Source: Candidatus Micrarchaeaceae archaeon
Lineage (GTDB): Archaea > Micrarchaeota > Micrarchaeia > Micrarchaeales > Micrarchaeaceae
DNA length: 64,000 bases
Assembly: GCA_027310825.1 (NCBI GenBank)
Contig: DAIDAC010000002.1
Coordinates: 1 to 64,000, forward strand
Direction of reading: 5' to 3'
The notes beneath the pieces are model-generated. The model saw only the letters and a program-made list of their open reading frames with translations, made no database searches and was not told where the DNA came from. Of this stretch, positions 1 to 64,000 are shown piece after piece. Within the stretch, counting starts at the first letter, position 1. Every line of letters starts with the position of its first letter. The translations under genes were made by a program, and so were the position numbers.

Positions 1-10
1 TTTAAATACT
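1..10 (+). promoter_or_regulatory. TATA box of the S-layer-like gene
   Basis: An AT-rich archaeal TATA element (tttaaatact) lies about 40-50 nt upstream of the ATG at 50. A GGTGA ribosome-binding site follows at 41-45 with 4 nt before the start codon, so this gene probably has a short leader, unlike the leaderless genes nearby. The upstream BRE is cut off by the window edge. Confidence 0.5.
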
Positions 11-49
11 TTTCATTTGATGTAATCAACAAAACATTTAGGTGAAAGA

Positions 50-3000
50 ATGAAAACTCTCAATGTAAAGAGGATAGCAGCAGTCGCCACGGGTGCGGCT
101 CTGTTAGGAATGACACTGGCATCAGCAGGTGCTGTGACTTTCCAGAACGTGCCTATAATAAGCAATAGCGGGCAACCAGTTGTACAGATCGTAGTCGGTT
201 CGCAGGCTAAACCAAGCGACGGAGTTGCGGCAGCAAACATTGCAGCAGCAATAGGAAACTTGGCTTACACAAGCGTACCGGTAACAGCAGCTGTCAACAA
301 GACACAGGCCGCTAAGGTTCTAGGAGTACAGCTCTCAGGAGCATCGTACACTCTGTCGAACCAGCAAGTTTGGCTCAACGTAACAGGAACGACATCTGCA
401 GGAGCGGGATCATACTCGTTCACAGCACTTATCGGATCTGTTCTGAACCGTGCAGTCAAGACAGGCGCACCAGCAAGCACGAAGACTCTGCAAACTTCAA
501 GCTCAGGCTATGCGTACACTGACTATGGAACAAACACATATTCCACACAAGCAAGCCCAGAGCAGTCGCCATATACTGACGTTGGTTCAATAACGACAGT
601 AACGACTCCAAGCGCTTCGACAAACGGAGGTGGTATAACATTCACCACGTTCACATACCCTGGAAGCTCACCGCTTTCGGCGTCGAACTCTGGAGACAAC
701 ATACTGCACATCCAAAGCAGCGATGGAATATCTTCACTCCCTAACTCTGCTGGCGCATACCAAGAATCAGGAAGCCTATGGCTCACAGGATTCCCAGTAT
801 ACAACCAGTCGTCAAACCCTGTATCGAAGCAATTGCAGATACAGAGCGTAGGAGGTGCATACCAAGCTGTATTTGCAAAGCCAATACCAGTTAGAACATC
901 TTCTAACGCGGTAAACCAGGCTCAGATATTGCTCTTTGGCCAGAACTACACAATTCTGAACTACTACAGAGGAACATCAGCATTCCCAGGTTACCCGACA
1001 GGATCAGTGTCGAGCTCGACGAATGCAATCCCAGGAGTAGCTAACCAAAACAAGATCCAGCTTGCGGCTTCACTGTCGCCAATGCAGACTGTATATGTAG
1101 GCCACAACGTAACAAGCGGCCCATTCACAGTAGCATTGACCGACTTGGGTCAGCCTAACAGCAACGGTGTATCAACTGCATCAGTAGCAGTATACTACAA
1201 CGGCGGAGCAACTCCGACAAACGTAACGCAGATAACTCCTGGAACAACGCAGGCGTTCAACGTATCAGGCCACAACCTATATGTCAACGTAAACAGCACC
1301 TTCGCAGGTCTGTACGCGTACCAGAAGTGGGCAAAGATGCAGCTCTACAGCAACGTGTTCAACCTGACAAGCGGTGCAGTCTACAACCAGACAAGCAACC
1401 CGTCATGGAGAGCAGTTCTGGAGTACGCGAACGCATCAGGCTCAGGAACACTGCCAAACGGATTGTATGCAATAATAGTATATGCATCAACGCCAACAGG
1501 CAACAACCCTAACGCGATAAAGAACCTGAACGCAGGACAGAGCTTCAACTGGGTAACAACTCCAGCAGCTTGGTCGGCTACATTCGTTGGTGACACACTA
1601 GGAAAGAACTACGACGGAGTCACATTGACGTCGTCACCGTTCGCCTTCGAGTCATACCAGAACGCACCATCAGGAACCGTAGTAACAACGCAGACTGTAA
1701 AGCAGTATCCGGGCAACTTCCTATTTGGAGCAGGCACGAACACTGTAATCCTGAACACAACAGCAGTCAACGAATCTTCAGCAGAACTGCAGATGGCATC
1801 AACCGTAACAGGAGCATTCCAGTTCGGAGGCCAGCAGCAGAGCTCAGTGAAGTACGACTTGACTCCGTATGCGCTCACGGAAGTATCAGCTGCTAACACT
1901 ATGGCAGCGAACTCGCTCTACTACGCCAACGTGATATTGTCTGGAACAAACATAGGCAACTGGATAAGCACATCAAACCCGCTTACCATCAAGCTCTATG
2001 GTAACCAGACAAGCTCAAGCGGAGTAAACAGCTCGCAGCAGGGAACTGTAACGTTCAGTGCAAGCTCGCCTTTGTTCGCAACAGTGCCTGGAAACGCAAT
2101 ATTCTCCTACATAACGAGAATAGAACTCCAGACAAGGCCAATCCCAGGATTGACTGTAACTGTCAACGAAGTATCTGGCGTAGGAGCTGGTGCTAACAGC
2201 ATAACTCTTGCAAAGCTAGCGCCGACAAACGGAGCAGCGCCATACATACTGTATGCGCCAACAGGCTCGCACTACTACCAGCAGATAACATCGGGTGCAT
2301 CTGTGAACTACCAGAACAACGCTGGTCAGGCAACACAGACAATAACACTCGCATCTGCACAGGCAGCCAACGTCGGAGCGATAGGTCACCAGACCCAGTA
2401 CTTCACGTGGAACGCGATCGAGTATCCAATACCGAACACACAATCTGCAAACGATCAGATTGCAATAGGTATAGTCAACTCTACACAGGGTGCAGGAGCA
2501 AACCCGCTCTTCTTCCTCAACTACACGGCATCGCCGGCAGGAGGAATTGACCACGGAACGCAGAACAACGTAACATACATAAGCTCTGCAAGCGGATACC
2601 CAGTAGGTCCAAACATCGTCAACGCACAAGCTGGTTTCATAACAGAAAAGGGAACGAAGATCTCACAGATCACGTCCACTGGTGTGACAATCAACTTCGC
2701 AAAGGTCGTTGACCAGATGCAGATAATAGTCGCACCGACGACAAACGGAGTAATCTCAAAGCACTTCGCGCTTTGCGGACCGTACGGACTCGGAGCAGCT
2801 ATAGGACCTGCATGCACTGGCATAAACAACGTGTCAATTCAGCAAGTCAACGGAACAGTGTCTGTAAAGAGCGGAACTGGCTCATACAACATATCAGGCA
2901 TAAACCTGGTACAGGCAGTGCCAAGCGTAACAAGCGCAACGACACCTGTGTTCTTGACAAACCTGACAAGCTCGCCAATAGCGGTCTTGGACAGCGGTGC

Positions 3001-3220
3001 AAACCCATCGAGCAACCTGATCTTGATAGGATCTGGATTCGTAAACTCGCTATCGCAGACGTTGCAGAACTCGTACAACATAACGTTCGTGCCAACAAGC
3101 GCTCCGATAACACAGGCTTACGGAACAAACAGGATCTTGGTAGCTGGATTCTACGCCAACCAGACAACAGCGGCGGCGAACAACTTCATCCAGCAGCTCT
3201 ACGCAGCAGCGGGAACATAA
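50..3220 (+). CDS. S-layer-like secreted surface protein (1056 aa)
   Basis: Probably the main surface-layer or another very abundant cell-surface protein. It opens with a basic N-terminus and a hydrophobic Ala-rich segment (about residues 8-29), a typical Sec signal peptide ending near ASAGA. The rest is very rich in Ser, Thr, Asn, Gln, Ala and Gly, with many N-x-S/T sequons and almost no Lys/Arg or Cys, as expected of a glycosylated beta-rich exported lattice protein. There is no obvious C-terminal membrane anchor. Synonymous codon choice is strongly biased, which suggests high expression. The start is fixed by the GGTGA site just upstream, and a hairpin with a T tract follows the stop. The family name is inferred from composition and size; no specific S-layer domain was recognised. 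Confidence 0.75.
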   Translation: MKTLNVKRIAAVATGAALLGMTLASAGAVTFQNVPIISNSGQPVVQIVVGSQAKPSDGVAAANIAAAIGNLAYTSVPVTAAVNKTQAAKVLGVQLSGASYTLSNQQVWLNVTGTTSAGAGSYSFTALIGSVLNRAVKTGAPASTKTLQTSSSGYAYTDYGTNTYSTQASPEQSPYTDVGSITTVTTPSASTNGGGITFTTFTYPGSSPLSASNSGDNILHIQSSDGISSLPNSAGAYQESGSLWLTGFPVYNQSSNPVSKQLQIQSVGGAYQAVFAKPIPVRTSSNAVNQAQILLFGQNYTILNYYRGTSAFPGYPTGSVSSSTNAIPGVANQNKIQLAASLSPMQTVYVGHNVTSGPFTVALTDLGQPNSNGVSTASVAVYYNGGATPTNVTQITPGTTQAFNVSGHNLYVNVNSTFAGLYAYQKWAKMQLYSNVFNLTSGAVYNQTSNPSWRAVLEYANASGSGTLPNGLYAIIVYASTPTGNNPNAIKNLNAGQSFNWVTTPAAWSATFVGDTLGKNYDGVTLTSSPFAFESYQNAPSGTVVTTQTVKQYPGNFLFGAGTNTVILNTTAVNESSAELQMASTVTGAFQFGGQQQSSVKYDLTPYALTEVSAANTMAANSLYYANVILSGTNIGNWISTSNPLTIKLYGNQTSSSGVNSSQQGTVTFSASSPLFATVPGNAIFSYITRIELQTRPIPGLTVTVNEVSGVGAGANSITLAKLAPTNGAAPYILYAPTGSHYYQQITSGASVNYQNNAGQATQTITLASAQAANVGAIGHQTQYFTWNAIEYPIPNTQSANDQIAIGIVNSTQGAGANPLFFLNYTASPAGGIDHGTQNNVTYISSASGYPVGPNIVNAQAGFITEKGTKISQITSTGVTINFAKVVDQMQIIVAPTTNGVISKHFALCGPYGLGAAIGPACTGINNVSIQQVNGTVSVKSGTGSYNISGINLVQAVPSVTSATTPVFLTNLTSSPIAVLDSGANPSSNLILIGSGFVNSLSQTLQNSYNITFVPTSAPITQAYGTNRILVAGFYANQTTAAANNFIQQLYAAAGT

Positions 3221-3246
3221 GCGCACAAACCGTAGCGATAAAACAT

Positions 3247-3300
3247 TGGGGTTGAAAAACCCCACATTTTCTTTTTTATTTTTTAATTCCTTTTCCTTTT
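3247..3300 (+). terminator. Hairpin plus T-rich tract after the S-layer-like gene
   Basis: A perfect 7-bp stem (TGGGGTT / AACCCCA, 3247-3253 with 3258-3264) closed by a GAAA tetraloop is followed at once by several runs of T (from about 3267). This is a clear candidate transcription terminator 27 nt after the stop codon, and would isolate a highly expressed gene. Confidence 0.7.
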
Positions 3301-3375
3301 GGTTCATTGGTTCCTGCGCCAGCCATAATCAATTCTGATTAAATTTTTCTTAAAAGTTTGTTCCGATTCTTGATG

Positions 3376-3395
3376 AAACTTCTTCTAAGAAGTTT
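3376..3395. promoter_or_regulatory. 9-bp perfect inverted repeat
   Basis: AAACTTCTT and AAGAAGTTT form a perfect 9-bp palindrome with a 2-nt centre, followed by CTTTTTAAGG. It lies about 50 nt upstream of the TATA box of the next gene. It could be an operator for a dimeric regulator or a second terminator. The rest of the 3301-3445 spacer holds nothing recognisable. Confidence 0.35.
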
Positions 3396-3446
3396 CTTTT
3401 TAAGGAAGTTTTGACGTCGGAGACAAAGCCAAAGCGTTAACGCACA

Positions 3447-3455
3447 TTTATAAAG
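3447..3455 (+). promoter_or_regulatory. TATA box
   Basis: TTTATAAAG is centred about 27 nt before a GTG (3478) and 33 nt before an ATG (3484). This implies a leaderless or near-leaderless transcript of the following surface-protein gene. Confidence 0.6.
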
Positions 3456-3483
3456 ATTATCTTCCAACTATATTTGTGTGTTC

Positions 3484-5676
3484 ATGGGCTCTAAAGTGAA
3501 TTCTAGGCATGCGTTTGCGCTCACAGCGCTGATGATTGCGTTCTGCTTTGTCGCTCTGCCGATACAGCACAGCAGCGCGCAGACCACATCTTTCGACGGC
3601 CGTGTGATAACCAACTCGAGCGCAGCCTTCACAAACTACATCGCCATCTACATACCAAATTCTGTGATCGCAAACTCGCTGGTAGTGAACGTGTCCGCGG
3701 CAGGCAATACATACTCGCTCATAGAGATAAACAAAAGCAGCTACAACAACATTGTAATTATCAACACCACTGGAGGGAGCTATTCGTTCATAGAGAACAA
3801 CGCCACTGCCTTCGTAGCCCTTAGGAACTACCTGATTTCCACATATTTCCCTAACAGCACAACCATCAACGAGCTAAGCAACGAGCTCGCCCAGTACCAG
3901 ACAAGCGCAGCATTCAATCTCAATCTATGCCTTGAAAGCACTGGCCTCAACAACTATCTCTGCACAACCAAAGACACAGTAAACGGCTGCATGGCCCTTA
4001 CCTGCAGATCTGTGCCGCTTTGCGGAGGAAGTCCAAAAGGTTTGACGTCGCTTCTGAACACACCAGGACCATACAACGTCTCGATATACAACTTCTCGCT
4101 CCAATACGGGCAGCTAAACAGCACCTACATACAGTTCAAGAGCACTGTCAACGCCATAACCCAGCAGAATGTAGGCACAAGCATAACAACCCTTCAGAGC
4201 GACGTGTCCACTTTGGCTGAACTTGCCGCCAAGATGCCTATAAGCGCGATCATGCCGCTTCCTTCGAACATAACAGTCAACCAGCAGCAGGCGCAATGCC
4301 CGCAATACGTGCCGCCTGCAGGGCCGTGGTGGTGCTATGCAGGTGGATATTGCCCCGCGCCAGGATTCAACTCGATAGTGCTCGGCCACATGAGCACAAC
4401 TATCGACGCCCTTGCCGCGCTTCCGCTTACAAATTCGTCAATACAGGCTGTGTCGTCGCAGGCAGCCGCAAACGGTGCATATTGGTATGAGCCGGAAGAC
4501 ACAAGGAACGACACCATACACTACGGAATTTTCATCAATAGCACAATGCCAAGCTACAATGCGCTTACAACAAACATGTCGATTGTGATCTCCAGATACG
4601 GCAACTCCGTACTGATCCAATCGCTCTCCACATTCAAAGCAGGGTACACCGCACTTGTCACCGGCGGAATAGACCAGAACTTCACAAACGCGACAATAAA
4701 GTTCAACCAGCTTTCTTCAAACACGGTGACCGTTTACAGAAGTGCATCAGCGATCTACACTCCTGTGCTTCAGCAGGCGCAGAACGCAACTGCGCACATT
4801 CTTGTAGTCGAGCTTGACTATGCCCCTGGCACAATGCCCTATCAGGTAGCAAATCTGGCAAACCAGCAGGCAAACATAAACCTTGAGCTCCAGAAGCAGG
4901 TCAACGATTCTCAATTGGCATCGATAAAAACCCAGATAGCAAACCTGTCCAAGCAGGCCATGTCATTGTCGGCACCGTTCTCGCTTGCGGCTCTTGATAA
5001 GCAGACAAAGGGCGGAATCCTCACGTCATTGCTGTCAGGAACAGGCAATCCTTATCCGTCTGTGCTCAACTCTACAGCGTCGCTGATCGACCCGCTGATA
5101 ACGTTTGTGATAGGATTGGTGATAGTGGCGATAATTTACTTCGCCACATACCACAGATTGGCTTCAAAGAAGCGCATAAATATCACTCCAAGGGTGAAGA
5201 GGGCGTGGATGCTGCTGTTCGCGCTGCTTATCATCATAGTGCTGATAGCCACATTTGTATCGTACTCAAATGCACAGAGCGCAAGCCAGTTCCTGCCTGT
5301 TGGGCTATTCCTCGGCAATGCGCAGAGCGCAGCTACAACATATATTTTCGTCAACAAGAGCATAGCAACAAACGCGCAGCTCCAGAGCTGCCTCTCATCT
5401 ATGAAGTCAACGCTTGCAGGGCTGAACAAGGTGATGCAGCAGATAAACATAACGCGCTCGGCAGGCCACAGGGGATGCGTCGGCACATTCAAAAACCAGA
5501 CAGGAACGCAGTGCTACGACAAGATAGTGGCTAGCGGCGCGCCTGCAGTCGTGATCGACAACCTGTCTACAAACCAGATAGTCCACGAGGGATTGTATGG
5601 AAGCGTACTCTACGCCGATGGAAGCGCTGTAATGGGTTCGTACTGCCCGCTGAACGAAATATTTAAGACTGTATGA
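3484..5676 (+). CDS. Large membrane-anchored surface protein with two C-terminal membrane helices
   Basis: No known family was recognised. An N-terminal signal peptide (about residues 8-33, ending near SSAQ) is followed by about 500 exported residues with many N-x-S/T sequons and several Cys. Two hydrophobic helices (about 538-558 and 574-597) flank a short basic loop, which must be cytoplasmic. A final exported domain of about 130 residues has spaced cysteines. This last domain resembles the exported part of the next gene product (Cys pattern, then a hydrophobic strand beginning with small residue-Pro, then a Tyr-rich tail), so the two may share a fold. An in-frame GTG at 3478 is an alternative start. 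It lies 48 nt upstream of the next gene and may be co-transcribed with it. Confidence 0.6.
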   Translation: MGSKVNSRHAFALTALMIAFCFVALPIQHSSAQTTSFDGRVITNSSAAFTNYIAIYIPNSVIANSLVVNVSAAGNTYSLIEINKSSYNNIVIINTTGGSYSFIENNATAFVALRNYLISTYFPNSTTINELSNELAQYQTSAAFNLNLCLESTGLNNYLCTTKDTVNGCMALTCRSVPLCGGSPKGLTSLLNTPGPYNVSIYNFSLQYGQLNSTYIQFKSTVNAITQQNVGTSITTLQSDVSTLAELAAKMPISAIMPLPSNITVNQQQAQCPQYVPPAGPWWCYAGGYCPAPGFNSIVLGHMSTTIDALAALPLTNSSIQAVSSQAAANGAYWYEPEDTRNDTIHYGIFINSTMPSYNALTTNMSIVISRYGNSVLIQSLSTFKAGYTALVTGGIDQNFTNATIKFNQLSSNTVTVYRSASAIYTPVLQQAQNATAHILVVELDYAPGTMPYQVANLANQQANINLELQKQVNDSQLASIKTQIANLSKQAMSLSAPFSLAALDKQTKGGILTSLLSGTGNPYPSVLNSTASLIDPLITFVIGLVIVAIIYFATYHRLASKKRINITPRVKRAWMLLFALLIIIVLIATFVSYSNAQSASQFLPVGLFLGNAQSAATTYIFVNKSIATNAQLQSCLSSMKSTLAGLNKVMQQINITRSAGHRGCVGTFKNQTGTQCYDKIVASGAPAVVIDNLSTNQIVHEGLYGSVLYADGSAVMGSYCPLNEIFKTV

Positions 5677-5724
5677 CACAATATCTAATCTCTAGACCAC
5701 ACTACACTAACCGATGGGGATACA

Positions 5725-6294
5725 ATGGCAAAGAAAGAGGAGACCGGCAAAGCAAAAGCCCAGAAAAATGAGGCAAAAGCGCCAAAGGAGAAGCGAAGCA
5801 GCAGGACAACAGCAGTCTTCGTATTCATAATAATAATAATATTCGCGATAGCAGGAGGTGTGGTCTACGGATACAACAACTCCGGCTCGCAAAGCAGCTT
5901 CTCAACTTTCCAGAGCAACTTCAACAGCGCGCCAAAGGTGGGAATAGTGGTCACAGGAAACGATGGCCCGCAGCTCGGAGCCGGAATCGGATGCTCAACC
6001 CAGCTGATACAGCAGATAGTCTCAAACAAGCAATACCACAGGAATGCCACGTCGATATACTACTACATTATAAACCAGACAACATGCCTCTACACTGCAG
6101 GCGGGCTTGGCTCTTATTACAGCAACGCAACAAAGGCGACTCCGAAGCAGTGTGTAAACCTTACCAAGAATTCGCCGACAATATTCATAAACTACAGCAG
6201 CGGCAACAGCACAAGAACATATCCTACTGCGCTGTACGTGCAGGGAGATGTGCAATTCTTGCAGCAGTGCGCAATCGCTTCTGAGATAACATAA
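5725..6294 (+). CDS. Single-pass membrane protein with Cys-containing exported domain (189 aa)
   Basis: A Lys/Ala/Glu-rich cytoplasmic N-terminus of about 30 residues precedes one strong membrane helix (about residues 32-50, Ile-rich). The exported domain of about 135 residues has four cysteines and several glycosylation sequons. The hydrophobic strand following SPT near residue 150 and the surrounding Cys spacing resemble the C-terminal domain of the upstream 731-aa protein, so the pair may have arisen by domain duplication. Function is unknown. It ends 13 nt from the convergent prf1 stop. Confidence 0.55.
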   Translation: MAKKEETGKAKAQKNEAKAPKEKRSSRTTAVFVFIIIIIFAIAGGVVYGYNNSGSQSSFSTFQSNFNSAPKVGIVVTGNDGPQLGAGIGCSTQLIQQIVSNKQYHRNATSIYYYIINQTTCLYTAGGLGSYYSNATKATPKQCVNLTKNSPTIFINYSSGNSTRTYPTALYVQGDVQFLQQCAIASEIT

Positions 6295-6306
6295 CTTGGT
6301 CAAGCC

Positions 6307-7506
6307 TCAAGCCTTGTACTTGAGCATGGCAGCGACTCCACCGAAGCCAAGAAGGAGCTCCTTTCCGTACTGTGTATCGTCGGAAACGAACGATATCTCT
6401 ATACCCATCTGGTCGGCTTGGTCGATGAGGCTCTCGACAGCGTCTTTCTGCTTCACTATTTCGAGGTTTGCCCCGCATTCGTGCTTCGTCTTCCGCGAGT
6501 TGCCCTGCTCAATAACGTGGAAGCTCGCGCCGTCGACAGGGCACTTATATTCCACGTCGAGAAGCTCTAGCCCTTCGCTGATAATAAGTTTTACTATGTT
6601 TCCAGAATCGAGGACAGCCTTGACCTTGTCGTAGCCAGACACCGCAAGCCCGCTCCTGGCAACTTCTGTCATGAAGCGCTCCATCACCCTGCGCTCCTGC
6701 ATCATTGCCTGCTCGGTCAGCACCTCTTTCGATTTCTCAAGAAGCTCGTTGACGCCGGCGTGCTCGTCGGTATAGCCTGTGTCGAACACTCCGAGCACTT
6801 TTATCTGGTAATTGATTGTCTTCGCCTTGACAAAGTCTTCCTTAGCGGGACCTGATCCGCCGACGATAAGGCCCTTTATCTTGTTGCCGTTCTTTTGATA
6901 CAGTTCATTGACCGAATCGCCGATCCTTTTGTAATATTCATCTATGCTTTCTTCGATAAGCCGCTGGTATCTGTTCATCGACTGGCCTCCTTTCTTGACC
7001 TTTGCGTGGGCAAGCGAGTGAATCTTCTTCTCGAGAATAAAGTGCGCGCCCTTTAGGAGTCCGACCGTGCAGTCTCTCCCGTCCATTATCACCATCGCAT
7101 AAAGATCGGTTGTCTCCATCATGGCTTCGAGCGGCTCAAGAAGGAAAACCGAGTCGCAACGGTATATGTTGTTCTTTATCGGAGAGTCGGGCTCCATAGA
7201 AAAGAGCTCGATGTCAGACTTCGACTGTTCGTTCGAGACGTTTCCGCAGAAGATTGCAAGCCCGTTCTTGGGCGGCTGTTTGTAAAGCTTAAGGTACGAT
7301 AATATTTTGTCGATGGCGCCGGTGACATTGTCCCTGGTCTTCTTCGACTTGATGTTTGATGCCTGACCTGCCTCTTCGCGCAGCTTGCCAGTTGCTTCGG
7401 ATATCTGAGAGCCAGGTGGAATGTAAAGAGAAATGAGCTCAGTTCCACTACCTCGAATTGTCGAAAGCCTCTTCAGCTCTCTTCTTATGTTGTATTCCTT
7501 CTTCAT
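6307..7506 (-). CDS. prf1: Peptide chain release factor aRF1
   Basis: Class I release factor that decodes all three stop codons in the ribosomal A site and triggers peptidyl-tRNA hydrolysis. The stop-codon recognition NIKS motif is present near residue 60 (SNIKSKK). The catalytic GGQ motif lies near residue 180 (KKGGQS), and the C-terminal eRF3/ABCE1-binding domain is intact. Length (399 aa) is normal for archaeal/eukaryotic eRF1-type factors. An in-frame ATG three codons upstream (7515) is possible, but MKKEYNI is the more usual start. It lies 34 nt downstream of serS on the same strand, so the two probably form an operon. Confidence 0.96.
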   Translation of the reverse strand: MKKEYNIRRELKRLSTIRGSGTELISLYIPPGSQISEATGKLREEAGQASNIKSKKTRDNVTGAIDKILSYLKLYKQPPKNGLAIFCGNVSNEQSKSDIELFSMEPDSPIKNNIYRCDSVFLLEPLEAMMETTDLYAMVIMDGRDCTVGLLKGAHFILEKKIHSLAHAKVKKGGQSMNRYQRLIEESIDEYYKRIGDSVNELYQKNGNKIKGLIVGGSGPAKEDFVKAKTINYQIKVLGVFDTGYTDEHAGVNELLEKSKEVLTEQAMMQERRVMERFMTEVARSGLAVSGYDKVKAVLDSGNIVKLIISEGLELLDVEYKCPVDGASFHVIEQGNSRKTKHECGANLEIVKQKDAVESLIDQADQMGIEISFVSDDTQYGKELLLGFGGVAAMLKYKA

Positions 7507-7540
7507 GCTAATCATTTACGAGAATCAGATATTTATGTTG

Positions 7541-8839
7541 CTATCCGATCTTGCTCTTGCCGACGTAAGGGACAAGAACGTCAGGAACAGTTATGCTGCC
7601 GTCTTTTTCGCTGTAGTAGTTTTCGACGATGCAAGCTGTGGTTCTGGTGGCACTGATCGCAGTGTTGTTGAGCGTTGTCATGTACTTTTTGCTTCCTTTC
7701 TCCTCATATTTTATGTCGAGGCGAACGCTCTGCCATTCTCCTGCGCTTGAGCAGGAAGCGAGCTCGCGGAATCCGTTTTGAGACGGGAACCATGCCTCGA
7801 AGTCGATAGTCCTGCGCATCTGGTGCCCGGTGTCTCCGCTGCACAGCAGCACCTTCTGGTGGTGAAGACCCAGTTCTTGGAATATTTCGTCGGAGTTTGC
7901 TTCGAGTTCCTTGAAGTATTTCTCTTCGTCTTCTTGCCTGCAGTAGATGAACTGTTCAACTTTGTCGAATTGGTGGACACGGAATATGCCCTTTGTATCT
8001 TTGCCGTGTGCGCCGGCTTCTCTCCTGAAGCAAGGGCTTATCCCTGCATATTTCAATGGCAGGGCCTTTCCAGGGAACACCTCTTCTGCATGCATTGCAG
8101 CGAGAGGGTGCTCTGCTGTTCCAATCAAGAAAAGTTCCTCTTCCATGTGCTCAATTGCCTTGTTTGTCGACGCTTCTCCAGATTCTGTTATCTTGTAGAG
8201 CGCATCCTCGAACGTCGCAAGCGGAGCAACACCGCGGTAGTATCTCTTCTTCAGCATGAATGGAGGTTCGATTAGCGTGAATCCCTTCTTTGACATTTTG
8301 TCGAGAGCATATTTCAACAGTGCCTGCTCGAGCATCACAATGTCGCCTCGCAGGTAATAGAATCTTGCTCCGGAAACCTTCGCAGCCCTTTCGACGTCAA
8401 GAAGGCCGAGCTTGCTCAGTATCTCTTCGTGGCTCGGCGTCTGTTTGTTGCGCGGTTTTCCCCACGTTCCCAAATGCTTGTTGGCCTTTGGCGGCATTCC
8501 CAACGGCACAGACGGATCAAGAGTGTTCGGCACGCTCCAGATCAGCGCATCTATCCTTGATTCGTAGCTCGGAATCGTAGCTTCGAGCTCATCGATCTTC
8601 GACTTCAGCTCGCCCATGGCTGAGATCTGCGCCTGGATGTCGCCGCCACGCTTCTTCATCTCGCTTATCTCCAGGCTTGCCTTGTTGCGCCGTGCCTGAA
8701 ATTCTTGGAGCTCTGTCTTCATCTTCCTCCAGCTTTCGTCAAGCTCGAGCAGTTCTTCTAGCGGAAAAGCGCTCCCTCTATCGGCGATGGCCTTCCTTAT
8801 CTCGTCAAGATGGTCTCTAACGTACCTGGTTGTTATCAT
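7541..8839 (-). CDS. serS: Seryl-tRNA synthetase (class II, bacterial/eukaryotic-like type)
   Basis: Charges tRNA-Ser with serine. The N-terminal residues 1-105 form the long antiparallel coiled coil that reaches the tRNA variable arm. The class II catalytic core follows: motif 2 near SPCFRREAG, then the conserved HQFDKVE segment, and motif 3 near the C-terminus with its conserved Arg in the ISATRTTACIVE region. The length (432 aa) and architecture are those of the common SerRS, not the rare methanogen type. It is the first gene of a likely serS-prf1 operon. Confidence 0.95.
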   Translation of the reverse strand: MITTRYVRDHLDEIRKAIADRGSAFPLEELLELDESWRKMKTELQEFQARRNKASLEISEMKKRGGDIQAQISAMGELKSKIDELEATIPSYESRIDALIWSVPNTLDPSVPLGMPPKANKHLGTWGKPRNKQTPSHEEILSKLGLLDVERAAKVSGARFYYLRGDIVMLEQALLKYALDKMSKKGFTLIEPPFMLKKRYYRGVAPLATFEDALYKITESGEASTNKAIEHMEEELFLIGTAEHPLAAMHAEEVFPGKALPLKYAGISPCFRREAGAHGKDTKGIFRVHQFDKVEQFIYCRQEDEEKYFKELEANSDEIFQELGLHHQKVLLCSGDTGHQMRRTIDFEAWFPSQNGFRELASCSSAGEWQSVRLDIKYEEKGSKKYMTTLNNTAISATRTTACIVENYYSEKDGSITVPDVLVPYVGKSKIG

Positions 8840-8922
8840 GTCAAAAGCCGAATTACTATACTCTTGTCTATAAGGATTAAAAACGCTATGTATTAATAAC
8901 TGCTTTGCAGAAAGTGCTTAGC

Positions 8923-9007
8923 GCAGGGATGGCGGAGCATGGTCAAACGCGCAAGGCTTAGGACCTTGTGTCTTAGGACTTCGAGAGTTCAAATCTCTCT
9001 CCCTGCA
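8923..9007 (+). tRNA. tRNA-Leu (UAG)
   Basis: A class II tRNA with a 7-bp acceptor stem (GCAGGGA / TCCCTGC), anticodon stem CAAGG/CCTTG closing loop CTTAGGA (anticodon UAG), a long variable arm and T-arm GAGAG/CTCTC. The discriminator is A73 and CCA is not encoded. Its 3' end (8997-9008) is repeated exactly at 10129-10140, marking it as a probable integration target. Confidence 0.95.
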
Positions 9008-9008
9008 T
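8997..9008 (+). repeat. Left copy of tRNA-Leu 3'-end direct repeat (att-like)
   Basis: The 12-nt sequence ctctccctgcat covers the 3' strand of the T-stem and acceptor stem of tRNA-Leu and recurs exactly at 10129-10140. The flanks after both copies are also loosely alike (ttctagattttgtcgacgag versus attctgttttgttgatgtca). This is what tyrosine-recombinase integration into a tRNA gene leaves behind. Confidence 0.55.
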
Positions 9009-9087
9009 TTCTAGATTTTGTCGACGAGAGGCACTGCTAAAAACATAGTTTTGTCGTCGAAGTTCAGTTCTCTTCATTTTCAGTTTA

Positions 9088-9213
9088 ATGGAACAAAATG
9101 AGTGTATAAACAAAGATAAAAAAGAACTTTATCGGAACATAGATAATGCATTCAAGAACAAGCTGTTAACTGAAATTGAGAAATACAAACAAGCTACTTT
9201 CTTAGCGTCTTAA
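9088..9213 (+). CDS. Possible 41-aa small ORF
   Basis: ATG to TAA encodes a Lys/Asn/Glu-rich peptide beginning MEQNECINK. It overlaps the 3' end of the opposite-strand 92-aa gene by 20 nt. There is no clear ribosome-binding site or promoter. It may be a fragment or a chance ORF in this AT-rich stretch. Confidence 0.25.
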   Translation: MEQNECINKDKKELYRNIDNAFKNKLLTEIEKYKQATFLAS

Positions 9214-9472
9214 CTGCTGGCGGTCTGTAACCAGGCGGCCAATCGATAAGTGTGTATTTCGCGCCTGAAAGCTCAAGTGCCCTGTATTGTTCCTTACCTA
9301 CTGTATAAATCTTAGAAGGGTTTGGATTTATGGGCACGACCTGCGACATGGCGATAACACCATCGAATTCGCACTTGGCAGTAAATGTCTCAAAGACAAT
9401 TGTATCATCCTTGACTTTTTCTATCGACATGCTCATATCATGACCTATTGCACTAGCGCTTGTTGCTACCAT
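9194..9472 (-). CDS. Hypothetical protein (92 aa)
   Basis: Not recognised. It is a small soluble protein with no signal peptide or membrane helix and one Cys, ending in a Pro-rich then basic tail (PPAVKTLRK). It starts 6 nt after the stop of the 177-aa gene on the same strand, so the two are probably co-transcribed. Both lie inside the suspected tRNA-Leu insertion, which is the best hint that they are acquired genes. Confidence 0.55.
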   Translation of the reverse strand: MVATSASAIGHDMSMSIEKVKDDTIVFETFTAKCEFDGVIAMSQVVPINPNPSKIYTVGKEQYRALELSGAKYTLIDWPPGYRPPAVKTLRK

Positions 9473-9478
9473 ACCATA

Positions 9479-10012
9479 TCATCTTTTTAGATTATTAAGC
9501 CTTTCCTCTAGCTCCGCCTTTTGCTCTTCTAAACTCTTCCTCGGTACAAAGTCTGGTATAATATTGATCTCTATAACGATTTCGTCCTGCCTCATGTGGC
9601 GTACCTCGTCCACGTGTCTCATTATTCTGGCTTTCAGTTCTGTAAAGTAATCTTCAGCCTCCTTGCTCAATCTGGAATAAACATCAAGCTTTGCATGTCC
9701 GTTGATAACGACTTTATCTCCATCCTTCCACGTGCCTTTTAGAGGCGGTGGGCCAGGAGCCATGAATAAGGTTGCACCACCGAAATCGGCATTGAACAGG
9801 TCACAAAGCTTCTCAAGATCTCCTTTAGTAAAGACTGGTTCGTATATCTGTTCACCTACGACCTTCTCAGTCACAGGCAAGAATAGAGTAAATTTATAAT
9901 GTGCTCCCTTGAAGGTAGGACTCAGGTCGGTTCTGCAAACACTTTGACCGAAAGGCCTTTCTGCCCCCCTTATCCTTCTCAATCCCCACCATACAGTACT
10001 ATTATACGGCAT
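9479..10012 (-). CDS. Hypothetical protein (177 aa) in the tRNA-flanked interval
   Basis: Not recognised. It is a soluble mixed alpha/beta protein. The middle carries a Gly/Pro-rich segment (MAPGPPPLKG, about residue 85), and the C-terminal 60 residues are charged and probably helical or coiled coil (EEQKAELEERLNNLKR). The ATG at 10012 is the only early start in frame. A TATA-like GGTATAAATA sits only about 10 nt upstream, so the true transcription start is unclear. Probably forms an operon with the 92-aa gene. Confidence 0.55.
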   Translation of the reverse strand: MPYNSTVWWGLRRIRGAERPFGQSVCRTDLSPTFKGAHYKFTLFLPVTEKVVGEQIYEPVFTKGDLEKLCDLFNADFGGATLFMAPGPPPLKGTWKDGDKVVINGHAKLDVYSRLSKEAEDYFTELKARIMRHVDEVRHMRQDEIVIEINIIPDFVPRKSLEEQKAELEERLNNLKR

Positions 10013-10128
10013 ATGAAATATTTATACCTAGCGAAACCCGCTTCCTATGCCTTGAGGTGTCAAAGAGCAAATAATATTAACTAGTATAACGTAATATCAT
10101 TAGCGAATGGCCTTTCAATAGCCATTAC

Positions 10129-10140
10129 CTCTCCCTGCAT
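10129..10140 (+). repeat. Right copy of tRNA-Leu 3'-end direct repeat (att-like)
   Basis: Exact 12-nt copy of tRNA-Leu positions 8997-9008. The bases before this copy do not resemble the T-arm, so only the 3' end of the tRNA is duplicated. Just downstream, 10155-10238 holds a 27-codon open stretch starting MSTKELIASF, which may be a gene fragment. Confidence 0.55.
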
Positions 10141-10241
10141 ATTCTGTTTTGTTGATGTCAACGAAAGAGTTAATTGCTTCCTTCGATGAGAAATTTGCGA
10201 AAATAGGGCACCTGGATGCCATCGAGAAACAGGTGTAAAAG

Positions 10242-11060
10242 TCAAATTTTAACTCCCTTAACAAACCACTCCTTCGGGAACTCCTTTGGAAGGTCTTCCA
10301 CTGCCGGCCATGGCAAAACTCCATAGTGCGCCTTTGCATGTCCGACGAAGACTGCGTCTATGCTGTAGCCGTATTTGCCGAATAATCCGCCCGGATCGTC
10401 GCATCCCGAGAATATCCAGTTGGCGTTGATCTTCGCCATGAACTCGTTTCTGTGCCTTGTCACCTCATTTTTCTCCATCGCAGCTTTGTTCGGGCACGTT
10501 ATCACGAATTCACTGCCCTTTTTTGACAACTTTGATATAAGGGAAAGAAGGTTTCCTACCTGCTGGTCGTTTAGATAAGGCACAAGCCCCTCTGCAATCC
10601 ACATTGAAGGCTCGTTCGGGTTAAATCCCTTTGAGACAAAGTCATCAGCGCCAAGTTTTGCGACGTCAGAAGGGATGTCAATCAAAGATTTTGCACTCGA
10701 TCTTTCATCTTTCAGGATTTTTCGCTTGTATTCCAGGATGGGGCCGAAGTCAACCTCCATCCAAATCGCATCTTTTGGGAATTCGATCCGGTAAGGCCGC
10801 GTATCAAGTCCGGATCCGAGCGCAACGAACTGCTTCTTGCCGCTTTTTATCGCCTCCGTTATCGCATCGTCGAAGAATTTCGTCCTGATTGTCTCGGCAA
10901 GCGTGAAACTTTCGCCGAAGTCCATGAGAAGCCGCATCCCGTCTTCTCCAGCAAGCAGCTTTGAATAGGGATCTGAAAAAAGCTTGTCGTTCCTCTCGTT
11001 CTCCAACGCTCTTGCAGCTGCTGTGATCAGCGCAGTGTTGGACGGACCTTCTTTGAACAT
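10242..11060 (-). CDS. SAM-dependent methyltransferase of the leucine carboxyl methyltransferase-like family
   Basis: A class I methyltransferase (272 aa). The N-terminus has the family signature of an Ala-rich helix and a DPYSKLLAG-type segment. The SAM-binding motif I follows (FVALGSGLDTRPYR, about residues 98-111), with the acidic ribose-binding strand EVDFGPILEYK after it. Proteins of this LCM/TIGR00027-like group methylate carboxyl groups, but the substrate cannot be read from sequence. No membrane segments. It lies downstream of the tRNA-integrated interval and is transcribed divergently from the next gene. Confidence 0.75.
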   Translation of the reverse strand: MFKEGPSNTALITAAARALENERNDKLFSDPYSKLLAGEDGMRLLMDFGESFTLAETIRTKFFDDAITEAIKSGKKQFVALGSGLDTRPYRIEFPKDAIWMEVDFGPILEYKRKILKDERSSAKSLIDIPSDVAKLGADDFVSKGFNPNEPSMWIAEGLVPYLNDQQVGNLLSLISKLSKKGSEFVITCPNKAAMEKNEVTRHRNEFMAKINANWIFSGCDDPGGLFGKYGYSIDAVFVGHAKAHYGVLPWPAVEDLPKEFPKEWFVKGVKI

Positions 11061-11170
11061 AAACCCACAATAGAATTCTAACTGAACAGCTTATAAATGC
11101 GACATAGACGAATACCGAAGTTATTGCAAGCATTAATATTTGCCTTTTCCTCAATCTTATGGGTGGAAAA

Positions 11171-11431
11171 ATGAAGAAGGTTGTGCGTGACGACTCAATG
11201 CTTGTGCACAGGGCAGCGATGAGCAGGCAGATATCGTCAAAGAGGGCGCTTCTGGCAAGGCTAATGGCGCACGATCCCGCACTGCTTCCTAAAAGTGTGA
11301 AGCCAAACGTCCTGGCAAGAGCATACCATATGCTCGACCAGTATGAATTCGTGCTTAGGAAAAAGCCTGAACACAGGACAAGATTGGCTCACAGGAAAGA
11401 GCAGTATGTCGTGGCTGCGCCAAAGGAGTGA
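11171..11431 (+). CDS. Small basic hypothetical protein (86-90 aa)
   Basis: Not recognised. It is a Lys/Arg/Ala-rich, probably all-helical soluble protein. Two starts are possible. The ATG at 11159 has nothing in front of it, while the ATG at 11171 (MKKVVRDD) is preceded by GGGTGG at a normal distance and is preferred. A TATA-like TATTAATATT lies about 25 nt upstream of the first ATG. Convergent with the radical SAM gene, 2 nt apart. High charge suggests possible nucleic-acid binding, but this is a guess. Confidence 0.6.
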   Translation: MKKVVRDDSMLVHRAAMSRQISSKRALLARLMAHDPALLPKSVKPNVLARAYHMLDQYEFVLRKKPEHRTRLAHRKEQYVVAAPKE

Positions 11432-11433
11432 GC

Positions 11434-12492
11434 TCAGAACAATTTTGTGACATTTCCGGTTAGCGTCTGGTATGCTTCGCAAGATGTCCACTGGTCAGGC
11501 TCCCTTCCGTCTCTGACGTCTTTTCTCACTTGCTGGGCCTCGCTTCCGTCCCATATGCTAATGAGGCTGTAATCCGTTTCGCGGACATTTCCTATTTTCC
11601 TGTTCCACATGATCGACGGGAAGACGTTGCCCCAGCTGTCGAGGTAAAGGGATGCGTCGAGCGCCTTGCTCTTCATAGGGCTTTTTCCTGTCTTTGCGAA
11701 TGTGATGAGGTTTTTCAGGAACGCTTTTTCGAGAGTCGGAATTATCCCGAGCTCGCTTTCCCTTTTGCTAAGCACGTAGGTTATCTCCTTTACTGCTTCT
11801 TCGCTGCTCTGCCTTATGTCGTCGCTTTCGTTCTTGTAGTAGTTCTCTGAAGTCTGAGCAAGGTTGATGTGGAAATCGTTGTACCTTATCGAAGGAATAT
11901 CCTTCTTTACTTCTTGGTAAGTTTTCTCGAACTGCCCTTGGTTGAACTTGCTCATCGTGTATCCGAAAACCATTCCAAGGTTAGGGTATCTGCTCTTGAG
12001 CTCTATCAGTCTCTTGAAAATCGCGATTGCCCTGTCGTAGTTTCCAGGAATTCCTCTTATTTTGTCGTGAAGTTCTCTGTATCCGTCAAGGCTTACTGTC
12101 ACTTCGACCTTCGGTATGCCCAGCTTCAGGATTTCTTCTACATTCTTCGTTATTACATCTGCGCTGCAAAGCGAGTTTGTGGGCATTGTCATTATGTAGA
12201 GGTTTTTGCAGCTGTCAGAAAATGCTCTGGCGATTTCAACTATGTCGCTTCTCAAAAACGGTTCTCCGCCTGTGAGCTGCACCCACTTGAAATAATTGTT
12301 TTTCTCTGCGAACTTCCTTATCTCATCGGTGCTCAGCTCGTTTGTCGGTTTTATCTGCCAGATATTGCATGTCAGGCATCTGCTCTGGCATTTGTATGTG
12401 ATGCAGAAGCTGAGCTTGTACGGCCTCTTCAATGAAGTGAAGTTGTTTTTCAATGCTGTGCCTGCCAGTGCTGCAAGTTTTGTCGTTGACAT
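11434..12492 (-). CDS. Radical SAM protein
   Basis: A 352-aa radical SAM enzyme. The cluster-binding motif C35-x3-C39-x2-C42 lies at residues 35-42 (CQSRCLTC), and the SAM-contacting GGEP segment lies near residue 75. The partial TIM barrel is complete. The C-terminal quarter resembles the tail of SPASM/Twitch enzymes (a LDSWGNVFPS stretch) but has only one Cys, so no auxiliary Fe-S cluster is expected. The substrate is unknown. The location beside surface-glycan genes fits modification of a lipid, sugar or peptide. Divergent from the next gene over a 72-nt promoter region. Confidence 0.8.
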   Translation of the reverse strand: MSTTKLAALAGTALKNNFTSLKRPYKLSFCITYKCQSRCLTCNIWQIKPTNELSTDEIRKFAEKNNYFKWVQLTGGEPFLRSDIVEIARAFSDSCKNLYIMTMPTNSLCSADVITKNVEEILKLGIPKVEVTVSLDGYRELHDKIRGIPGNYDRAIAIFKRLIELKSRYPNLGMVFGYTMSKFNQGQFEKTYQEVKKDIPSIRYNDFHINLAQTSENYYKNESDDIRQSSEEAVKEITYVLSKRESELGIIPTLEKAFLKNLITFAKTGKSPMKSKALDASLYLDSWGNVFPSIMWNRKIGNVRETDYSLISIWDGSEAQQVRKDVRDGREPDQWTSCEAYQTLTGNVTKLF

Positions 12493-12526
12493 TGTATCGT
12501 GCTCTGCATTAATCTATTATCCTAAT

Positions 12527-12538
12527 AAATATATAAAT
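12527..12538 (+). promoter_or_regulatory. TATA box
   Basis: aaatatataaat is centred about 32 nt upstream of the ATG at 12565, giving a leaderless transcript for the secreted-protein/GT2 pair. Confidence 0.6.
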
Positions 12539-12564
12539 GCCGATGCAATATCTAAGGTTTATAT

Positions 12565-13368
12565 ATGATCTACCGAAGCGCGCTACTGGCGATATTTTCC
12601 TTCATGTTAGTCCAAACTGCATACGCTGGCACAGTCACGCTCACGGGGACGTGCTCTGGCTCTGTTCTTCCAGGCAACTACATAGGCTTCAGTATTGTAA
12701 ACTCGGGAAATGACTCTGCAGTCAACATGGTTGTGACGCCGTCGCTTCATGGCCTGTCCACATACAACACAAGCTACCGCATACCTATGCTTGGGCCTGG
12801 AGCAAGCAACGCCGCATCGTTCTTCGTATACAACACATCATACAACGGAAGCTATCCCGATGCTTTTTACGTGCAGTATGGCCAGGGCGCGTCGACATTC
12901 TACGCAGTGTTTCCATGCCTTGTTGGCTTTGGCAGTTTCCAGCAACAGAGCAACATAGCCATAACAAATGTAACGACATCGCAGGCATCTGTGAAAGTTC
13001 AGCTGCAGAACACAGGAGGCAACACGGTCAATGTACTGCTATATGGGTTTGCTCCGCCACAGTTCAATCTGACGAAACAGACAGGCGTCACAATAGCACC
13101 GATGTCAAAAGCGAATGTAACCCTCAGCTTTACAAACTCGCAAGCGCCTGGAACCAGCTATTCAATGGCAGTCGCAGCTTCGTATTTCGACGGCAGCGCC
13201 GTGCACTCTGCGCTGAAGTACTTTACTGTGACTAGCGGCTCCGGCTCTGCGCAGCAGGCCCAGCCGCAGTTCGACCCTGCAGAAACATTTATAGTAGTCG
13301 CAATTGCTGTTATAGTCGCGCTGATCGCGATATCTGTTCTAAGGAAAAGAAAAAGCAGGAGGAAATAA
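12565..13368 (+). CDS. Secreted, C-terminally anchored protein (267 aa)
   Basis: A signal peptide (about residues 5-21, ending TAYAG) leads into about 215 exported residues. They form two beta-rich, CARDB/Ig-like repeats typical of archaeal surface proteins (SxVLPGNYIGFSIVNSG and QxKVQLQNTGGNTVNV types). A C-terminal membrane helix (about 243-260) and a basic tail (RKRKSRRK) anchor it with the C-terminus inside. Its stop overlaps the start of the glycosyltransferase gene by 1 nt, so the two are translationally coupled. It may be a surface scaffold or glycosylation-associated subunit. Confidence 0.65.
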   Translation: MIYRSALLAIFSFMLVQTAYAGTVTLTGTCSGSVLPGNYIGFSIVNSGNDSAVNMVVTPSLHGLSTYNTSYRIPMLGPGASNAASFFVYNTSYNGSYPDAFYVQYGQGASTFYAVFPCLVGFGSFQQQSNIAITNVTTSQASVKVQLQNTGGNTVNVLLYGFAPPQFNLTKQTGVTIAPMSKANVTLSFTNSQAPGTSYSMAVAASYFDGSAVHSALKYFTVTSGSGSAQQAQPQFDPAETFIVVAIAVIVALIAISVLRKRKSRRK

Positions 13369-14060
13369 TGGCTGCGCCGTATCTCTCTATTATAATACCG
13401 ACCCTCAACGAAGAGGGCAACATAGGCAAGCTGCTGAAGCAGGTAAAGCAGCAGCTCAACGGCTACAGCAATGAGATAATAGTTGTCGACGGCGGGGCGA
13501 ACGGCCCGTCAAAGGACAACACTGTCAAGATAGCAAAGTCGATGGGCGCAAAAGCGATCTACGACGACAAAGGAAAGGGTTCTGCTCTGATAAGGGGATT
13601 CAAGGCAGCGCACGGCAAAATAATAATATCGATGGATGCCGATCTGTCACACAGACCGTCCGAGCTAAAGCTTCTGATATCCGGAATAGAGGCAGGTTAT
13701 GACATCTGCGTCGGTTCGCGCTTCATGACAGGAGGAGGATCCTCTGACATGCCGCCGTTCCGGATTTTCGGGAACAAGGTTTTCGTTACTCTTGTCAACG
13801 TGCTCTACGGATCGCGCTACACCGACATGTGCTACGGCTACAGGAGCTTTTCAAAAGAATCGCTGAAAAAGATGCGCCTGACGGAAAAGGGCTTCGGCAT
13901 TGAGACGGAGATAAACATAAAGGCCCAGAAGGCAGGCCTGAAAGTCCTAGAGGTCCCTAGCTTCGAGAAGAAACGCGCACTCGGCCAGGGAAAACTCCGA
14001 TCTTTCAACGACGGCTTCATAATACTTAAGACGATAGCAAGGAATATCGGCAACGGCTAA
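13368..14060 (+). CDS. Family 2 glycosyltransferase, dolichol-phosphate mannose synthase-like
   Basis: A GT-A enzyme (230 aa) expected to transfer a sugar from a nucleotide donor to a polyprenyl-phosphate at the inner face of the membrane. The N-terminal nucleotide-binding strand is SIIIPTLNEEGNI. The metal-binding D-x-D lies at residues 90-92 (MDADLSHRP). The acceptor-side segment GSRFMTGGGSSDMPP and the later YGYRSF block match the DPM1 group. No C-terminal membrane helices, so it is the short soluble form. The usual DGSxDxT segment reads DGGANGPSKDNT here. It could supply polyprenyl-P-sugar to the adjacent GT-C enzyme. Ends in a 4-nt convergent overlap with that gene. Confidence 0.85.
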   Translation: MAAPYLSIIIPTLNEEGNIGKLLKQVKQQLNGYSNEIIVVDGGANGPSKDNTVKIAKSMGAKAIYDDKGKGSALIRGFKAAHGKIIISMDADLSHRPSELKLLISGIEAGYDICVGSRFMTGGGSSDMPPFRIFGNKVFVTLVNVLYGSRYTDMCYGYRSFSKESLKKMRLTEKGFGIETEINIKAQKAGLKVLEVPSFEKKRALGQGKLRSFNDGFIILKTIARNIGNG

Positions 14061-15811
14061 ACGGCCTTTCTCTCTACATAATAGAGCGCGAAATTTCTGT
14101 ACGGGTTCTGCATTGTCTCGTTCGCCAACAGCGTCAGAGTGAACGTCTGGTTGAGATTGCTGCAGAGGTTGTTCGGCGTGTAGCACCAATACCCCCAATC
14201 GACGACAAGGCAGCTATGGCTTGCCCTAAGGTTTGTGTAGAAGTTGGTATCGTATATGTCTGAAAGCTGCGCCGCTGTCTTGTTGTTTATGTTGAACAGA
14301 GTCGGATCATAGCTGAAAACCGCACAGTTGTTCGAGATCAGATTGCTGTCGTTGTATACGAAGTTTTCGTAGAAGCGTGCGTCAGAAGCCTGCTGTATCG
14401 AAGAAGGATTCACTCCAAGAGCAGGAAACGCTCCGTATGCCGAATAAGACAAAAGGATGAGCAGAGCTACTATCGCAACATATCTCATACGCATGGAAGT
14501 TTCATAGGGGCGTATTCTCAGTTTCGCAGCAAAGCTTTCTGTAAATGTTATAGACATGGCGACGATGGTAGAGAGGGCATAGCCTCCGAATATGCAGACC
14601 TGTGCGATCAGGCTCAGCATGAACCTCCAGTCCACGCCGTATACAACGCTGCCTGCGTAGAACGCAGTGTACAGAAGGAAGAACGCGATAAACCAGATGC
14701 CAAGCGCCAGAAGAATCCTTCTTTTGTCGAAAAGCATCATGCCAATACCGAGCACAGCAATAAGGGTAAAGAGCGCATGTTGCATCACATACTGGCTTTT
14801 GTATGCGTTGAACCAGAACAGGACGTTTGCACAGACGTTATACTGGAAGTTTACAAGGTTGAAGTTGCCGGCTGCTGTTGTGCTGCCGCTCTGCGCGCAT
14901 GTATTCTGTATCGTAGTTCCCTGGTAGCCGTAATCGCCAGCAAGTCCCTCTCCATACGAGTATATTATCATCGGCGCGATAACAAGAATGAACACGAGCA
15001 GCACAATCAGCGCTTCAGTGTTGAGCATGTTGTTCCAAAGCCTCTTCGCATTCATCTTTATCGATCCATGTATGCTTTTTTCGTCGAGGATTATGTACAT
15101 AAGGAAGAAAACAAGAATCAGAAGGAGCGAGTCCACTTTCATATACACTGCGAGCGAAAGCGAGAACAGCATCATGCCCATGGTTGCGGTTGTCCTCCTT
15201 TTCAGATAGAGCAGCATGCATGCGAACGCGACAAGCGAATACGCCAGGTACGGCATGTCAGAAGTTGTAGGCCACGCGAACACCAGCATTATCGGCGACA
15301 GTGCCAAGAGCAGCTCTGCGAAAAGTGCAGCTCTTCCGTCTTCAAGAAGCATGAACGTTGCAATAAAAACGAACAGCAGGGCAATGCACGCAACCACAAG
15401 GTCGACGGCATATGTAACATTCCTTGATACTCCAGCTATCGCATAGCCGATCGCAAGGTTGAACGAAGTGCCGATCGGCTCGTGGAAGATTTCCCCGGCG
15501 TAGCACATTGTCGGAGTCCCATAGTCGCACATCCAAGCCTGTCCGCTGTGCAGGAGCTGCTGGCCCATCGCCTGGTATATCGCATCGTCGAAAAAGAGCT
15601 GCTGCGTCGGCTTTACAAGATAGAGCTCTAGCGCGACGAAAAGTGCGATTATCACTATCGCAACGGCAAGATGTTTCTTTGTAAACTTTATTTCCTTGAG
15701 AACGCTGGATATTTCGTCCTTCGAGAAAAACGCGCAAACTATCAGGCCAAGAAGCGAGAGCACTATCCCGATCGTGAAAGCGTATTCTTCGATTCCCGGA
15801 TCAAGCACCAT
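14057..15811 (-). CDS. Polytopic GT-C glycosyltransferase (ArnT/PMT-like, GT39/GT83 type)
   Basis: A 584-aa integral membrane protein with about 11-12 predicted helices. The first large extracytoplasmic loop carries the acidic motif FFDDAIYQAMGQQLL (about residue 75) typical of lipid-linked-sugar-using GT-C enzymes. The C-terminal exported domain of about 120 residues follows the last helix. It should transfer a sugar from a polyprenyl-phosphate carrier to a surface acceptor such as a protein or lipid. It lies 2 nt downstream of the carbamoyltransferase gene on the same strand and faces the GT2 gene, suggesting one surface-glycan pathway. Confidence 0.75.
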   Translation of the reverse strand: MVLDPGIEEYAFTIGIVLSLLGLIVCAFFSKDEISSVLKEIKFTKKHLAVAIVIIALFVALELYLVKPTQQLFFDDAIYQAMGQQLLHSGQAWMCDYGTPTMCYAGEIFHEPIGTSFNLAIGYAIAGVSRNVTYAVDLVVACIALLFVFIATFMLLEDGRAALFAELLLALSPIMLVFAWPTTSDMPYLAYSLVAFACMLLYLKRRTTATMGMMLFSLSLAVYMKVDSLLLILVFFLMYIILDEKSIHGSIKMNAKRLWNNMLNTEALIVLLVFILVIAPMIIYSYGEGLAGDYGYQGTTIQNTCAQSGSTTAAGNFNLVNFQYNVCANVLFWFNAYKSQYVMQHALFTLIAVLGIGMMLFDKRRILLALGIWFIAFFLLYTAFYAGSVVYGVDWRFMLSLIAQVCIFGGYALSTIVAMSITFTESFAAKLRIRPYETSMRMRYVAIVALLILLSYSAYGAFPALGVNPSSIQQASDARFYENFVYNDSNLISNNCAVFSYDPTLFNINNKTAAQLSDIYDTNFYTNLRASHSCLVVDWGYWCYTPNNLCSNLNQTFTLTLLANETMQNPYRNFALYYVERKAV

Positions 15812-15813
15812 CG

Positions 15814-17520
15814 TCAGACACCGGCCCTATTTGTTATGAAGACATTGTTTATGAACATGTACTTTGTCTTCGTAGCCTTCATCGTCGCAATTGCGTCCTC
15901 GGGCGTCTGCACTATCGGCTGGCCGTGGATGTTGAAGCTTGTGTTGAGGACTATTCCATAGCCCATGTGCTTCTTGACCTTCTTGAGAAGATCTTTGTAA
16001 GGAACATTATAATCGTCGACAAGCTGTGGCCTTGCTGTTCCGTCTACGTGCATAACCGATTTTGTTATGTGCTGCATCTTTTTCTTGACAGGATATGCCA
16101 TTGTCATGTATCTGTCGTCGCCTTTTCCATCGTATTCGAGAATCTCGCCGGCGTCGTCCTGGAGCATAGATGGGCAGAACGGCTGGAACCATTCCCTCTT
16201 CTTCACGTAGATGTTCAGCTTTTCCTTCGATTCTTCGACGTCGCTCCTTGTCAATATGCTTCTGTCGCCGAGAGCCCTAGGCCCGTATTCCATCCTTCCT
16301 TGGAACCAGAATACGTAGTTGCCCTTTGCAATCAGTTCCGCGGCGTGTGAAGCGTGCTCTGCCGGCGTCTCCTTTTGTGCGATTAGGCTTCTGTCAGACC
16401 TAGTGATTTTTTCTGTGTAGTCGTCTGTGTATTCGTTTCCTAGATAAGCTCCGAATTCGTATTTTGTGTTTCCTGTCTTTTCGTGGTCGGAGTACAGCGC
16501 GCTTCCGAGGGCGATTCCTCCGTCGCCCATGTGCGGAAATACATACCAATGCTTCAGGTGGTCGAGGCTCCTTAGCATCATGTTCATCTTGACGTTTGCG
16601 AAAAGCCCTCCTGCGAAGACTACATTGTTGATGTTGTATCTGTCGATAGCATTGCTGACGAATTTCGCCACGACGTTTTCGAGGAGCTGCTGCGCCATGT
16701 ACGCAAACTGCTCTCTTGGCATCTGCCAGCAAAGGCTCCTTAGAACATCATACTGCTTCGAAGGTCCGTACCTCGCTGTTATCTCTGTGCCGACGACCTT
16801 GAACATTTCTCTGAATTTATTTTCCTCGAATGGGAATGGGAAAGAATAGCAGGCCATGGCCATGACCTTTCCTTCGTCTTCAAGCTCTCGCATTCCAATC
16901 AGGTTTGTAACCTGCTCATAGAATATTCCGATCGAGTGCCTTGCCGGTATTGCAATCTTCCTTTCGAGCTTTCCGTTTTCAAGGGTGCTAAGGCTTCCGC
17001 ACAGCCCGTCTCCCAAGCCGTCAAGCGTTACTACGAGGCTTTTGTCGAATCCAGATGTGAATGCCGCTGTCGCAGCGTGCGCGACGTGGTGGTCGACGAC
17101 ATCAAGCTTGAACTTCGAGAATCCCATGGATCTGAGCTGCTTCGCTACTATGCTTCTGCTAATCGCAGTGGAGAGCGGAGTCCTTCCTATCCTTGTAATA
17201 TTATATTTCAGCTTGTGCCTAGCGTGCTCGAACCTCGGCATCGGCACCTTCCTCCTTCTGAACTTGTAGTAGTTCTCTTTCATCGCAGGAAATGCGCGCT
17301 CTAATGTCTTAGTCAGCTCTGTCGTCGTGAAAGCAATGTTCTCTATATCGCTGTGCTTTAGGTTTGCATACTTGAGCGCTTCGTTGATGGAATTGACAGG
17401 AAACTTCACCTCGAGCTTGCGCTTGGTGTATCGTTCTTCGTTTGCAGCGAAGACGACCTTTCCGTCGTTAATGAGAGCTGCACCAGAGTCGTGCCCGTCC
17501 CATATTCCTAGCGTGTACAT
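15814..17520 (-). CDS. NodU/CmcH-type carbamoyltransferase
   Basis: A 568-aa enzyme that transfers a carbamoyl group from carbamoyl phosphate to a hydroxyl, typically on a sugar or natural product. The N-terminal ASKHA-fold domain opens with GIWDGHDSGAALINDG and carries the EERYTKRK block and the metal/adenylate histidines of DHHVAHAA (about residue 145). The C-terminal Sua5/YrdC-like domain shows GRMEYGPRALGDRS and the REWFQPFCPS block, all family hallmarks. Together with the adjacent GT-C and GT2 genes it points to carbamoylated surface glycans. Spacing to the GT-C gene is 2 nt, so they are probably one operon. Confidence 0.9.
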   Translation of the reverse strand: MYTLGIWDGHDSGAALINDGKVVFAANEERYTKRKLEVKFPVNSINEALKYANLKHSDIENIAFTTTELTKTLERAFPAMKENYYKFRRRKVPMPRFEHARHKLKYNITRIGRTPLSTAISRSIVAKQLRSMGFSKFKLDVVDHHVAHAATAAFTSGFDKSLVVTLDGLGDGLCGSLSTLENGKLERKIAIPARHSIGIFYEQVTNLIGMRELEDEGKVMAMACYSFPFPFEENKFREMFKVVGTEITARYGPSKQYDVLRSLCWQMPREQFAYMAQQLLENVVAKFVSNAIDRYNINNVVFAGGLFANVKMNMMLRSLDHLKHWYVFPHMGDGGIALGSALYSDHEKTGNTKYEFGAYLGNEYTDDYTEKITRSDRSLIAQKETPAEHASHAAELIAKGNYVFWFQGRMEYGPRALGDRSILTRSDVEESKEKLNIYVKKREWFQPFCPSMLQDDAGEILEYDGKGDDRYMTMAYPVKKKMQHITKSVMHVDGTARPQLVDDYNVPYKDLLKKVKKHMGYGIVLNTSFNIHGQPIVQTPEDAIATMKATKTKYMFINNVFITNRAGV

Positions 17521-17593
17521 AAAACAAAACCAGAGAATGACTACCCTCGACTAATGATGCATCTGCAATCTTAAAAAGGCTTCCTTTATTCCT

Positions 17594-18148
17594 TTAGCAG
17601 CCCAGCGCTGCTGCGTTGGCTAGCGCAGCCTGTGCAGTGCCTCCTCCAATCAGACTGAATATGTACGGAGCAAGCAGTGCAATTATGACTCCTATCACTC
17701 CTCCCATTATCATTCCCATCGCATATCCTTGAAGCGTTCCCTTTGTCTGGCCAGGCATGATGTGAGAAGCTGCGTATATCGCGCCGCCTAGCAGCATAAG
17801 AAGGATTCCGATGACAAATATGGCTGTTGTGACTGTAGTGTATGTAGTGTACAAACTGCATATCACTGCATTTCCTGTGCTGGAAGATGCGCCGCCTCCA
17901 CTGCTCGGAGCTGCTGTTGTGCACACTCCTATGTCTCCCGGTGCACAGTTCCAGCAGCTTGAAGAGCCGGTCGCTGCACCGTCGTCTTGCCATTGGCCTG
18001 CGCCGTTTGTAAGTATGCACTGCACTCCGCTAAGCCATCCTGACGGGCATGCGCCTTGATTCGGTTCACACGGGCTTGCTGTTGCGATGTTGGTAAGCTG
18101 CATCAAAGGCACAAGAAGGAGCAAAATGTAAACTATCCTATAATTCAT
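17594..18148 (-). CDS. VirB2/TrbC-like two-helix pilin subunit with Cys-rich N-terminal extension (184 aa)
   Basis: A signal peptide (about residues 5-24) precedes a small Cys-rich exported region with about seven cysteines, then the pilin module. In the module, C97 leads into helix 1 (to about 124), followed by the short loop GGAIYAASHIMPGQTKG, helix 2 (about 141-166), and a final C184 as the last residue. The positively charged loop should face the cytoplasm and both ends the outside, the topology known for VirB2/TrbC/TraA pilins and archaeal CedA1-type pilins. It is transcribed divergently from the four-module gene, sharing a 163-bp promoter region. Confidence 0.7.
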   Translation of the reverse strand: MNYRIVYILLLLVPLMQLTNIATASPCEPNQGACPSGWLSGVQCILTNGAGQWQDDGAATGSSSCWNCAPGDIGVCTTAAPSSGGGASSSTGNAVICSLYTTYTTVTTAIFVIGILLMLLGGAIYAASHIMPGQTKGTLQGYAMGMIMGGVIGVIIALLAPYIFSLIGGGTAQAALANAAALGC

Positions 18149-18248
18149 CAGACCGCCGGCTATTTATTGCAAAGGACAAGCCAATTATTTAATGCTTTCT
18201 TATGCCTCTCGCACCGCCGATAAGCCATAGCAGCAGTGTACGCAAAGA

Positions 18249-18258
18249 TTTAAATATT
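18249..18258 (+). promoter_or_regulatory. TATA box of the tetra-pilin gene
   Basis: TTTAAATATT lies about 55-60 nt upstream of the ATG at 18312, allowing a leader of about 30 nt. A GGGTGAG at 18285-18291 is rather far from the ATG to act as its ribosome site. Confidence 0.45.
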
Positions 18259-18311
18259 AGGTTCAAGAAACGACTATTGCTCGTGGGTGAGCTACACTCG
18301 GTGTATAAAGC

Positions 18312-20210
18312 ATGCGCGACTACGCAAATGGAAGGCTACTGATACTGCTAGTGCCTATGCTTCTTGCAGTTCTTACTGGAATAACGCATTCCCAGCTTGC
18401 GGTGACAGGATCGCCTGGACCCGGCACTGTGGCTGACGGCACGGCTGTAACCTTTTCAATCTCTGGAGCATCACCAGGCACTGCCAACGTATACGTCAAC
18501 TTCCAGGGACAGGCGTCCATCAACGGCGCAATTCCATATGCATCATATGGCCCGCCACCAACATATACACAATATCCCTGCACTGCGACAATAGCTTCCG
18601 GCCAGTCGACAGGGCAGGCAACTTGCACGCTTGGCAATGAGGGTTTTGGATATCCAGTCACTTTTGATTATGCTGCGGTTGAAGGCAGCGGCTCTTCGCA
18701 GCAGGTTAGTGGCTGGCTTCCATACACAATCAACCCTGGAGCGACAAACCCAGTTCTCGAGGTCAACGGCGTTACCACTCTAATGACAATAAACAACAAT
18801 GCAGTAATGGGGTTCAACGTCTTTACATCAGGGCCAGATCCAATAATAGTAATATTCTCTTCTACACCAAACCAATTTGTATCTCCACGCGTGGTGGTCG
18901 CTGTTTGCAACGGAAATGCCGACTCAACAGGCAACTTTGCATGCACTACAAGCTTCGAATGGAGCACATCCGGACTGCCAAGCACATTCTATGCGCTTGC
19001 TGCCGACGATTCTTCAGGGCTTTACAGCAATCCTGTAGTCGTTTCTGTCAACGGAGCAGGCAGCACCTATCAAGGAATATGCTCGCTCTATTTCGCCGTC
19101 ACTACAGTAATATACATACTCGCGATAATGCTGCTACTTTTGGGAGGAACAATCTACGCAGGATCGCAGGTAATTCCTGGGCAGACACGCGGCCAAATGC
19201 AGGGCTACGCATTCGGATTTGTCCTCGCAGGAGTTATAGCCCTGATATTCGCAGGAGTATCGCCATTCATATTCCAGACATTAACTGGCAACACAGCCAG
19301 CAGCATAACCGGCCAATGCAACAGCGGAGGCATATTCAACGGCGCTACTGGTGGAGGAGTGCTGGCTCCAATCTGCAACATCTATTCTGTAGTCAGCATA
19401 GACGTATTCATACTTGCAATCGCGCTCATGATTCTCGGAGGTACAGTCTACGCCGGGTCGCAGATACTTCCAGGACAGACAAAGGGCCAACTGCAAGGTT
19501 ATGCATTCGCTCTGTTCTTGGGAGGAATAATCGCGCTCATAATTTCGCAGCTCGCTCCATTCATAATAAGCCTTGTGGCAAATCTTCCAGCAGGAGGAAT
19601 TTCTGCAGCATGCAGCAACGGTGTCACAGTATCATCTAGCAGCGTATACACCGCGATATGCAACATCTACACCGCAGTAACAACCATCGTCTACATACTT
19701 GCGCTCGCACTGCTGCTTTTGGGAGGAACCCTCTACGCCGGTGCAAACGTGCTTCCAAGCCAGACCCGCGGAGTCGTTCAGGGCTACGCATTCGGATTCA
19801 TACTCGGAGGACTTGGCGGAATAATAATCGCAAGCATAGCGCCTTACGTCTTGTCGCTTGTCACTCCTGCTGGAGCGCCAGCAATAAGCACTGTGTGCTC
19901 TGCCAACTACAACCCAACATCGGGATCAACATCGCCGGCTTTGCAGGCGATATGCCAAGTGTATTCAATACTCAACTCAGTAGTGTTCGTTCTTGCCCTC
20001 GCCCTAATGATAATAGGCGGCGCGCTCTACGCCGGAGCAAACGTGCTCCCAGGACAGACCCGCGGAGTGGTCCAGGGTTATGCAATGGGGCTTGTGCTCG
20101 GAGGGCTTGTCGGCGCGCTGATTGTGCTGATAGCTCCGTGGATACTGCAGACGATAATAGGCAGCAGCACATTCCAGACGGCGCTGTCTAGCTGCGCAAT
20201 CGTCTACTGA
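18312..20210 (+). CDS. Secreted protein with four tandem VirB2/TrbC-like pilin modules (632 aa)
   Basis: A signal peptide (about residues 8-28) leads into about 225 beta-rich exported residues (Ig-like). Four consecutive pilin modules follow, bounded by cysteines at 257/336, 355/434, 450/529 and 548/628, an almost constant 79-80-residue spacing. Each repeats the same plan: Cys, hydrophobic helix ending LGGxxYAG, loop PGQT(K/R)GxxQGYA (PSQTRG in module 3), second helix ending APxI. The inter-module linkers are short and Ser/Gly/Thr-rich. This looks like a covalently linked run of pilin subunits, or a membrane anchor with eight helices. Modules 3 and 4 are the most alike. It heads a series of pilin-module genes on the plus strand. 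Confidence 0.75.
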   Translation: MRDYANGRLLILLVPMLLAVLTGITHSQLAVTGSPGPGTVADGTAVTFSISGASPGTANVYVNFQGQASINGAIPYASYGPPPTYTQYPCTATIASGQSTGQATCTLGNEGFGYPVTFDYAAVEGSGSSQQVSGWLPYTINPGATNPVLEVNGVTTLMTINNNAVMGFNVFTSGPDPIIVIFSSTPNQFVSPRVVVAVCNGNADSTGNFACTTSFEWSTSGLPSTFYALAADDSSGLYSNPVVVSVNGAGSTYQGICSLYFAVTTVIYILAIMLLLLGGTIYAGSQVIPGQTRGQMQGYAFGFVLAGVIALIFAGVSPFIFQTLTGNTASSITGQCNSGGIFNGATGGGVLAPICNIYSVVSIDVFILAIALMILGGTVYAGSQILPGQTKGQLQGYAFALFLGGIIALIISQLAPFIISLVANLPAGGISAACSNGVTVSSSSVYTAICNIYTAVTTIVYILALALLLLGGTLYAGANVLPSQTRGVVQGYAFGFILGGLGGIIIASIAPYVLSLVTPAGAPAISTVCSANYNPTSGSTSPALQAICQVYSILNSVVFVLALALMIIGGALYAGANVLPGQTRGVVQGYAMGLVLGGLVGALIVLIAPWILQTIIGSSTFQTALSSCAIVY

Positions 20211-20232
20211 GCAGGCACACGCAGCGCACGCG

Positions 20233-20245
20233 ATATATATTTATA
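20233..20245 (+). promoter_or_regulatory. TATA box
   Basis: atatatatttata is centred about 46 nt upstream of the ATG at 20285, which is preceded by GAGGAG. It suggests that the ectodomain-pilin genes at 20.3-25.2 kb start from their own promoter. Confidence 0.5.
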
Positions 20246-20284
20246 GCACGATAGCACATAGCAATCTAATCGTGCAGTGAGGAG

Positions 20285-21715
20285 ATGGTTGGTGTTCATT
20301 TGTCGTCTAATCGCATGTTCATACGGATCCTTGTTCTTGTAATCACTCTGCTCCCCATCGCATCTTATTATGCTAGCGCAACTTCAACATCTTCGGGCAC
20401 CACGTCGGCAGCAGGGCCAACCCTTCTTCCTCCCGGGGCATCGGTGCCGATAAATGTCTTTGGCGTTCCCGAAGGCAATCCATCCGGAAGCGCATGCCCT
20501 GGCAGCAACTTCTGCCTTGCCATAGTTCCTCCGTCGTCGGCAGGAACGCAGTCGTGTCCGAGCGCCTCTATATTATCTACGCTTCCGACATGCAGCGCTT
20601 CGAACGCAGGCCAGACATGCATTGCTCCGAATTCGTGGGCGGTTCCTAAGTGCAGCTCCGCAATTTCCGGATATCCTAACGGCTACTGCGCCGCCCAATT
20701 TTTCACAGGCAACTATCTTTCAGGACAGAACTATGATTACAATGCATGCGGCTACTACGGCACAGGTGGCAGCTATGCATCTATGACGTCGATCGGCAAC
20801 CAGGTATTCACGCTCAATGGAATATCTGCGCCAGAGGCCAATTACCAGAGCAACCAAGGCAGCTACCTTCTATACATGTACACAAACCCTGTCCAATTCT
20901 CAGTAGGTGCGGCCCCGCAGATAATAAGCTATGTGGAGCCCTACTTCGCAAGCATAAAAGATCCTGTATACTCGTACATGTGCGAGCCAACCGAAACCTG
21001 CATACTGGAGTTCGCCAACGCGATAACCGGTTGCCTGAACCCTGCGACCACACCACTTCCTACCTGCACAAGCGGCACAGTCGGCCAAGCCTGCAGGGTC
21101 AACGATACTGGAAATCTCTACACTCAGGGCTTTAATTATCCCAACTTCTACCACTACATGCCGTCATACACGCAACAATTGGACAGTGCATACCTCACTC
21201 CGAGCAACACCTACGATATGTGTATGTATGACTACAGCTACAGGTTTGATCCATACCAGTACATTTCCGTAGACACGGGCACCATGGCCATAACGTGCAA
21301 CGCTCTCGGAGGCTGCACAACCAACGGAGCGAATCCGCCTCCACCGCCAGGCCAAGGGCTATGGGGAGTAGAAATACTTCCGTGCAGTTACTGCGGAATC
21401 ACAATCTCGGTAGGAAACTTCGGAGCCGGTGGCAGCATAACCCCATTCCAGAGCAGTGCATGCAACATCTACGGATTCGTGATCCTCATTTTCGGAGGGC
21501 TTGCGCTCGTGCTTCTTCTAACCGGGGCAATACTCTACATGGGGGCAAACACGCTAGGCCCGCACCAGGGAGGCCAGGTCAAGGGATACGCGACTGGATT
21601 GCTTCTTGTCGGCGGAATAGTCGCAGCCATAACAGGAATGGCGATATTCCTTATGTCGCTGACGCTGCAGCTGAGCCCTGTAGGCAGCATTGTTGCGTGC
21701 GCAGTAACTTTGTGA
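20285..21715 (+). CDS. Large exported ectodomain fused to a C-terminal pilin module (476 aa)
   Basis: A signal peptide (about residues 12-36) is followed by about 360 exported residues rich in Cys, Tyr, Pro, Ser and Asn, a disulfide-stabilised domain I cannot assign to a family. The final 84 residues are one pilin module. A Cys 79 residues before a second Cys brackets two helices separated by the loop ANTLGPHQGGQVKGYA. The loop keeps KGYA but replaces the usual PGQTKG with GPHQGGQ, the most divergent of the set. It could be a minor or tip subunit that displays an adhesin on a filament, or simply a membrane-anchored partner. The next gene starts 5 nt later. Confidence 0.65.
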   Translation: MVGVHLSSNRMFIRILVLVITLLPIASYYASATSTSSGTTSAAGPTLLPPGASVPINVFGVPEGNPSGSACPGSNFCLAIVPPSSAGTQSCPSASILSTLPTCSASNAGQTCIAPNSWAVPKCSSAISGYPNGYCAAQFFTGNYLSGQNYDYNACGYYGTGGSYASMTSIGNQVFTLNGISAPEANYQSNQGSYLLYMYTNPVQFSVGAAPQIISYVEPYFASIKDPVYSYMCEPTETCILEFANAITGCLNPATTPLPTCTSGTVGQACRVNDTGNLYTQGFNYPNFYHYMPSYTQQLDSAYLTPSNTYDMCMYDYSYRFDPYQYISVDTGTMAITCNALGGCTTNGANPPPPPGQGLWGVEILPCSYCGITISVGNFGAGGSITPFQSSACNIYGFVILIFGGLALVLLLTGAILYMGANTLGPHQGGQVKGYATGLLLVGGIVAAITGMAIFLMSLTLQLSPVGSIVACAVTL

Positions 21716-21719
21716 TATC

Positions 21720-23138
21720 ATGAATTACACATTTACAAAAATATTTTTTGCATTCGTTTTTGCAGCAATGCTTCTGCACACAGCAGGCGCATCGTCAACT
21801 GCGCCGATCGTCACATTCAATGCAGTCATGCCATACGGTTCAACTAACGCGATCTGGGTCGTTCCTTCGCCGTCTTCAGACGGCTCCAATGTGGTCATCG
21901 ACGGATTCACGTACAACAGCGCAATGTCTGGCAGCACATTCTATGACGCATATCAACTGAGCCCAGGCCAGCACTCTGTCACCGGCTGCGACACAACATC
22001 AAGCACTTGCAATGGACCTATCACGCTATACGTAAACCAGCAAGGTGCAACTATAATCGTCGACAACCCGGTAATACTTCCAGGCACATACGACCACTTC
22101 GAGAACACTCCTTTCTGGGGCTTTTCAACAAGCTACACTGTATGGTGGAGCAACACCCCTAACTCGTGCCTTCCAAGCGTAGGCCCATGCCCTCAGAACG
22201 GAGCTAACTGCGAGCTCTTCAATTCGCAGTATCCGATCCAGGGTTCGTGCAGCATCTTTGGCATCAACCCTCAATGCGCATTCAACGGAGTCACAAACCC
22301 GCAGAATGAAGTTCCAGGCAACACATATGCACTGTGCATGTCTATGGACGGCGGAGCAGGATTCATAGCAAACACCTACACAGTTTCGACGACAGCGATC
22401 GGAAGTTCGCCGCTCTCGATAAACTCTGACAGCGGACTGATCATAGCAAAAGGGGCGAGCTTCACCACCAATCTCATCAGCGCTGATTCGCAGGACAACT
22501 ACCCAACAATGTTCTTCGAATTTGCAAACGGAGGCTACGACAATGGATATTCATGCGTTGACCCGACGACGCTTTCGCAGTCCGGATACAGCACCTGCGA
22601 CTCGCCGAATTCGATAACAACTACACAGTGTTTGCTCACCGCTCCGACTACATCCGGAACCCAGGCGACTCCGAACATACAATTATCGACGACAAATCTC
22701 GGCCCTGGAACATACATGCTCTGCGGCTACGAGCTCGGCACCAATCCTGTAGACGGAGGGCCTTACCCGACATTGTCCACAGCGTCTGCATTCACAGTCA
22801 AGTGCCTAACGAACCCGTGCGTCAACAATGGGCAGAGCCCGCCTGTCGCTACAAACGCAATCGACTACTGGTCGTGCGCCGGCTATGGAGATGCAACCAT
22901 TTTCATGCTTGTACTGGGCTTAGTCGTTTTTGTCCTCGGCGGAGCGCTGTTCGCAGGCTCAACTCTTCTGCCCGGGCAGACAAAAGGGGTAGCACAGGGC
23001 TACGCAATCGGATTGATAATTGCAGGAGTTGCGTCGTTCGCCCTAGCGGTAATAGCAATATGGGTGTTCACGGCAGTCAGCGGAGTGTCGATAGGGAGCA
23101 TACTCACAGGAACGCAATGCACACCGACGTTCACATAA
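21720..23138 (+). CDS. Large exported ectodomain fused to a C-terminal pilin module (472 aa)
   Basis: Same plan as its neighbours: signal peptide (about residues 7-25, ending TAGAS), about 355 residues of Cys-containing exported sequence of unknown fold, then a pilin module. The module's two cysteines are 81 residues apart, with helix 1 ending VLGGALFAGS, the loop LLPGQTKGVAQGYA, and helix 2. The ectodomain differs in sequence from those encoded before and after it, although all share Pro/Ser/Thr/Asn-rich composition and paired cysteines. It sits in a tight series (5 nt after one gene, 15-42 nt before the next), so co-expression is very likely. Confidence 0.65.
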   Translation: MNYTFTKIFFAFVFAAMLLHTAGASSTAPIVTFNAVMPYGSTNAIWVVPSPSSDGSNVVIDGFTYNSAMSGSTFYDAYQLSPGQHSVTGCDTTSSTCNGPITLYVNQQGATIIVDNPVILPGTYDHFENTPFWGFSTSYTVWWSNTPNSCLPSVGPCPQNGANCELFNSQYPIQGSCSIFGINPQCAFNGVTNPQNEVPGNTYALCMSMDGGAGFIANTYTVSTTAIGSSPLSINSDSGLIIAKGASFTTNLISADSQDNYPTMFFEFANGGYDNGYSCVDPTTLSQSGYSTCDSPNSITTTQCLLTAPTTSGTQATPNIQLSTTNLGPGTYMLCGYELGTNPVDGGPYPTLSTASAFTVKCLTNPCVNNGQSPPVATNAIDYWSCAGYGDATIFMLVLGLVVFVLGGALFAGSTLLPGQTKGVAQGYAIGLIIAGVASFALAVIAIWVFTAVSGVSIGSILTGTQCTPTFT

Positions 23139-23180
23139 GATTGATGATTTAATATGTTGCAACAAAACTGTGATATTGAG

Positions 23181-25187
23181 ATGAAGACAAACAAGGCATC
23201 GATATTTGCAGCCGCAGCAATGTTCGCCCTAGTTGCAATCGCAGTGCTTAGTATCGGCGTCAACATCGCAGGCGCGCAATATCCATACGGAGAGATAACC
23301 GCTTCGCCAGCAGAGATACTTCCTGGTGCTTCTGTGCAGGTGAACATGTCGTTCCCAAACCTTCAGCCATACTACGGTTGCAACTATGATTACTTCATGA
23401 TCAACCTGGCTGGGCCAGGGCAGGCATGTCCAGCTACTTCAAACTACCTTTACTACTGCGACGTGAAACAAACCGGCGGGCTCAACCAAGGAACTGTTCC
23501 GCCATTCGCATGTTCGTTCCCGACAACTTTTGTATACAATAATATCAACACCAAAACTGGCGGCGTGGCCAGCACATGGGTGATCAGCGGGCCAACATCG
23601 GGCTTCTCTCAATTCATGTACTACACAAACCACACGCTTCTTCAAGGAACATACACTCTATGCGCTTCTGTTGCAGAAGGATGCTTCAGCGGTTTCTACT
23701 ATTCTTACTATACATACAGCATAGGCAATGTGCCTATACAGGTGACAAACTACGATCCGCAGGGGCCAAGCTACGGAGTATCCGTTATAGCGTTCGGCTC
23801 AAACCCAACGTTAGCGATAATGGCTGCAAACCTGATAACAAACAGTCCGTACATCAACTACTACAACGCTACGGGCGATTACAATCCAAAAACCCAGATA
23901 GCCCCAGACCTAAACTGCGGCAGCAACGGAGGCCAATGCTTCATAGAAATTGGCGGTGGATCTTCTCAACAGGGATGCGTGTCGCCGATAAACAGCATCG
24001 GCGCAGTGCAGCTCCCCAACTGCGCCAGCTCCGGCCCTGTGACAACGCCATGCCTGTTACCGGGATCTACAAGCATCTATCAGTATAGCGCTCCGCTTCC
24101 ATCAGGATTAACTGGATCTTACTTCATGTGCGCCTACGACTACAATAGCCCAATAGTCTATCCTAACTCTTACAACCAAGAGTCAAGCCCGACAGAGCTG
24201 TCGACTTATCCACCTACTGCGCCAACGCTCCCGGGGGTGGCTGCACCTTTCTATGCTGCTGTAACTATGCAGTGCACAAGCGGCTCATGCACATCTGGCC
24301 CAAGCTTCCAAGCTCCTCAATCACGCGGAGCAGGAGGCAACCTCAACGGAGTAGGTCTTGTGTCTCTGAATCCGCCCGAAATAGGCCCAGGGCAGAATTC
24401 GATAGTCGACTTCAAGTCAGAGTTCATAAGCCCAGGCACAACGATCTCGCTTTACACTATTCCATTGCCGCCGACTGCGAAAGGATACCCCGCATACATA
24501 TCGCAGTGCACAGCGGCATCACTCAGCACATCAATGCCGGTTTGCAACGGCAAAAACTCCAACGGAAACGGCTGCTATGATGTCTTCGACGTGCAGCCAG
24601 GCGGCTCTGGCAACATAAACTGCGCTAACGACGCATCGCAGCCAAACCCGCCGGCAGGTGACAGCTGCACATGCCAAAACATTCCTATCGGAAGCACGCA
24701 GTTCACCGCAGGGGCACTTTGCGACATCAACAGCGCGAACGCAGAAACAACACAGACAATATCGACTACACCTGGCAACTATCTGGAATGCGGAGTTTAC
24801 ACACAACCGTTCCAGGTTCCGCAGATCGCAGCGCTCCAGCTTCTAACCGTTATCCCGAATCCGGTGGCAAACGGCGGACAAAGCCCTAATGTAGGGGTTG
24901 CGAACACGCTTCCATTGCAGGGAGAACTGTGCACAGTTTACCAGACAGTCATACCTGTTCTAATCATACTTGCGATCGCACTGCTTGTCATGGGAGGAGC
25001 GATATACTCTGCATCAAGCATATTCACAAGCCAGATCAGAGGCACGCTCCGTGGCTACGCCGTCGGAATGATACTGGGGGGCGCGGTAGGTCTGATTGTA
25101 ACTGCTATAATGTTCTACGTACTTTCTGTCACTACTGGCAACACAATTGCAGCAATAGTCGCGAACGTCAACATGGTATGCCCATGA
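23181..25187 (+). CDS. Large exported ectodomain fused to a C-terminal pilin module (about 668 aa)
   Basis: The start at 23181 (MKTNKAS) gives a clean signal peptide ending NIAGAQ; an upstream in-frame ATG at 23154 would add nine unlikely residues. About 560 exported residues with many cysteines and Gly/Pro/Tyr/Ser-rich stretches are followed by a pilin module. Its cysteines are 83 residues apart and its loop is SIFTSQIRGTLRGYA, so PGQTKG is changed to TSQIRG and QGYA to RGYA. It is the largest of three ectodomain-pilin fusions in a row and ends just before the promoter of a single pilin gene. Confidence 0.65.
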   Translation: MKTNKASIFAAAAMFALVAIAVLSIGVNIAGAQYPYGEITASPAEILPGASVQVNMSFPNLQPYYGCNYDYFMINLAGPGQACPATSNYLYYCDVKQTGGLNQGTVPPFACSFPTTFVYNNINTKTGGVASTWVISGPTSGFSQFMYYTNHTLLQGTYTLCASVAEGCFSGFYYSYYTYSIGNVPIQVTNYDPQGPSYGVSVIAFGSNPTLAIMAANLITNSPYINYYNATGDYNPKTQIAPDLNCGSNGGQCFIEIGGGSSQQGCVSPINSIGAVQLPNCASSGPVTTPCLLPGSTSIYQYSAPLPSGLTGSYFMCAYDYNSPIVYPNSYNQESSPTELSTYPPTAPTLPGVAAPFYAAVTMQCTSGSCTSGPSFQAPQSRGAGGNLNGVGLVSLNPPEIGPGQNSIVDFKSEFISPGTTISLYTIPLPPTAKGYPAYISQCTAASLSTSMPVCNGKNSNGNGCYDVFDVQPGGSGNINCANDASQPNPPAGDSCTCQNIPIGSTQFTAGALCDINSANAETTQTISTTPGNYLECGVYTQPFQVPQIAALQLLTVIPNPVANGGQSPNVGVANTLPLQGELCTVYQTVIPVLIILAIALLVMGGAIYSASSIFTSQIRGTLRGYAVGMILGGAVGLIVTAIMFYVLSVTTGNTIAAIVANVNMVCP

Positions 25188-25220
25188 CGTAAATACAGTG
25201 CGAAGATGTAGCATGGAAAG

Positions 25221-25232
25221 GTATATAAATAT
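25221..25232 (+). promoter_or_regulatory. TATA box of a single pilin gene
   Basis: gtatataaatat lies about 47 nt upstream of the ATG at 25273. It falls inside a longer open frame that begins at 25198, so that upstream start cannot be on this transcript. It sets the pilin gene apart as its own transcription unit. Confidence 0.6.
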
Positions 25233-25272
25233 AAACAATCGAAGCAATTCAGGCGAAAGAATAAGTGATAAA

Positions 25273-25686
25273 ATGAATAACCTAAAGTCCAGGCTTAATG
25301 GTCTAGTAGGCATGCAGAACATCTACAGATTGATTCTGTCGGTGATAATGCTGTCAGGAATGCTAGGCATGGCCCCAGCCGCACAGTCTGCGTCAAACGT
25401 TGGCAACTCAGTAACCTGCCAATTGTTCAGCGTATATACGACGGTGCAAACGGCGATATTCGTAATCGGAATCCTTCTGATGATTCTGGGAGGCGCGCTA
25501 TACGCGGCTTCGCACGTAATGCCAGGTCAGAGCAAGGGTACTATGCAGGGATACGCAATGGGAATGATAATGGGAGGCATAATCGGAGTCATAATAGCGA
25601 TTCTGTCGCCTTACATATTCGGCCTCATCGGCGGACAGACTGCGCAGAACGCGCTCTCGAACGCAGCGTCGACAACCTGCCCATAA
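25273..25686 (+). CDS. VirB2/TrbC-like two-helix pilin, minimal form (137 aa)
   Basis: The most compact pilin: a signal peptide (about residues 18-40, ending AAQSA), then C49, helix 1 ending LGGALYAAS, loop HVMPGQSKGTMQGYA, helix 2 (GMIMGGIIGVIIAI and on to about 119), and C136 next to the last residue. Module sequence is very close to those of the 17.6-kb and 56.9-kb pilins (shared GMIMGG and GVIIA blocks), so these three are recent paralogues. Its own TATA box and a strong downstream terminator suggest high independent expression, as expected for a major filament subunit. Confidence 0.75.
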   Translation: MNNLKSRLNGLVGMQNIYRLILSVIMLSGMLGMAPAAQSASNVGNSVTCQLFSVYTTVQTAIFVIGILLMILGGALYAASHVMPGQSKGTMQGYAMGMIMGGIIGVIIAILSPYIFGLIGGQTAQNALSNAASTTCP

Positions 25687-25704
25687 AGCTATTTGATTAA
25701 TTTC

Positions 25705-25742
25705 GCGCAGCCTGGTGCTGCGCACCTCTTTCTTTTTGTTTT
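25705..25742 (+). terminator. Hairpin plus T tract after the single pilin gene
   Basis: A perfect 7-bp GC-rich stem (GCGCAGC 25705-25711 with GCTGCGC 25717-25723, loop CTGGT) is followed by T-rich sequence (ctttctttttgttttt). It closes the monocistronic pilin unit. Confidence 0.7.
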
Positions 25743-25819
25743 TAATGTTTAGTTAGCCGTGCTTCGCCACAGAAAGGAATATAAAAAGGAGCAATCAATC
25801 ATACTTCATCGGTGCGAAC

Positions 25820-26551
25820 ATGGCAGGGCTTCTGAATTACTCCATTGAGACATACGCAAAGCACATACCTTTGATTTTGCTGTTCTCGATATCATTCGTA
25901 ATCGCAATACTGATCCCTATTTTCGCAGCGTTTCCGACTTACAGCGACCTCGGGGGCATATTCCTGAGATCAGCGTCGATATTGCAGAACCTCGACATAT
26001 TGTCAACTGCAGTGATCGCATTCTCCGTTCTGTTCTCGCTCTTGTTCCTCAGCTTCGCCATAGTGGCGATCAACGTGATAGTCAAGCACAGCAGGACGCA
26101 CACAAAAATAACAAAAGAGGTGCTCCGCGGGCTGGAAAACTACACAGGAAGCGTGTTCACTGTTCTTCTGCTATTCACCATTATAGTAATAGCTGTGTCT
26201 TTCCTATGCTACAACTACGGAATAACCTCGACGCTTAGCTCGCTCATCGGCTTTTTAATCTCGCCGCTTTTCTTCTACGCACCGGCATCGATTGTCGTCG
26301 ACGAGAAGGGCGTATTTCGATCGATGAAGCAGAGCGCGCAGTATTTCTTCAAGAGGCTCGACTATGCAGCCATCTGGTTCGTCATCGCAATAGCGCTCAT
26401 GACAATCTTCGACGTACTGTTCATAGCAGTGGGAGGAACAGCACTTTCAGGATACATTCTTCTTGTCTTCAACGCCCTCTTCATAATGCCATTCCTTGTC
26501 GTTCTGCAGAGCCAGGCCTATATGGGCAGATTCTCTCTTCTAAAGGGCTGA
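25820..26551 (+). CDS. Six-helix membrane protein of unknown function (243 aa)
   Basis: No signal peptide, but about six hydrophobic helices with short loops and a basic central loop (residues 92-110). The overall pattern, including the amphipathic VDEKGVFRSMKQSAQYF segment before the last helix pair, resembles the broad archaeal family of DUF4013/GlpQ-membrane-domain-like proteins, known only as membrane proteins. It has its own TATA (about 25779-25788) and a GGTGCG site. It sits between the pilin and the VirB6-like series and could help insert or assemble them, but nothing proves that. Confidence 0.6.
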   Translation: MAGLLNYSIETYAKHIPLILLFSISFVIAILIPIFAAFPTYSDLGGIFLRSASILQNLDILSTAVIAFSVLFSLLFLSFAIVAINVIVKHSRTHTKITKEVLRGLENYTGSVFTVLLLFTIIVIAVSFLCYNYGITSTLSSLIGFLISPLFFYAPASIVVDEKGVFRSMKQSAQYFFKRLDYAAIWFVIAIALMTIFDVLFIAVGGTALSGYILLVFNALFIMPFLVVLQSQAYMGRFSLLKG

Positions 26552-26580
26552 AAAATCCTTTTTCGAAGGACATAATCACC

Positions 26581-26590
26581 TTTAAATATC
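26581..26590 (+). promoter_or_regulatory. TATA box of the VirB6/CedA-like operon
   Basis: tttaaatatc is centred about 32 nt upstream of the ATG at 26618. From here six genes run to 34232 with gaps of under 25 nt or overlaps, so this is probably the promoter of an operon of about 7.6 kb. Confidence 0.6.
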
Positions 26591-26617
26591 TAGATGTAAA
26601 AGTCTGAAAGGGATAGC

Positions 26618-27919
26618 ATGAGCTCGAGGGCGAGGATGGTTGCGGCTCTAGTCATGGCGCTTTTCGCTTTGTCAGGCGTAGCCAATGTAGCCTCTGCAGG
26701 ATTCAGCTCAGCATCGTGCATGACTCCTAGCAACTACGACACCAGCGACCCGATAGCCAGCTGCATTTACGGAGCTCTTCCTTATGTCTTCATAGGGCTT
26801 CTTATCTCATTTTACATAGTTGCGCTCGCTTTCCTTGCAGGGGAAGTGCTCAACATAGCAGCTCTGAAGAACTGGTACAAAGGAGAGCTTTGGGAATCGG
26901 CGAAGAGCCTTGCTCTCGTCGTCATAATATTCGCTGCGCTTGTAGTCATGGGCGCGATCGCAAGCCAGATACAAGGGATACCGAGCGTCAGCGGTTCATA
27001 CGGCTGCCCCGGCGTAAATCCTGGAACGTCGTTGTCGCAGCTCTACGACGTGGTCGACAACTTCCTGTGTGGGCAGGTGCAGATAGCAAACGAATCTTTC
27101 AACAATCTGATAGGCACAGCACTGGGGGTATCGTACATCAAGAGCATAAAGTTCCAGACCTTCTTCGCGCTTCCGATCCCTCCAATCCCGCTTCCTGACA
27201 TTTTTCCTACAGCGTTCGCAATAAACATGGGCACTGACTGGAGCCCGTATGCAAGCTCTGTGATTGACGTCGATCCAGCGCGTCCGCAATCATTCCTCAA
27301 AGACATAACACAGACGTTCATATTCCCGGTTCTTTTCGCGCAGCTGGCTATATACTTCATCATGCCCCTCCTGTTCAGCGTAGGGTTGGGCATATTCATA
27401 CCGTTGGGCCTGATATTCAGAGCTATACCATTCCTTCGCAGCATAGGCGGTACAATATTGGCAATAGGCATAGGCTTGGCCTTGGTGTTTCCGTCGTTGT
27501 TCGCAGTGGTCAATGCTTCAATCATACAGAACGTGGGCGTGTATGGAACAAACCCTGGCTCTCCTGGAATAATCACATGCAGTTTGGGCAACGGCATTCC
27601 AATCATAGGAGGAGTATTCTCCGGCATGTGCGCAACAGTGCTCAACCTTCTTGATCCATATCAAATAGTGTTTACAGGCATTTCCCAACCTGCCGGCACT
27701 GCGCTCATGAACGGATTCTATGGCGGGACCAATGCGTTCACTCAAGCGGATCTTTTCTACATACTGAATCCGCTTCTTTACTATGCAGCGCCGGTCGTGC
27801 TGCAGTTCATACTTCTGGTCATCGATCTGATAATAGGAATAATTATAACTGGCAACATCGCAAGGATGCTTGGCGGAAGCCTGCGTCTGCGTATAGGTTC
27901 TAAGATGAAACTCGCATAG
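26618..27919 (+). CDS. VirB6/CedA-like polytopic membrane protein, paralogue 1 of 6 (433 aa)
   Basis: A signal-like N-terminus (residues 6-28), then helices with two landmarks shared across the six paralogues. The first is a helix followed by a cytoplasmic loop with an acidic motif (KGELWES, about 88-94) leading into the next helix. The second is a late pair of helices joined by a basic loop (about 265-290: LIFRAIPFLRSIGGTILAIG). A large exported loop with cysteines lies between them. The C-terminal helix ends in TGNIARMLGGSLRLR. The layout suits a VirB6/TrbL/CedA-type inner channel subunit, but this is inferred from context and topology. First gene of the operon, with the next start 8 nt after its stop. 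Confidence 0.6.
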   Translation: MSSRARMVAALVMALFALSGVANVASAGFSSASCMTPSNYDTSDPIASCIYGALPYVFIGLLISFYIVALAFLAGEVLNIAALKNWYKGELWESAKSLALVVIIFAALVVMGAIASQIQGIPSVSGSYGCPGVNPGTSLSQLYDVVDNFLCGQVQIANESFNNLIGTALGVSYIKSIKFQTFFALPIPPIPLPDIFPTAFAINMGTDWSPYASSVIDVDPARPQSFLKDITQTFIFPVLFAQLAIYFIMPLLFSVGLGIFIPLGLIFRAIPFLRSIGGTILAIGIGLALVFPSLFAVVNASIIQNVGVYGTNPGSPGIITCSLGNGIPIIGGVFSGMCATVLNLLDPYQIVFTGISQPAGTALMNGFYGGTNAFTQADLFYILNPLLYYAAPVVLQFILLVIDLIIGIIITGNIARMLGGSLRLRIGSKMKLA

Positions 27920-27927
27920 GTGCAACA

Positions 27928-29160
27928 ATGGTATTTTCATGTGCTGTGTACAACGGAACAATCAACAACGGTACGTTGACGTGGCTTGACATAAACCTTA
28001 TCGTCATACTCGCGTCGTTCCTTGTCATCGGCGCAATCTACATGATAAGCAGAGTGCTTCCTGACAGCACAAAGGCAAAGCTCACCGGAATAATGAAGAT
28101 AGAGATCACGCAGGTTTTCATCAGCGTCATTGTCATACTGATACTGCTGGCGTTCTCGAATCTCGGATGCTCGCTTGTGCAGTCGCTGACTACTGGAGCA
28201 GGCTCAAGCAATCCGCAAGCGGCAGTGATACCCACGAACCCTGGACCAATACCGTGCCCGACAAACACTATACAGATAGCGCCGACGTCTGATCCGTTCC
28301 AGTATGCTGAGCAATACACAGGAACGCTGGCTTTCACAAGAGGCCCTGACCTTGCAATACAGGTCTACGCAGACCAGATAACATTCTCGGTAATCTCCGG
28401 AATCTGGACTGCGATCGGGCAGATACTTTCCGATTTCATACCGGAAGCACAGGCAGCGTCAGAGAGCGGATTCATAAGTGTGACCATACCTGTAGGTCTA
28501 GACCTCGGAATTGCATATGGGCTTCTCTCTGATTTATACGTCGACCTTTTCATTCCATTGATTATGGTGGGAGTAGTGTCCCAGTTCGTCCAATACATAG
28601 GACTGATAGCGATGAATGCTCTCGCCTTCTCAATACTTCTTCCGATCGCGCTTGTGATGAGATCGTTCGCTTTTACAGGATCAGGCTTAAGGATAGCAGG
28701 GAACAGTTTGCTAGCCATAGCGATAGCAGGGTATCTGATATACCCGCTAACTGTCGCATTCGACAACTACGCGATATCATGGATATTCACAGAGTGCAAC
28801 GGCGTGACAAGCAACTGCAATCCATCTGCGGTTTATCTGTGCAGCACATACGGACACGAAAACATAAACGCGCAGACACAAGCCAGCGCAGGAGGCTACG
28901 GCCCGATCGGCAATATACTTTTCGGCGTGGCGGCAATTCCTGTCGGAGTCTCATCGTTCTTCTCAAGCATAGTCGGGCTTAGCGGAAACGGCATGATAAC
29001 TCAGATACAACTTGTCGTCAATAGCATAGCCGAGTTTCTGTTCACTTCGCTTGTCATGTTCGCAATCAACATATCGATAACAATAGGCTTCGCAATGGGA
29101 CTAGCGAAGGCGCTCAACAACGGCATAGAAGGCGCATCATCGTTCTGGGGGGCAATATGA
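27928..29160 (+). CDS. VirB6/CedA-like polytopic membrane protein, paralogue 2 of 6 (410 aa)
   Basis: Lacks a signal peptide: the first helix (about residues 22-41) is preceded by a short exported tail with glycosylation sequons. The early cytoplasmic loop keeps the acidic motif as KIEITQ. The late basic helix-connecting loop (VMRSFAFTGSGLRIAGNSLLAIAI) has an insertion compared with the other five. Several exported cysteines lie in the C-terminal half. Membrane topology is otherwise like the neighbouring paralogues. A GGTGCA site precedes the ATG. Its divergent loop suggests a distinct position in a heteromeric complex. Confidence 0.6.
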   Translation: MVFSCAVYNGTINNGTLTWLDINLIVILASFLVIGAIYMISRVLPDSTKAKLTGIMKIEITQVFISVIVILILLAFSNLGCSLVQSLTTGAGSSNPQAAVIPTNPGPIPCPTNTIQIAPTSDPFQYAEQYTGTLAFTRGPDLAIQVYADQITFSVISGIWTAIGQILSDFIPEAQAASESGFISVTIPVGLDLGIAYGLLSDLYVDLFIPLIMVGVVSQFVQYIGLIAMNALAFSILLPIALVMRSFAFTGSGLRIAGNSLLAIAIAGYLIYPLTVAFDNYAISWIFTECNGVTSNCNPSAVYLCSTYGHENINAQTQASAGGYGPIGNILFGVAAIPVGVSSFFSSIVGLSGNGMITQIQLVVNSIAEFLFTSLVMFAINISITIGFAMGLAKALNNGIEGASSFWGAI

Positions 29161-29183
29161 TTGAGATTAATGAGTGAAAACAG

Positions 29184-30740
29184 ATGATAACAACAACAAT
29201 GTTCGGGGCCAGCTCGCTTCTGATGCAGCCGACGCTAGGCTCTGCATCTTCGCAGCTCCTTCCGTTCATGATAATAGCTCTGCTCATCGACGCCACAATA
29301 GTGGCGATATGGTACATGATAGGAGCGATTCTCAACAACTCCGGGATGAAAAGCTCTGCGCGAGGGGAATTCCTGCAGTTCGTAACAACTGCGATAATCG
29401 CAGCAATAATTCTTGCATCGCTTCTGTTCTTCGGCAGCATATACGTAAATTCGGTTAACCCGACTGGCACGCAGACGCCATCTGTCCTGTCAAGTCAGCA
29501 GCTCTCGCAAATATGCTTCAACGCAGCAGCACAGCCACTCACATACATGAAAGACCAGCTCTACAACCCGGCTACAAATATCTGCGGCATAGTGCTTGCC
29601 GGTCCTTCTGGAAGCGCAGACCAGCAGATGAATTATCCGCTTGCAGCATCTGGAGTAATTCTCGCCAACATGACAAACCAGGTCGCAATCCAGATGAACA
29701 GCACATTCATTGTCGACGCATTTGCATCGTTCCTGCAGAAGCTTTCGCCGACGCTCGGCGTGTGCGTGCAGCCTCCATCTGACATTGGATTGGGCCCTTG
29801 CACAAGCGGAGTAATCGGCATTCCTCCGGTTCCATTCTACCCTGAGCCTCCGATACTGTATGTCAAGTTCTCCAATACCCCGCTTGCCGGGCTGGACATG
29901 ATAACGAAATCGCTCGCGTCTTTCTCTAACCTGCTCTACCTTACGCTCATGGCGTTCGTGGTGCAGCTTGAGTTCACAAACATATTCATCTACGTATGGC
30001 CTTTCCTGATATTCTTCGGACTCGTCCTAAGGGCGACTCCATTCACAAGAAAGATCGGCGGAGCTCTGATAGCCATCGCGCTCGGCGCAACGCTATTCTA
30101 TCCGTCGGTATTCGGACTCGAATACCTTGCGGCGAACAACAACAGCATAGCACCGCAGCCTACGCTTAACTTCTGCGACAACGGAGGAGGGACCCTCTCG
30201 CTCGGAGGCTTCGTATTCCCGACTTTTCCATACCAATACAAACTGAACTTCTTTGTGCTTCCTGATGTGTCGAGGATTGCGCAGCAATGCGGCTGCTGGC
30301 CATATCTCGGACTGCTCAACAGCGAAACCATGGACGTAGTCGCGATCAACAATCCGATATGGTGGAGTTCGCTCGGAGTGAGCATGACCGAAGGAGTGGG
30401 CAACTTCTTCCTCAACCTTCTGCAAGACATCTGGAACAACAACTATAGTGATGTCGGCAATCAGCTCATAAATGCATTCTTCAATATAGCCACGCTTAGC
30501 CAGACTCCCGACCAATTCGCCGGCGCTCTTAGCACTGTAGCCCCCGTCTGCCCGATCGGCTCGCCAACAAGCGGTGGAGAAGGCTTTGTATTCAGCCTTA
30601 TGGAAGCTTACGGCCTAACTGGAGTGACAGCTTACTTCCTGCCGATCCTGAATGTATTGATAACTTTGTCTGCAGTGATAGGTTTGTCGAGGATATTGGG
30701 GGGAGACACAGAGTTCGCAGGCATATCAAGATTTGTGTGA
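29184..30740 (+). CDS. VirB6/CedA-like polytopic membrane protein, paralogue 3 of 6 (518 aa)
   Basis: The largest of the six. The first helix (about residues 22-50) is followed by the loop with the acidic motif RGEFLQ, then helix 2, a roughly 140-residue exported region, the shared helix-loop-helix (FGLVLRATPFTRKIGGALIAIALG), another large exported Cys-containing domain (about 320-480), and a C-terminal helix ending in SRILGGDTE. The extra exported domain after the basic loop is the main difference from the others and may make this the subunit that projects furthest outside. SD-like gagtga lies upstream. Confidence 0.6.
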   Translation: MITTTMFGASSLLMQPTLGSASSQLLPFMIIALLIDATIVAIWYMIGAILNNSGMKSSARGEFLQFVTTAIIAAIILASLLFFGSIYVNSVNPTGTQTPSVLSSQQLSQICFNAAAQPLTYMKDQLYNPATNICGIVLAGPSGSADQQMNYPLAASGVILANMTNQVAIQMNSTFIVDAFASFLQKLSPTLGVCVQPPSDIGLGPCTSGVIGIPPVPFYPEPPILYVKFSNTPLAGLDMITKSLASFSNLLYLTLMAFVVQLEFTNIFIYVWPFLIFFGLVLRATPFTRKIGGALIAIALGATLFYPSVFGLEYLAANNNSIAPQPTLNFCDNGGGTLSLGGFVFPTFPYQYKLNFFVLPDVSRIAQQCGCWPYLGLLNSETMDVVAINNPIWWSSLGVSMTEGVGNFFLNLLQDIWNNNYSDVGNQLINAFFNIATLSQTPDQFAGALSTVAPVCPIGSPTSGGEGFVFSLMEAYGLTGVTAYFLPILNVLITLSAVIGLSRILGGDTEFAGISRFV

Positions 30741-30749
30741 AGTGAAACT

Positions 30750-31922
30750 ATGAATTTGGATTCGAAGTCAAGGCAGTTCCGCGTCATGATGCTGGTAGCT
30801 GTGCTTGCAGCCCTTCCAATGATCTCAAACGCGCACGCAGCGATAAGGGCATTCGACTACGGATTCTGCAACAGCGTATTCAGCAGCAGCATAGGCGGAG
30901 GAGGAAGTGGCTACGGCGTACTCCAAATAGGGCCAAATCCATTCTACAGCCTTATGCTTTCTGCGATGCTACTGCTTCTTCTTATGTTCAACATCGGCGC
31001 ATTCCTTTATCTTATTGGATCTGCGCTAAGGATCGACAGGCTTGTCAGGTTCGGAAAGACAGAAATCGGGGAGATAGTGGTAACTGCAATAGTCGTCTTC
31101 ATATTCCTCGGATCTTTCCAGCTGATCAACTTCTCCACTTACAGCGTGGCAGGGGGTCTTGGGCCAAATGTCCAAGTTCCCCAAAACAACTTCCTTAACC
31201 TCGCTCCTGGAACAACAAGTCCAGATGTGTTCTACAGCGACTGTTTGTCGTTGGCAAACGCAACCAACGGGGCAATCAGCGACATAGTCGATTTGATGGA
31301 AGTGCAGCAGAGCAACACATTCTTCGGAAGCTTCAGCTACGGGCTTGTGTGGGCCAACTTCGGCTTCACTGGCATAGCACCCCTTGGCGGGCTCTCGCAA
31401 AGCACAGCAGTGCTCAACAGCATAGCAAACGTCGCATTCCTTCTTGTCGGCGTAGATCTGGGAATATCTGTAATACTTGGATTCTTCTTCGCCATTTTGC
31501 CGCTGTTCTTCTATCTCGGAATAGTTCTTAGATCATTCCCGTGGACCAGGGCAGCCGGAGGCGCGTTCCTTGGCCTTTTCGTAGGATTCTACATCGTGTT
31601 CCCTCTATTGCTGTATCTGCTGATCTCAAGCGTGCAGATAACTACAGTTGCAGGAGCGGCTTACACGCCACAAGACCTGTGCCAGCAAACAGGGCTTTGC
31701 CAAGGAGGGCTCAATTCATTCTCTGCATTCTTCCCAAGCGCGCAGAACCTCGGCTTCGGGCTCGCTGCGGCATTTGTCTTCGGAGTAATCGGCAGCCTTA
31801 GCTATATACTATTGGGAATAATTATATCGTTCATAATATCCTATGACTTCATGGAAGCGGCAGGAGACTTGCTCGGCGCACCTGCGCTCAGCTCATCGCA
31901 GACGCTCAGAAATGTGATATGA
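30750..31922 (+). CDS. VirB6/CedA-like polytopic membrane protein, paralogue 4 of 6 (390 aa)
   Basis: A signal peptide-like start (about residues 10-31, ending SNAHA) precedes about six helices. The acidic loop motif reads KTEIGEIVVTAI (about 108-119). The late basic loop is GIVLRSFPWTRAAGGAFLGLFVG. The exported loop between them is about 100 residues, and a Cys pair (CQQTGLC) lies in the final exported loop. The stop overlaps the next gene by 4 nt (ATGA), so the two are translationally coupled. Same inferred role as its neighbours. Confidence 0.6.
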   Translation: MNLDSKSRQFRVMMLVAVLAALPMISNAHAAIRAFDYGFCNSVFSSSIGGGGSGYGVLQIGPNPFYSLMLSAMLLLLLMFNIGAFLYLIGSALRIDRLVRFGKTEIGEIVVTAIVVFIFLGSFQLINFSTYSVAGGLGPNVQVPQNNFLNLAPGTTSPDVFYSDCLSLANATNGAISDIVDLMEVQQSNTFFGSFSYGLVWANFGFTGIAPLGGLSQSTAVLNSIANVAFLLVGVDLGISVILGFFFAILPLFFYLGIVLRSFPWTRAAGGAFLGLFVGFYIVFPLLLYLLISSVQITTVAGAAYTPQDLCQQTGLCQGGLNSFSAFFPSAQNLGFGLAAAFVFGVIGSLSYILLGIIISFIISYDFMEAAGDLLGAPALSSSQTLRNVI

Positions 31923-33049
31923 TGGCAAAAAAGGCAAAGACAACACAGACTAAATCGAAAACAAAGTGGCTTGCGCCATTAGCCATTGCTATGCTGCTTT
32001 CAACTACTGCGATTTTTGCCACTGCGTACGGAGCAACTCCTCCGAACTACGGCACGTACCAGCTTCCTGCTTCGCCGCTCACGTGGCTTGGATTCGCCAT
32101 CGTCGCAATACTTGTGATAATAGCGGCTGCAGCGCTAGTCTATCTTATCGCAGGAATCGTCGACAGCCCGACAGCAAGGGCGTGGTCCAGACTCCAGCTT
32201 TACGAATCGCTTTTGGGCATCATAATAATACTAGTGTTCCTTGCGCTTGCATACCTGTTCTTGATAAATCCTAACGGAACGTTCGCAGCGGCTAACCTTG
32301 TCGGCAATGGGATATACGGATGCTCTACTGCAACAGACCTATTCCAACTGGCTAGCTGCGACATGTCAAAGTTCAACTACTTCGCATTTGGAATGTTCAA
32401 TGCGATATTCTATTCAACAGTATATGCAGGCTACACGCCAGGAATTTCATTCACTCTCAACCCGACAGGAGACTTTACAAACACAATGGCCACAGTAAGC
32501 GCTGGGCTCACTAGCTTCTTCCCGCAGACAGCAGAAGAATCTTTCGCAGTCCTTTACAACGTGCTGTTGTTCCTGTTCCTGCTCAACCAAGTTCAGCTTA
32601 TGCTGCTCTCAGGTTCAGAAATATTCCTTGCGTTCTTCGTTTCAATTGGGGTAATCGCAAGGGTTTTAGGTTTCACAAGATCTTTCGGAGGAGCGCTCAT
32701 CGCGCTCGGCCTCGGATTGGGCTTCGTGTATCCGCTGATGACGAGCATAAGCTATGGCTACATCGACTACATACTCAGCACCCCTACTCCGATAACAGGA
32801 TCAGGAGTCGCTGCAAACCTGCTTGTATACTTATTCGAGCTTGTCGGGTCTATGGTCACCGGAATAGGTGCTGTCACAGGAATCGCCCTGCCGATCGGCG
32901 GCTGGGTCTACCAAGTAGGAGTAGCGATAGCAGGCATGACATTCATTCCATTCCTCAACTTCACAATCGTAGATGCGTTTATAGTCGACTTCTCCAAAGC
33001 GATTGGAGAAAGGCTCGACTTCATGTCACTGCTGACCGGACTTGTGTAA
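31919..33049 (+). CDS. VirB6/CedA-like polytopic membrane protein, paralogue 5 of 6 (376 aa)
   Basis: A Lys-rich N-terminus and signal-like helix (about residues 17-38) precede helix 2 and a cytoplasmic loop whose usual acidic motif is weakened (RLQLYESLLG). The late basic loop is GVIARVLGFTRSFGGALIALGLGLGF, the best match to the family consensus. The exported loop has two Cys (about residues 134 and 148). It starts inside the stop codon of the previous gene; an ATG one codon further on is also possible. Ends with a C-terminal helix and the ERLDFMS tail. Confidence 0.6.
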   Translation: MMAKKAKTTQTKSKTKWLAPLAIAMLLSTTAIFATAYGATPPNYGTYQLPASPLTWLGFAIVAILVIIAAAALVYLIAGIVDSPTARAWSRLQLYESLLGIIIILVFLALAYLFLINPNGTFAAANLVGNGIYGCSTATDLFQLASCDMSKFNYFAFGMFNAIFYSTVYAGYTPGISFTLNPTGDFTNTMATVSAGLTSFFPQTAEESFAVLYNVLLFLFLLNQVQLMLLSGSEIFLAFFVSIGVIARVLGFTRSFGGALIALGLGLGFVYPLMTSISYGYIDYILSTPTPITGSGVAANLLVYLFELVGSMVTGIGAVTGIALPIGGWVYQVGVAIAGMTFIPFLNFTIVDAFIVDFSKAIGERLDFMSLLTGLV

Positions 33050-33062
33050 TAATGTGAAAAAT

Positions 33063-34232
33063 ATGCGCGCGAACAAAACTGCAAAGCTTCTTGCCCTTTC
33101 GGCGTTCATGTTAGCCGCGCTCATCAACATCTCAGGGGCGCAGCTCTGCGCAACAGGGCAGACTCCTTTCAGCGGGGCAGGATTCGCCAACGGCCAGCCA
33201 ACTCAGGCATATTATCAGCAGCAGCTGCAGAATTCGTGGACCAACAACTTCCCGATCGCGCTTGTCGCAGTGCTTGTAGCATTCGCCATCGCAACAATAA
33301 TTTTCATGATAGGCGCAGCATCGAAGAACGACACCCTGCGAAACTTCGGAATAGGGGAAATATACGAAGCGGTATCGACAGCGATCATCGTCGGCATGTT
33401 CATTATAATTGCAACTATCGCCCTCAATCTAAACATAAGCTTCTTGGGCGCTTCTTCAACAGCGCCGCAATCCAATCCTGCTCTTGTAGCTAACGCAGCT
33501 ACTGATCCATACTACTACGCATTCAATGGAATCTGCACGACAATAACCGACGTGCAGGGAGTCTACGACTCGCTACTCAACGGAGGAACCTACCAAGTCG
33601 ATTATCAAGGGCAATACTTCACAGCAGGAGGCAGTGCGCCTACGCAGGCGACTGGATACAAAGGAGTCATGGAGCTTCTCAGCATATCGCTATCGGTAAC
33701 ATACATGGACCTTCCGCTTCTCAACCAGATTGTGGCAGTTGTCTCTGACACAAGAAGCATATCGCTCAACTCGCAGGTTATCGTTCCGTCCATCGCAGTG
33801 GCGAGCTTCCTGATAGACGCGCTATATCTTTTGTGGAGCGAATACTACCTGATTTTCTTCTTCTCGATAGTCGGCCCGATATTCGTCGCAGTCGGTGCAA
33901 TCTTCAGGGCGATACTCCCGACAAGAGCATTCGGAGGAATGCTGATAGCCTTGGGCATAGGCCTGTTCATAGTCCTGCCTTCTATACTCGCATTCATGTA
34001 CACTCTCAACCCGTCGCCTTGCGCGGTTGGACTGTGCCCGTATCAGACACAATGGTACTCCGGAATACCTTTCAACAACATAGTGCAGGGATTCCTCAAC
34101 AGGCTCTGGCTCATAATATTATTCTATCCGCTGATGGCGATAGCGCTTACGTACGCATTCGTAACGCAGCTTGGCAACTTCATAGGCGCATCTTCGCAGA
34201 TGGGCGGAAGAATAAGGACAGGATTCATCTGA
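33063..34232 (+). CDS. VirB6/CedA-like polytopic membrane protein, paralogue 6 of 6 (389 aa)
   Basis: The ATG at 33063 (MRANKTAK) gives a good signal peptide ending NISGAQ. An upstream TTG in frame (33042) lies inside the previous gene and is unlikely; GTG at 33054 is possible. It keeps the acidic loop motif as GIGEIYEAVSTAI and the basic loop as GAIFRAILPTRAFGGMLIALGIG. The exported loop is about 150 residues with a Cys, and another Cys pair lies after the basic loop. Last gene of the six-member series, followed by a new promoter at about 34250. Confidence 0.6.
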   Translation: MRANKTAKLLALSAFMLAALINISGAQLCATGQTPFSGAGFANGQPTQAYYQQQLQNSWTNNFPIALVAVLVAFAIATIIFMIGAASKNDTLRNFGIGEIYEAVSTAIIVGMFIIIATIALNLNISFLGASSTAPQSNPALVANAATDPYYYAFNGICTTITDVQGVYDSLLNGGTYQVDYQGQYFTAGGSAPTQATGYKGVMELLSISLSVTYMDLPLLNQIVAVVSDTRSISLNSQVIVPSIAVASFLIDALYLLWSEYYLIFFFSIVGPIFVAVGAIFRAILPTRAFGGMLIALGIGLFIVLPSILAFMYTLNPSPCAVGLCPYQTQWYSGIPFNNIVQGFLNRLWLIILFYPLMAIALTYAFVTQLGNFIGASSQMGGRIRTGFI

Positions 34233-34249
34233 TTGTCTTCAAGCAAAAC

Positions 34250-34300
34250 ACTTAAAAGGCAACTGCCATAACTATTAGGCGATTAGTAGCGGTGCGTGGA
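34250..34300 (+). promoter_or_regulatory. Promoter and ribosome site of the ATPase operon
   Basis: TATA-like acttaaaagg (34250-34259) is followed about 40 nt later by GGTGCG (34291-34296) directly before the ATG at 34300. It marks a separate transcription unit for the VirB4-like genes. Confidence 0.5.
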
Positions 34301-35133
34301 TGGACAAGAAGCTCTTCGTATTTCTGGGATTCCTCGGAACTTCGATAGGCATAGTGCTAATCGACATATCTGTTCCAGGAGTCATAATCGGCCCTACAAT
34401 AAAGATAATTCTGCTCATACTCGCGCTTGTATTCGACGGGCTTGCATATTCATCGCGATACTATTCATATCTCCTTGTGCCGATTTTCAAGCAGAGGAAG
34501 CGCAGCATAGTTCTGAGCAGCGAGGATCCGTACTGGCTCTCTCCAACTGGCGACGCGATCGTCCACAAAGAGGGCGAAACCTTTATATCTACGGTTTATG
34601 TCAAGATTCCTCTCTACAGATCAGCCACAGAGATGAGCAATGACGAGAAACTCGAATTCACAAAACAGATCAGCAGGCTTGTCAGCCTAAGCAGGGACCC
34701 AATCCGATTCACTACACAGGTCCACATGATGAACAAAGACGATTACATAAGAAAGCTACGCGACACTCTCTCCGAAGTGGAAAACGAAGAGGCTTCTCTT
34801 CTTGCAAGGAATGCAAAGCAGAACGAGATAGACAGAGTTCGAGGAAAAGCGAGCATGTGGAGGCACATGCTAGACAGCGTCAGCAAAGGAATATCTCTTG
34901 AAATGGTTCTCTATGCTTCTGTGTCTGCACTGGGGGGACAGGAGTTCGAGGCGATAAGCGGCGCTCAGCAGAGGGCGCGAGAGCTAATATCAGGAATCGC
35001 AGCCGTGTTCGGAGTAACGCCTAGCATTTTGACAGGCGACGCAGTCCAGCGTGCAGTGGAACCTGAGTTCTTGATACCATATTCAACAGTAAGCGAGCAG
35101 CTGTCGAAGACGCTGCAGGAACAGGTGACTTGA
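34300..35133 (+). CDS. VirB3-like helices fused to a VirB4/TraC N-terminal-like domain (277 aa)
   Basis: Two membrane helices near the N-terminus (about residues 5-25 and 31-63) precede a cytoplasmic domain of about 200 residues. From about residue 80 it reads like the N-terminal domain of VirB4/TraC/CagE ATPases: DAIVHKEGETFISTVYVKIPL, then a helix with EKLEFTKQISRLVS, then the long charged helix of residues 150-190. The ATPase motifs themselves are absent here and encoded two genes downstream. It therefore looks like a split VirB4 whose N-terminal half has been joined to VirB3/PrgI-type membrane helices. The assignment is from sequence pattern only. The stop overlaps the next start (TGATG). 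Confidence 0.6.
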   Translation: MDKKLFVFLGFLGTSIGIVLIDISVPGVIIGPTIKIILLILALVFDGLAYSSRYYSYLLVPIFKQRKRSIVLSSEDPYWLSPTGDAIVHKEGETFISTVYVKIPLYRSATEMSNDEKLEFTKQISRLVSLSRDPIRFTTQVHMMNKDDYIRKLRDTLSEVENEEASLLARNAKQNEIDRVRGKASMWRHMLDSVSKGISLEMVLYASVSALGGQEFEAISGAQQRARELISGIAAVFGVTPSILTGDAVQRAVEPEFLIPYSTVSEQLSKTLQEQVT

Positions 35134-35969
35134 TGCTTGATGAAGAGAGCATAGTGTATTTGGTTTTCACGCTCATCGTGCCGATTCTGATATTTGTCAA
35201 TCTTAGCAACATCGGCAGCGGGCTGACAAGCTACTTCGCAATGCTGCTCATAGCCCTCGAATTCGCATTCCTTCTTATCATGGTGTTCGCTGACTTCGTG
35301 CTGTTCCCGCTCATCATGGGAATGCTTGGAATAACATTCCAGCCTGCGCGCAACTACAAGATAACAAAGGGCCAAGACGCAGTGATAAAGAATGTAAGCG
35401 GGCTTTACTATGCAACCGGCTACGTCACTGCAAACCTTTTCGCATACGTATTCAAGGCAGAGAGGATCGGCGAAGGAGAAGAGCTCCGCCAGATACAAGC
35501 GCCAGAGGCTTGGGAGAAATCGGTCATGAGCATAAACTTCCCGTTCAAGTTCAACGTGATATCTGCAGGGCTTGACATACAAACAGTTCGAGACGAACTA
35601 GAAGGCAAGCGATCGTTCCAGGAGTTCCAGTTATCGAGAGTGATGCAGAGCGGCAACCCCAACGAATCAATAATCGCAGACATACAGAGAAAGATCAACG
35701 TCATACAGGCGAAGATAGACAGGATTTCACAGGAAGAAAAGCCGATCGCGACTTTGATGTATGCGGAGACGACAGCAGTAGGGGTTTCAGAAAAAGCTGC
35801 GATGGATGCACTCGCTGCCCAGATAAAGCAGCTGCAGATCGCGCTAGGAGTGCTTGACGTCCAGATAACAAGGATAGTCGGGCGTGAGCTATATACGATA
35901 TTCAAGTTCGGATATTCGCTTCCGACAAGCTATCAAGACATAGCTACATTCTTCGACAGCCAAAAGTGA
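35133..35969 (+). CDS. Second VirB3/VirB4-N-like membrane protein (278 aa)
   Basis: Two N-terminal helices (about residues 8-28 and 32-62) and a cytoplasmic domain parallel the preceding gene product, but sequence similarity is faint. The central part (MSINFPFKFNVISAGLDIQTVRDEL) resembles the beta-alpha segment of VirB4 N-domains. The last 120 residues form long charged helices, probably a coiled coil (IADIQRKINVIQAKIDRI). The ATG at 35133 is preferred over an upstream TTG. Encoded directly before the ATPase (4-nt gap), it most likely docks that ATPase to the membrane. Confidence 0.55.
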   Translation: MLDEESIVYLVFTLIVPILIFVNLSNIGSGLTSYFAMLLIALEFAFLLIMVFADFVLFPLIMGMLGITFQPARNYKITKGQDAVIKNVSGLYYATGYVTANLFAYVFKAERIGEGEELRQIQAPEAWEKSVMSINFPFKFNVISAGLDIQTVRDELEGKRSFQEFQLSRVMQSGNPNESIIADIQRKINVIQAKIDRISQEEKPIATLMYAETTAVGVSEKAAMDALAAQIKQLQIALGVLDVQITRIVGRELYTIFKFGYSLPTSYQDIATFFDSQK

Positions 35970-35973
35970 TCAT

Positions 35974-37485
35974 ATGACGCTACTGCGATTCCAGCATATA
36001 ATGAGCAACGAAATATCAAAGAGGGCGTTCTTCTCAAGGCCTCCGGAGCCTCCGGCAGAAGTTCTTATAAACGACCCGCTCCAGTCGCTGTACATAGGAA
36101 CAACAAAAATATTCAGAGTTCCTTTCTCGTGGACTTTCGCCAACCTTACAAACCCGCACATATCTGTAGTCGGAATAACAGGAGCAGGAAAATCATACTT
36201 CGTTAAAACCCTTCTGCTGAGAGCAAGCTACATCTGGAACACTAACGCAGTCATCATCGACTGGGCAGGAGAATACAAGGCATGGGTGAAGCAGACGGGC
36301 GGAGTGGTGATCTCGTTCGCAAAGGGAGACTACCTGAACATTATGGATCTGTCTGGAATGAAGCCGCTAGACAGGGTAAAGCAGATCATGAACTCGTTCG
36401 CGATTCTCACCGACATAGGAAGCTACCCTGAGCAGAGACGCCTGACAGAAGAGGCTATAGAGCAGGCTTATGTGAACTCCGGTCTCATTCTTTCGGAAAA
36501 GCCGACAAAGAAGAGCGTAGAATCACCGACATTGAAGATGGTAATTTCGCTTTTGGAGGAAAAGCTGCAGGAAGGAACGTACGAATACCCTGCAGAACTC
36601 GAGAATGCAATATACAGATTGAGGCAGTTCGCAAGGGAAGGCGAAGACTACTTTGCAAGGCGCAGCACAATCGACCTCGGCAAGCTCGCAGAATCCGGAT
36701 TGGTCGACATAGACCTGTCAGGGCTTCCTGACGAAAGGTTCAGGGCGCTCGGCGCACTGTTCATACTCCAGACGCTGAAGGAAAAAATGCGTGCAGAAGG
36801 ATTCAGCGAAACGAAGGGGCTCAAAGCGATCATCGTTCTAGACGAAGCTTGGAAAGTGGCGAGCGACGACAAAAGCGATGCGATCACAATAGTCAGAGAG
36901 GGAAGAAAGTATCAGTTCGGGCTAATCGTCGCTTCGCAGAACCCGACAGACATAAACGAGGCGATATTCTCAAACGTAGGAACATCTTTCATACTTAGAA
37001 TCAAGTTCGAGAAATTCCTTAACTATTTGCAGGGTTCTCTCAACTTCTCTGACTTCATAAGGAGCGAGATAAGCAAGTTCGGAGTAGGACAGGCAGCAGT
37101 GGAAATGGCATTCCAGACAGCGATACGATTCCCAGAAACGTTCATACTCGAAAGAATACAGGGAGAAGAGCCGCTCTACGTCTACACAATCGACCTTACA
37201 GACGTTCTTACCCAGAGCGAACTTTCAGCCGGGCTTATGGTACGCGACTATCAGTTCGAGAAAGAAGAGCTGCGAAACAAATTCATAGACTTCAACATAA
37301 GCAGTGAAGGGGTTGACGAGCTGTTCCAGAGGATGGATGCGCAGGCGCGAACGATCAAGGTCATCGACTTCATACAGTCTCTCAGGGAGAAAGACGTCCA
37401 ATCATCGATCATAATCGCATTCCTCAAGAGTTTAAGCCTTGACGATACAATAATAACAAGAATAGTGCAGCGAGCAGGCGCATAA
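35974..37485 (+). CDS. VirB4/HerA-type ATPase (CedB-like)
   Basis: A cytoplasmic motor ATPase (503 aa) with no membrane helix. Walker A is GITGAGKS at residues 67-74, Walker B is IIVLDEAW at 287-294, the sensor/Gln motif is ASQNPTD at 321-327, and a REGRKYQFG block at 309-317 provides the arginine-finger region of the HerA-FtsK superfamily. It lacks the N-terminal VirB4 domain, which is encoded by the two preceding genes. In conjugation and in Sulfolobales DNA import (CedB), such enzymes power pilus assembly or DNA movement. An internal ATG at 36001 is an alternative start. This is the only such motor ATPase in the window. No VirD4 coupling protein or relaxase accompanies it. Confidence 0.85.
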   Translation: MTLLRFQHIMSNEISKRAFFSRPPEPPAEVLINDPLQSLYIGTTKIFRVPFSWTFANLTNPHISVVGITGAGKSYFVKTLLLRASYIWNTNAVIIDWAGEYKAWVKQTGGVVISFAKGDYLNIMDLSGMKPLDRVKQIMNSFAILTDIGSYPEQRRLTEEAIEQAYVNSGLILSEKPTKKSVESPTLKMVISLLEEKLQEGTYEYPAELENAIYRLRQFAREGEDYFARRSTIDLGKLAESGLVDIDLSGLPDERFRALGALFILQTLKEKMRAEGFSETKGLKAIIVLDEAWKVASDDKSDAITIVREGRKYQFGLIVASQNPTDINEAIFSNVGTSFILRIKFEKFLNYLQGSLNFSDFIRSEISKFGVGQAAVEMAFQTAIRFPETFILERIQGEEPLYVYTIDLTDVLTQSELSAGLMVRDYQFEKEELRNKFIDFNISSEGVDELFQRMDAQARTIKVIDFIQSLREKDVQSSIIIAFLKSLSLDDTIITRIVQRAGA

Positions 37486-37486
37486 A

Positions 37487-37807
37487 ATGGCACAGACACC
37501 GGCAAAATTAGAAACATTCACAATTAGCAGACAGGAACTTCGAAGAGTGCTGATCGCATTCGGCCTAGGAGAGAAAAACATAGAAGGCCTTCTCTCGTCG
37601 CTAGAAAAGGCGCACAGGCACGTCAACGTCGTGGCGTTTTCCGCAATGCTCGAGAAGACAGGGCTGCAGCGCGAGAAGATAGTCAACGTGCTTCGAAGGG
37701 TGGGAATCGACGACATTTCGATACAGGACATACTTGACACGGCAGACGAGCAGAAGATTCTCGCCGAATCAGGAAGGATATACGAAGTCAACATAGACTT
37801 CAATTGA
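37487..37807 (+). CDS. Small soluble protein after the ATPase (106 aa)
   Basis: Not recognised. It is helical, with charged patches: SRQELRRVLIAFGLGEKNIEGLLSSLEK and a similar later stretch starting EKIVNVLRRVGIDDISIQDIL, which look like two related helix-turn-helix-like repeats of about 40 residues. It starts 1 nt after the ATPase stop, so it is surely in the same operon. The C-terminal helices of the ATPase (DVQSSIIIAFLKSLSLDDTIITRI) show the same helical pattern, hinting that this protein may be an adaptor related to that ATPase tail. Confidence 0.6.
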   Translation: MAQTPAKLETFTISRQELRRVLIAFGLGEKNIEGLLSSLEKAHRHVNVVAFSAMLEKTGLQREKIVNVLRRVGIDDISIQDILDTADEQKILAESGRIYEVNIDFN

Positions 37808-37819
37808 ATCAGTGGTTGA

Positions 37820-38176
37820 ATGAAGGAAACAAGATGCATAATCTGCGGCTCAAAGAAGAACGGTCTTGAAGTAGAAGAAGACCATGTGATAAAGACGATA
37901 AGATGGTTCAAGAAGAACGTCACACACAACGAAAAGGGCGCCCGCCTGATTGTGTGCAAGGAATGCTATCCCAGATATTCGAAAAACCGTCGTTCATACG
38001 AGCGGCGCCAGCTGCTTTATGTCGGCCTTGGCCTCATCATGGCAATACTTCTTGTCGCTGCCGGGCAGAGCTTTATAGCAATACTCTACGGGGCTGTAAT
38101 AGTTGTCTTCATGTACGTGCTTTCCCTTCTCACATACATGCCAAAAGTGCTTATTCCTGCCAGCAAAAAGCGCTGA
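37820..38176 (+). CDS. Zinc-ribbon protein with two membrane helices (118 aa)
   Basis: CxxC at residues 6-9 (CIICG) and a second CxxxxC-type site near 47-50 (CKEC) form a probable zinc knuckle or HNH-like treble clef at the N-terminus (note EEDHVIKTIRWF between them). Two hydrophobic helices follow (about residues 68-85 and 88-106), then a basic tail. Function unknown. It is on the same strand 12 nt after the preceding gene and may be a membrane-bound accessory to the apparatus. Confidence 0.55.
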   Translation: MKETRCIICGSKKNGLEVEEDHVIKTIRWFKKNVTHNEKGARLIVCKECYPRYSKNRRSYERRQLLYVGLGLIMAILLVAAGQSFIAILYGAVIVVFMYVLSLLTYMPKVLIPASKKR

Positions 38177-38193
38177 TTTTGTCTCCTCGAAAG

Positions 38194-38203
38194 GTATTTA
38201 TAG
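38194..38203 (+). promoter_or_regulatory. TATA box
   Basis: gtatttatag is centred about 40 nt upstream of the GTG at 38238 and about 46 nt upstream of an in-frame TTG at 38244 that GGTG (38235-38238) would serve with better spacing. Confidence 0.5.
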
Positions 38204-38237
38204 AATGGCACGTCAACTCTACTGATTCTTAAAAGGT

Positions 38238-38972
38238 GTGAGGTTGGCGGAGGCGATTGTAGAGATAGAGCCGAATGTCGAGAGCATAAGGGTAAAGGGC
38301 AGCCTTTTGGGCTCTTTTGACGTCATGGCAACAAGGCTCTCAGCACTGCAGATGTTCACAATAAAAGCCGCTACGAACAGCCTTACAGTTGTGCGTGTAG
38401 AAAGCAGAAACATACAGAAGAAGCCGTTCCTTTTCATGGTATTCTCGTTCGCCCGCGACGGAATAGACGTAAACTACTCAATCGGACCAGACTCTAGCCC
38501 AAAGATAAGGAGGCTCTACGTCCTAAAGAACCTGGTCGCAATGCTTTCCCTAATTACTGATGTGTACGAAGCAGACAGTACAGACCTTCTTCAAAGCCTG
38601 GATTCAGCTATCGATGACGTGTTGGGATCGCTGTCGCAGAACTACAGCACCCTTTTCAACAACTACGATTCTCTTTTCAACAAATACCGCGAGCTAAAGA
38701 GGCTCAACATAGAGCTCACAAGGTCGAACAAGAACCTTTCGGTTCAGGCAAGCATGCTAGCCAACGAGAACAACGACATAAAGGAACAATTGAAGAAGCT
38801 TGAAACTTATTCCGATGATTCGATGATGTCGATGATAGAGGAATGGATAGAGACGCACGACGGCACAATAGACATAAACGAATTTTCCAACACCTACAAG
38901 ATAACGCCGCCAAGGGTCGAGCAGATGCTTAACAAGATGGTCTCCCTCGGCTATATAGAGCTAAAGGGCTGA
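38238..38972 (+). CDS. Coiled-coil protein with C-terminal winged helix (244 aa)
   Basis: No known family. The N-terminal 100 residues are a compact alpha/beta domain. Residues about 105-190 are a long coiled coil (repeated LNIELTRSNKNLS-type heptads), and residues about 195-244 look like a winged helix-turn-helix (ITPPRVEQMLNKMVSLGYIEL). No membrane segments. The start is uncertain: GTG 38238, or TTG 38244. It is followed after 5 nt by a 45-aa basic ORF and then the 806-aa membrane protein, whose cytoplasmic part also ends in a winged-helix-like segment (VERMLDSMVERGDLI). Confidence 0.6.
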   Translation: MRLAEAIVEIEPNVESIRVKGSLLGSFDVMATRLSALQMFTIKAATNSLTVVRVESRNIQKKPFLFMVFSFARDGIDVNYSIGPDSSPKIRRLYVLKNLVAMLSLITDVYEADSTDLLQSLDSAIDDVLGSLSQNYSTLFNNYDSLFNKYRELKRLNIELTRSNKNLSVQASMLANENNDIKEQLKKLETYSDDSMMSMIEEWIETHDGTIDINEFSNTYKITPPRVEQMLNKMVSLGYIELKG

Positions 38973-38977
38973 GCGCT

Positions 38978-39115
38978 GTGCGATACTCGATAAGGATAAA
39001 CAAGAAGGTGAAGAACGTAAAGGTCTTCAGAGTAGTCAAGAAGACCTCTGGAAACGTCAACCTGCTGACAAAGTTCTTCATAAAGATTTTCGCAGGAAAG
39101 AAGAAAGAGGAGTGA
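38978..39115 (+). CDS. Small very basic protein (45 aa)
   Basis: GTG to TGA, starting MRYSIRINKK and ending in a KKKEE tail, with about 15 Lys/Arg residues among 45. It fits snugly between genes (5 nt after one stop, 6 nt before the next start) on the same strand, which argues that it is real. Possibly amphipathic in the middle (LLTKFFIKIF). Function unknown; nucleic-acid or membrane-surface binding is plausible. Confidence 0.5.
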   Translation: MRYSIRINKKVKNVKVFRVVKKTSGNVNLLTKFFIKIFAGKKKEE

Positions 39116-39121
39116 TGGTCA

Positions 39122-41542
39122 ATGGTAGATGAACAACGACAGGCCGCACCAGCTCCGAAAAAGGGTCTGCTGCAAAGCAAGGCCATAAAGCTTCTGCTGC
39201 TTTTTGCAATCATAATAGTTGCAGGCATAGCAGTGACGTCGATATATGTCACGTCGACGCTTTCACGGCTCAACACCCAGCAAGCGCAGCTGTTGGCGGT
39301 AAAGCCGACCGCAAGCATAACGCTCATATCGCAGAACCTTCTTTCTTACAACAACGGCACCCAGATTGTTCCGTTCGAATACATAGGATACAACGAGAAG
39401 AATGTATCGCAGGTAAGCATGGTAGTTTCGTTGTATCAATCGAACCCGCAGATAGGGCACATCTACGTTCTCAACTGGTCAGATCAGTGTTACAGGTGCG
39501 GCAATGTAAATGCTGTTCTCTCTTCGCTCAACAAGAACCTTTCAAAATACGGAATCCAGAATTCGAGCCAAACGGTTCAAGAGGTGTCGAAGAACGCGCT
39601 TCCGTTCTTGGGCAGGGGATCTGTACTTGTAATTCTAAACGGACTGCTTCCTGACTACATGCTCAACGACTACGGCGGCACAAGCACGACGCTAATACAA
39701 TACCTGCTCAACAACGGAGTCACCATACTCTATGCAGGAGGGCCGTTCACCACAGTGGTCGGAAGCCAGAACCAGCCGCAGCCATATTCTGCGCAGGCGC
39801 TTCCATACTATCTTCAGACTGGCCAATTCCCTGCACCTGCAAACAGGACATCAGTGTTTTTCGATAACGCAACTTACTACGCATTTTATTCCGGACGCAC
39901 TTATGGCTCAGCAGTGTACACCTATGCAGCCAACGCAAGCATAGTAGCGTTCACAAGATTCCCGGACCAATGGAAAACTCCCGGAGAGCTAGGATACGAC
40001 CTTGCGACCGCGATATCCCTGCAATTCTGGAACGCACCGTACGCACAGGGAAGGGCATTTTTCACTCCTCCACAAACAAGCACAAGCTATGCGAACGTTA
40101 TCGGAGTGGTCCTGTCTCCGATATCACCGGCCAGAAAAACTTCATTGCAAAATACAGTCCCATTGCTTAACAGCCTGTACGGCAAGATCGCCACAATAAT
40201 ATCGAGCCAAGCAGGCAACACCGTCTACCTAAATACGTATTTCACGCCAAGATACTCGCTCAACGGAACGTTCGCGATGCCTGTCAGCATACAGCCTGCG
40301 CAGCAGTTCAATGCAACGATAGCAATACCGATATCAAGCGCGCAGGTGTTGGAGCCGCACATAACAATACTTACAAGCAATTTGACTACAGTGACTCAGT
40401 ATCCACCGCTCTTCGCAAAGTCTGTCTCGCCTCCGAACTACACATTCATAAGGCAATTCGCATTCACGCTAGGCCAAGGTTCATACATTGCGCTTGTGCA
40501 AGGAAGCTCTAACCAGCAATACGCAGCATCGTACTTCCAGGCGCCTCCGATAACGGTAAGCGTTTCAAGCGTCAACGTCAACGCAAGTACGATTGTGTTC
40601 TCTGTACTTGCCGGGCAGATTCCACTGAGCAATGTGACTGCAAAGGTTTCCTACAACGGGAAGTACAGGCAATTGATCAACGTCTCGAACGGCCAGATAT
40701 CATACACGCTTCCGAACAGCACATCGATACCCGCAGGCAAGCTCAACTTCACAATAGGCATGCTGTTCAACAACTACTCTGTGCAATACGTATACACAGC
40801 ACCGCCGGTCGTGCTCAACAAGCAATACGTAGAGTTCATAATTGCGCTTGTCGTCGTAATACTTGAGATAAGCCTTGTCAAGGCTCCAACAAGAGACGAG
40901 TTCTACATAGACGTTCCATCTATGCCTAGGCCGCAGTCAACCAAGATAAAGATCAAGGAGAACGAATTGCTTGGAGTTTTCGACAAGCTGAACATCTATT
41001 ACAAATGGAGGTATATGCCGCTGTCGAAGACAGAATTCAGGTTCGGGGTGTCGAAATACGTCCACTACAACGCCATGTCCGTAATGATGACATACAAGAA
41101 TGTCGAGAGGATGCTCGACTCCATGGTGGAGCGTGGAGACCTGATCGCAGCAGACGACCTATACGCGCCAAAGGCGTGGATAGACCAGAGCAAGCACGAC
41201 ATAGAATACTTGGCAACTTTCAAGAAGCTGCGAGTCTACCTTGTAGGAAAGGTCGATCAGTTCACCGACATGGACAAGAGCGAGAACGCAGACATAGTAG
41301 CGACTATGCACAACGAAAGGGCTTACATAATAATATACTCGAAGACCAGCAAATACCAGAAAATACCGATAGCAAGGAGCGGAAAGACCTATCTTGCTTT
41401 CATAAACTCAGACAAGCTCGACGAATTCAAGAAGAGGCTCTACGATTCTACATCGAGAGAATCAGAGGAATTGAAAATGTACATATCGTCCGGCACGCTA
41501 CAGTTGATGGATTCTGACGCTCCGGAAGGACTGTTCACATAA
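39122..41542 (+). CDS. Two-helix membrane protein with large ectodomain and cytoplasmic winged-helix-like tail (806 aa)
   Basis: The N-terminal helix (residues about 23-46) and a second helix (about 567-588) enclose a 520-residue exported region. The first part of that region has an alpha/beta, Rossmann-like look (LVILNGLLPDYM, then LLNNGVTILYAGGPF). The later part is beta-sandwich-like with many sequons. Two cysteines (CYRC) lie near residue 122. The last 218 residues are cytoplasmic, with a winged-helix-like segment and a mixed alpha/beta remainder. This inside-outside arrangement suits sensing or anchoring, and by position it belongs to the pilus/secretion cluster. The family is not recognised. 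Confidence 0.6.
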   Translation: MVDEQRQAAPAPKKGLLQSKAIKLLLLFAIIIVAGIAVTSIYVTSTLSRLNTQQAQLLAVKPTASITLISQNLLSYNNGTQIVPFEYIGYNEKNVSQVSMVVSLYQSNPQIGHIYVLNWSDQCYRCGNVNAVLSSLNKNLSKYGIQNSSQTVQEVSKNALPFLGRGSVLVILNGLLPDYMLNDYGGTSTTLIQYLLNNGVTILYAGGPFTTVVGSQNQPQPYSAQALPYYLQTGQFPAPANRTSVFFDNATYYAFYSGRTYGSAVYTYAANASIVAFTRFPDQWKTPGELGYDLATAISLQFWNAPYAQGRAFFTPPQTSTSYANVIGVVLSPISPARKTSLQNTVPLLNSLYGKIATIISSQAGNTVYLNTYFTPRYSLNGTFAMPVSIQPAQQFNATIAIPISSAQVLEPHITILTSNLTTVTQYPPLFAKSVSPPNYTFIRQFAFTLGQGSYIALVQGSSNQQYAASYFQAPPITVSVSSVNVNASTIVFSVLAGQIPLSNVTAKVSYNGKYRQLINVSNGQISYTLPNSTSIPAGKLNFTIGMLFNNYSVQYVYTAPPVVLNKQYVEFIIALVVVILEISLVKAPTRDEFYIDVPSMPRPQSTKIKIKENELLGVFDKLNIYYKWRYMPLSKTEFRFGVSKYVHYNAMSVMMTYKNVERMLDSMVERGDLIAADDLYAPKAWIDQSKHDIEYLATFKKLRVYLVGKVDQFTDMDKSENADIVATMHNERAYIIIYSKTSKYQKIPIARSGKTYLAFINSDKLDEFKKRLYDSTSRESEELKMYISSGTLQLMDSDAPEGLFT

Positions 41543-41551
41543 TTGGTTTTC

Positions 41552-43162
41552 TTAGTTTTCCTCTTCTTCGGCTGCGGCTTCTTCCTTCTCATCCTCTTTG
41601 CCGCCATCTCCGTCTTTCATGCGAGGATAGTGCTTCGCGACAAGCTTCTCGATTTCCTCTTCTAGCTTCTCAGCGTTCTCTCCGGTGAGGTCTGCAACGT
41701 CGCCTGCGATCTGCTTTGCGTAGCGCATTGTCGCTTTGTAACGGCCGGCTTCAAAGCTTGCATGCTCCTTTCCGCGGATGAAGTGTTGCACTCCACGCGC
41801 TGCTTCCATGACAGCCAGTTTTATCTCTGCAATTATCTCTTCTTCCTTTGACACCGCCTCTTTTCCGACGCCTGCATAGGGAACGTGCACTGACGACATG
41901 TTTACGAATATGCTGACAGGCTGGCTGTCGAGATCGATGTTGTATCTTTTCCATTCTACGCCCTTTATCGCCTCGGTTATCGCGCAGTTCCCTGCGTCGA
42001 ACAGCAGCGGCACTCTGTTCGCAAATCTAAGGATGGCACCGGACGCGCCCTGCTCAGTGCTGTATCCTGCTTTTCCGCCATAGGCGACAGCAGCCTCTAT
42101 CACGAAAGGAATTCCACCCTTGAAAACTTGTGGTTTCCTTTCGACAACGTGCATGAACTCTGGATCGAGTATGTTCTTCAGCGCAAATCTTATTCTTTCC
42201 TCGCCGATTGGGATGATCGAAACTGCATCTGGCGCAATCCACTTCACTTGTCGAATCGCTTTGATCAGTTCCTCTGCTTCCGGCCACGTTAGCTGGTGCG
42301 GATCCTTGTCGAAGTCCACTGTCTTCGCAATCTCTTTAAGCTCGGAAACCTTGTTCGATGTCGTCCTTGCGAATGTCTCGACGAAGAAAGACGACAGCTT
42401 CCTGCTCTGGGTTAAGTGTGCGAATTCAAGAAGGTCGTTGACAGCAAGACCTAGCGGGTGTGGCAGCGTCGGCTTTGATCGCTCTGGCATTTCGTTGACA
42501 GCACGGATGAATGTGTGCTCCTTTGCTGTTGGATCTATGAATCTAATCTGAACGTGCGGGTTCGAAAGGGCTGTTCGCTTCAAATATTCGTACACTCCGT
42601 GATCGCTGTTCTCGAATTTTACTTCTGCAAACTCTCCCTCTATGCTCAATCCCTTGAAATCTCCGTCTAGGTCAACCAAGTCGGTCACGTTCGGAGTGTT
42701 CTTCACAGTGTTGAGCGATATCTTGCACTCATAACCCTTTCCTTTTCCTGCAGACGATACGACGTGGATAGGTTTTCCTGTTGTTACCTGAGCAAAAAGC
42801 GTGCATCCAGAAGCTCCGATTCCCTGCTGGCCTCGTTGCTGCACATATCTGTGGAACTTTGTTCCGGCAAGAACAGTGGCAAGCGCCTTTCCAACGAACT
42901 TCTTCGGTATTCCTGGCCCGTTGTCAGAGACCTTTACTCTGTATTTGTTCTCTCCGACTTCTGTGATTGTGACATCGATATCGGGAAGTATTCCAGCTTC
43001 TTCGCATGCATCAAGAGAATTTGTCACATATTCGTGGACAACAGTTACAAGGCTCCTTACCATTCCGGAATAGCCGAGCATCTGCTTGTTCTTCTTGAAA
43101 AACTCGGATATCGAATGCTCTTTGAATTCTTTGAATATCTCGTCAGCTGTTCTTTCTGCCAT
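41552..43162 (-). CDS. top6B: DNA topoisomerase VI subunit B
   Basis: ATPase subunit of the A2B2 type IIB topoisomerase that relaxes and decatenates DNA. The GHKL ATP-binding domain has EYVTNSLDAC (Bergerat N-box, about residue 45), DNGPGIP (G1) and the QQGIGASG lid. The H2TH and transducer domains follow, including the conserved switch lysine region near the C-terminal third. The final 25 residues are an acidic Glu/Asp tail. At 536 aa it is a normal length. Subunit A is not in this window, whereas many archaea have the two genes adjacent. Its start lies 17 nt from the stop of the KH gene on the same strand. Confidence 0.95.
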   Translation of the reverse strand: MAERTADEIFKEFKEHSISEFFKKNKQMLGYSGMVRSLVTVVHEYVTNSLDACEEAGILPDIDVTITEVGENKYRVKVSDNGPGIPKKFVGKALATVLAGTKFHRYVQQRGQQGIGASGCTLFAQVTTGKPIHVVSSAGKGKGYECKISLNTVKNTPNVTDLVDLDGDFKGLSIEGEFAEVKFENSDHGVYEYLKRTALSNPHVQIRFIDPTAKEHTFIRAVNEMPERSKPTLPHPLGLAVNDLLEFAHLTQSRKLSSFFVETFARTTSNKVSELKEIAKTVDFDKDPHQLTWPEAEELIKAIRQVKWIAPDAVSIIPIGEERIRFALKNILDPEFMHVVERKPQVFKGGIPFVIEAAVAYGGKAGYSTEQGASGAILRFANRVPLLFDAGNCAITEAIKGVEWKRYNIDLDSQPVSIFVNMSSVHVPYAGVGKEAVSKEEEIIAEIKLAVMEAARGVQHFIRGKEHASFEAGRYKATMRYAKQIAGDVADLTGENAEKLEEEIEKLVAKHYPRMKDGDGGKEDEKEEAAAEEEEN

Positions 43163-43179
43163 GCAATCACACTGTAGGC

Positions 43180-43710
43180 TCAGAATGTCGGGTCGTGTCT
43201 CTGCGCCTTGTTCTTTCTGTGAGCGGCTTCCATCTTTGAATACGCCATCTTGTGTGTTCCGCCTTCGATGAGCGTGTTCACGGCCGTCTCCGCCTCGCTA
43301 ATTTGCGTGGCAGTGCCTATAAAGCTTACTGTGTCGCCATAGACACTTATCTTCGCTCCGCTCACGCTTTCTATGTAAATTTTTGTCTTTCCGCTTTCGC
43401 CGATAACTCTTGACTTCACTTGAAGGACCCGCTTGTCGCTTCCTATCCTCTGGCCTATATCGATGGTGGCGAAGTAGTAATCGTCATTGTGGAGAAGCTC
43501 AGCAATCCTGAGGTCGAAGCCGCGCCCGAACGCAGTGATGATGTTCCTTGCAACGAACTCGTCGTAGCCGTTGTCGCTCTCGCTAGCTACAGTTATAGAA
43601 TCGTCTTCTATCCTGCATTTGCAGTTGCAAACCTTTTCAAGGCTCTGCAAAAGCTTGCTGTCCTTGCGAAGGGCTTTCACTCTTTCTGACGGTATGTAGA
43701 TCTGTTGCAT
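43180..43710 (-). CDS. KH-domain RNA-binding protein, Pno1/Dim2-like
   Basis: A 176-aa protein with two tandem KH domains; the second carries a GxxG-type loop (SRVIGESGKTKIYIE, about residues 100-114). It closely matches the archaeal Krr1/Pno1 family that acts in small ribosomal subunit maturation near the 3' end of 16S rRNA. The ATG at 43710 (MQQIYIPSERV) is chosen because a TATA box (43741-43749) sits 31-39 nt upstream; the open frame runs further up to 43815 but would span that promoter. Co-transcribed with top6B. Confidence 0.85.
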   Translation of the reverse strand: MQQIYIPSERVKALRKDSKLLQSLEKVCNCKCRIEDDSITVASESDNGYDEFVARNIITAFGRGFDLRIAELLHNDDYYFATIDIGQRIGSDKRVLQVKSRVIGESGKTKIYIESVSGAKISVYGDTVSFIGTATQISEAETAVNTLIEGGTHKMAYSKMEAAHRKNKAQRHDPTF

Positions 43711-43740
43711 GCAATTCGTAATATTATTTCTAACCCAGTT

Positions 43741-43749
43741 TATAAAAGC
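43741..43749 (-). promoter_or_regulatory. TATA box of the KH-top6B unit
   Basis: On the minus strand tttataaa is centred about 35 nt upstream of the ATG at 43710, implying a leaderless message. A plus-strand TATA (tttaaatacc, 43795-43804) for the divergent regulator lies about 50 nt away. Confidence 0.6.
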
Positions 43750-43875
43750 TGCTCTATTACTTCCAGTATTCAGTAGTTCCACAAAACGCATAGGTTTAAA
43801 TACCTTAACAATCACAATAGAATCACGATTCAGTCATGAGTGCTGCATGATGGCTTCATGAATGGTTCGTGATGG

Positions 43876-44415
43876 ATGATGAAAATGCGCAACATGCGAT
43901 CAAAAAGCAACATTAAAAACGAATTGCTATCAATCAAAAAGGCACTCACAGGCCTCCAGAAGAAGGAGGACGAGATGCAGACGCTCATAAATGGAAAAGG
44001 CAAGGCGGAAGAGACCAGCTCCAGCCTCCTAAAACTGTATGAGATCATGATGCAGGAGAACAAGACAACGAGAACTCTTCTCCTCAACATGAGCCAGGTT
44101 CTCTCAAAGCTGGAGAGCGAATTGGCCCCGATAGAAGAATACGAGGTCGACAACGTATCTGAGCAGCCGAGAGAGGTCCCGCTTTCAGAGCTCGACGCAA
44201 AGATCCTTCAGATAATTCAGATCAAAGGCATGGCTTGCGCCGATGACATCAAGAAAGAGATGAACTACAAGGGCAGGAATGCAGCTTCTGCAAGGCTAAA
44301 CAATCTGCGAAGGCAGGGCCTTATTGAAAGATATCAACTAGGACACAAAGTATACTACAAGTTCAGTGCCAGCAAAGCGACCAAAGAGACACTGATTGTA
44401 TCACCCCCACAGTAG
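43876..44415 (+). CDS. Winged-helix DNA-binding regulator with N-terminal coiled coil (179 aa)
   Basis: Residues 1-85 are charged and helical (coiled coil, probable dimerisation). Residues about 100-165 are a winged helix: DAKILQIIQIKG, then a recognition helix RNAASARLNNLRRQG, and the wing LIERYQLGHKVYYKF, as in ArsR/MarR-like archaeal regulators. It may regulate its own or neighbouring genes; targets are unknown. Several closely spaced ATGs exist (43876, 43879); the choice is not decided by the sequence. A strong hairpin terminator follows the stop at once. Confidence 0.7.
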   Translation: MMKMRNMRSKSNIKNELLSIKKALTGLQKKEDEMQTLINGKGKAEETSSSLLKLYEIMMQENKTTRTLLLNMSQVLSKLESELAPIEEYEVDNVSEQPREVPLSELDAKILQIIQIKGMACADDIKKEMNYKGRNAASARLNNLRRQGLIERYQLGHKVYYKFSASKATKETLIVSPPQ

Positions 44416-44419
44416 ATTG

Positions 44420-44466
44420 GAGCCCGCGTCACCCTCCTCGGCGGGCTCTAATCATTTTTTCTTTTT
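44420..44466 (+). terminator. GC-rich hairpin plus T tract
   Basis: A perfect 8-bp stem GAGCCCGC (44420-44427) with GCGGGCTC (44441-44448), 13-nt loop, followed by atcattttttcttttt. It sits right behind the winged-helix gene and separates it from lysS. Confidence 0.8.
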
Positions 44467-44523
44467 AGCTGAGCAACACAACTCCTTTATAAAGATTGTG
44501 CGATAAATGTATTCGGTCGATTT

Positions 44524-45963
44524 ATGCCTGATAACAACGACAATACTGCACAGTTGAAGGAGCTCATTTCAAGCCTTCCATACTCATACAAGGTCACTGC
44601 AAAGGCGGCGGAGATAAAGTCTTCGTTTGAAAAGATGAACGGAAAGAGCGTCTCGATAGCCGGCAGGGTGATGGCAGTCAGAAAGGCGGGAAAGCTCGTC
44701 TTCATAGACATCCAAGACACCACCGGGAAGATACAAGCGTATTTCGACTTCAAGACACTCGGAGAAGAACTGTTCAACAAAGTCAAGAGCTTCAACGCCG
44801 GTGACATAATCGGCGTAGAAGGAAAGGTCTTCAAGACAAATCCCGGAGAGATAAGCGTAAACGTGGAGAAATACTCGTTCTTGGCAAAGGCGATCAGAGT
44901 CCTGCCAAACAAATGGACCGGCCTTCAAGATTCCGAGCTCAAGTACAGAAAGCGCTATCTCGATCTCATAATGAGCCAGGAGTCAAAAGAAGTATTCATC
45001 AAAAGGGCAAAAGTGTATTCGCTCATAAGGGCTTTCATGGTGGGGAAGGGCTTCATGGAAGTTGAAACCAACGTAATCCAGCCTGTTTATGGCGGAGCAG
45101 ACGCAAAGCCGTTCAAGACACATGTCAACACGCTAAACGAAGATCATTATCTCAGGGTTTCGCCAGAGCTCCAGCTAAAGAGACTGATCATAGGAGGGTT
45201 TGACAGGGTTTTCGAGTTCACACGAAACTTCAGGAACGAAGACGCAGACACTACGCACAACCCGGAGTTCAGCGCGCTGGAATGGTACCAGGCATATGCA
45301 GACTACGAGGACATGATGAAGTTAGAAGAGGAGCTATTGGAGCACGTTGTCAAGGAAGTGACTGGCTCGACAGAGATAACTTATCAGGGGCAGAAGCTCA
45401 GCTTCAAGAGGCCATTCAAGAGGATAAAGTTTGTCGATTCGATAAAGGAGAAGACAGGCAAAGAGGTATTGAAGATGAAAGACGAGGATCTTTTCTTGCT
45501 TGCAGAGAGCCTCGGCATAAGGTTCCTCAAGGGCAACAGGAATAGATTGCACGCATACGACAAAATATTCGAGGCAGTCATGGAGAAGGAATTGATCCAA
45601 CCGACATTCGTCCTCGATTTCCCGAGGGAGACATCTCCGTTGACGAGGCCAAAGAGGGGAAACTCTGCGCTGGTAGAGAGGTTCGACCTTTATTGCATGG
45701 GCAAAGAACTCGGTCCTTCGTACTCAGAACTAAACAACCCGTTCATACAGAAGGAAAACTTCGAAGAGCAGGAAACACGGAGGAAGAAGGGAGACGAAGA
45801 GGCACCGCCAGCAGACACTGAGTTTGTTGAGGCCATGGAATACGGAATGCCGCCGACAGGAGGGCTTGGCCTTGGCATAGACAGGCTTGTCATGTTCCTC
45901 ACTGACAGAACATCGATAAAGGATGTGATATTCTTCCCGATGGAAAAGAGGGAGAAGAAGTAA
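44524..45963 (+). CDS. lysS: Lysyl-tRNA synthetase, class II
   Basis: Charges tRNA-Lys. The N-terminal OB-fold anticodon-binding domain (about residues 45-150, starting SIAGRVMAVRKAGK) is followed by the class II core: motif 1 near the FMEVETNVIQP strand, motif 2 EFTRNFRNEDADTTHNPEF, and motif 3 GLGLGIDRLVMFLTDR at the C-terminus. The length (479 aa) is typical. Many archaea use class I LysRS, so the class II form, common in bacteria and DPANN, is worth noting. The stop lies directly next to the convergent Nudix-UDG stop with no gap. Confidence 0.96.
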   Translation: MPDNNDNTAQLKELISSLPYSYKVTAKAAEIKSSFEKMNGKSVSIAGRVMAVRKAGKLVFIDIQDTTGKIQAYFDFKTLGEELFNKVKSFNAGDIIGVEGKVFKTNPGEISVNVEKYSFLAKAIRVLPNKWTGLQDSELKYRKRYLDLIMSQESKEVFIKRAKVYSLIRAFMVGKGFMEVETNVIQPVYGGADAKPFKTHVNTLNEDHYLRVSPELQLKRLIIGGFDRVFEFTRNFRNEDADTTHNPEFSALEWYQAYADYEDMMKLEEELLEHVVKEVTGSTEITYQGQKLSFKRPFKRIKFVDSIKEKTGKEVLKMKDEDLFLLAESLGIRFLKGNRNRLHAYDKIFEAVMEKELIQPTFVLDFPRETSPLTRPKRGNSALVERFDLYCMGKELGPSYSELNNPFIQKENFEEQETRRKKGDEEAPPADTEFVEAMEYGMPPTGGLGLGIDRLVMFLTDRTSIKDVIFFPMEKREKK

Positions 45964-46950
45964 TCAGATACTTTTCACTATTTCTTTCAGTTTGACAAAG
46001 TCGCCTTCCATTACTGGGACGTGTTTCTTTATTCGCACAGCTGCAGCAGGATGAATTGTGATGAACACCTTTGCATTGTACTCCTCGCTGTCGACAAGTT
46101 TGCCGTGGATCGTCATCACATTCTTCATTCCGATGACATGTTCAGACGGATAATTACCGACGACGATAATCAGTTTTGGTTTTATTATCGAAATTTGTTT
46201 CTTTAGGAATGGCAAACATGATGCAGTCTCCTCTTCTGTTGGCAGCCGATTGTCCGGAGGGAAGAACTGGACAACGCTTGTTATGTAGATGTTCTCTCTT
46301 TTCAGCCCGGCTTTTTCTATCATGACGGTGAGCAGCTTTCCTGCCTGGCCTATGAACGGTTTTCCTTCAATGTCTTCATTCCTTCCAGGCGCCTGCCCTA
46401 CTATCATTATTTTCGCGTTGACTGGTCCGTGGCCAGGAACAAGCCGCTTGCTGAGGTCCCAATTCTTGTGCTGCGACGGAAGTTTTGCGTACTCCGTATT
46501 CAGTTCTTCGATCGCTTCAAGCCTGTCTATGTAATCGTTGGCTTTCTCCAGTATCTCTCTGCTCTGTGGGTACTTCAACTCTTTCTCTCTCTGACTGAAT
46601 TCAAGCCAGACAAAGCCTGCATGCTCTTGTGATACCTTCACATTCGAGTCGGCAGGAACTTTCGCAAGGAAATGCGTTACCGTCTTGCTTATTTTTTCCT
46701 TGCCATCCATATACCAGTAATGTATCTCTTCTTTGAAGTATGGATCAAGCATAACCGAAAGTCCTGTCTCCTCCCTTATCTCTCGTATTGCGGCATCGTG
46801 CGCATGCTCCCCTTTTTCTATTCGGCCCTTCGGCGTGTCAAGCCAGGTTATTCTGTGAAGGCTTCCGTCATCACGCTTCAGAAAAAGAAATTGGCGCTTC
46901 CCGCGCTGCTCTCTGTAGATTATCGCACCAGCGCTAAACTCGAATTTCAT
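45964..46950 (-). CDS. Nudix hydrolase fused to a family 4-like uracil-DNA glycosylase
   Basis: Two domains in one 328-aa chain. Residues 1-140 are a Nudix hydrolase with a complete Nudix box at 42-64 (GRIEKGEHAHDAAIREIREE and on), closest in style to Ap4A/NTP-cleaning members. Residues about 155-328 are a family 4-type uracil-DNA glycosylase with motif GQAPGRNED (185-193), GKPFIGQAGKLL, the PPDNR loop (231-235) and HPAAA (300-304). Of the four Fe-S cysteines of classical family 4 enzymes only C245 remains: the CxxC near the domain start is replaced by LPSQHKNW and the Cys before PP by Phe. Pool sanitation joined to base excision would make functional sense. Confidence 0.85.
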   Translation of the reverse strand: MKFEFSAGAIIYREQRGKRQFLFLKRDDGSLHRITWLDTPKGRIEKGEHAHDAAIREIREETGLSVMLDPYFKEEIHYWYMDGKEKISKTVTHFLAKVPADSNVKVSQEHAGFVWLEFSQREKELKYPQSREILEKANDYIDRLEAIEELNTEYAKLPSQHKNWDLSKRLVPGHGPVNAKIMIVGQAPGRNEDIEGKPFIGQAGKLLTVMIEKAGLKRENIYITSVVQFFPPDNRLPTEEETASCLPFLKKQISIIKPKLIIVVGNYPSEHVIGMKNVMTIHGKLVDSEEYNAKVFITIHPAAAVRIKKHVPVMEGDFVKLKEIVKSI

Positions 46951-47080
46951 CAAAGCACCAAAAGTCCTCAGCCGATATGGGTATCGTCACTAGTCAGTAG
47001 TTACTCTTCTCTTCACAGGACAGGAATACTTATCATAGGTAATATTAATAAACTGCGTTTCGCTTTTACATTGTGGATCT

Positions 47081-47518
47081 ATGTCGAAGAAATACGAATT
47101 CGTTGACCATACTGCAGATGTCGAATTTGTAGCCTACGGCTTGTCCAACGAAGAGGTTCTCACGAACTCGGTGCTTGCTCTTCTTGACACTATCGCAGAC
47201 ATAAAGAAGCTTGAGAAATTCAAGGAAAAGGGATCCACATTCGAAGTAGTTGAGCGCTCCAGAGAGATAAGGGATCTACTATGGTTCACGCTCCAGGATG
47301 TGCTCTCTGTTTCCGATGCAGAAGGGCTTTACGGATACTCTGTAAAAAGCCTGCATCTGGGCATCAGCCGCGGAGAATACAGCATAAAGCTGGTTGTGAG
47401 GGCAAAGAAGAAGAATCCGAAGTTCTCGAAGCTTGACGTGAAAGGGGTATCAAAGTTCGACATGGCGATTGCAGAGGAAAAAGGGCTCTTCATGGCGAAG
47501 GCGGTGCTCGACGTCTGA
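47081..47518 (+). CDS. Archease (RtcB activator)
   Basis: A 145-aa protein of the archease family, which helps the RNA ligase RtcB through guanylylation and turnover in tRNA splicing. Hallmarks are the N-terminal EFVDHTADVEFVAYG and the C-terminal KFDMAIAEEKGLF, plus the family's normal length. The acidic metal-binding residues of the family (the D of DHTAD) are present. RtcB is not in this window. It ends just upstream of the HAD gene, whose TATA box lies in the 44-nt gap. Confidence 0.9.
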   Translation: MSKKYEFVDHTADVEFVAYGLSNEEVLTNSVLALLDTIADIKKLEKFKEKGSTFEVVERSREIRDLLWFTLQDVLSVSDAEGLYGYSVKSLHLGISRGEYSIKLVVRAKKKNPKFSKLDVKGVSKFDMAIAEEKGLFMAKAVLDV

Positions 47519-47532
47519 ATTTGCAGACTTCG

Positions 47533-47541
47533 CTTAAATAC
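47533..47541 (+). promoter_or_regulatory. TATA box
   Basis: cttaaatac is centred about 26 nt upstream of the ATG at 47563. It supports leaderless expression of the HAD gene and rules out the in-frame TTG at 47521. Confidence 0.55.
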
Positions 47542-47562
47542 ATATTCTTCAAACCTTTTCTC

Positions 47563-48246
47563 ATGATTAAAGCTGCAATATTCGATCTTGACGATACCAT
47601 GGTGGATTCTGATCCGATACACAAAGAAGCATGGGATTTGCTGCTTGCAAAATATGGATACAGTTTCAGCGCGCTTCCTGAGTCGTTCAGGTCGAGACAG
47701 ATAGGTCTACGGCTGATAGACACTTCAAAGGCTGTGATTGCAGAACTTGGGCTCGACGTCGAACTGCAGCCGTTTTTTCAGGAAAGGTGCGACATATTCC
47801 TTGAACTTGTGAAGAAGAAACTGCAGCCAATGCCTGGTTTGAAGTACTCTCTCGATATGCTTCGCGAAGAGGGACTTGTGCTGGCCATCGCGTCTTCTGG
47901 CACAAGAACTTACATAAACACCGCAGTGGAAAAACTGGGGATCGAAAGCTATTTTCATGTAATCGTAGCCGGCGATGAAGTCAAGGTTGGCAAACCGAAC
48001 CCAGAGATATACTTGACAGCATGCGCGAAGCTTGGTCTTTTGCCATCAGAATGCTTGGTCTTCGAAGATGCAACGCTCGGAATCGCTTCAGCGAAAGACG
48101 CAGGGTGCTGGTGCATCGGAGTCAACGCTCCAAACACCCCTGTTCAAGACAGAAGCAGAGCGGATTTAACTCTTGGTTCATTGCACGAGGTGAACATGGG
48201 AGTTGTAAGAAGCCTTGGGAAACAGAAAGCCAGGAGAGGGAATTGA
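47563..48246 (+). CDS. HAD-superfamily phosphatase / beta-phosphoglucomutase-like
   Basis: A 227-aa haloacid dehalogenase-type enzyme. The nucleophile motif is FDLDDTMVD (residues 7-15), motif II is AIASSGT (about 108-114), the motif III lysine lies in VGKPNPEIY, and motif IV is FEDATLGI. The small helical cap between motifs I and II is of the C1 type found in CbbY/PGMB and pyrophosphatase-like members. The substrate is a small phosphorylated metabolite, not identifiable here. The last 19 nt of the gene lie over the 3' end of the opposite-strand tRNA-Cys, a sign of extreme compaction. Confidence 0.85.
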   Translation: MIKAAIFDLDDTMVDSDPIHKEAWDLLLAKYGYSFSALPESFRSRQIGLRLIDTSKAVIAELGLDVELQPFFQERCDIFLELVKKKLQPMPGLKYSLDMLREEGLVLAIASSGTRTYINTAVEKLGIESYFHVIVAGDEVKVGKPNPEIYLTACAKLGLLPSECLVFEDATLGIASAKDAGCWCIGVNAPNTPVQDRSRADLTLGSLHEVNMGVVRSLGKQKARRGN

Positions 48247-48298
48247 ACCCCCCTTTTCCGCTCTGCAGGCGGACGCATAGCCGATCTGCCATCCTGGC
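48228..48298 (-). tRNA. tRNA-Cys (GCA)
   Basis: On the minus strand: acceptor GCCAGGA / TCCTGGC, anticodon stem TCCGC/GCGGA with loop CTGCAGA (anticodon GCA), and discriminator U73, the identity base for Cys. About 71 nt, no encoded CCA, no intron. Its 3' part overlaps the end of the HAD gene on the other strand. Confidence 0.93.
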
Positions 48299-48370
48299 GC
48301 AACTCATCTTTAATATCGATTGTATTTAAACTTTAGCGTTGTTATATATTTGATACTAGAGGGTGAGAAA

Positions 48371-49513
48371 ATGCCAAGCAACATACCAGAAGGGCTCATA
48401 TCAGAAACAGCATTCTTCGATTCAAAGGATCTGCTCACAAAGCTTATCCCTGCAGTGCAGGAGTTCGAAGCGGTGATAGTCAACAAAGACGACGACTACT
48501 ACGGCATAGTCGATTCAAGGACTCTTTACAAGAGCCTTCAGAGCATGAAGCTCTCGAAGAACGCCACTGCCGAGAAGTTTGTGATACGAGTTCCTCGAGT
48601 AACCGACAGCACCTCTTTCGACGACGTGATTTATTACTTCCACAAGGCAAGGTCACGCGCCCTTCCATATGCGAAGAACGGCAAGGTCACCGGAATACTA
48701 AAGAGGCCTACCATCATCAAGGCACTTTTGTCTCTCGACAAGCTGACCGGAATAAAGGTCGGCGATGCGATGATATCTCCGCTCATAGGCGTAGACGTCA
48801 ACTCGAACATCAACCAGGCCAAGTCTGCGATGCGAAACAACAAGATCAACAGGATTGCAGTCCTCGAAGGAGAAAGGCTTGTCGGAATAATAACGAATTA
48901 TGACCTTCTCGGCAATATCACCAAGCCGAACGAACGATTGCCGGAAAGGAAAATGAACAACGCAACAAACATACAAGTCAGTAGCGTGATGAAGAAGAAT
49001 CCACGAACTATCGACATGAACAGAGGGATAAGCGACGCTGCTCGCGAAATGGTCGAGAACAACATATCATCTCTTGTTGTGCTGAAGGGCGGAAAGCCTG
49101 TCGGAATAATCACGGAGCTCGACATAATAACCGGAGCAATGGCAACCGGCGGAGGAACAGAGGCGAACAAGATATTCATATCAGGCCTAGACTCTGACAC
49201 CTACCAGTACGAAGACGAGATCCGCGACATGCTGAAGTCGTTCCTGGTAAAGATCGAGAAGCTCAACAACATGAAAGTCGATTACATAAGCGTGGTCGTC
49301 AAGAAATTCAAGACAAAGTCGTACGAAATAAACGTGCGGCTCTCTCTCGGATCAAACGGGATCATCAACACCCACATGACCGGACACATATTCGACCGTA
49401 CGCTTGCAGAAGTATTGGGGATACTCGAACACGATGTCAAGAAGATAAAGGAGCGCTACCTCACAGTAAGGAAGGTGCTGCACAATGCGCACCCAGAGGA
49501 AGAACTTGAATAA
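48371..49513 (+). CDS. Four-CBS-domain protein with C-terminal HPF-like domain (380 aa)
   Basis: Residues 1-265 hold four CBS motifs in two pairs, which normally bind adenine nucleotides and sense energy charge. Blocks such as KINRIAVLEGERLVGIIT and NISSLVVLKGGKPVGIIT are clear. Residues about 275-380 resemble the beta-alpha fold of the HPF/RaiA ribosome-hibernation family (alternating strands YISVVVKKFK and YEINVRLS, then a helix with RTLAEVLGILEHDVKKIKER). The fusion suggests energy-sensing control of ribosomes or another RNA target. The HPF-like part is inferred from pattern. The start at 48371 is chosen for its GGTGA site (48362-48366); earlier in-frame codons overlap the tRNA side. Confidence 0.75.
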   Translation: MPSNIPEGLISETAFFDSKDLLTKLIPAVQEFEAVIVNKDDDYYGIVDSRTLYKSLQSMKLSKNATAEKFVIRVPRVTDSTSFDDVIYYFHKARSRALPYAKNGKVTGILKRPTIIKALLSLDKLTGIKVGDAMISPLIGVDVNSNINQAKSAMRNNKINRIAVLEGERLVGIITNYDLLGNITKPNERLPERKMNNATNIQVSSVMKKNPRTIDMNRGISDAAREMVENNISSLVVLKGGKPVGIITELDIITGAMATGGGTEANKIFISGLDSDTYQYEDEIRDMLKSFLVKIEKLNNMKVDYISVVVKKFKTKSYEINVRLSLGSNGIINTHMTGHIFDRTLAEVLGILEHDVKKIKERYLTVRKVLHNAHPEEELE

Positions 49514-49526
49514 ACGGAGTGACCAG

Positions 49527-50009
49527 ATGAATTTGCGAAACGTTGCCCACAGGATGAGCAGGGGTCAGTCAAGCCTCGAGCTTCTTATCACTCTTGCGTT
49601 CGGACTGATAATCCTTCTTCCGATAGTTGTTCTCGCGTTCATCCAGATATCTAATTCCTCTTCAACGCTTGCTACGACAGAGGCTCAAGCAGCGGCAAGC
49701 AAGCTCGCCAGCGTCTCAGCTTCTATCGGAGCCCAGGGTGCTCCTGCAAAGCAGCTTGTCCTGATGCAGATACCGCAGCAGGTTCAGAACATCTACGTCG
49801 GAACGCTTCAGAACACTCCAGGCCACGTAATAACGATCGTCATCAACACAAACGCAGGCCTGAGCTACGTGACTGCATACACTCCTGTCAACGTCAGCGG
49901 ATATTTGCAGGGTGACACAAGCCCTGGAGTCTATCTTGTCAACGTAAGCGTGCAGAACAACTGCCCGACAAACGCCGGCATATCGTGCGTATACATTGCG
50001 CAGACTTGA
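49527..50009 (+). CDS. Type IV pilin-like protein with class III signal peptide (160 aa)
   Basis: The N-terminus MNLRNVAHRMSRGQSSLELL fits the archaeal class III signal peptide: a basic leader, then cleavage before QSSLELL (the QxSxExxxL motif recognised by EppA/PibD-type peptidases), then a 20-residue hydrophobic helix for filament assembly. About 110 exported residues follow with sequons and two Cys. No type IV pilus ATPase or platform gene is nearby, so this is an orphan of a pilus system distinct from the VirB2-like modules elsewhere in the window. Start at 49527 with GGAGTGA upstream; a longer frame from 49485 overlaps the CBS gene. Confidence 0.75.
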   Translation: MNLRNVAHRMSRGQSSLELLITLAFGLIILLPIVVLAFIQISNSSSTLATTEAQAAASKLASVSASIGAQGAPAKQLVLMQIPQQVQNIYVGTLQNTPGHVITIVINTNAGLSYVTAYTPVNVSGYLQGDTSPGVYLVNVSVQNNCPTNAGISCVYIAQT

Positions 50010-50023
50010 GAGCTAGAGCTAAT

Positions 50024-50680
50024 CTAATCCAACCGCAAAAGATACGTGTGCCTGTAGATCTCCTTGCCCTTGCGTATGCTGTAAAGAGTGTAAGATTTCT
50101 TTGTCTTTAGTTTGTAGAAAAGGAAGAACTTTCCTGTAAGCGACTTGTCGCTTGTGTAGAGGTCGATTCCTGCGTCGGTCTCTTCTATTTTTCCTATGAA
50201 TGCTCCCCTTGCATCGAGGAACTTCGTTATCTTTACTACCATCCTTTCTATTCTTTCCTTGTTGCCCCTCAACTGGATTATTGCTTCGTAGTAGCCTGAG
50301 CTCTTTCTGTAATCATCGAGGCATATCTGGTGATCCATTGTCACAGGCGTGTCCACATCTATGAAAACGTAGTCGCCGTCTACCGGGAACTTGTATTCTA
50401 CACTGACTACCTTATCTTTCTTTTCAAGATCAAAGCTCCTGACTGTGACTTGAAGCTTTAGGTGGTGGAGCTGGTGCTCTATTGCCCCTGCAAGCGACTC
50501 CTTGTCCGGTGGACGGTATCCTTCCGGCGACTTAATCCTGCCGCAGCGTTTGCAGTATATGAGCGCGAGCGACTCCGGAATCTTCTTCTTCATGCGCTCT
50601 GCTATGCAGTATTCGCATATCTCTCCTATGAAGCGCGCCTGCTCGCTAGTGCGATTGCAGGTTGGGCAGTAACGTAGTAT
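50024..50680 (-). CDS. nmd3: NMD3-family 60S/50S export/maturation protein, AUA start
   Basis: The archaeal NMD3 homologue binds the large ribosomal subunit. Read from ATA at 50680 it has two N-terminal zinc sites (C5-x2-C8 and C22-x2-C25), a third CxxC (C43-x2-C46), and the family block YYEAIIQLRG near residue 115. Read from the first ATG (50593) it would lose both leading CxxC pairs. In the full frame the only codon with a correctly placed ribosome site is ATA: GGTGA is followed by AAAA and ATA, the same spacing that precedes ATG in other genes here. It follows secD with a 12-nt gap. The alternatives are a true AUA start or a sequence error from ATG. Confidence 0.75.
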   Translation of the reverse strand: MLRYCPTCNRTSEQARFIGEICEYCIAERMKKKIPESLALIYCKRCGRIKSPEGYRPPDKESLAGAIEHQLHHLKLQVTVRSFDLEKKDKVVSVEYKFPVDGDYVFIDVDTPVTMDHQICLDDYRKSSGYYEAIIQLRGNKERIERMVVKITKFLDARGAFIGKIEETDAGIDLYTSDKSLTGKFFLFYKLKTKKSYTLYSIRKGKEIYRHTYLLRLD

Positions 50681-50692
50681 TTTTTCACCTTA

Positions 50693-52270
50693 TTATTGTG
50701 AGTAGCGCTTGCTTATTATCGCTCCGTATGCAGGCCTTGTTATGAAGACGCTGAGAAGCGCCCCGAAAATCGTCGCTTCGGAGAATCCGATGACAGTGAC
50801 GAGCGATGTCGAGAAGAACAACGGAAGCATTGCGATTACTAGAAGCGCCGCATCCATCCACACTATGTAGAATGCGTTGCTGAGAAGGGTGACTGCAGAA
50901 AGCTCTGCCTTCTTTCCGATTATTTCGTCGGTGATTATGACCTGGGCGTCTACTCCTGTTCCGATCACTGCAATCATTCCGGCTACTGCTGCCAGGTCGA
51001 TTGTTCCGATCAGGCCGATTATTGAGACGATTATGAACAGTTCCATCACAGTCGTGAGAAGTATTGGCGCGACCAGGAACAGCTTCCTGTATCTGATGAC
51101 TATGAATATCGATACGAATATTATTGCGATGAGCCCTGCGAGCCCGCTGACATACAAGAAGTGCGATCCCAACGTTGGCGGGATTGTCGTCGGCGTTCCT
51201 GGTATGACTGCTACGGGCAGCGCACCTCCGCTCAACACGCTGGCTATCTTCTTTGTCTCGTTTGTCGCATAGCCTAGCCTCTGCTGCGGCGGAATTGACA
51301 ACGGAGTGAATCCGTCGATCTCGTAGCTGTTGCTGACGTTTCCGTTAGTCAGCCCGGCCGCGAGCGTTGGAGATGATATTAAGCCGACCATAGGCCAGCT
51401 GTCGATTTCTGTAAGATTGAATGTAACATTGGTGTACGTAGGCGTCATGTTCGCCCTGCTCTGCAGCCTTACTGTGTAGTTGAGCGATCTTAGATACGTA
51501 ACAAGCGACTGGCTTGTATTGTTGCTTGCAAGAATGGTTTTGTACTTTCCTACGTTTGCCTGGAAGAACGACTTTACGCTTGAAATGCTCGCGTTGGTGT
51601 TCGAGAATGTTTCTACAGGTATTGTTCTGTTGCCGAGCAAGAGCGCCGTCTGCATGTTCTTGAGCGCAGCGGCAGGTCCGATCCCGAATGCAGAATTTTG
51701 CAGCCACGAATAGTTGACAAGTATTGCTGTTGATACAGGCCTGTCCAGGAACATCTGTAATGGCTTGTTCGCCTGTCCGAATACTGCTTTGGCGAAAGGC
51801 TCTTCTGCTGCTTGTGTTATGAAGAAGTTGACTTGCCACTTTACTGTGTTGTTGTACGATACAGGAGGGACTGCTCCTATGCTGTCTCTGAGTATGCTGC
51901 TTCCGTTCAATGCCTCTCTGCCGCTGACAACTCCATCGAACTGTCCCTGTGCGCCGATGAGGCTTAGCGTCTGGTTGATCTGTCCTTGCGATGACGTTGG
52001 CACAGTTATGTAGAGCTGCGAGTTTCCTACGCCCTCTATCGTCACCTGTTCAAGCCCGAACGTCGACAATCTTTGGTCCAATGCGGAGATCAGTCCGCTC
52101 ATCGTGCTTACGTTTACACTCTGCTGGAGCGTGACAGGGATCTGCGTTCCTCCAACGAATTCTATTCCAAAGTGCAGGCCGTAGACTATGTCGAGTATGG
52201 CAAGGAACAGCACAACTGCTACCAGAACTATGATCCTTCGATCCTTAAGGTATTCTATTGCTGATGCCAT
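50693..52270 (-). CDS. secD: Protein-export membrane protein SecD
   Basis: An RND-type subunit that works with SecF on the outer side of the Sec channel to aid export using ion motive force. One N-terminal helix (residues 13-31) and the DFGG-like family block reading FGIEFVGGTQIPV lead into a 300-residue exported P1-type domain. Five C-terminal helices follow with a conserved VIGTGVDAQVIITDEI helix in TM4. It lies 1 nt downstream of secF, the usual archaeal order, and upstream of nmd3 in the same orientation. Confidence 0.92.
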   Translation of the reverse strand: MASAIEYLKDRRIIVLVAVVLFLAILDIVYGLHFGIEFVGGTQIPVTLQQSVNVSTMSGLISALDQRLSTFGLEQVTIEGVGNSQLYITVPTSSQGQINQTLSLIGAQGQFDGVVSGREALNGSSILRDSIGAVPPVSYNNTVKWQVNFFITQAAEEPFAKAVFGQANKPLQMFLDRPVSTAILVNYSWLQNSAFGIGPAAALKNMQTALLLGNRTIPVETFSNTNASISSVKSFFQANVGKYKTILASNNTSQSLVTYLRSLNYTVRLQSRANMTPTYTNVTFNLTEIDSWPMVGLISSPTLAAGLTNGNVSNSYEIDGFTPLSIPPQQRLGYATNETKKIASVLSGGALPVAVIPGTPTTIPPTLGSHFLYVSGLAGLIAIIFVSIFIVIRYRKLFLVAPILLTTVMELFIIVSIIGLIGTIDLAAVAGMIAVIGTGVDAQVIITDEIIGKKAELSAVTLLSNAFYIVWMDAALLVIAMLPLFFSTSLVTVIGFSEATIFGALLSVFITRPAYGAIISKRYSQ

Positions 52271-52271
52271 G

Positions 52272-53423
52272 TCATTGCACTTCTTTCCTTTGCTTCCACC
52301 ACAATATCATCGGTGTGTTGCCGAACCATGTCGTGAACAAGTCTGTGATTAGGCCGAAGAGCACTACGCTCGCGATCTCGAGATACGTTGGTATGAATGT
52401 GAGATAAGCGATTATCAAAAGTATGCTGAACGATATTATCGCAGCGAATGTCATCGTCATTCCGGTCTTCATTGTAGAGAATGCCCTTTCTGAGGGTGTG
52501 CCCTCTGCCCTTTTGATTATTCTGATAGCAGCGAGCATGTCTGTGTCTATCGAGTATCCGATAAGCATTAGCAATCCTCCTATCGATGCTACGCCTAGCG
52601 GTATTCCGAAAAGTCCCATGGCTCCGAGCGCTACAATTATGTCATTGCCTGCCCCGAACACAACTGCGAACGCAGGCACAGGAGTCCTGAAAAGCAGGAA
52701 CACGCAGATCGCGACTATTATGAACGATGCTATTATGATTCCCTGCATCTGCTGCAAGAAGAAAGCTCCCAATGTCGGCGTTACGTCCTGATAAGTGTAA
52801 GAAGTGAATGGCACGACATTCTTTACCTGGTTTACTACAAATGTCTGATAAGCTGTAGACGCATTCGAATACTCGTTCTTCGCCACGTTGAGCATCTGCT
52901 GTGCATTGCTTTGGTTGTAAGAGTAGGTTTTGCTAAGAAGCGGCTTCAGCGTTGCGGTTATCTGCGCTGTCGACGCTGCCAAACCTGTCAGCGCCTTTGT
53001 CTGATTGGCCTGCGCTGCAGAGAGCAGGCCTTCCAATGTTGCATTGGTTGCGTTCGCCCCCCTGAGAGCATTCTGGTACCCCGCCACTTGCGTTGACCAC
53101 GTGGAATAATTGTTGTAATATCCATACGAATTGAGCAGCTGCTGCTGCCCGTTGGCAAGGCTCTGGTTTGCTGCAAGTGTTATCGATATTCCTCCGCTCG
53201 CCTGTGAGACGCTTGCCTGCGCTCCAGGTATTTTTGCGTCGAGCGCAGATGTGATCTGCTGTGCATTGGTAGATGTGTTTGTCTGAAGCTGGAGGGTTAT
53301 TCCTCCTCTAAGAGAGCTGTCGAGCGGGATATGCGGTATGAAATACAGGCTGATAAGCAGCAATGCTAGCGGCACTATGACCATTAGCTTGTAGTTCTTG
53401 CTCTGGTATATGTTTCCGAACAT
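52272..53423 (-). CDS. secF: Protein-export membrane protein SecF
   Basis: Partner of SecD. The N-terminal helix (residues 13-29) is followed by SSLRGGITLQLQ, an exported domain of about 190 residues, and five C-terminal helices. The signature SIDTDMLAAIRIIKRAEGTPSERAFS and the last helix ending TTWFGNTPMILWW are characteristic. The length (383 aa) is normal. First gene of a likely secF-secD-nmd3 operon. Confidence 0.92.
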   Translation of the reverse strand: MFGNIYQSKNYKLMVIVPLALLLISLYFIPHIPLDSSLRGGITLQLQTNTSTNAQQITSALDAKIPGAQASVSQASGGISITLAANQSLANGQQQLLNSYGYYNNYSTWSTQVAGYQNALRGANATNATLEGLLSAAQANQTKALTGLAASTAQITATLKPLLSKTYSYNQSNAQQMLNVAKNEYSNASTAYQTFVVNQVKNVVPFTSYTYQDVTPTLGAFFLQQMQGIIIASFIIVAICVFLLFRTPVPAFAVVFGAGNDIIVALGAMGLFGIPLGVASIGGLLMLIGYSIDTDMLAAIRIIKRAEGTPSERAFSTMKTGMTMTFAAIISFSILLIIAYLTFIPTYLEIASVVLFGLITDLFTTWFGNTPMILWWKQRKEVQ

Positions 53424-53496
53424 AAAATCAGTGATGACTCCGTTCCGTAACCTAACTTATTCTTGAATATTGAATGAGAACGTATTTAAAAGCCTC

Positions 53497-53799
53497 TTAG
53501 GCGTACTTCCTCATCAATCTAAGGTGCAGCGACATGCTGAATCCATAGAGTATGTAGAAGATTGCGAAGAGCGTAAGCCCCCAGCCAATCAGCGCATAAA
53601 GGTTGAGAGTTGCGTTTGCTCCCTGTTTGTAGAATATCAGAAGTATCAATCCTATTATGAATATGTAGACTCCCCAGAAAACTGTCTTGAAGATTTCCCA
53701 GCCGGCGTGCTTCTCCATATAACGCAGCTTTCTTTCGTACTGCATTGTAGGGTCTATAACCATGACTTGTCTCGGAAGCTCTTTAGCTGAACGCGGCAT
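53497..53799 (-). CDS. Small two-helix membrane protein (100 aa)
   Basis: An amphipathic basic N-terminal half (YERKLRYMEKHAGWEIFK) is followed by two membrane helices (about residues 38-56 and 68-88) and a basic tail. The start at 53799 (MPRSAKELP) is chosen because GGTGCG precedes it; a much longer open frame extends over the RIO1 gene on the other strand and is not believable. Function unknown; its location beside sec genes may be chance. The divergent spacing to RIO1 is 78 nt. Confidence 0.6.
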   Translation of the reverse strand: MPRSAKELPRQVMVIDPTMQYERKLRYMEKHAGWEIFKTVFWGVYIFIIGLILLIFYKQGANATLNLYALIGWGLTLFAIFYILYGFSMSLHLRLMRKYA

Positions 53800-53877
53800 T
53801 CTACGCACCTGAAATATTATAAGAAAGCAAGCATTATAAAGGTATATATTCGCAGAGAGCACAGCTTTTGTGATACA

Positions 53878-54648
53878 ATGGCAAGAAGACTTGGCAGGCG
53901 AAAGGAGCCGCTCAAAGAAGATTTTCAGCTCAAGGAAGAGAAGCAGATAGGCGACGTGCTCAACGAAAGGACCATGGTTTACCTTAGCAAGTTCTACAAC
54001 CTCGGCATTATAGACAAGCTCGGCTACGTGATAGCGAGGGGAAAAGAAGCAGACGTATTCATAGCGACCCCTGGAAAGTCGGCAAGGGTAAAAGGGATGA
54101 AACATGTGATCGTCAAGTTCTTCAGGATAGAAACATCGTCATTCAACCAGATGGAGAATTATTTGATAGGAGACCCGAGATTCTCGAAGAAGGCGCTGAG
54201 AAAGAGCAAGTTTGGAGTGATAATGGAATGGACGAAGAAGGAATACGGAAACCTTGAGATCGCCGCAAAGGCAAAGGTGCTGGCGCCGAAGCCAGTCATG
54301 TTCAACGGAAACATATTGGCGATGTCGTTCATAGGGGAAGACGAGACTCCTGCGCCAAGGTTGAAGGAAATCGTCCTGGAAAATCCTGAAGAGGTTCTTG
54401 ACAAAATACTGGACGACGTGAAGTCGCTTTACAAAAAGCGGTTGGTGCACGCAGACCTCAGTGAATATAATATACTGATCCTGAACGGAGAGCCTTATCT
54501 AATCGACTTCGGCCAGGCCGTCGTGATCCAGCATCCGAACGCGATCGACTTCCTCCAGAGAGACATAAAGAACCTGCTCGCCTACTTCTCGAAGAAATAT
54601 GGTGTCGAGAGGGACTACGGAAAGACAATGAACTGGATTGTAGGCTGA
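53878..54648 (+). CDS. rio1: RIO1-family serine kinase/ATPase
   Basis: An atypical kinase of small-subunit ribosome maturation (256 aa). The flexible P-loop is RGKEADVFIATP (about residues 54-65), the catalytic Lys lies in HVIVKFFRIET, the RIO1-specific FNQMENYLIGDPRF block follows, the catalytic loop is HADLSEYNIL, the metal-binding DFG is in LIDFGQAV, and the characteristic RDIKNLLAYF lies near the end. TATA-like elements (53833-53850) precede the ATG by about 30-40 nt. The stop is 3 nt from the convergent thiI stop. Confidence 0.93.
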   Translation: MARRLGRRKEPLKEDFQLKEEKQIGDVLNERTMVYLSKFYNLGIIDKLGYVIARGKEADVFIATPGKSARVKGMKHVIVKFFRIETSSFNQMENYLIGDPRFSKKALRKSKFGVIMEWTKKEYGNLEIAAKAKVLAPKPVMFNGNILAMSFIGEDETPAPRLKEIVLENPEEVLDKILDDVKSLYKKRLVHADLSEYNILILNGEPYLIDFGQAVVIQHPNAIDFLQRDIKNLLAYFSKKYGVERDYGKTMNWIVG

Positions 54649-54651
54649 GTT

Positions 54652-55788
54652 TTATACAATATCAGCTTTCTTCAGCGACGCATCGAGCGCTTTTTTCAAC
54701 TTGTGCTTGTCGTAGAGCGAATCAACAATCTCGCTTCTCGCTCCTGTAGCCGGGTTCCTTGCCCTCAGCGAGCAAACGTCAGGATATTTCTGTATCGACA
54801 GTTCGTAGGTGCCGATCTTCTTCGCCATTTCTATTATTTCCTGTTTGTCGAATCCGATTAGCGGCCTCATCGCGAATAGCTTGCTGCCTTTTTCCGAAGC
54901 GATCAGGTTCCTTACGGTTTGCGATGCAACCTGTCCCAAGCTTTCCCCGGTCGCGATGACTTCTGCGTGCTCCTTCTCCGCGATCTTTTCCGCCATCCTG
55001 TAGAGGAATCGCTTGAAAAGTATCAGTTCGTATTTCGGCTTTACTCCGAGAATAGACGCAGTGAACTGGTGCGACGGGACAAAGTATGTCTTTGACTCGG
55101 GCGAATACATTAGCAGCTCATCGATTATCTTCTTCATCTTCGACTTCTCCGCAGTTTTGTTGTCAGGATATGCATGCATGTGCAGATAAATCGGAGTAAG
55201 CCCTTTTTTCATGGCGTAGAAAGACGCCACAGGCGAGTCTATTCCACCGCTCAGCAGAACGATCGCCTTTCCAGAGCTGCCGACAGGAAGGCCCCCAAGC
55301 CCTCTCGTCTTTCCTTTGTATATCAGCGCGTCATCCTTCCTCACATTGATGTAAAGTTCCTTCTCTGCATTTTTGTCTAGAATGTATCCCAGCTTCTTCT
55401 GGTTCTTGAGGAACTGCCCTACCAAATCTATCGACGTGTACTTCAGTTCTTTCCAAGACCTGTGCGCGTCCACCCTCACCAATTCGTCTTTTTTGAAAAG
55501 GCCCTTCGACGCCTTCAGTATCTCGCTTACGCTGTTTCCTGTTATCAGCACAGGCGCAAACCAGGATATCCCGAAGACGTGGCCCAACTTCTTCATTATC
55601 CTATCGATGTTCGATGACTTGCTTAGGTGGAGTATGAACCTGTCGCGCGCATTCTCCAGCTTGGCGTACTTCTCCCCTTTCAAAACTAACTCGGTGTTGT
55701 CGTAAAGCCTTTTTATGAAGGTGCCCCTATTCCTGCCCTTGAGGAATATCTCGCCGAAGTGGATCACTATGTACTTGTATTCCGCCAT
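54652..55788 (-). CDS. thiI: tRNA 4-thiouridine synthetase ThiI
   Basis: Makes s4U8 in tRNA, and thiazole sulfur where that pathway exists. It has an N-terminal ferredoxin-like region (first residues to about 60), a THUMP domain (about 60-165), and a PP-loop pyrophosphatase core starting LLSGGIDSPVAS (about residue 182). The tRNA/Cys region with VCSLRARNPATG lies near the C-terminus. The C-terminal rhodanese domain of enteric ThiI is absent, as usual in archaea; 378 aa is normal. Confidence 0.93.
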   Translation of the reverse strand: MAEYKYIVIHFGEIFLKGRNRGTFIKRLYDNTELVLKGEKYAKLENARDRFILHLSKSSNIDRIMKKLGHVFGISWFAPVLITGNSVSEILKASKGLFKKDELVRVDAHRSWKELKYTSIDLVGQFLKNQKKLGYILDKNAEKELYINVRKDDALIYKGKTRGLGGLPVGSSGKAIVLLSGGIDSPVASFYAMKKGLTPIYLHMHAYPDNKTAEKSKMKKIIDELLMYSPESKTYFVPSHQFTASILGVKPKYELILFKRFLYRMAEKIAEKEHAEVIATGESLGQVASQTVRNLIASEKGSKLFAMRPLIGFDKQEIIEMAKKIGTYELSIQKYPDVCSLRARNPATGARSEIVDSLYDKHKLKKALDASLKKADIV

Positions 55789-55863
55789 CGCAATCAGAAA
55801 GGTATAAAGTAGGTAACTATATCAATATTAACTTACTTATTAACTTATTCATTGAGTGAGCCT

Positions 55864-56052
55864 ATGGTAAAAATGCCAGACATCAAGCAATTCTACGAGA
55901 ACTCGCGCCACGTGCTGCACATCAGCTACAAGCCTGCGCCGCACGAGTTCAGCAGGACAGCGAAGATAGTGATAATCGGGATTCTGATAATAGGCTTCAT
56001 AGGCTTCATCATCTCTCTCATAATCGGCTTCGTAACAGGCTCGCCGCTCTAA
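55864..56052 (+). CDS. secE: Preprotein translocase subunit SecE / Sec61 gamma
   Basis: A 62-aa protein. The amphipathic cytoplasmic helix with ENSRHVLHISYKPAPHEFSRTAK is the SecE/Sss1 signature, followed by a single membrane helix (IIGILIIGFIGFIISLIIG). It clamps SecY together with Sec61-beta, which is at 62582. The ATG at 55864 is favoured over TTG at 55852. The gap to the next gene is 7 nt. Confidence 0.88.
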   Translation: MVKMPDIKQFYENSRHVLHISYKPAPHEFSRTAKIVIIGILIIGFIGFIISLIIGFVTGSPL

Positions 56053-56059
56053 TTTTGCA

Positions 56060-56854
56060 ATGGTAAACATGGAAGTCAAGCTCGATTTCACAAAGAGCGC
56101 CCAGGAGAACGCTGACGACTACTACAAGAAGTCGAAGAAGCTTCTGTCAAAGAAGGAGGGGGCGCAAAAAGCGATAAAGGAGCTTGAGCAGCGCCTAAAG
56201 AGAGTGCAGAAAGATGCGCCAAAAGAGGAAGAGAAGAAAGTCGTCGCAGAAAAGGGCCCAAAGGAATGGTATGAGAAGTTCCACTGGTTCTTCACGAGCA
56301 ACGGAATGCTTGTAGTCGGCGGAAGAGACGCGCACCAGAACGAGCAGCTCAACGCAAAGCACTTCGAAGACAGCGATTTGTTTTTCCACGCAAACGTTTT
56401 CGGGGCGGACGTCGTTATACTGAAAAATGGGGCAAGCGCAGACCACGAAACACGCGAAGAAGTCGCCCAGTTCGCAGGCTGCCACTCCAGCGCATGGAAA
56501 GACGGGATGCACACAGTCGACGTCTACGCGATGAACAGGAACCAGGTCAGCAAGTCGACGAGCAAGGGTTCTCTTGGAACCGGCGCTTTTCTTCTGAAGG
56601 GCGAGCGAGACTGGTACAGAGGAATGAGCCTTGGGCTTGCAATGTATGTCAAGGATGGAAAACTTTTCAGCGTCCCACTTGTTACATTCTTCAAGATAAA
56701 AGAGAGAGACAACATCACAAAGCACGTTTCTGTCGTGATTGGCAAAGACAAAAAGTCAGACGCTGCGAAAAAGATTGCAGATGCATTGGATTACAACGAT
56801 CTTGACACAATAATGCAGCAGCTTCCTGCTGGCTCTTTCAGGATAAGCCATTGA
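56060..56854 (+). CDS. Stand-alone NFACT-R (DUF814) protein (264 aa)
   Basis: The NFACT-R domain (about residues 75-220) opens with KFHWFFTSNGMLVVGGRDAHQNEQL and continues with FHANVFGADVVILKNG, the signature of the RqcH/NEMF tRNA-binding module. The NFACT-N domain and the helix-hairpin-helix part of full-length RqcH are missing; instead an N-terminal charged coiled coil of about 70 residues precedes it. RqcH works in ribosome-associated quality control, so this may be a reduced partner binding tRNA or the 50S. An ATG at 56069 is an alternative start. Probably co-transcribed with secE. Confidence 0.85.
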   Translation: MVNMEVKLDFTKSAQENADDYYKKSKKLLSKKEGAQKAIKELEQRLKRVQKDAPKEEEKKVVAEKGPKEWYEKFHWFFTSNGMLVVGGRDAHQNEQLNAKHFEDSDLFFHANVFGADVVILKNGASADHETREEVAQFAGCHSSAWKDGMHTVDVYAMNRNQVSKSTSKGSLGTGAFLLKGERDWYRGMSLGLAMYVKDGKLFSVPLVTFFKIKERDNITKHVSVVIGKDKKSDAAKKIADALDYNDLDTIMQQLPAGSFRISH

Positions 56855-56899
56855 AAACTATTCACAAACCTTTTTACCTGCGTCTATCGAAGCTTAACT

Positions 56900-57343
56900 A
56901 TGAAGTGGAACGCAATTTCGATATTAATAATGCTAACATTCTCATTTTTGCCTCTGATATCCACTTCGGCGATTGGCGGCGGACCAGGCCCGACGACAGG
57001 GCCAACGCTATGCTCTCCAATTCCTGGCCTGCCTTGCTGGATTACTCCGAGTTCCTCATCATCTCCTTCAGCACAAAATGCTGTTCTGAGCAGCTTGTGC
57101 TCAACCTACTCTACAGTCGACACTGCAATATGGGTGCTTGCGCTTCTTCTTATGATACTTGGCGGATCGTTGTATGCGGCTAGCCACATACTTCCTGGCC
57201 AGAGCAAAGGAACACTGCAAGGCTATGGGATGGGAATGATAATGGGAGGAATAATCGGAGTCATAATTGCGGCTTTGGCTCCTTACATATTCACATTGAT
57301 AGCAGGAAACGGCGTAGCAAACGCCCTCTCCATGTGCCCTTAA
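56900..57343 (+). CDS. VirB2/TrbC-like two-helix pilin, third single-copy gene (147 aa)
   Basis: A signal peptide (about residues 5-25), a Pro/Ser-rich exported linker with two cysteines, then the module: C67, helix 1 (to about 88), loop GGSLYAASHILPGQSKGTLQGYG, helix 2, and C146 one residue before the end. The module is nearly identical in plan to the pilins at 17.6 and 25.3 kb, including GMIMGGIIGVIIA. It is 15 kb away from the main cluster and beside unrelated genes, so pilin supply is spread over several loci. The stop overlaps the convergent 304-aa gene by 4 nt. Confidence 0.72.
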   Translation: MKWNAISILIMLTFSFLPLISTSAIGGGPGPTTGPTLCSPIPGLPCWITPSSSSSPSAQNAVLSSLCSTYSTVDTAIWVLALLLMILGGSLYAASHILPGQSKGTLQGYGMGMIMGGIIGVIIAALAPYIFTLIAGNGVANALSMCP

Positions 57344-58254
57344 GGCTCTGGCATTCCACTTGCAGCGAATAGGTTTTTCCTCAGAGCTGCTGCTCTGTCT
57401 CTCTGATTTTTCAGCTCCAAGTCGAAGAAGTCCTTCGCTCTCTGGCGCTCTTCTCCATAGGTGATTTCTGCTTCTTCTACTGTGCTTATCGCGTAGATCC
57501 TGCTGAGGTTTATCGACCACGGATCCATGCCGAACTGTTGTGCAACCTGTCTTGCATAATAATCTATTATCAATCTGTAGAGCGCAACCTTTTGCTCTTC
57601 TCTTCCGGCATAGTTCACCGCAGCTTCCATCGCAACTTCACGCATTCGAACTCCATCGTCTATTGTTCCGATGACGTCGATGCGCAATTTTTGCTCTTCG
57701 GCCCACATTGCAATGTGCATTGCGTGCACTGCCCCGACAAAAAGTATTACACTTGACAGGTCTTCCTGTTGCAGGCACTCCTGCACGGTTTTTATCATCG
57801 CCTTGTCCATAAGCCTGATAATTTTTGCACTATGTTTCGAATGCTCTATCATGCGCGGCAGCATCTCTTCAAGGCTGCACGGCATCATTGGAAATAGTCC
57901 CAACCCGTTGCTATCTCTCGCCAGGCTTCTTTCCTCATCGGTATGTGTGTTGGCAGGGATGACTAGTACTCCGCCCTTGTTGACCTCTCGCCTCAGCAGT
58001 TTATGCATCTGCGTCTGTGCATTCTGTAGCTCCAAAGCCAAGTTGCTTGTGTATTTCAGAAGCTCGCTGTCTGTAAGCTGTCCAACATTGCTGAATAAGC
58101 GTGTAATTGTCTCCCTGTCCGAATAAAGGCTAGTCTCAGGAAGCACTGCTACTGTTCCATCTTTTCTCCTTGCTTTTATCAGCTCTGCAAGAACTGCAAT
58201 CTCGGACACTCTTCCGTGGGTGCTAGGGATTACGCTGAGTGTTGGCTTTGACAT
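57340..58254 (-). CDS. Unknown soluble protein, possible TraB/TIKI-like (304 aa)
   Basis: No confident family. It has no membrane segments. The second half contains ILFVGAVHAMHIAMW (about residue 170), reminiscent of the GxxH motif of TraB/PrgY-type proteins, and an early GRV/EIAVLAELIKA helix. The N-terminal VAVLPETSLYSD strand could provide the partner acidic residue. The C-terminal region is helical and charged. TraB-type proteins are sometimes membrane proteases or peptide-pheromone inhibitors, but the resemblance is weak. Transcribed just after tRNA-Leu(CAG) on the same strand. Confidence 0.5.
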   Translation of the reverse strand: MSKPTLSVIPSTHGRVSEIAVLAELIKARRKDGTVAVLPETSLYSDRETITRLFSNVGQLTDSELLKYTSNLALELQNAQTQMHKLLRREVNKGGVLVIPANTHTDEERSLARDSNGLGLFPMMPCSLEEMLPRMIEHSKHSAKIIRLMDKAMIKTVQECLQQEDLSSVILFVGAVHAMHIAMWAEEQKLRIDVIGTIDDGVRMREVAMEAAVNYAGREEQKVALYRLIIDYYARQVAQQFGMDPWSINLSRIYAISTVEEAEITYGEERQRAKDFFDLELKNQRDRAAALRKNLFAASGMPEP

Positions 58255-58295
58255 AAATCAAGTCGGTTTATTCTGATATTTATAATTAGTGTTAA

Positions 58296-58380
58296 TGCAG
58301 GGAGAGAGATTTGAACTCTCGAACCCCTAAAGGACTAGGCCCTGAACCTAGCGCGTTTGACCAAGCTCCGCCATCCCTGC
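58296..58380 (-). tRNA. tRNA-Leu (CAG)
   Basis: On the minus strand: acceptor GCAGGGA/TCCCTGC, anticodon stem CTAGG/CCTAG with loop TTCAGGG (anticodon CAG), long variable arm, A73, no encoded CCA. Its acceptor and T-arm are nearly identical to those of tRNA-Leu(UAG) at 8923, as expected for isoacceptors. No direct repeat of its 3' end was seen downstream. Confidence 0.95.
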
Positions 58381-58436
58381 GTGATTTCTATCTTTTGTAG
58401 CAACCTATATTAAATCTTGTTGCATCTTTTAATGCG

Positions 58437-59753
58437 ATGAGCGACAACAAAATCGGCATAGCACTCGCTACGGCCATAGGGCTCGGCGCAATAATCGGCG
58501 CAGGAATATTCGTGCTAAGCGGCACAGCCATCTCGCTCGCCGGCGCATACGCGCTCATCGCATTCATAATTGTCGGGCTCGTAGCCATCATAGTCGCGCT
58601 TGAGTTCGGAGAGCTCGGCACGCTGATGCCTCACGTGAGGGGCGCAACATACTCGTATGTCTACAAAGCATTCGGCAGCGAGCTCGGCTTCATCACAGGA
58701 ATACTGAAATACTTCAACTGGGCGACTGCGATATCTGTCATAGCTCTCGGCTTCGGGGCATATCTCGCCACGCTTTTCGGAATGCCGACTGCAACCTATT
58801 CGATCCCGTTCGCCATCGTTCTGATATTTGTGCTCGCAGTTGTGAACCTGCTTGGCATCAAGAAGGCGGCGAAGACGGACCTCGCGCTTGTGGTGATAAA
58901 GATATTTGCCCTTCTAGTGTTTGTGGTGTTCGCGCTACTGTTCGTATTCCATTCCGGAATAAACATGTCGAACTTCACTGTCAGCCACTCGCAGGGAACC
59001 CTTGCAGCATTGTTCGCCGCAAGCATGGTGATATTCTTCGCATACTCTGGCTTCCAGACAATTGCGACCTTGACGCCAGAGATAAGGGGAGGGGCGAACG
59101 CAGCAGGCAGAGCGATACTCTATTCTGTGCTGATAAGCACAGTCATATATGTTTTGGTGGTGCTTTCAATGATGCTGCTTCTTCCGGTTTCGCAATACGG
59201 CATATCCGCAGACCCACTGACGCATGCGCTCTCCAATGCAAACGCGCCGCAGTGGCTGTTTTACGTCGTCGACATAGGCGCGCTTGTAGCTACGGCTTCT
59301 GCAGCGCTTGCGATGCTTGTAGCAGCATCAAGAATGCTCTACCAGATGGGCCAGGACAGATTGCTTCCAAAATTCTTCAGGAAGTATGACAAAAAGAGAG
59401 ATGTTGCAAACAATACGGTGATATTGTCGTCAGCAATAGCGATAGTTGCGCTCTTTGCAGGAAATGTCTTCATCATAACATCGATAAGCAACTTCGGGCT
59501 CCTGTTCGCATACCTTATGACAAGCTTTGCCCTCATCCACTTCAGGAGGGCTGGGATTATAGGATCGTTCAAGGTTCCGCTGTATCCTTATCTTCCGATA
59601 GTAGCGATAGGCGCCCTGCTCCTGTTCTTTATCGGAATGCCTGCTGAGGCTCTGCTCTTCGGAGTCTTCATGATAATAGCATCGCTGATGATATATCACT
59701 TCTTCAGAGAAGTCGACAACAAAAGGATAATAAGGATAAAGCTCTTCAGATAG
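58437..59753 (+). CDS. APC-superfamily amino-acid permease
   Basis: A 438-aa transporter with about 12 helices. The start IGIALATAIGLGAIIGAGIFVLSG is the characteristic unwound TM1 of APC permeases (GxGxI-type substrate carboxylate site GAIIGAG). The TM6 region ANAAGRAILYSVLIS and the FAYSGFQTIATLTPEIRG block fit the CAT/APC subgroup. It probably imports amino acids, in line with limited biosynthesis in DPANN cells. A TATA-like atattaaat (about 58407-58415) lies about 25 nt upstream of the ATG. Confidence 0.88.
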   Translation: MSDNKIGIALATAIGLGAIIGAGIFVLSGTAISLAGAYALIAFIIVGLVAIIVALEFGELGTLMPHVRGATYSYVYKAFGSELGFITGILKYFNWATAISVIALGFGAYLATLFGMPTATYSIPFAIVLIFVLAVVNLLGIKKAAKTDLALVVIKIFALLVFVVFALLFVFHSGINMSNFTVSHSQGTLAALFAASMVIFFAYSGFQTIATLTPEIRGGANAAGRAILYSVLISTVIYVLVVLSMMLLLPVSQYGISADPLTHALSNANAPQWLFYVVDIGALVATASAALAMLVAASRMLYQMGQDRLLPKFFRKYDKKRDVANNTVILSSAIAIVALFAGNVFIITSISNFGLLFAYLMTSFALIHFRRAGIIGSFKVPLYPYLPIVAIGALLLFFIGMPAEALLFGVFMIIASLMIYHFFREVDNKRIIRIKLFR

Positions 59754-59787
59754 AAAGTCTCAAATATCTTGAATAGAATAACCCTAC

Positions 59788-60042
59788 ATGGCGATACCAA
59801 ACATATGCCCCAAGTGCAACATAGGCCTGGTTTCGAAGGACGAAGAAGGAAAACCTATGCTTGTCTGCAATATCTGCGGCTACAAAAGGGAGATAACGAA
59901 TTACACGGAACACACATGCAGCGCATGCGGCTACGACAAAGCGACGATAGAATATTTCGGCATAATAGTAGGAGATGAGGCCGCGCTGACGATGTATAAA
60001 TGCTTGAAGTGCGGGAAGGTAGAAAGAGAAGGATACGCGTAG
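59788..60042 (+). CDS. tfs: TFS/TFIIS-like transcript cleavage factor, divergent (84 aa)
   Basis: Two zinc ribbons. The N-terminal CPKC...CNICG is the Rpb9/TFS N-ribbon, and the C-terminal CSACGYDKA...YKCLKCG is the TFIIS-type C-ribbon. An acidic Asp-Glu pair (GDEAALTMYKC) occupies the place of the catalytic DE loop that reactivates backtracked RNA polymerase. The normal QTRSADE context and the final Trp/Arg of classical TFS are missing, and the protein is shorter than the usual ~105 aa, so it may be a paralogue with altered activity. The gap to the next gene is 7 nt. Confidence 0.75.
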   Translation: MAIPNICPKCNIGLVSKDEEGKPMLVCNICGYKREITNYTEHTCSACGYDKATIEYFGIIVGDEAALTMYKCLKCGKVEREGYA

Positions 60043-60049
60043 TGATGAA

Positions 60050-61222
60050 ATGCTTATTGGAATAGTTGGAGCACCTAACAAGGGAAAGAGCACTCTATTT
60101 TCTGCGCTGACGATGACAGAAGTCGCGATTGCTGATTATCCTTTCACAACAATAAATCCGAACCTCGGTGTCGCATACGCGACAAGAAAATGTGTGCACG
60201 CCGAACTTGGAGTGAAATGCAAAGCGCGGAACTCGCTGTGTGTTGGAGACACAAGAATGATTCCTATCAACATAATGGACGTCGCTGGTCTGGTGGAAGG
60301 TGCCCACGAGGGAAAGGGTATGGGAAACCAATTCCTCAACGACATAGCGGGCGCAGAGGCGCTCATCATAGTCGCAGATGCGACTGGGAAAACAGATTCA
60401 AACGGCAACAAAACAGACGGTGCTGACCCGATTGAAGACATCAACATAGTCAACAACGAAATAATCGAATGGCTATACGGGATAATAAAGAAGCACATCA
60501 GCCCGGTATCGAGAAACGCCAACGGGGTAGAAGCGCTTCATGGAATACTTGCCAGCTTGAAGGTGACGGAAGACGAGATCGCAAGAGCTGCTAGCGCGTG
60601 CTCACTGTCCACGAGCAAAATAAACTGGAAAGACGACAGCATCAGATCATTCTCCAAGGAGTTGATAAAAATATCAAAGCCGATGCTGATCGCTGCGAAC
60701 AAATACGACGTCGCAGGGACAGAGAAGAACATCGACTCTCTCAAAAAGAAATTCGGCGCAGAGCACGTGATCGGCTGCTCCGCAGCAATGGAACTTGCGC
60801 TTAGAAAGGCGGCGAAACAGGGACTGATCGATTACATCCCTGGGTCAAAAGACTTCAAGTGGGTAAAGGATGAACCGTCAAAGGAGCGGCAGGATGCGCT
60901 CAAATACATGCAAAACTTCGTGAAGACAAGGGGCACGAACGTGCAAGAGGTAATCAACAAAGCGACCTTCGAACTCCTCGACAACATAGTGGTCTATCCG
61001 GTAGAGGACGAGAACAAGTTCACAGACCATTTCGGCAACGTGCTTCCTGATGCGATATTGATAAAGAGGGGATCGACGGCTGTGCAGCTTGCAGAGCGGA
61101 TCCACACAAACCTTGCAAAAGGCATGCTCTATGCGGTGGACGCAAGGACAAAGATGCGGCTTGGAAAGGATCACGCCCTCAAGGACAATGATGTGATAAA
61201 GATAGTCAGTGCTGCGAAGTAG
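60050..61222 (+). CDS. YchF/Obg-family GTPase with TGS domain
   Basis: A translation-associated P-loop NTPase (390 aa). G1 is GAPNKGKST (residues 7-15), G3 is DVAGLVEGAHEGKG, and the specificity motif is NKYD (about 223-226). In bacterial and eukaryotic YchF the latter is changed to favour ATP, so this archaeal type probably uses GTP. The coiled-coil insertion and C-terminal TGS domain (residues about 310-388, GSTAVQLAERIHTNLAKGMLYA) are complete. Follows the TFS-like gene after 7 nt. The stop overlaps the convergent methyltransferase gene by 17 nt. Confidence 0.9.
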   Translation: MLIGIVGAPNKGKSTLFSALTMTEVAIADYPFTTINPNLGVAYATRKCVHAELGVKCKARNSLCVGDTRMIPINIMDVAGLVEGAHEGKGMGNQFLNDIAGAEALIIVADATGKTDSNGNKTDGADPIEDINIVNNEIIEWLYGIIKKHISPVSRNANGVEALHGILASLKVTEDEIARAASACSLSTSKINWKDDSIRSFSKELIKISKPMLIAANKYDVAGTEKNIDSLKKKFGAEHVIGCSAAMELALRKAAKQGLIDYIPGSKDFKWVKDEPSKERQDALKYMQNFVKTRGTNVQEVINKATFELLDNIVVYPVEDENKFTDHFGNVLPDAILIKRGSTAVQLAERIHTNLAKGMLYAVDARTKMRLGKDHALKDNDVIKIVSAAK

Positions 61223-61952
61223 CCCGCCTTTTCGCGACAACCATCATTTGTGAATCTCCTGCGCTGAGTTTGCGCTTCGTGTACGCCTTGTACATCCTGA
61301 GAACATCAAAACCATTCTTCTTGCAGAGCGCACGCATCTCGCCTGGCGAATATAGCCGCTCCTTGTCGACAATGTGCGCAATTTGCTTTTTGTTTGCGAA
61401 CAAGGTTTCATCATTTATCAGGTAGTTTCCAACAACTCTGTTTTTTGTTACTTTTGTTATGCCGTTGCCGACCACACTCGTGTGTATGCTGTTCGGCTTG
61501 CGTTTTGTTTCAAGATCCATTATCAGCAATCCGTCGTCTTTCAGCACTCTGCGGAATTCTCCCAGCGCCTTCTTGTTTTTTGTGCCATTCATAATGTTGA
61601 ATGTGCTGAAGAGGCACAGCACTGCATCAAAGGAATTCTTCCCGTAAGGAAGATTCGTCATGCTGCCTACTTTGTAATATTTTTCAAAGCCACGATTGCG
61701 CTCCTTCGCCATCTTCACAAAACTCGGTCCTATATCGATGCTGTGGACTTTGTAATCGAGTTTCCTCAATGTTCTATCATGCCTCCCGAGTCCGCAGCCG
61801 ACATTCAACACCTTTACAATCCGGCACGAAGCGTTCTGAAACGTGTGCAGTAGCGTTCCTATGTGTATTGCCTCTTCTGATGCCCGTTGCTTCGCTTGCG
61901 CATCTGATATATCCTGAAAAATTGCTCTGACTAATGCTTTGTCAGTTTTCAT
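61206..61952 (-). CDS. Class I SAM-dependent methyltransferase (248 aa)
   Basis: Motif I is VLNVGCGLGRHD (about residues 44-55), the ribose-binding acidic position lies in HSIDIGPSF, and the post-motifs are FDAVLCLFSTFN and LLIMDLETKR. These are typical of Methyltransf_11-type enzymes acting on small molecules or lipids. The C-terminal part, with SPGEMRALCKKNGFDVLRMY, is normal for the group. Substrate unknown. Co-directional with the following membrane-protein gene (9-nt gap). Confidence 0.82.
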   Translation of the reverse strand: MKTDKALVRAIFQDISDAQAKQRASEEAIHIGTLLHTFQNASCRIVKVLNVGCGLGRHDRTLRKLDYKVHSIDIGPSFVKMAKERNRGFEKYYKVGSMTNLPYGKNSFDAVLCLFSTFNIMNGTKNKKALGEFRRVLKDDGLLIMDLETKRKPNSIHTSVVGNGITKVTKNRVVGNYLINDETLFANKKQIAHIVDKERLYSPGEMRALCKKNGFDVLRMYKAYTKRKLSAGDSQMMVVAKRRATSQH

Positions 61953-61961
61953 TTGCGATCA

Positions 61962-62519
61962 TCAAGCAACTCCTGCATGCCTTGCTGCTGACAACGACGC
62001 TATGAAAGGAATCAGCAGAATCACTATCGCTACTGGTATCGCGACCACGTATTCTACGAATGTAGTCAACGTTATCGTGCCCAGGAATGTCGGCGATATG
62101 TACTTGAGGAGAAGATAGATTATGAAAATCGCTACGGCGTATATCAGCGCAGCGTAAACTGCATTGACGAGACCGACTTTCACTGCAGACTTTACCTGGT
62201 TTCTTGATGCTCCTACTCGTTCTCCGACCCAAATCGCTACCACCAACGGCAATATTATCGAGCCAGGCAGATAGAGTATCCATCCTGCTATCGAAACAAG
62301 GATTGGGTTGACGGAAGGAACACTGCTTGTCAATGGGATTAGCACGAACTGTATGATTGCGCCGACAACAAGTATCACTATCCAGAAAGTGAGAGGGCCA
62401 ACTATGTCTATTTCAACCGCGCCCTGGCTCTGAGCCATGCTCTTCTGCGCAGCAGGGGCTGGCATCTGTGGAGCCGGATCATCTTCGTCGTCCATTGCTT
62501 TGTTGTTGACCTTTGCCAA
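61962..62519 (-). CDS. Four- to five-helix membrane protein with Pro/Ala-rich N-terminus (185 aa)
   Basis: The first 40 residues are cytoplasmic, acidic, then Pro/Ala/Gln-rich. Helices lie at about 42-63, 68-95, 105-133 and 145-178. The spacing and the GLVNAVYAALIYAVAIFIIYLLL block recall Yip1/DUF5518-like archaeal membrane proteins, but I would not assign a family. Divergent from the Sec61-beta gene over 62 nt of shared promoter region. Confidence 0.55.
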   Translation of the reverse strand: MAKVNNKAMDDEDDPAPQMPAPAAQKSMAQSQGAVEIDIVGPLTFWIVILVVGAIIQFVLIPLTSSVPSVNPILVSIAGWILYLPGSIILPLVVAIWVGERVGASRNQVKSAVKVGLVNAVYAALIYAVAIFIIYLLLKYISPTFLGTITLTTFVEYVVAIPVAIVILLIPFIASLSAARHAGVA

Positions 62520-62550
62520 GTAAACACTCTACACTCTTAGACACGAAAGG

Positions 62551-62559
62551 ATATAAAAA
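62551..62559 (+). promoter_or_regulatory. TATA box of the Sec61-beta gene
   Basis: atataaaaa is centred about 27 nt upstream of the ATG at 62582, giving a leaderless message. Confidence 0.6.
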
Positions 62560-62581
62560 GGTTCTTGGCGCAACTTAGACT

Positions 62582-62743
62582 ATGCCAGGAATAATGTCGC
62601 CGCAGAGCCAAGCAGGCATCAGCAGCTTCTACGATGCCCAGACAAGGGGGCCGAAGCTGAATCCGAAGATAGTCCTAGCGTGCATAGTCGCATTCGCTCT
62701 CATTATAATCATAATAAACGCAGTCATAGCATACGGGCTGTGA
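62582..62743 (+). CDS. Sec61-beta / SecG-type translocon subunit (53 aa)
   Basis: A tail-anchored small protein. Residues 1-30 carry the Sec61-beta signature: Ser/Gln/Gly-rich N-terminus, ISSFYDAQTRGPKLNPK, then one membrane helix (IVLACIVAFALIIIIINAVIAY). It completes the SecE/Sec61-beta pair found in this window; SecY itself is elsewhere. It is short enough to be missed by automatic gene callers. TATA box and spacing fit a leaderless gene. Confidence 0.85.
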   Translation: MPGIMSPQSQAGISSFYDAQTRGPKLNPKIVLACIVAFALIIIIINAVIAYGL

Positions 62744-62790
62744 TTCGAAAGTCGAAAGAACGCTTTCCTATTTTTGCACTTTCCAGCGTC

Positions 62791-62800
62791 TTTATATATT
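62791..62800 (+). promoter_or_regulatory. TATA box
   Basis: tttatatatt lies about 40 nt upstream of the ATG at 62837, which also has a GGTG (62827-62830) at a normal distance, so a leader of about 18 nt is expected. Confidence 0.5.
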
Positions 62801-62836
62801 TGGAAATCTGCTACTTCTACTGAATCGGTGTACTAC

Positions 62837-63262
62837 ATGAACACAAACACAATCAAGGCATCAGCATTGGCATCAGTTATCGCAGTAGCTTGCTTGGTAA
62901 TTACGACAGGCGCATTGCCGGTCCACCTGCCAGGCGGAGGAATCGGGCCACTGTCAAGGACATGCACAACAGCGCCTACAATAGTTAGTTATATGGGCTC
63001 TATCTCGTGCGGCAGCAGCCCATGGAGCGTGCAGGTCACCAATGTAATCTATGCAGCGCCATCGTCTTCAAACTCGATAGCCAGCTTGATCGGCGTGTAT
63101 TATGGAAGCAATTTTGTGACAAGCGCAAAAATCTTCAATTATAGCTCAGCGCTTTTCTGCTATAAGAAGTATTGTTTGACTGTACACATAGGCTCCGCTT
63201 TGCCAACCACGCATTTCAACACTGCGTGGTCCCAGGTATCGCTTAGTGGCACATACCCATAA
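62837..63262 (+). CDS. Small secreted Cys-containing protein (141 aa)
   Basis: A signal peptide (about residues 8-27, ending TTGA) is followed by about 110 exported residues: a Pro/Gly-rich opening (HLPGGGIGPLSR), then beta-rich sequence with four Cys (two near the start, two as CYKKYC) and one glycosylation sequon. No anchor. Unrecognised; probably an extracellular structural or binding protein. The start at 62837 (MNTNTIKAS) is preferred over an upstream ATG at 62774, which overlaps the TATA box. Confidence 0.6.
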   Translation: MNTNTIKASALASVIAVACLVITTGALPVHLPGGGIGPLSRTCTTAPTIVSYMGSISCGSSPWSVQVTNVIYAAPSSSNSIASLIGVYYGSNFVTSAKIFNYSSALFCYKKYCLTVHIGSALPTTHFNTAWSQVSLSGTYP

Positions 63263-63294
63263 GAAAAAGCTTTTGCGTGTAGCCTGAAATACGG

Positions 63295-64000
63295 CTACAC
63301 GACTTTGAATATATCTTTTCTTGTTTCTGTCACTTCTCCTTGTTCTGCCATCATGTAGAGAATGGCCCTTATGCCCTCTTCGTCTATTCCAGTTGCTTTC
63401 GATACGTCTGAGACCTTTGTGGCTTTGCTGCCAAGCGCATCGACGATCTTCATCGCGTTTTTGTTGACGAACGACTTCAATGTTATGTAATATTTCTTGT
63501 TGAACGCCCTTGTCCCAATTACAAGTCCTCTCCTTATGCTCTCCTCTAGCTCTGCGGATATTGTAGACGCTTCTGCCTGGTTCTCCACAACCAGGAAGCC
63601 ATTCGCCTCAAGCGCGTTGAGATATCCGCCTGGGCCTTGCGTTATCTGCCTCTCCCACCTCTTCGGCTGTTGTGGCTGTTGAGGCGGCGGTGCTGCCGGT
63701 GCAGGAGCCTGTGCCGCAGGTTTCGCACCTTCTCTCTTTCCGAAAAGATAAGCGTTGTAAATCCTCTTCGATATTCCGTATTTGAACTCTGTCTCGCCGG
63801 CTTTCTTGAACGGCTCCACGTACTTTTTCTTTATCAGTTCGACTATTACCTTTCTTTCTCCTGCATTGAAAGCGCTCTTCAACTTTGTCTTTGTCCTCTC
63901 TCCATATCTTATTGTATCGAGCTTTCTCAACACGGCCAGCTCCTCTTGTGTTATCGGCGGAGCAGGCCTTTGCGGAGGTGCAGACGCTGCGGCCTGTGCC
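63295..64000 (-). CDS. Winged-helix protein with Ala/Pro/Gln-rich linkers (partial, 5' end beyond window)
   Basis: The frame stays open to the right edge, so the true N-terminus is not visible (the codon at 63933 is only an internal GTG). The visible 235 residues comprise an Ala/Pro/Gln-rich stretch, a folded basic domain of about 75 residues (ELAVLRKLDTIRYGERTKTK through YNAYLFGKREG), another Pro/Gln/Ala-rich linker, a second alpha/beta domain, and a final winged helix (VSDVSKATGIDEEGIRAILYMMAEQG). Two DNA-binding-like modules joined by flexible linkers suggest a chromatin or transcription protein. Family not recognised. Confidence 0.65.
   Translation of the reverse strand, partial: AQAAASAPPQRPAPPITQEELAVLRKLDTIRYGERTKTKLKSAFNAGERKVIVELIKKKYVEPFKKAGETEFKYGISKRIYNAYLFGKREGAKPAAQAPAPAAPPPQQPQQPKRWERQITQGPGGYLNALEANGFLVVENQAEASTISAELEESIRRGLVIGTRAFNKKYYITLKSFVNKNAMKIVDALGSKATKVSDVSKATGIDEEGIRAILYMMAEQGEVTETRKDIFKVV

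Follow-up and report, generated by a model that had tools for sequence, protein, structure and literature searches.

A chromosomal type IV secretion-derived gene cluster with an invariant set of six putative channel paralogues in Micrarchaeota

How DPANN archaea attach to their hosts, and how they withdraw material from these, has long been an open question. The locus described here raises the question of what kind of machine it encodes and whether such a machine could serve this contact. It lies at 17594-41542 of the window (the whole 64,000-nucleotide stretch of DNA that was analysed), in a 975-kb Micrarchaeota genome, and comprises 20 ORFs, 19 of which are on the + strand. Between 26618 and 38176 adjacent ORFs mostly overlap or sit short gaps apart, in keeping with the few transcription units proposed in the first-pass annotation of this DNA. 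The DPANN origin proposed there was also borne out, as almost all of the best 80 named relatives carry Micrarchaeota in their titles, Ca. Micrarchaeum A_DKE and ARM-1 among them. The cluster encodes nine VirB2/TrbC-type pilin modules, six polytopic proteins (B6a-f), two membrane proteins (N1 and N2), one VirB4/HerA motor and conserved accessory genes (Table 1). No published description of this system was found in the literature searched. With a probability of about two in three, the apparatus is a chromosomal, vertically inherited envelope machine of Micrarchaeota, derived from type IV secretion systems (T4SS), that works by the channel and filament mechanism proposed below.

Table 1 Genes of the cluster and one further pilin gene of the window
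Name	Position	Strand	Description	Basis
pilA1	17594..18148	-	signal peptide and VirB2/TrbC-like two-helix pilin	T4SS_pilin E 0.11; pilin profile 3.0e-32 (the window modules themselves belong to this profile)
pil4x	18312..20210	+	ectodomain, then four pilin modules in tandem, all in one ORF	sequence, pilin profile
adhP1	20285..21715	+	large ectodomain and one C-terminal pilin module	sequence, pilin profile
adhP2	21720..23138	+	large ectodomain and one C-terminal pilin module	sequence, pilin profile
adhP3	23154..25187	+	large ectodomain and one C-terminal pilin module	sequence, pilin profile
pilA2	25198..25686	+	stand-alone pilin	sequence, Pfam scan, pilin profile
m243	25820..26551	+	6-TM protein, family unassigned, kept at hexad head	synteny
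B6a	26618..27919	+	hexad member 1, putatively VirB6-like, polytopic	sequence, profile-profile, array census
B6b	27928..29160	+	hexad member 2, N-terminal hairpin homologous to pilins	profile-profile, array census
B6c	29184..30740	+	hexad member 3	profile-profile, array census
B6d	30750..31922	+	hexad member 4	profile-profile, array census
B6e	31919..33049	+	hexad member 5, weak fold match to R388 VirB6	model (pLDDT 84.8)
B6f	33042..34232	+	hexad member 6	profile-profile, array census
N1	34300..35133	+	two N-terminal TM helices and VirB4 N-domain-like region, N2 paralogue	sequence, profile-profile
N2	35130..35969	+	two TM helices and VirB4 N-domain fold	AlphaFold/Foldseek
ATPase	35974..37485	+	stand-alone VirB4/HerA type, without VirB4 N-domain	Pfam, PDB, TrwK alignment
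s106	37487..37807	+	paralogous to the last ~80 residues of the ATPase	profile-profile probability 97.1, synteny
z118	37820..38176	+	zinc-finger-like, two TM helices, conserved	sequence, Pfam scan, synteny
cc244	38238..38972	+	coiled coil and winged-helix-like C-terminus, conserved	Pfam scan, synteny
S806	39122..41542	+	ectodomain, TM helix, cytoplasmic C-terminal domain; conserved cluster end	sequence, synteny
	56900..57343	+	further pilin, beyond 17594-41542	pilin-profile match 57077-57331, E 9.0e-33

The nine pilin modules are distributed as two stand-alone copies, four in a single ORF and three that each form the C-terminus of a large ectodomain protein. Their T4SS character was indicated by the best Pfam matches across the module family, T4SS_pilin at 3.9e-6 and TrbC/VirB2 at 1.2e-5 (both below the curated cut-offs), and by a match of the pilin of a second locus at E 1.8e-4 in a whole-genome search; the pilin profile gave no match in the PDB. 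The VirB4-type motor was recognized from Pfam matches to DUF87/HerA and VirB4-type families (5e-17), AAA_10 (8.4e-14) and the TraG P-loop (2.8e-10), and from a match to the VirB4-like structure 4ag5 (7.3e-9), and its Walker A and B motifs are intact. It aligns to TrwK from about residue 420 onward only, in the motor domain, and therefore the VirB4 N-domain is missing from this protein. The fold of that domain was found in N2, whose AlphaFold model (pLDDT 87) had VirB4/TrwK as its top match in the PDB (prob 0.99); in BFVD its top matches were phage G gp155 and a phage "component of type IV transporter system" (T4SS component prob 1.00, E 0.01). N1 is its homologue (profile-profile probability 95.8), and the N sequences gave no useful match to PDB, Pfam or VirB4/TrwK. 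VirB4 is thus split here into the membrane-anchored N-domain proteins N1 and N2 and a separate soluble motor. Pilin modules, a single VirB4/HerA ATPase and two membrane proteins with VirB4-N-like domains had all been claimed in the first-pass annotation and were confirmed, as were its accessory membrane proteins, which are conserved by synteny (m243, z118 and S806).

The claim of six tandem polytopic relatives also held, since B6a-f are mutually homologous (profile-profile probability 95.9-99.5) and unrelated multi-TM controls gave no match. When the B6e model was searched with Foldseek against 350,542 PDB chains, the best-probability match was an entry of the R388 T4SS that contains TrwI, but the match was weak (prob 0.82, E 0.16, TMq 0.30); Foldseek E-values in the PDB exceeded 0.1. 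No sequence-level match of the B6 proteins was found to VirB6/TrwI, Pfam TrbL/VirB6 or the PDB. The pilins share homology with the N-terminal hairpin of B6b (probability 93.4, E 2.6e-7), as judged with a pilin profile purged of three B6b segments; the value from the contaminated profile (97.4) was discarded. A similar homology between channel N-terminus and pilin has been reported for CedA and CedA1 (PMC9905601). From the weak fold match, the B6b-pilin homology and the genomic context, rather than from sequence, we infer that B6a-f are VirB6-like. Of the two folds expected from the earlier annotation, the VirB4 N-domain was matched by N2 in two independent libraries, and VirB6 was matched weakly by B6e. 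The marks of an archaeal type IV pilus or archaellum, a GspE-family ATPase and a PilC/TadC platform, were not found in the cluster: the ATPase is of the HerA/VirB4 type, and no PilC/TadC fold was among the matches listed for the B6e model.

Beyond the initial observation, the six-gene set is invariant. The order a-b-c-d-e-f was kept in 41 of 41 complete arrays checked within the same taxonomic order, and exactly six B6 genes were present in all 30 arrays from 13 other families. Arrays were recounted with stop-to-stop frames, as the raw counts of 13-19 per genome are matches, not proteins, and are inflated by split domains; the nine matches in the window's genome correspond to seven proteins. 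According to the B6 tree, the ordered hexad originated once and was later duplicated whole, as a unit. Invariance and whole-unit duplication together suggest that the channel is an obligate hetero-oligomer, perhaps a hetero-hexamer. A more specific proposal, to which we give somewhat less than even odds, is an obligate hetero-hexameric T4SS-type channel with one copy of each paralogue, which would have arisen once before the diversification of this DPANN phylum and later been duplicated in its entirety; many lineages would in consequence operate a single ATPase module with either of two channels as their host-contact apparatus. Shared operon context is not universal, because in ARM-1 and in other families the hexads are found apart from the ATPase module. 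A six-paralogue channel is an unusual structural prediction, because the VirB6 channels known so far have been described as homo-oligomers; if true, a hetero-hexamer would change the understanding of T4SS channel symmetry and gating. The R388 system resembles the present one in the folds of TrwK (N2) and, weakly, TrwI (B6e) and in the TrwK motor domain, whereas its VirB6 is a homopentamer, its VirB4 is one chain, and it has an outer-membrane complex, VirB11, a coupling protein and a relaxase.

The N family was detected in 88 of 96 good genomes of the phylum. B6 was present in all 36 tested genomes with N and the pilin in all 16, and each was missing from all eight tested genomes without N, so that the three families are jointly present or jointly absent in the tested genomes. 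Cluster synteny and one-to-one orthology are conserved in about 50 genomes across the taxonomic order, and distances correlate with those of Topo VI-B (r 0.60-0.71). Scattering of the genes without co-occurrence among relatives, which would have spoken against a common machine, was thus not observed, and the system is resident and vertically inherited in Micrarchaeota: a T4SS-derived machine with which an archaeal phylum has long been equipped, rather than a recent acquisition. Its core parts are shown by a second locus of the same genome, a minimal cassette pilin-B6-N-ATPase with one gene each. Pilin, channel (putatively VirB6) and VirB4-type ATPase are therefore encoded together twice in this archaeal chromosome, in the main cluster and in the cassette. 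The second-locus protein x214 had no detectable relationship to cc244.

Gene content of T4SS type would also fit a remnant or active conjugative element integrated in the genome, but this is most improbable given the orthology, synteny and Topo VI-B correlation. No VirD4 coupling protein (PF02534) scored over the cut-off genome-wide, and of the window proteins that were scanned against Pfam, none was a relaxase or an integrase, in agreement with the earlier argument against a mobile conjugative element. A mobile or viral origin was rejected on that correlation, on plasmid matches that were distant only and on the absence of any relative in IMG/VR. The view of the locus as a resident relative of T4SS and Ced, enlarged by paralogy, is instead supported by the folds, the phylum-wide co-occurrence and the order-wide synteny. 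B6a-f might still be a lineage-specific membrane family, of transporters or envelope organisers, merely adjoining a pilin/ATPase system. The missing sequence match to VirB6, the weak Foldseek statistics and the hexads detached from the ATPase in many families would agree with this; we regard it as unlikely, because B6 shares the presence and absence pattern of N and pilin, holds the channel position in the minimal cassette and includes the pilin-related B6b, and because the best-probability fold match out of all PDB chains searched falls in a T4SS.

If the T4SS-derived reading is right, the six B6 proteins would take the VirB6 position and assemble, one of each, into a hetero-oligomeric (possibly hexameric) membrane channel, to which N1 and N2 would link the ATPase ring. 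Starting at the channel, the pilins, including the versions with large ectodomains, would polymerise to form a filament or tip on the surface, which would cross the S-layer and reach an adjacent cell, most probably the host, and ATP hydrolysis would power filament assembly and the passage of macromolecules. The function may thus involve host contact, macromolecule transfer or DNA uptake. Given the host dependence of the cells and the failure to find a coupling protein, uptake from the partner seems somewhat more probable than delivery.

Two more specialised functions are each possible but doubtful. The same core machine could be a DNA importer of the Ced (Sulfolobales) or Ted (Thermoproteales) type, dedicated to the intake of neighbour DNA for repair or nucleotide supply. 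These are likewise chromosomal archaeal T4SS derivatives, relaxase-less and with a VirB2-like pilin, a VirB6-like channel and a VirB4-type ATPase, a core triad that corresponds to the pilin, putative polytopic channel and ATPase found here, where no coupling protein scored over the cut-off; their pilin is homologous to the N-terminus of the channel protein (PMC9905601), VirB4 N-domain functions are shared out between CedB and CedD, and CedE is a second CedA (PMC11868833). ComEC was absent in 19 of 19 Micrarchaeota tested, so another DNA channel could be needed, but it is also missing in genomes without the system, which gives no sign of replacement and makes ComEC uninformative as an alternative channel. 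In contrast to Ced/Ted (compared by description), which need only one or two channel proteins, this system has six putative ones whose order is fixed, carries the N-domain on membrane proteins distinct from a soluble ATPase, and has pilins fused to ectodomains, in DPANN organisms. Moreover, the adjoining Topo VI-B gene is housekeeping, and DNA as the substrate is conjectural. Effector or contact-dependent secretion acting on the host, by analogy with the T4SS of Patescibacteria or Rickettsia, is about equally doubtful. The host-dependent lineage, the variable pilin-fused ectodomains and the large extra regions (up to 1129 aa) of hexad members in other families would suit it. Such regions recall Rickettsiales rvh, a resident T4SS in which VirB4 is duplicated and VirB6 has multiplied into the paralogues RvhB6a-e, some of them greatly extended by additional regions (PMC2653234), although rvh has five VirB6 genes in a fuller Gram-negative T4SS with RvhB8-B11 and RvhD4, in an unrelated lineage. 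The Patescibacteria T4SS is also resident and relaxase-less in ultrasmall host-dependent cells, has VirB2-like pilin arrays and a stand-alone VirB4 N-domain homologue, TrsD, beside VirB4, and, in a Patescibacterium, includes genes that are indispensable for growth as an epibiont (PMC12102498). However, it is bacterial, its VirB6 is not reported as an ordered hexad, and the N proteins here are two paralogues with two TM helices each. Against secretion, most protein-secreting T4SSs use a VirD4-type coupling protein, and none scored over the cut-off in this genome.

As a putative host-contact machine of T4SS origin, the cluster offers a strong candidate means by which these tiny host-dependent cells may connect to their hosts. 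Most members of a DPANN phylum have it, two strains in host co-culture (Ca. Micrarchaeum harzensis A_DKE and ARM-1) among them, so that it provides concrete genes whose products could be localised at host contacts. Filaments or nanotubes have been reported at host contacts of cultured relatives that have the system (PMC8975820, PMC11329633), and a 21-nm barrel has been observed in the envelope of ARM-1; the nanotubes of the ARM-1 co-culture were attributed to the host by the authors of that study.

The window covers positions 1-64000 of a 161-kb contig of a 975-kb, 92%-complete genome. The cluster ATPase belongs to the HerA/VirB4 class and its Walker motifs are intact. Its alignment to R388 TrwK begins only at TrwK residue ~420 and runs onward, so the ATPase is a VirB4 motor without the N-domain. 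Candidatus Micrarchaeota was named in nearly all titles of its 80 best named relatives (a few other names occurred, e.g. Marsarchaeota). Among these relatives were Ca. Micrarchaeum sp. A_DKE and ARM-1, two strains in host co-culture whose genomes are complete. The membrane proteins N1 and N2 each have two N-terminal TM helices and are homologous (profile-profile probability 95.8). For the N2 model (pLDDT 87.2), the top match among 350,542 PDB chains was TrwK/VirB4 (prob 0.99, TMq 0.41, E 0.14). Its top BFVD matches were two phage proteins, gp155 of phage G (E 1.7e-3) and one named 'component of type IV transporter system' (E 0.01). The VirB4-N-like domain proposed for both proteins in the first-pass annotation agrees with the modelled N2 fold, and N1 and N2 most likely supply the N-domain absent from the ATPase. 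A split VirB4 has parallels in CedB/CedD of Ced (PMC11868833) and TrsD of the Patescibacteria T4SS (PMC12102498). The small protein s106 is possibly a regulator or adaptor.

Coordinates and content of the features in the window and at the second locus of the same genome
Feature	Position	Content
S-layer gene group	50-3220	S-layer protein (S_layer_C 7.2e-20)
Cluster	17594-41542	20 ORFs, 19 on + strand
Cluster, first half		pilA1 (minus strand), pil4x, three ectodomain-pilin proteins, pilA2, m243 (6-TM)
Cluster, second half		B6a-f, N1, N2, ATPase (503 aa), s106, z118, cc244, S806
pil4x	18312-20210	ectodomain, then four tandem pilin modules, one ORF
s106	37487-37807	separate small protein, paralogous to the last ~80 residues of the ATPase; conserved beside it
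Topo VI-B gene		convergent, after S806
NUDIX-glycosylase ORF	45964-46953	NUDIX domain (2.5e-16) and uracil-DNA glycosylase domain (5e-34), single ORF
Second locus, contig C2 (L049)	9463-14003 (9463-13395 without x203)	pilin-B6-N-ATPase-x214-x203, one each; x214 is a small protein

Nine pilin modules in the cluster have in common a hairpin of two helices, whose loop follows a consensus near 'P-G-Q-T-[KR]-G-x-x-Q-G-Y'. They had been annotated as VirB2/TrbC-like, and individual members matched T4SS_pilin (3.9e-6) and TrbC/VirB2 (1.2e-5) in Pfam, both below curated cut-offs. Each of the three ectodomain proteins carries its module at the C-terminus. Besides pil4x, no multi-module pilin was seen in the relatives' loci examined. 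In one relative (G020), a pilin-bearing gene adjoins the counterpart of the S-layer gene group.

The tandem polytopic proteins B6a-f, noted earlier for shared motifs, are indeed mutually homologous (profile-profile probability 95.9-99.5; none for multi-TM controls), with a common motif around G-x-x-x-R-x-F-x-x-T-R-x-x-G-G. Sequence searches, including PDB, Pfam and R388 proteins, gave no match to VirB6. The best-probability PDB match of the B6e model (pLDDT 84.8) lay in entry 8rtd, an R388 T4SS structure (prob 0.82, E 0.16, TMq 0.30 for the chain concerned); 7o3v_J was also matched. TrwI/VirB6 is present in both entries, and the matched chains were read as TrwI because, at 268 and 260 modelled residues, both are longer than TrwJ (226 aa). 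The B6b N-terminal hairpin is homologous to pilins (profile-profile probability 93.4, E 2.6e-7), and a clean pilin HMM matched 11 B6b orthologues (best 1.2e-8) and 0 controls; the same relation has been reported for CedA/CedA1 and VirB6/VirB2 (PMC9905601).

The minimal second locus is syntenic in A_DKE, G020, G021, G023 and G007. Its ARM-1 counterpart has two TAG stops in the B6 frame. In another genome (G096) the sole B6 locus also includes ATPase, N and pilin. The core machine is therefore pilin, B6, N and ATPase, and the six-gene array (hexad) occupies its B6 slot.

N1 was present in 55/60 relatives (38/39 good genomes) and its family in 260/295 genomes of the phylum (88/96 good ones). The order m243-B6a-b-c-d-e-f-N1-N2-ATPase-s106-z118-cc244-S806-Topo VI-B is retained in ~50 genomes of two families. 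Protein distances track those of Topo VI-B (Mantel r 0.60-0.71; 0/500 permutations as high). In the diverse sets tested, B6 occurred in 36/36 genomes with N and 0/8 without, and pilins in 16/16 and 0/8, so the three have one presence/absence pattern. All three are missing from several families of the class (G075, G086, G089, G092, G093, G100, G114, G124), possibly through loss or a different lifestyle; most of these genomes are ~90% complete.

Within the window's order, a-b-c-d-e-f was found in 41/41 complete arrays from distinct genomes; shorter arrays were cut by contig or fetch ends, and the exceptions were three loci without B6 beside N1 and one locus (second collection) with split frames. 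Exactly six genes occurred in 30/30 arrays from 19 genomes of 13 other families, usually as two hexads per genome, and in most of these genomes apart from the N-ATPase-z118-cc244-S806 module. Order-specific profiles ranked the same gene order there among the best of 720 permutations (median rank 4; Fisher p 1e-30, with related arrays counted as independent). A tree of 146 B6 proteins required 7 changes of gene position, versus at least 83 in shuffles; within the other families it required 5, the minimum possible, versus at least 46. In these other families, proteins at positions 3 and 6 fall into largely separate clades according to which of the two hexads they belong to. The ordered hexad thus has a single origin that predates the divergence of these families, and it was later duplicated whole. 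No array seen had lost a member, and ARM-1 retains the hexad although the ATPase module is ~75 kb and N1-N2 100 kb away from it. Such invariance would be expected if each of the six proteins had its own fixed position in a common complex. Rickettsia has parallel multiple VirB6 genes, RvhB6a-e (PMC2653234); the literature read contained no ordered, invariant hexad.

Around these observed parts, homologies, co-occurrence and hexad history, a mechanism may be proposed. The six B6 proteins would build a membrane channel, N1/N2 would connect the ATPase ring to it, and pilins would be assembled outward, with ectodomain-bearing pilins as putative tip or adhesive subunits; ATP would drive transfer. 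In working, the machine would most resemble Ced/Ted and the Patescibacteria T4SS. The open-access journal literature searched on Micrarchaeota or DPANN type IV secretion, VirB4, VirB6 or conjugation held no description of it. Host contact is the favoured role, since filaments or nanotubes are seen where cultured carriers touch their hosts (PMC8975820, PMC11329633) and since a Patescibacterium needs a T4SS to grow as an epibiont (PMC12102498). The authors of the ARM-1 study ascribed the nanotubes to the host; they also described, without assigning it, a 21-nm barrel in the envelope of ARM-1, which this system might form.

Several hexads of other families (L139, L143, L160 and others) have members greatly enlarged by additional regions (up to 1129 aa), which recall the Rickettsia RvhB6 proteins. 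Arrays of these families also often adjoin large proteins (>1000 aa) that contain one or two TM helices.
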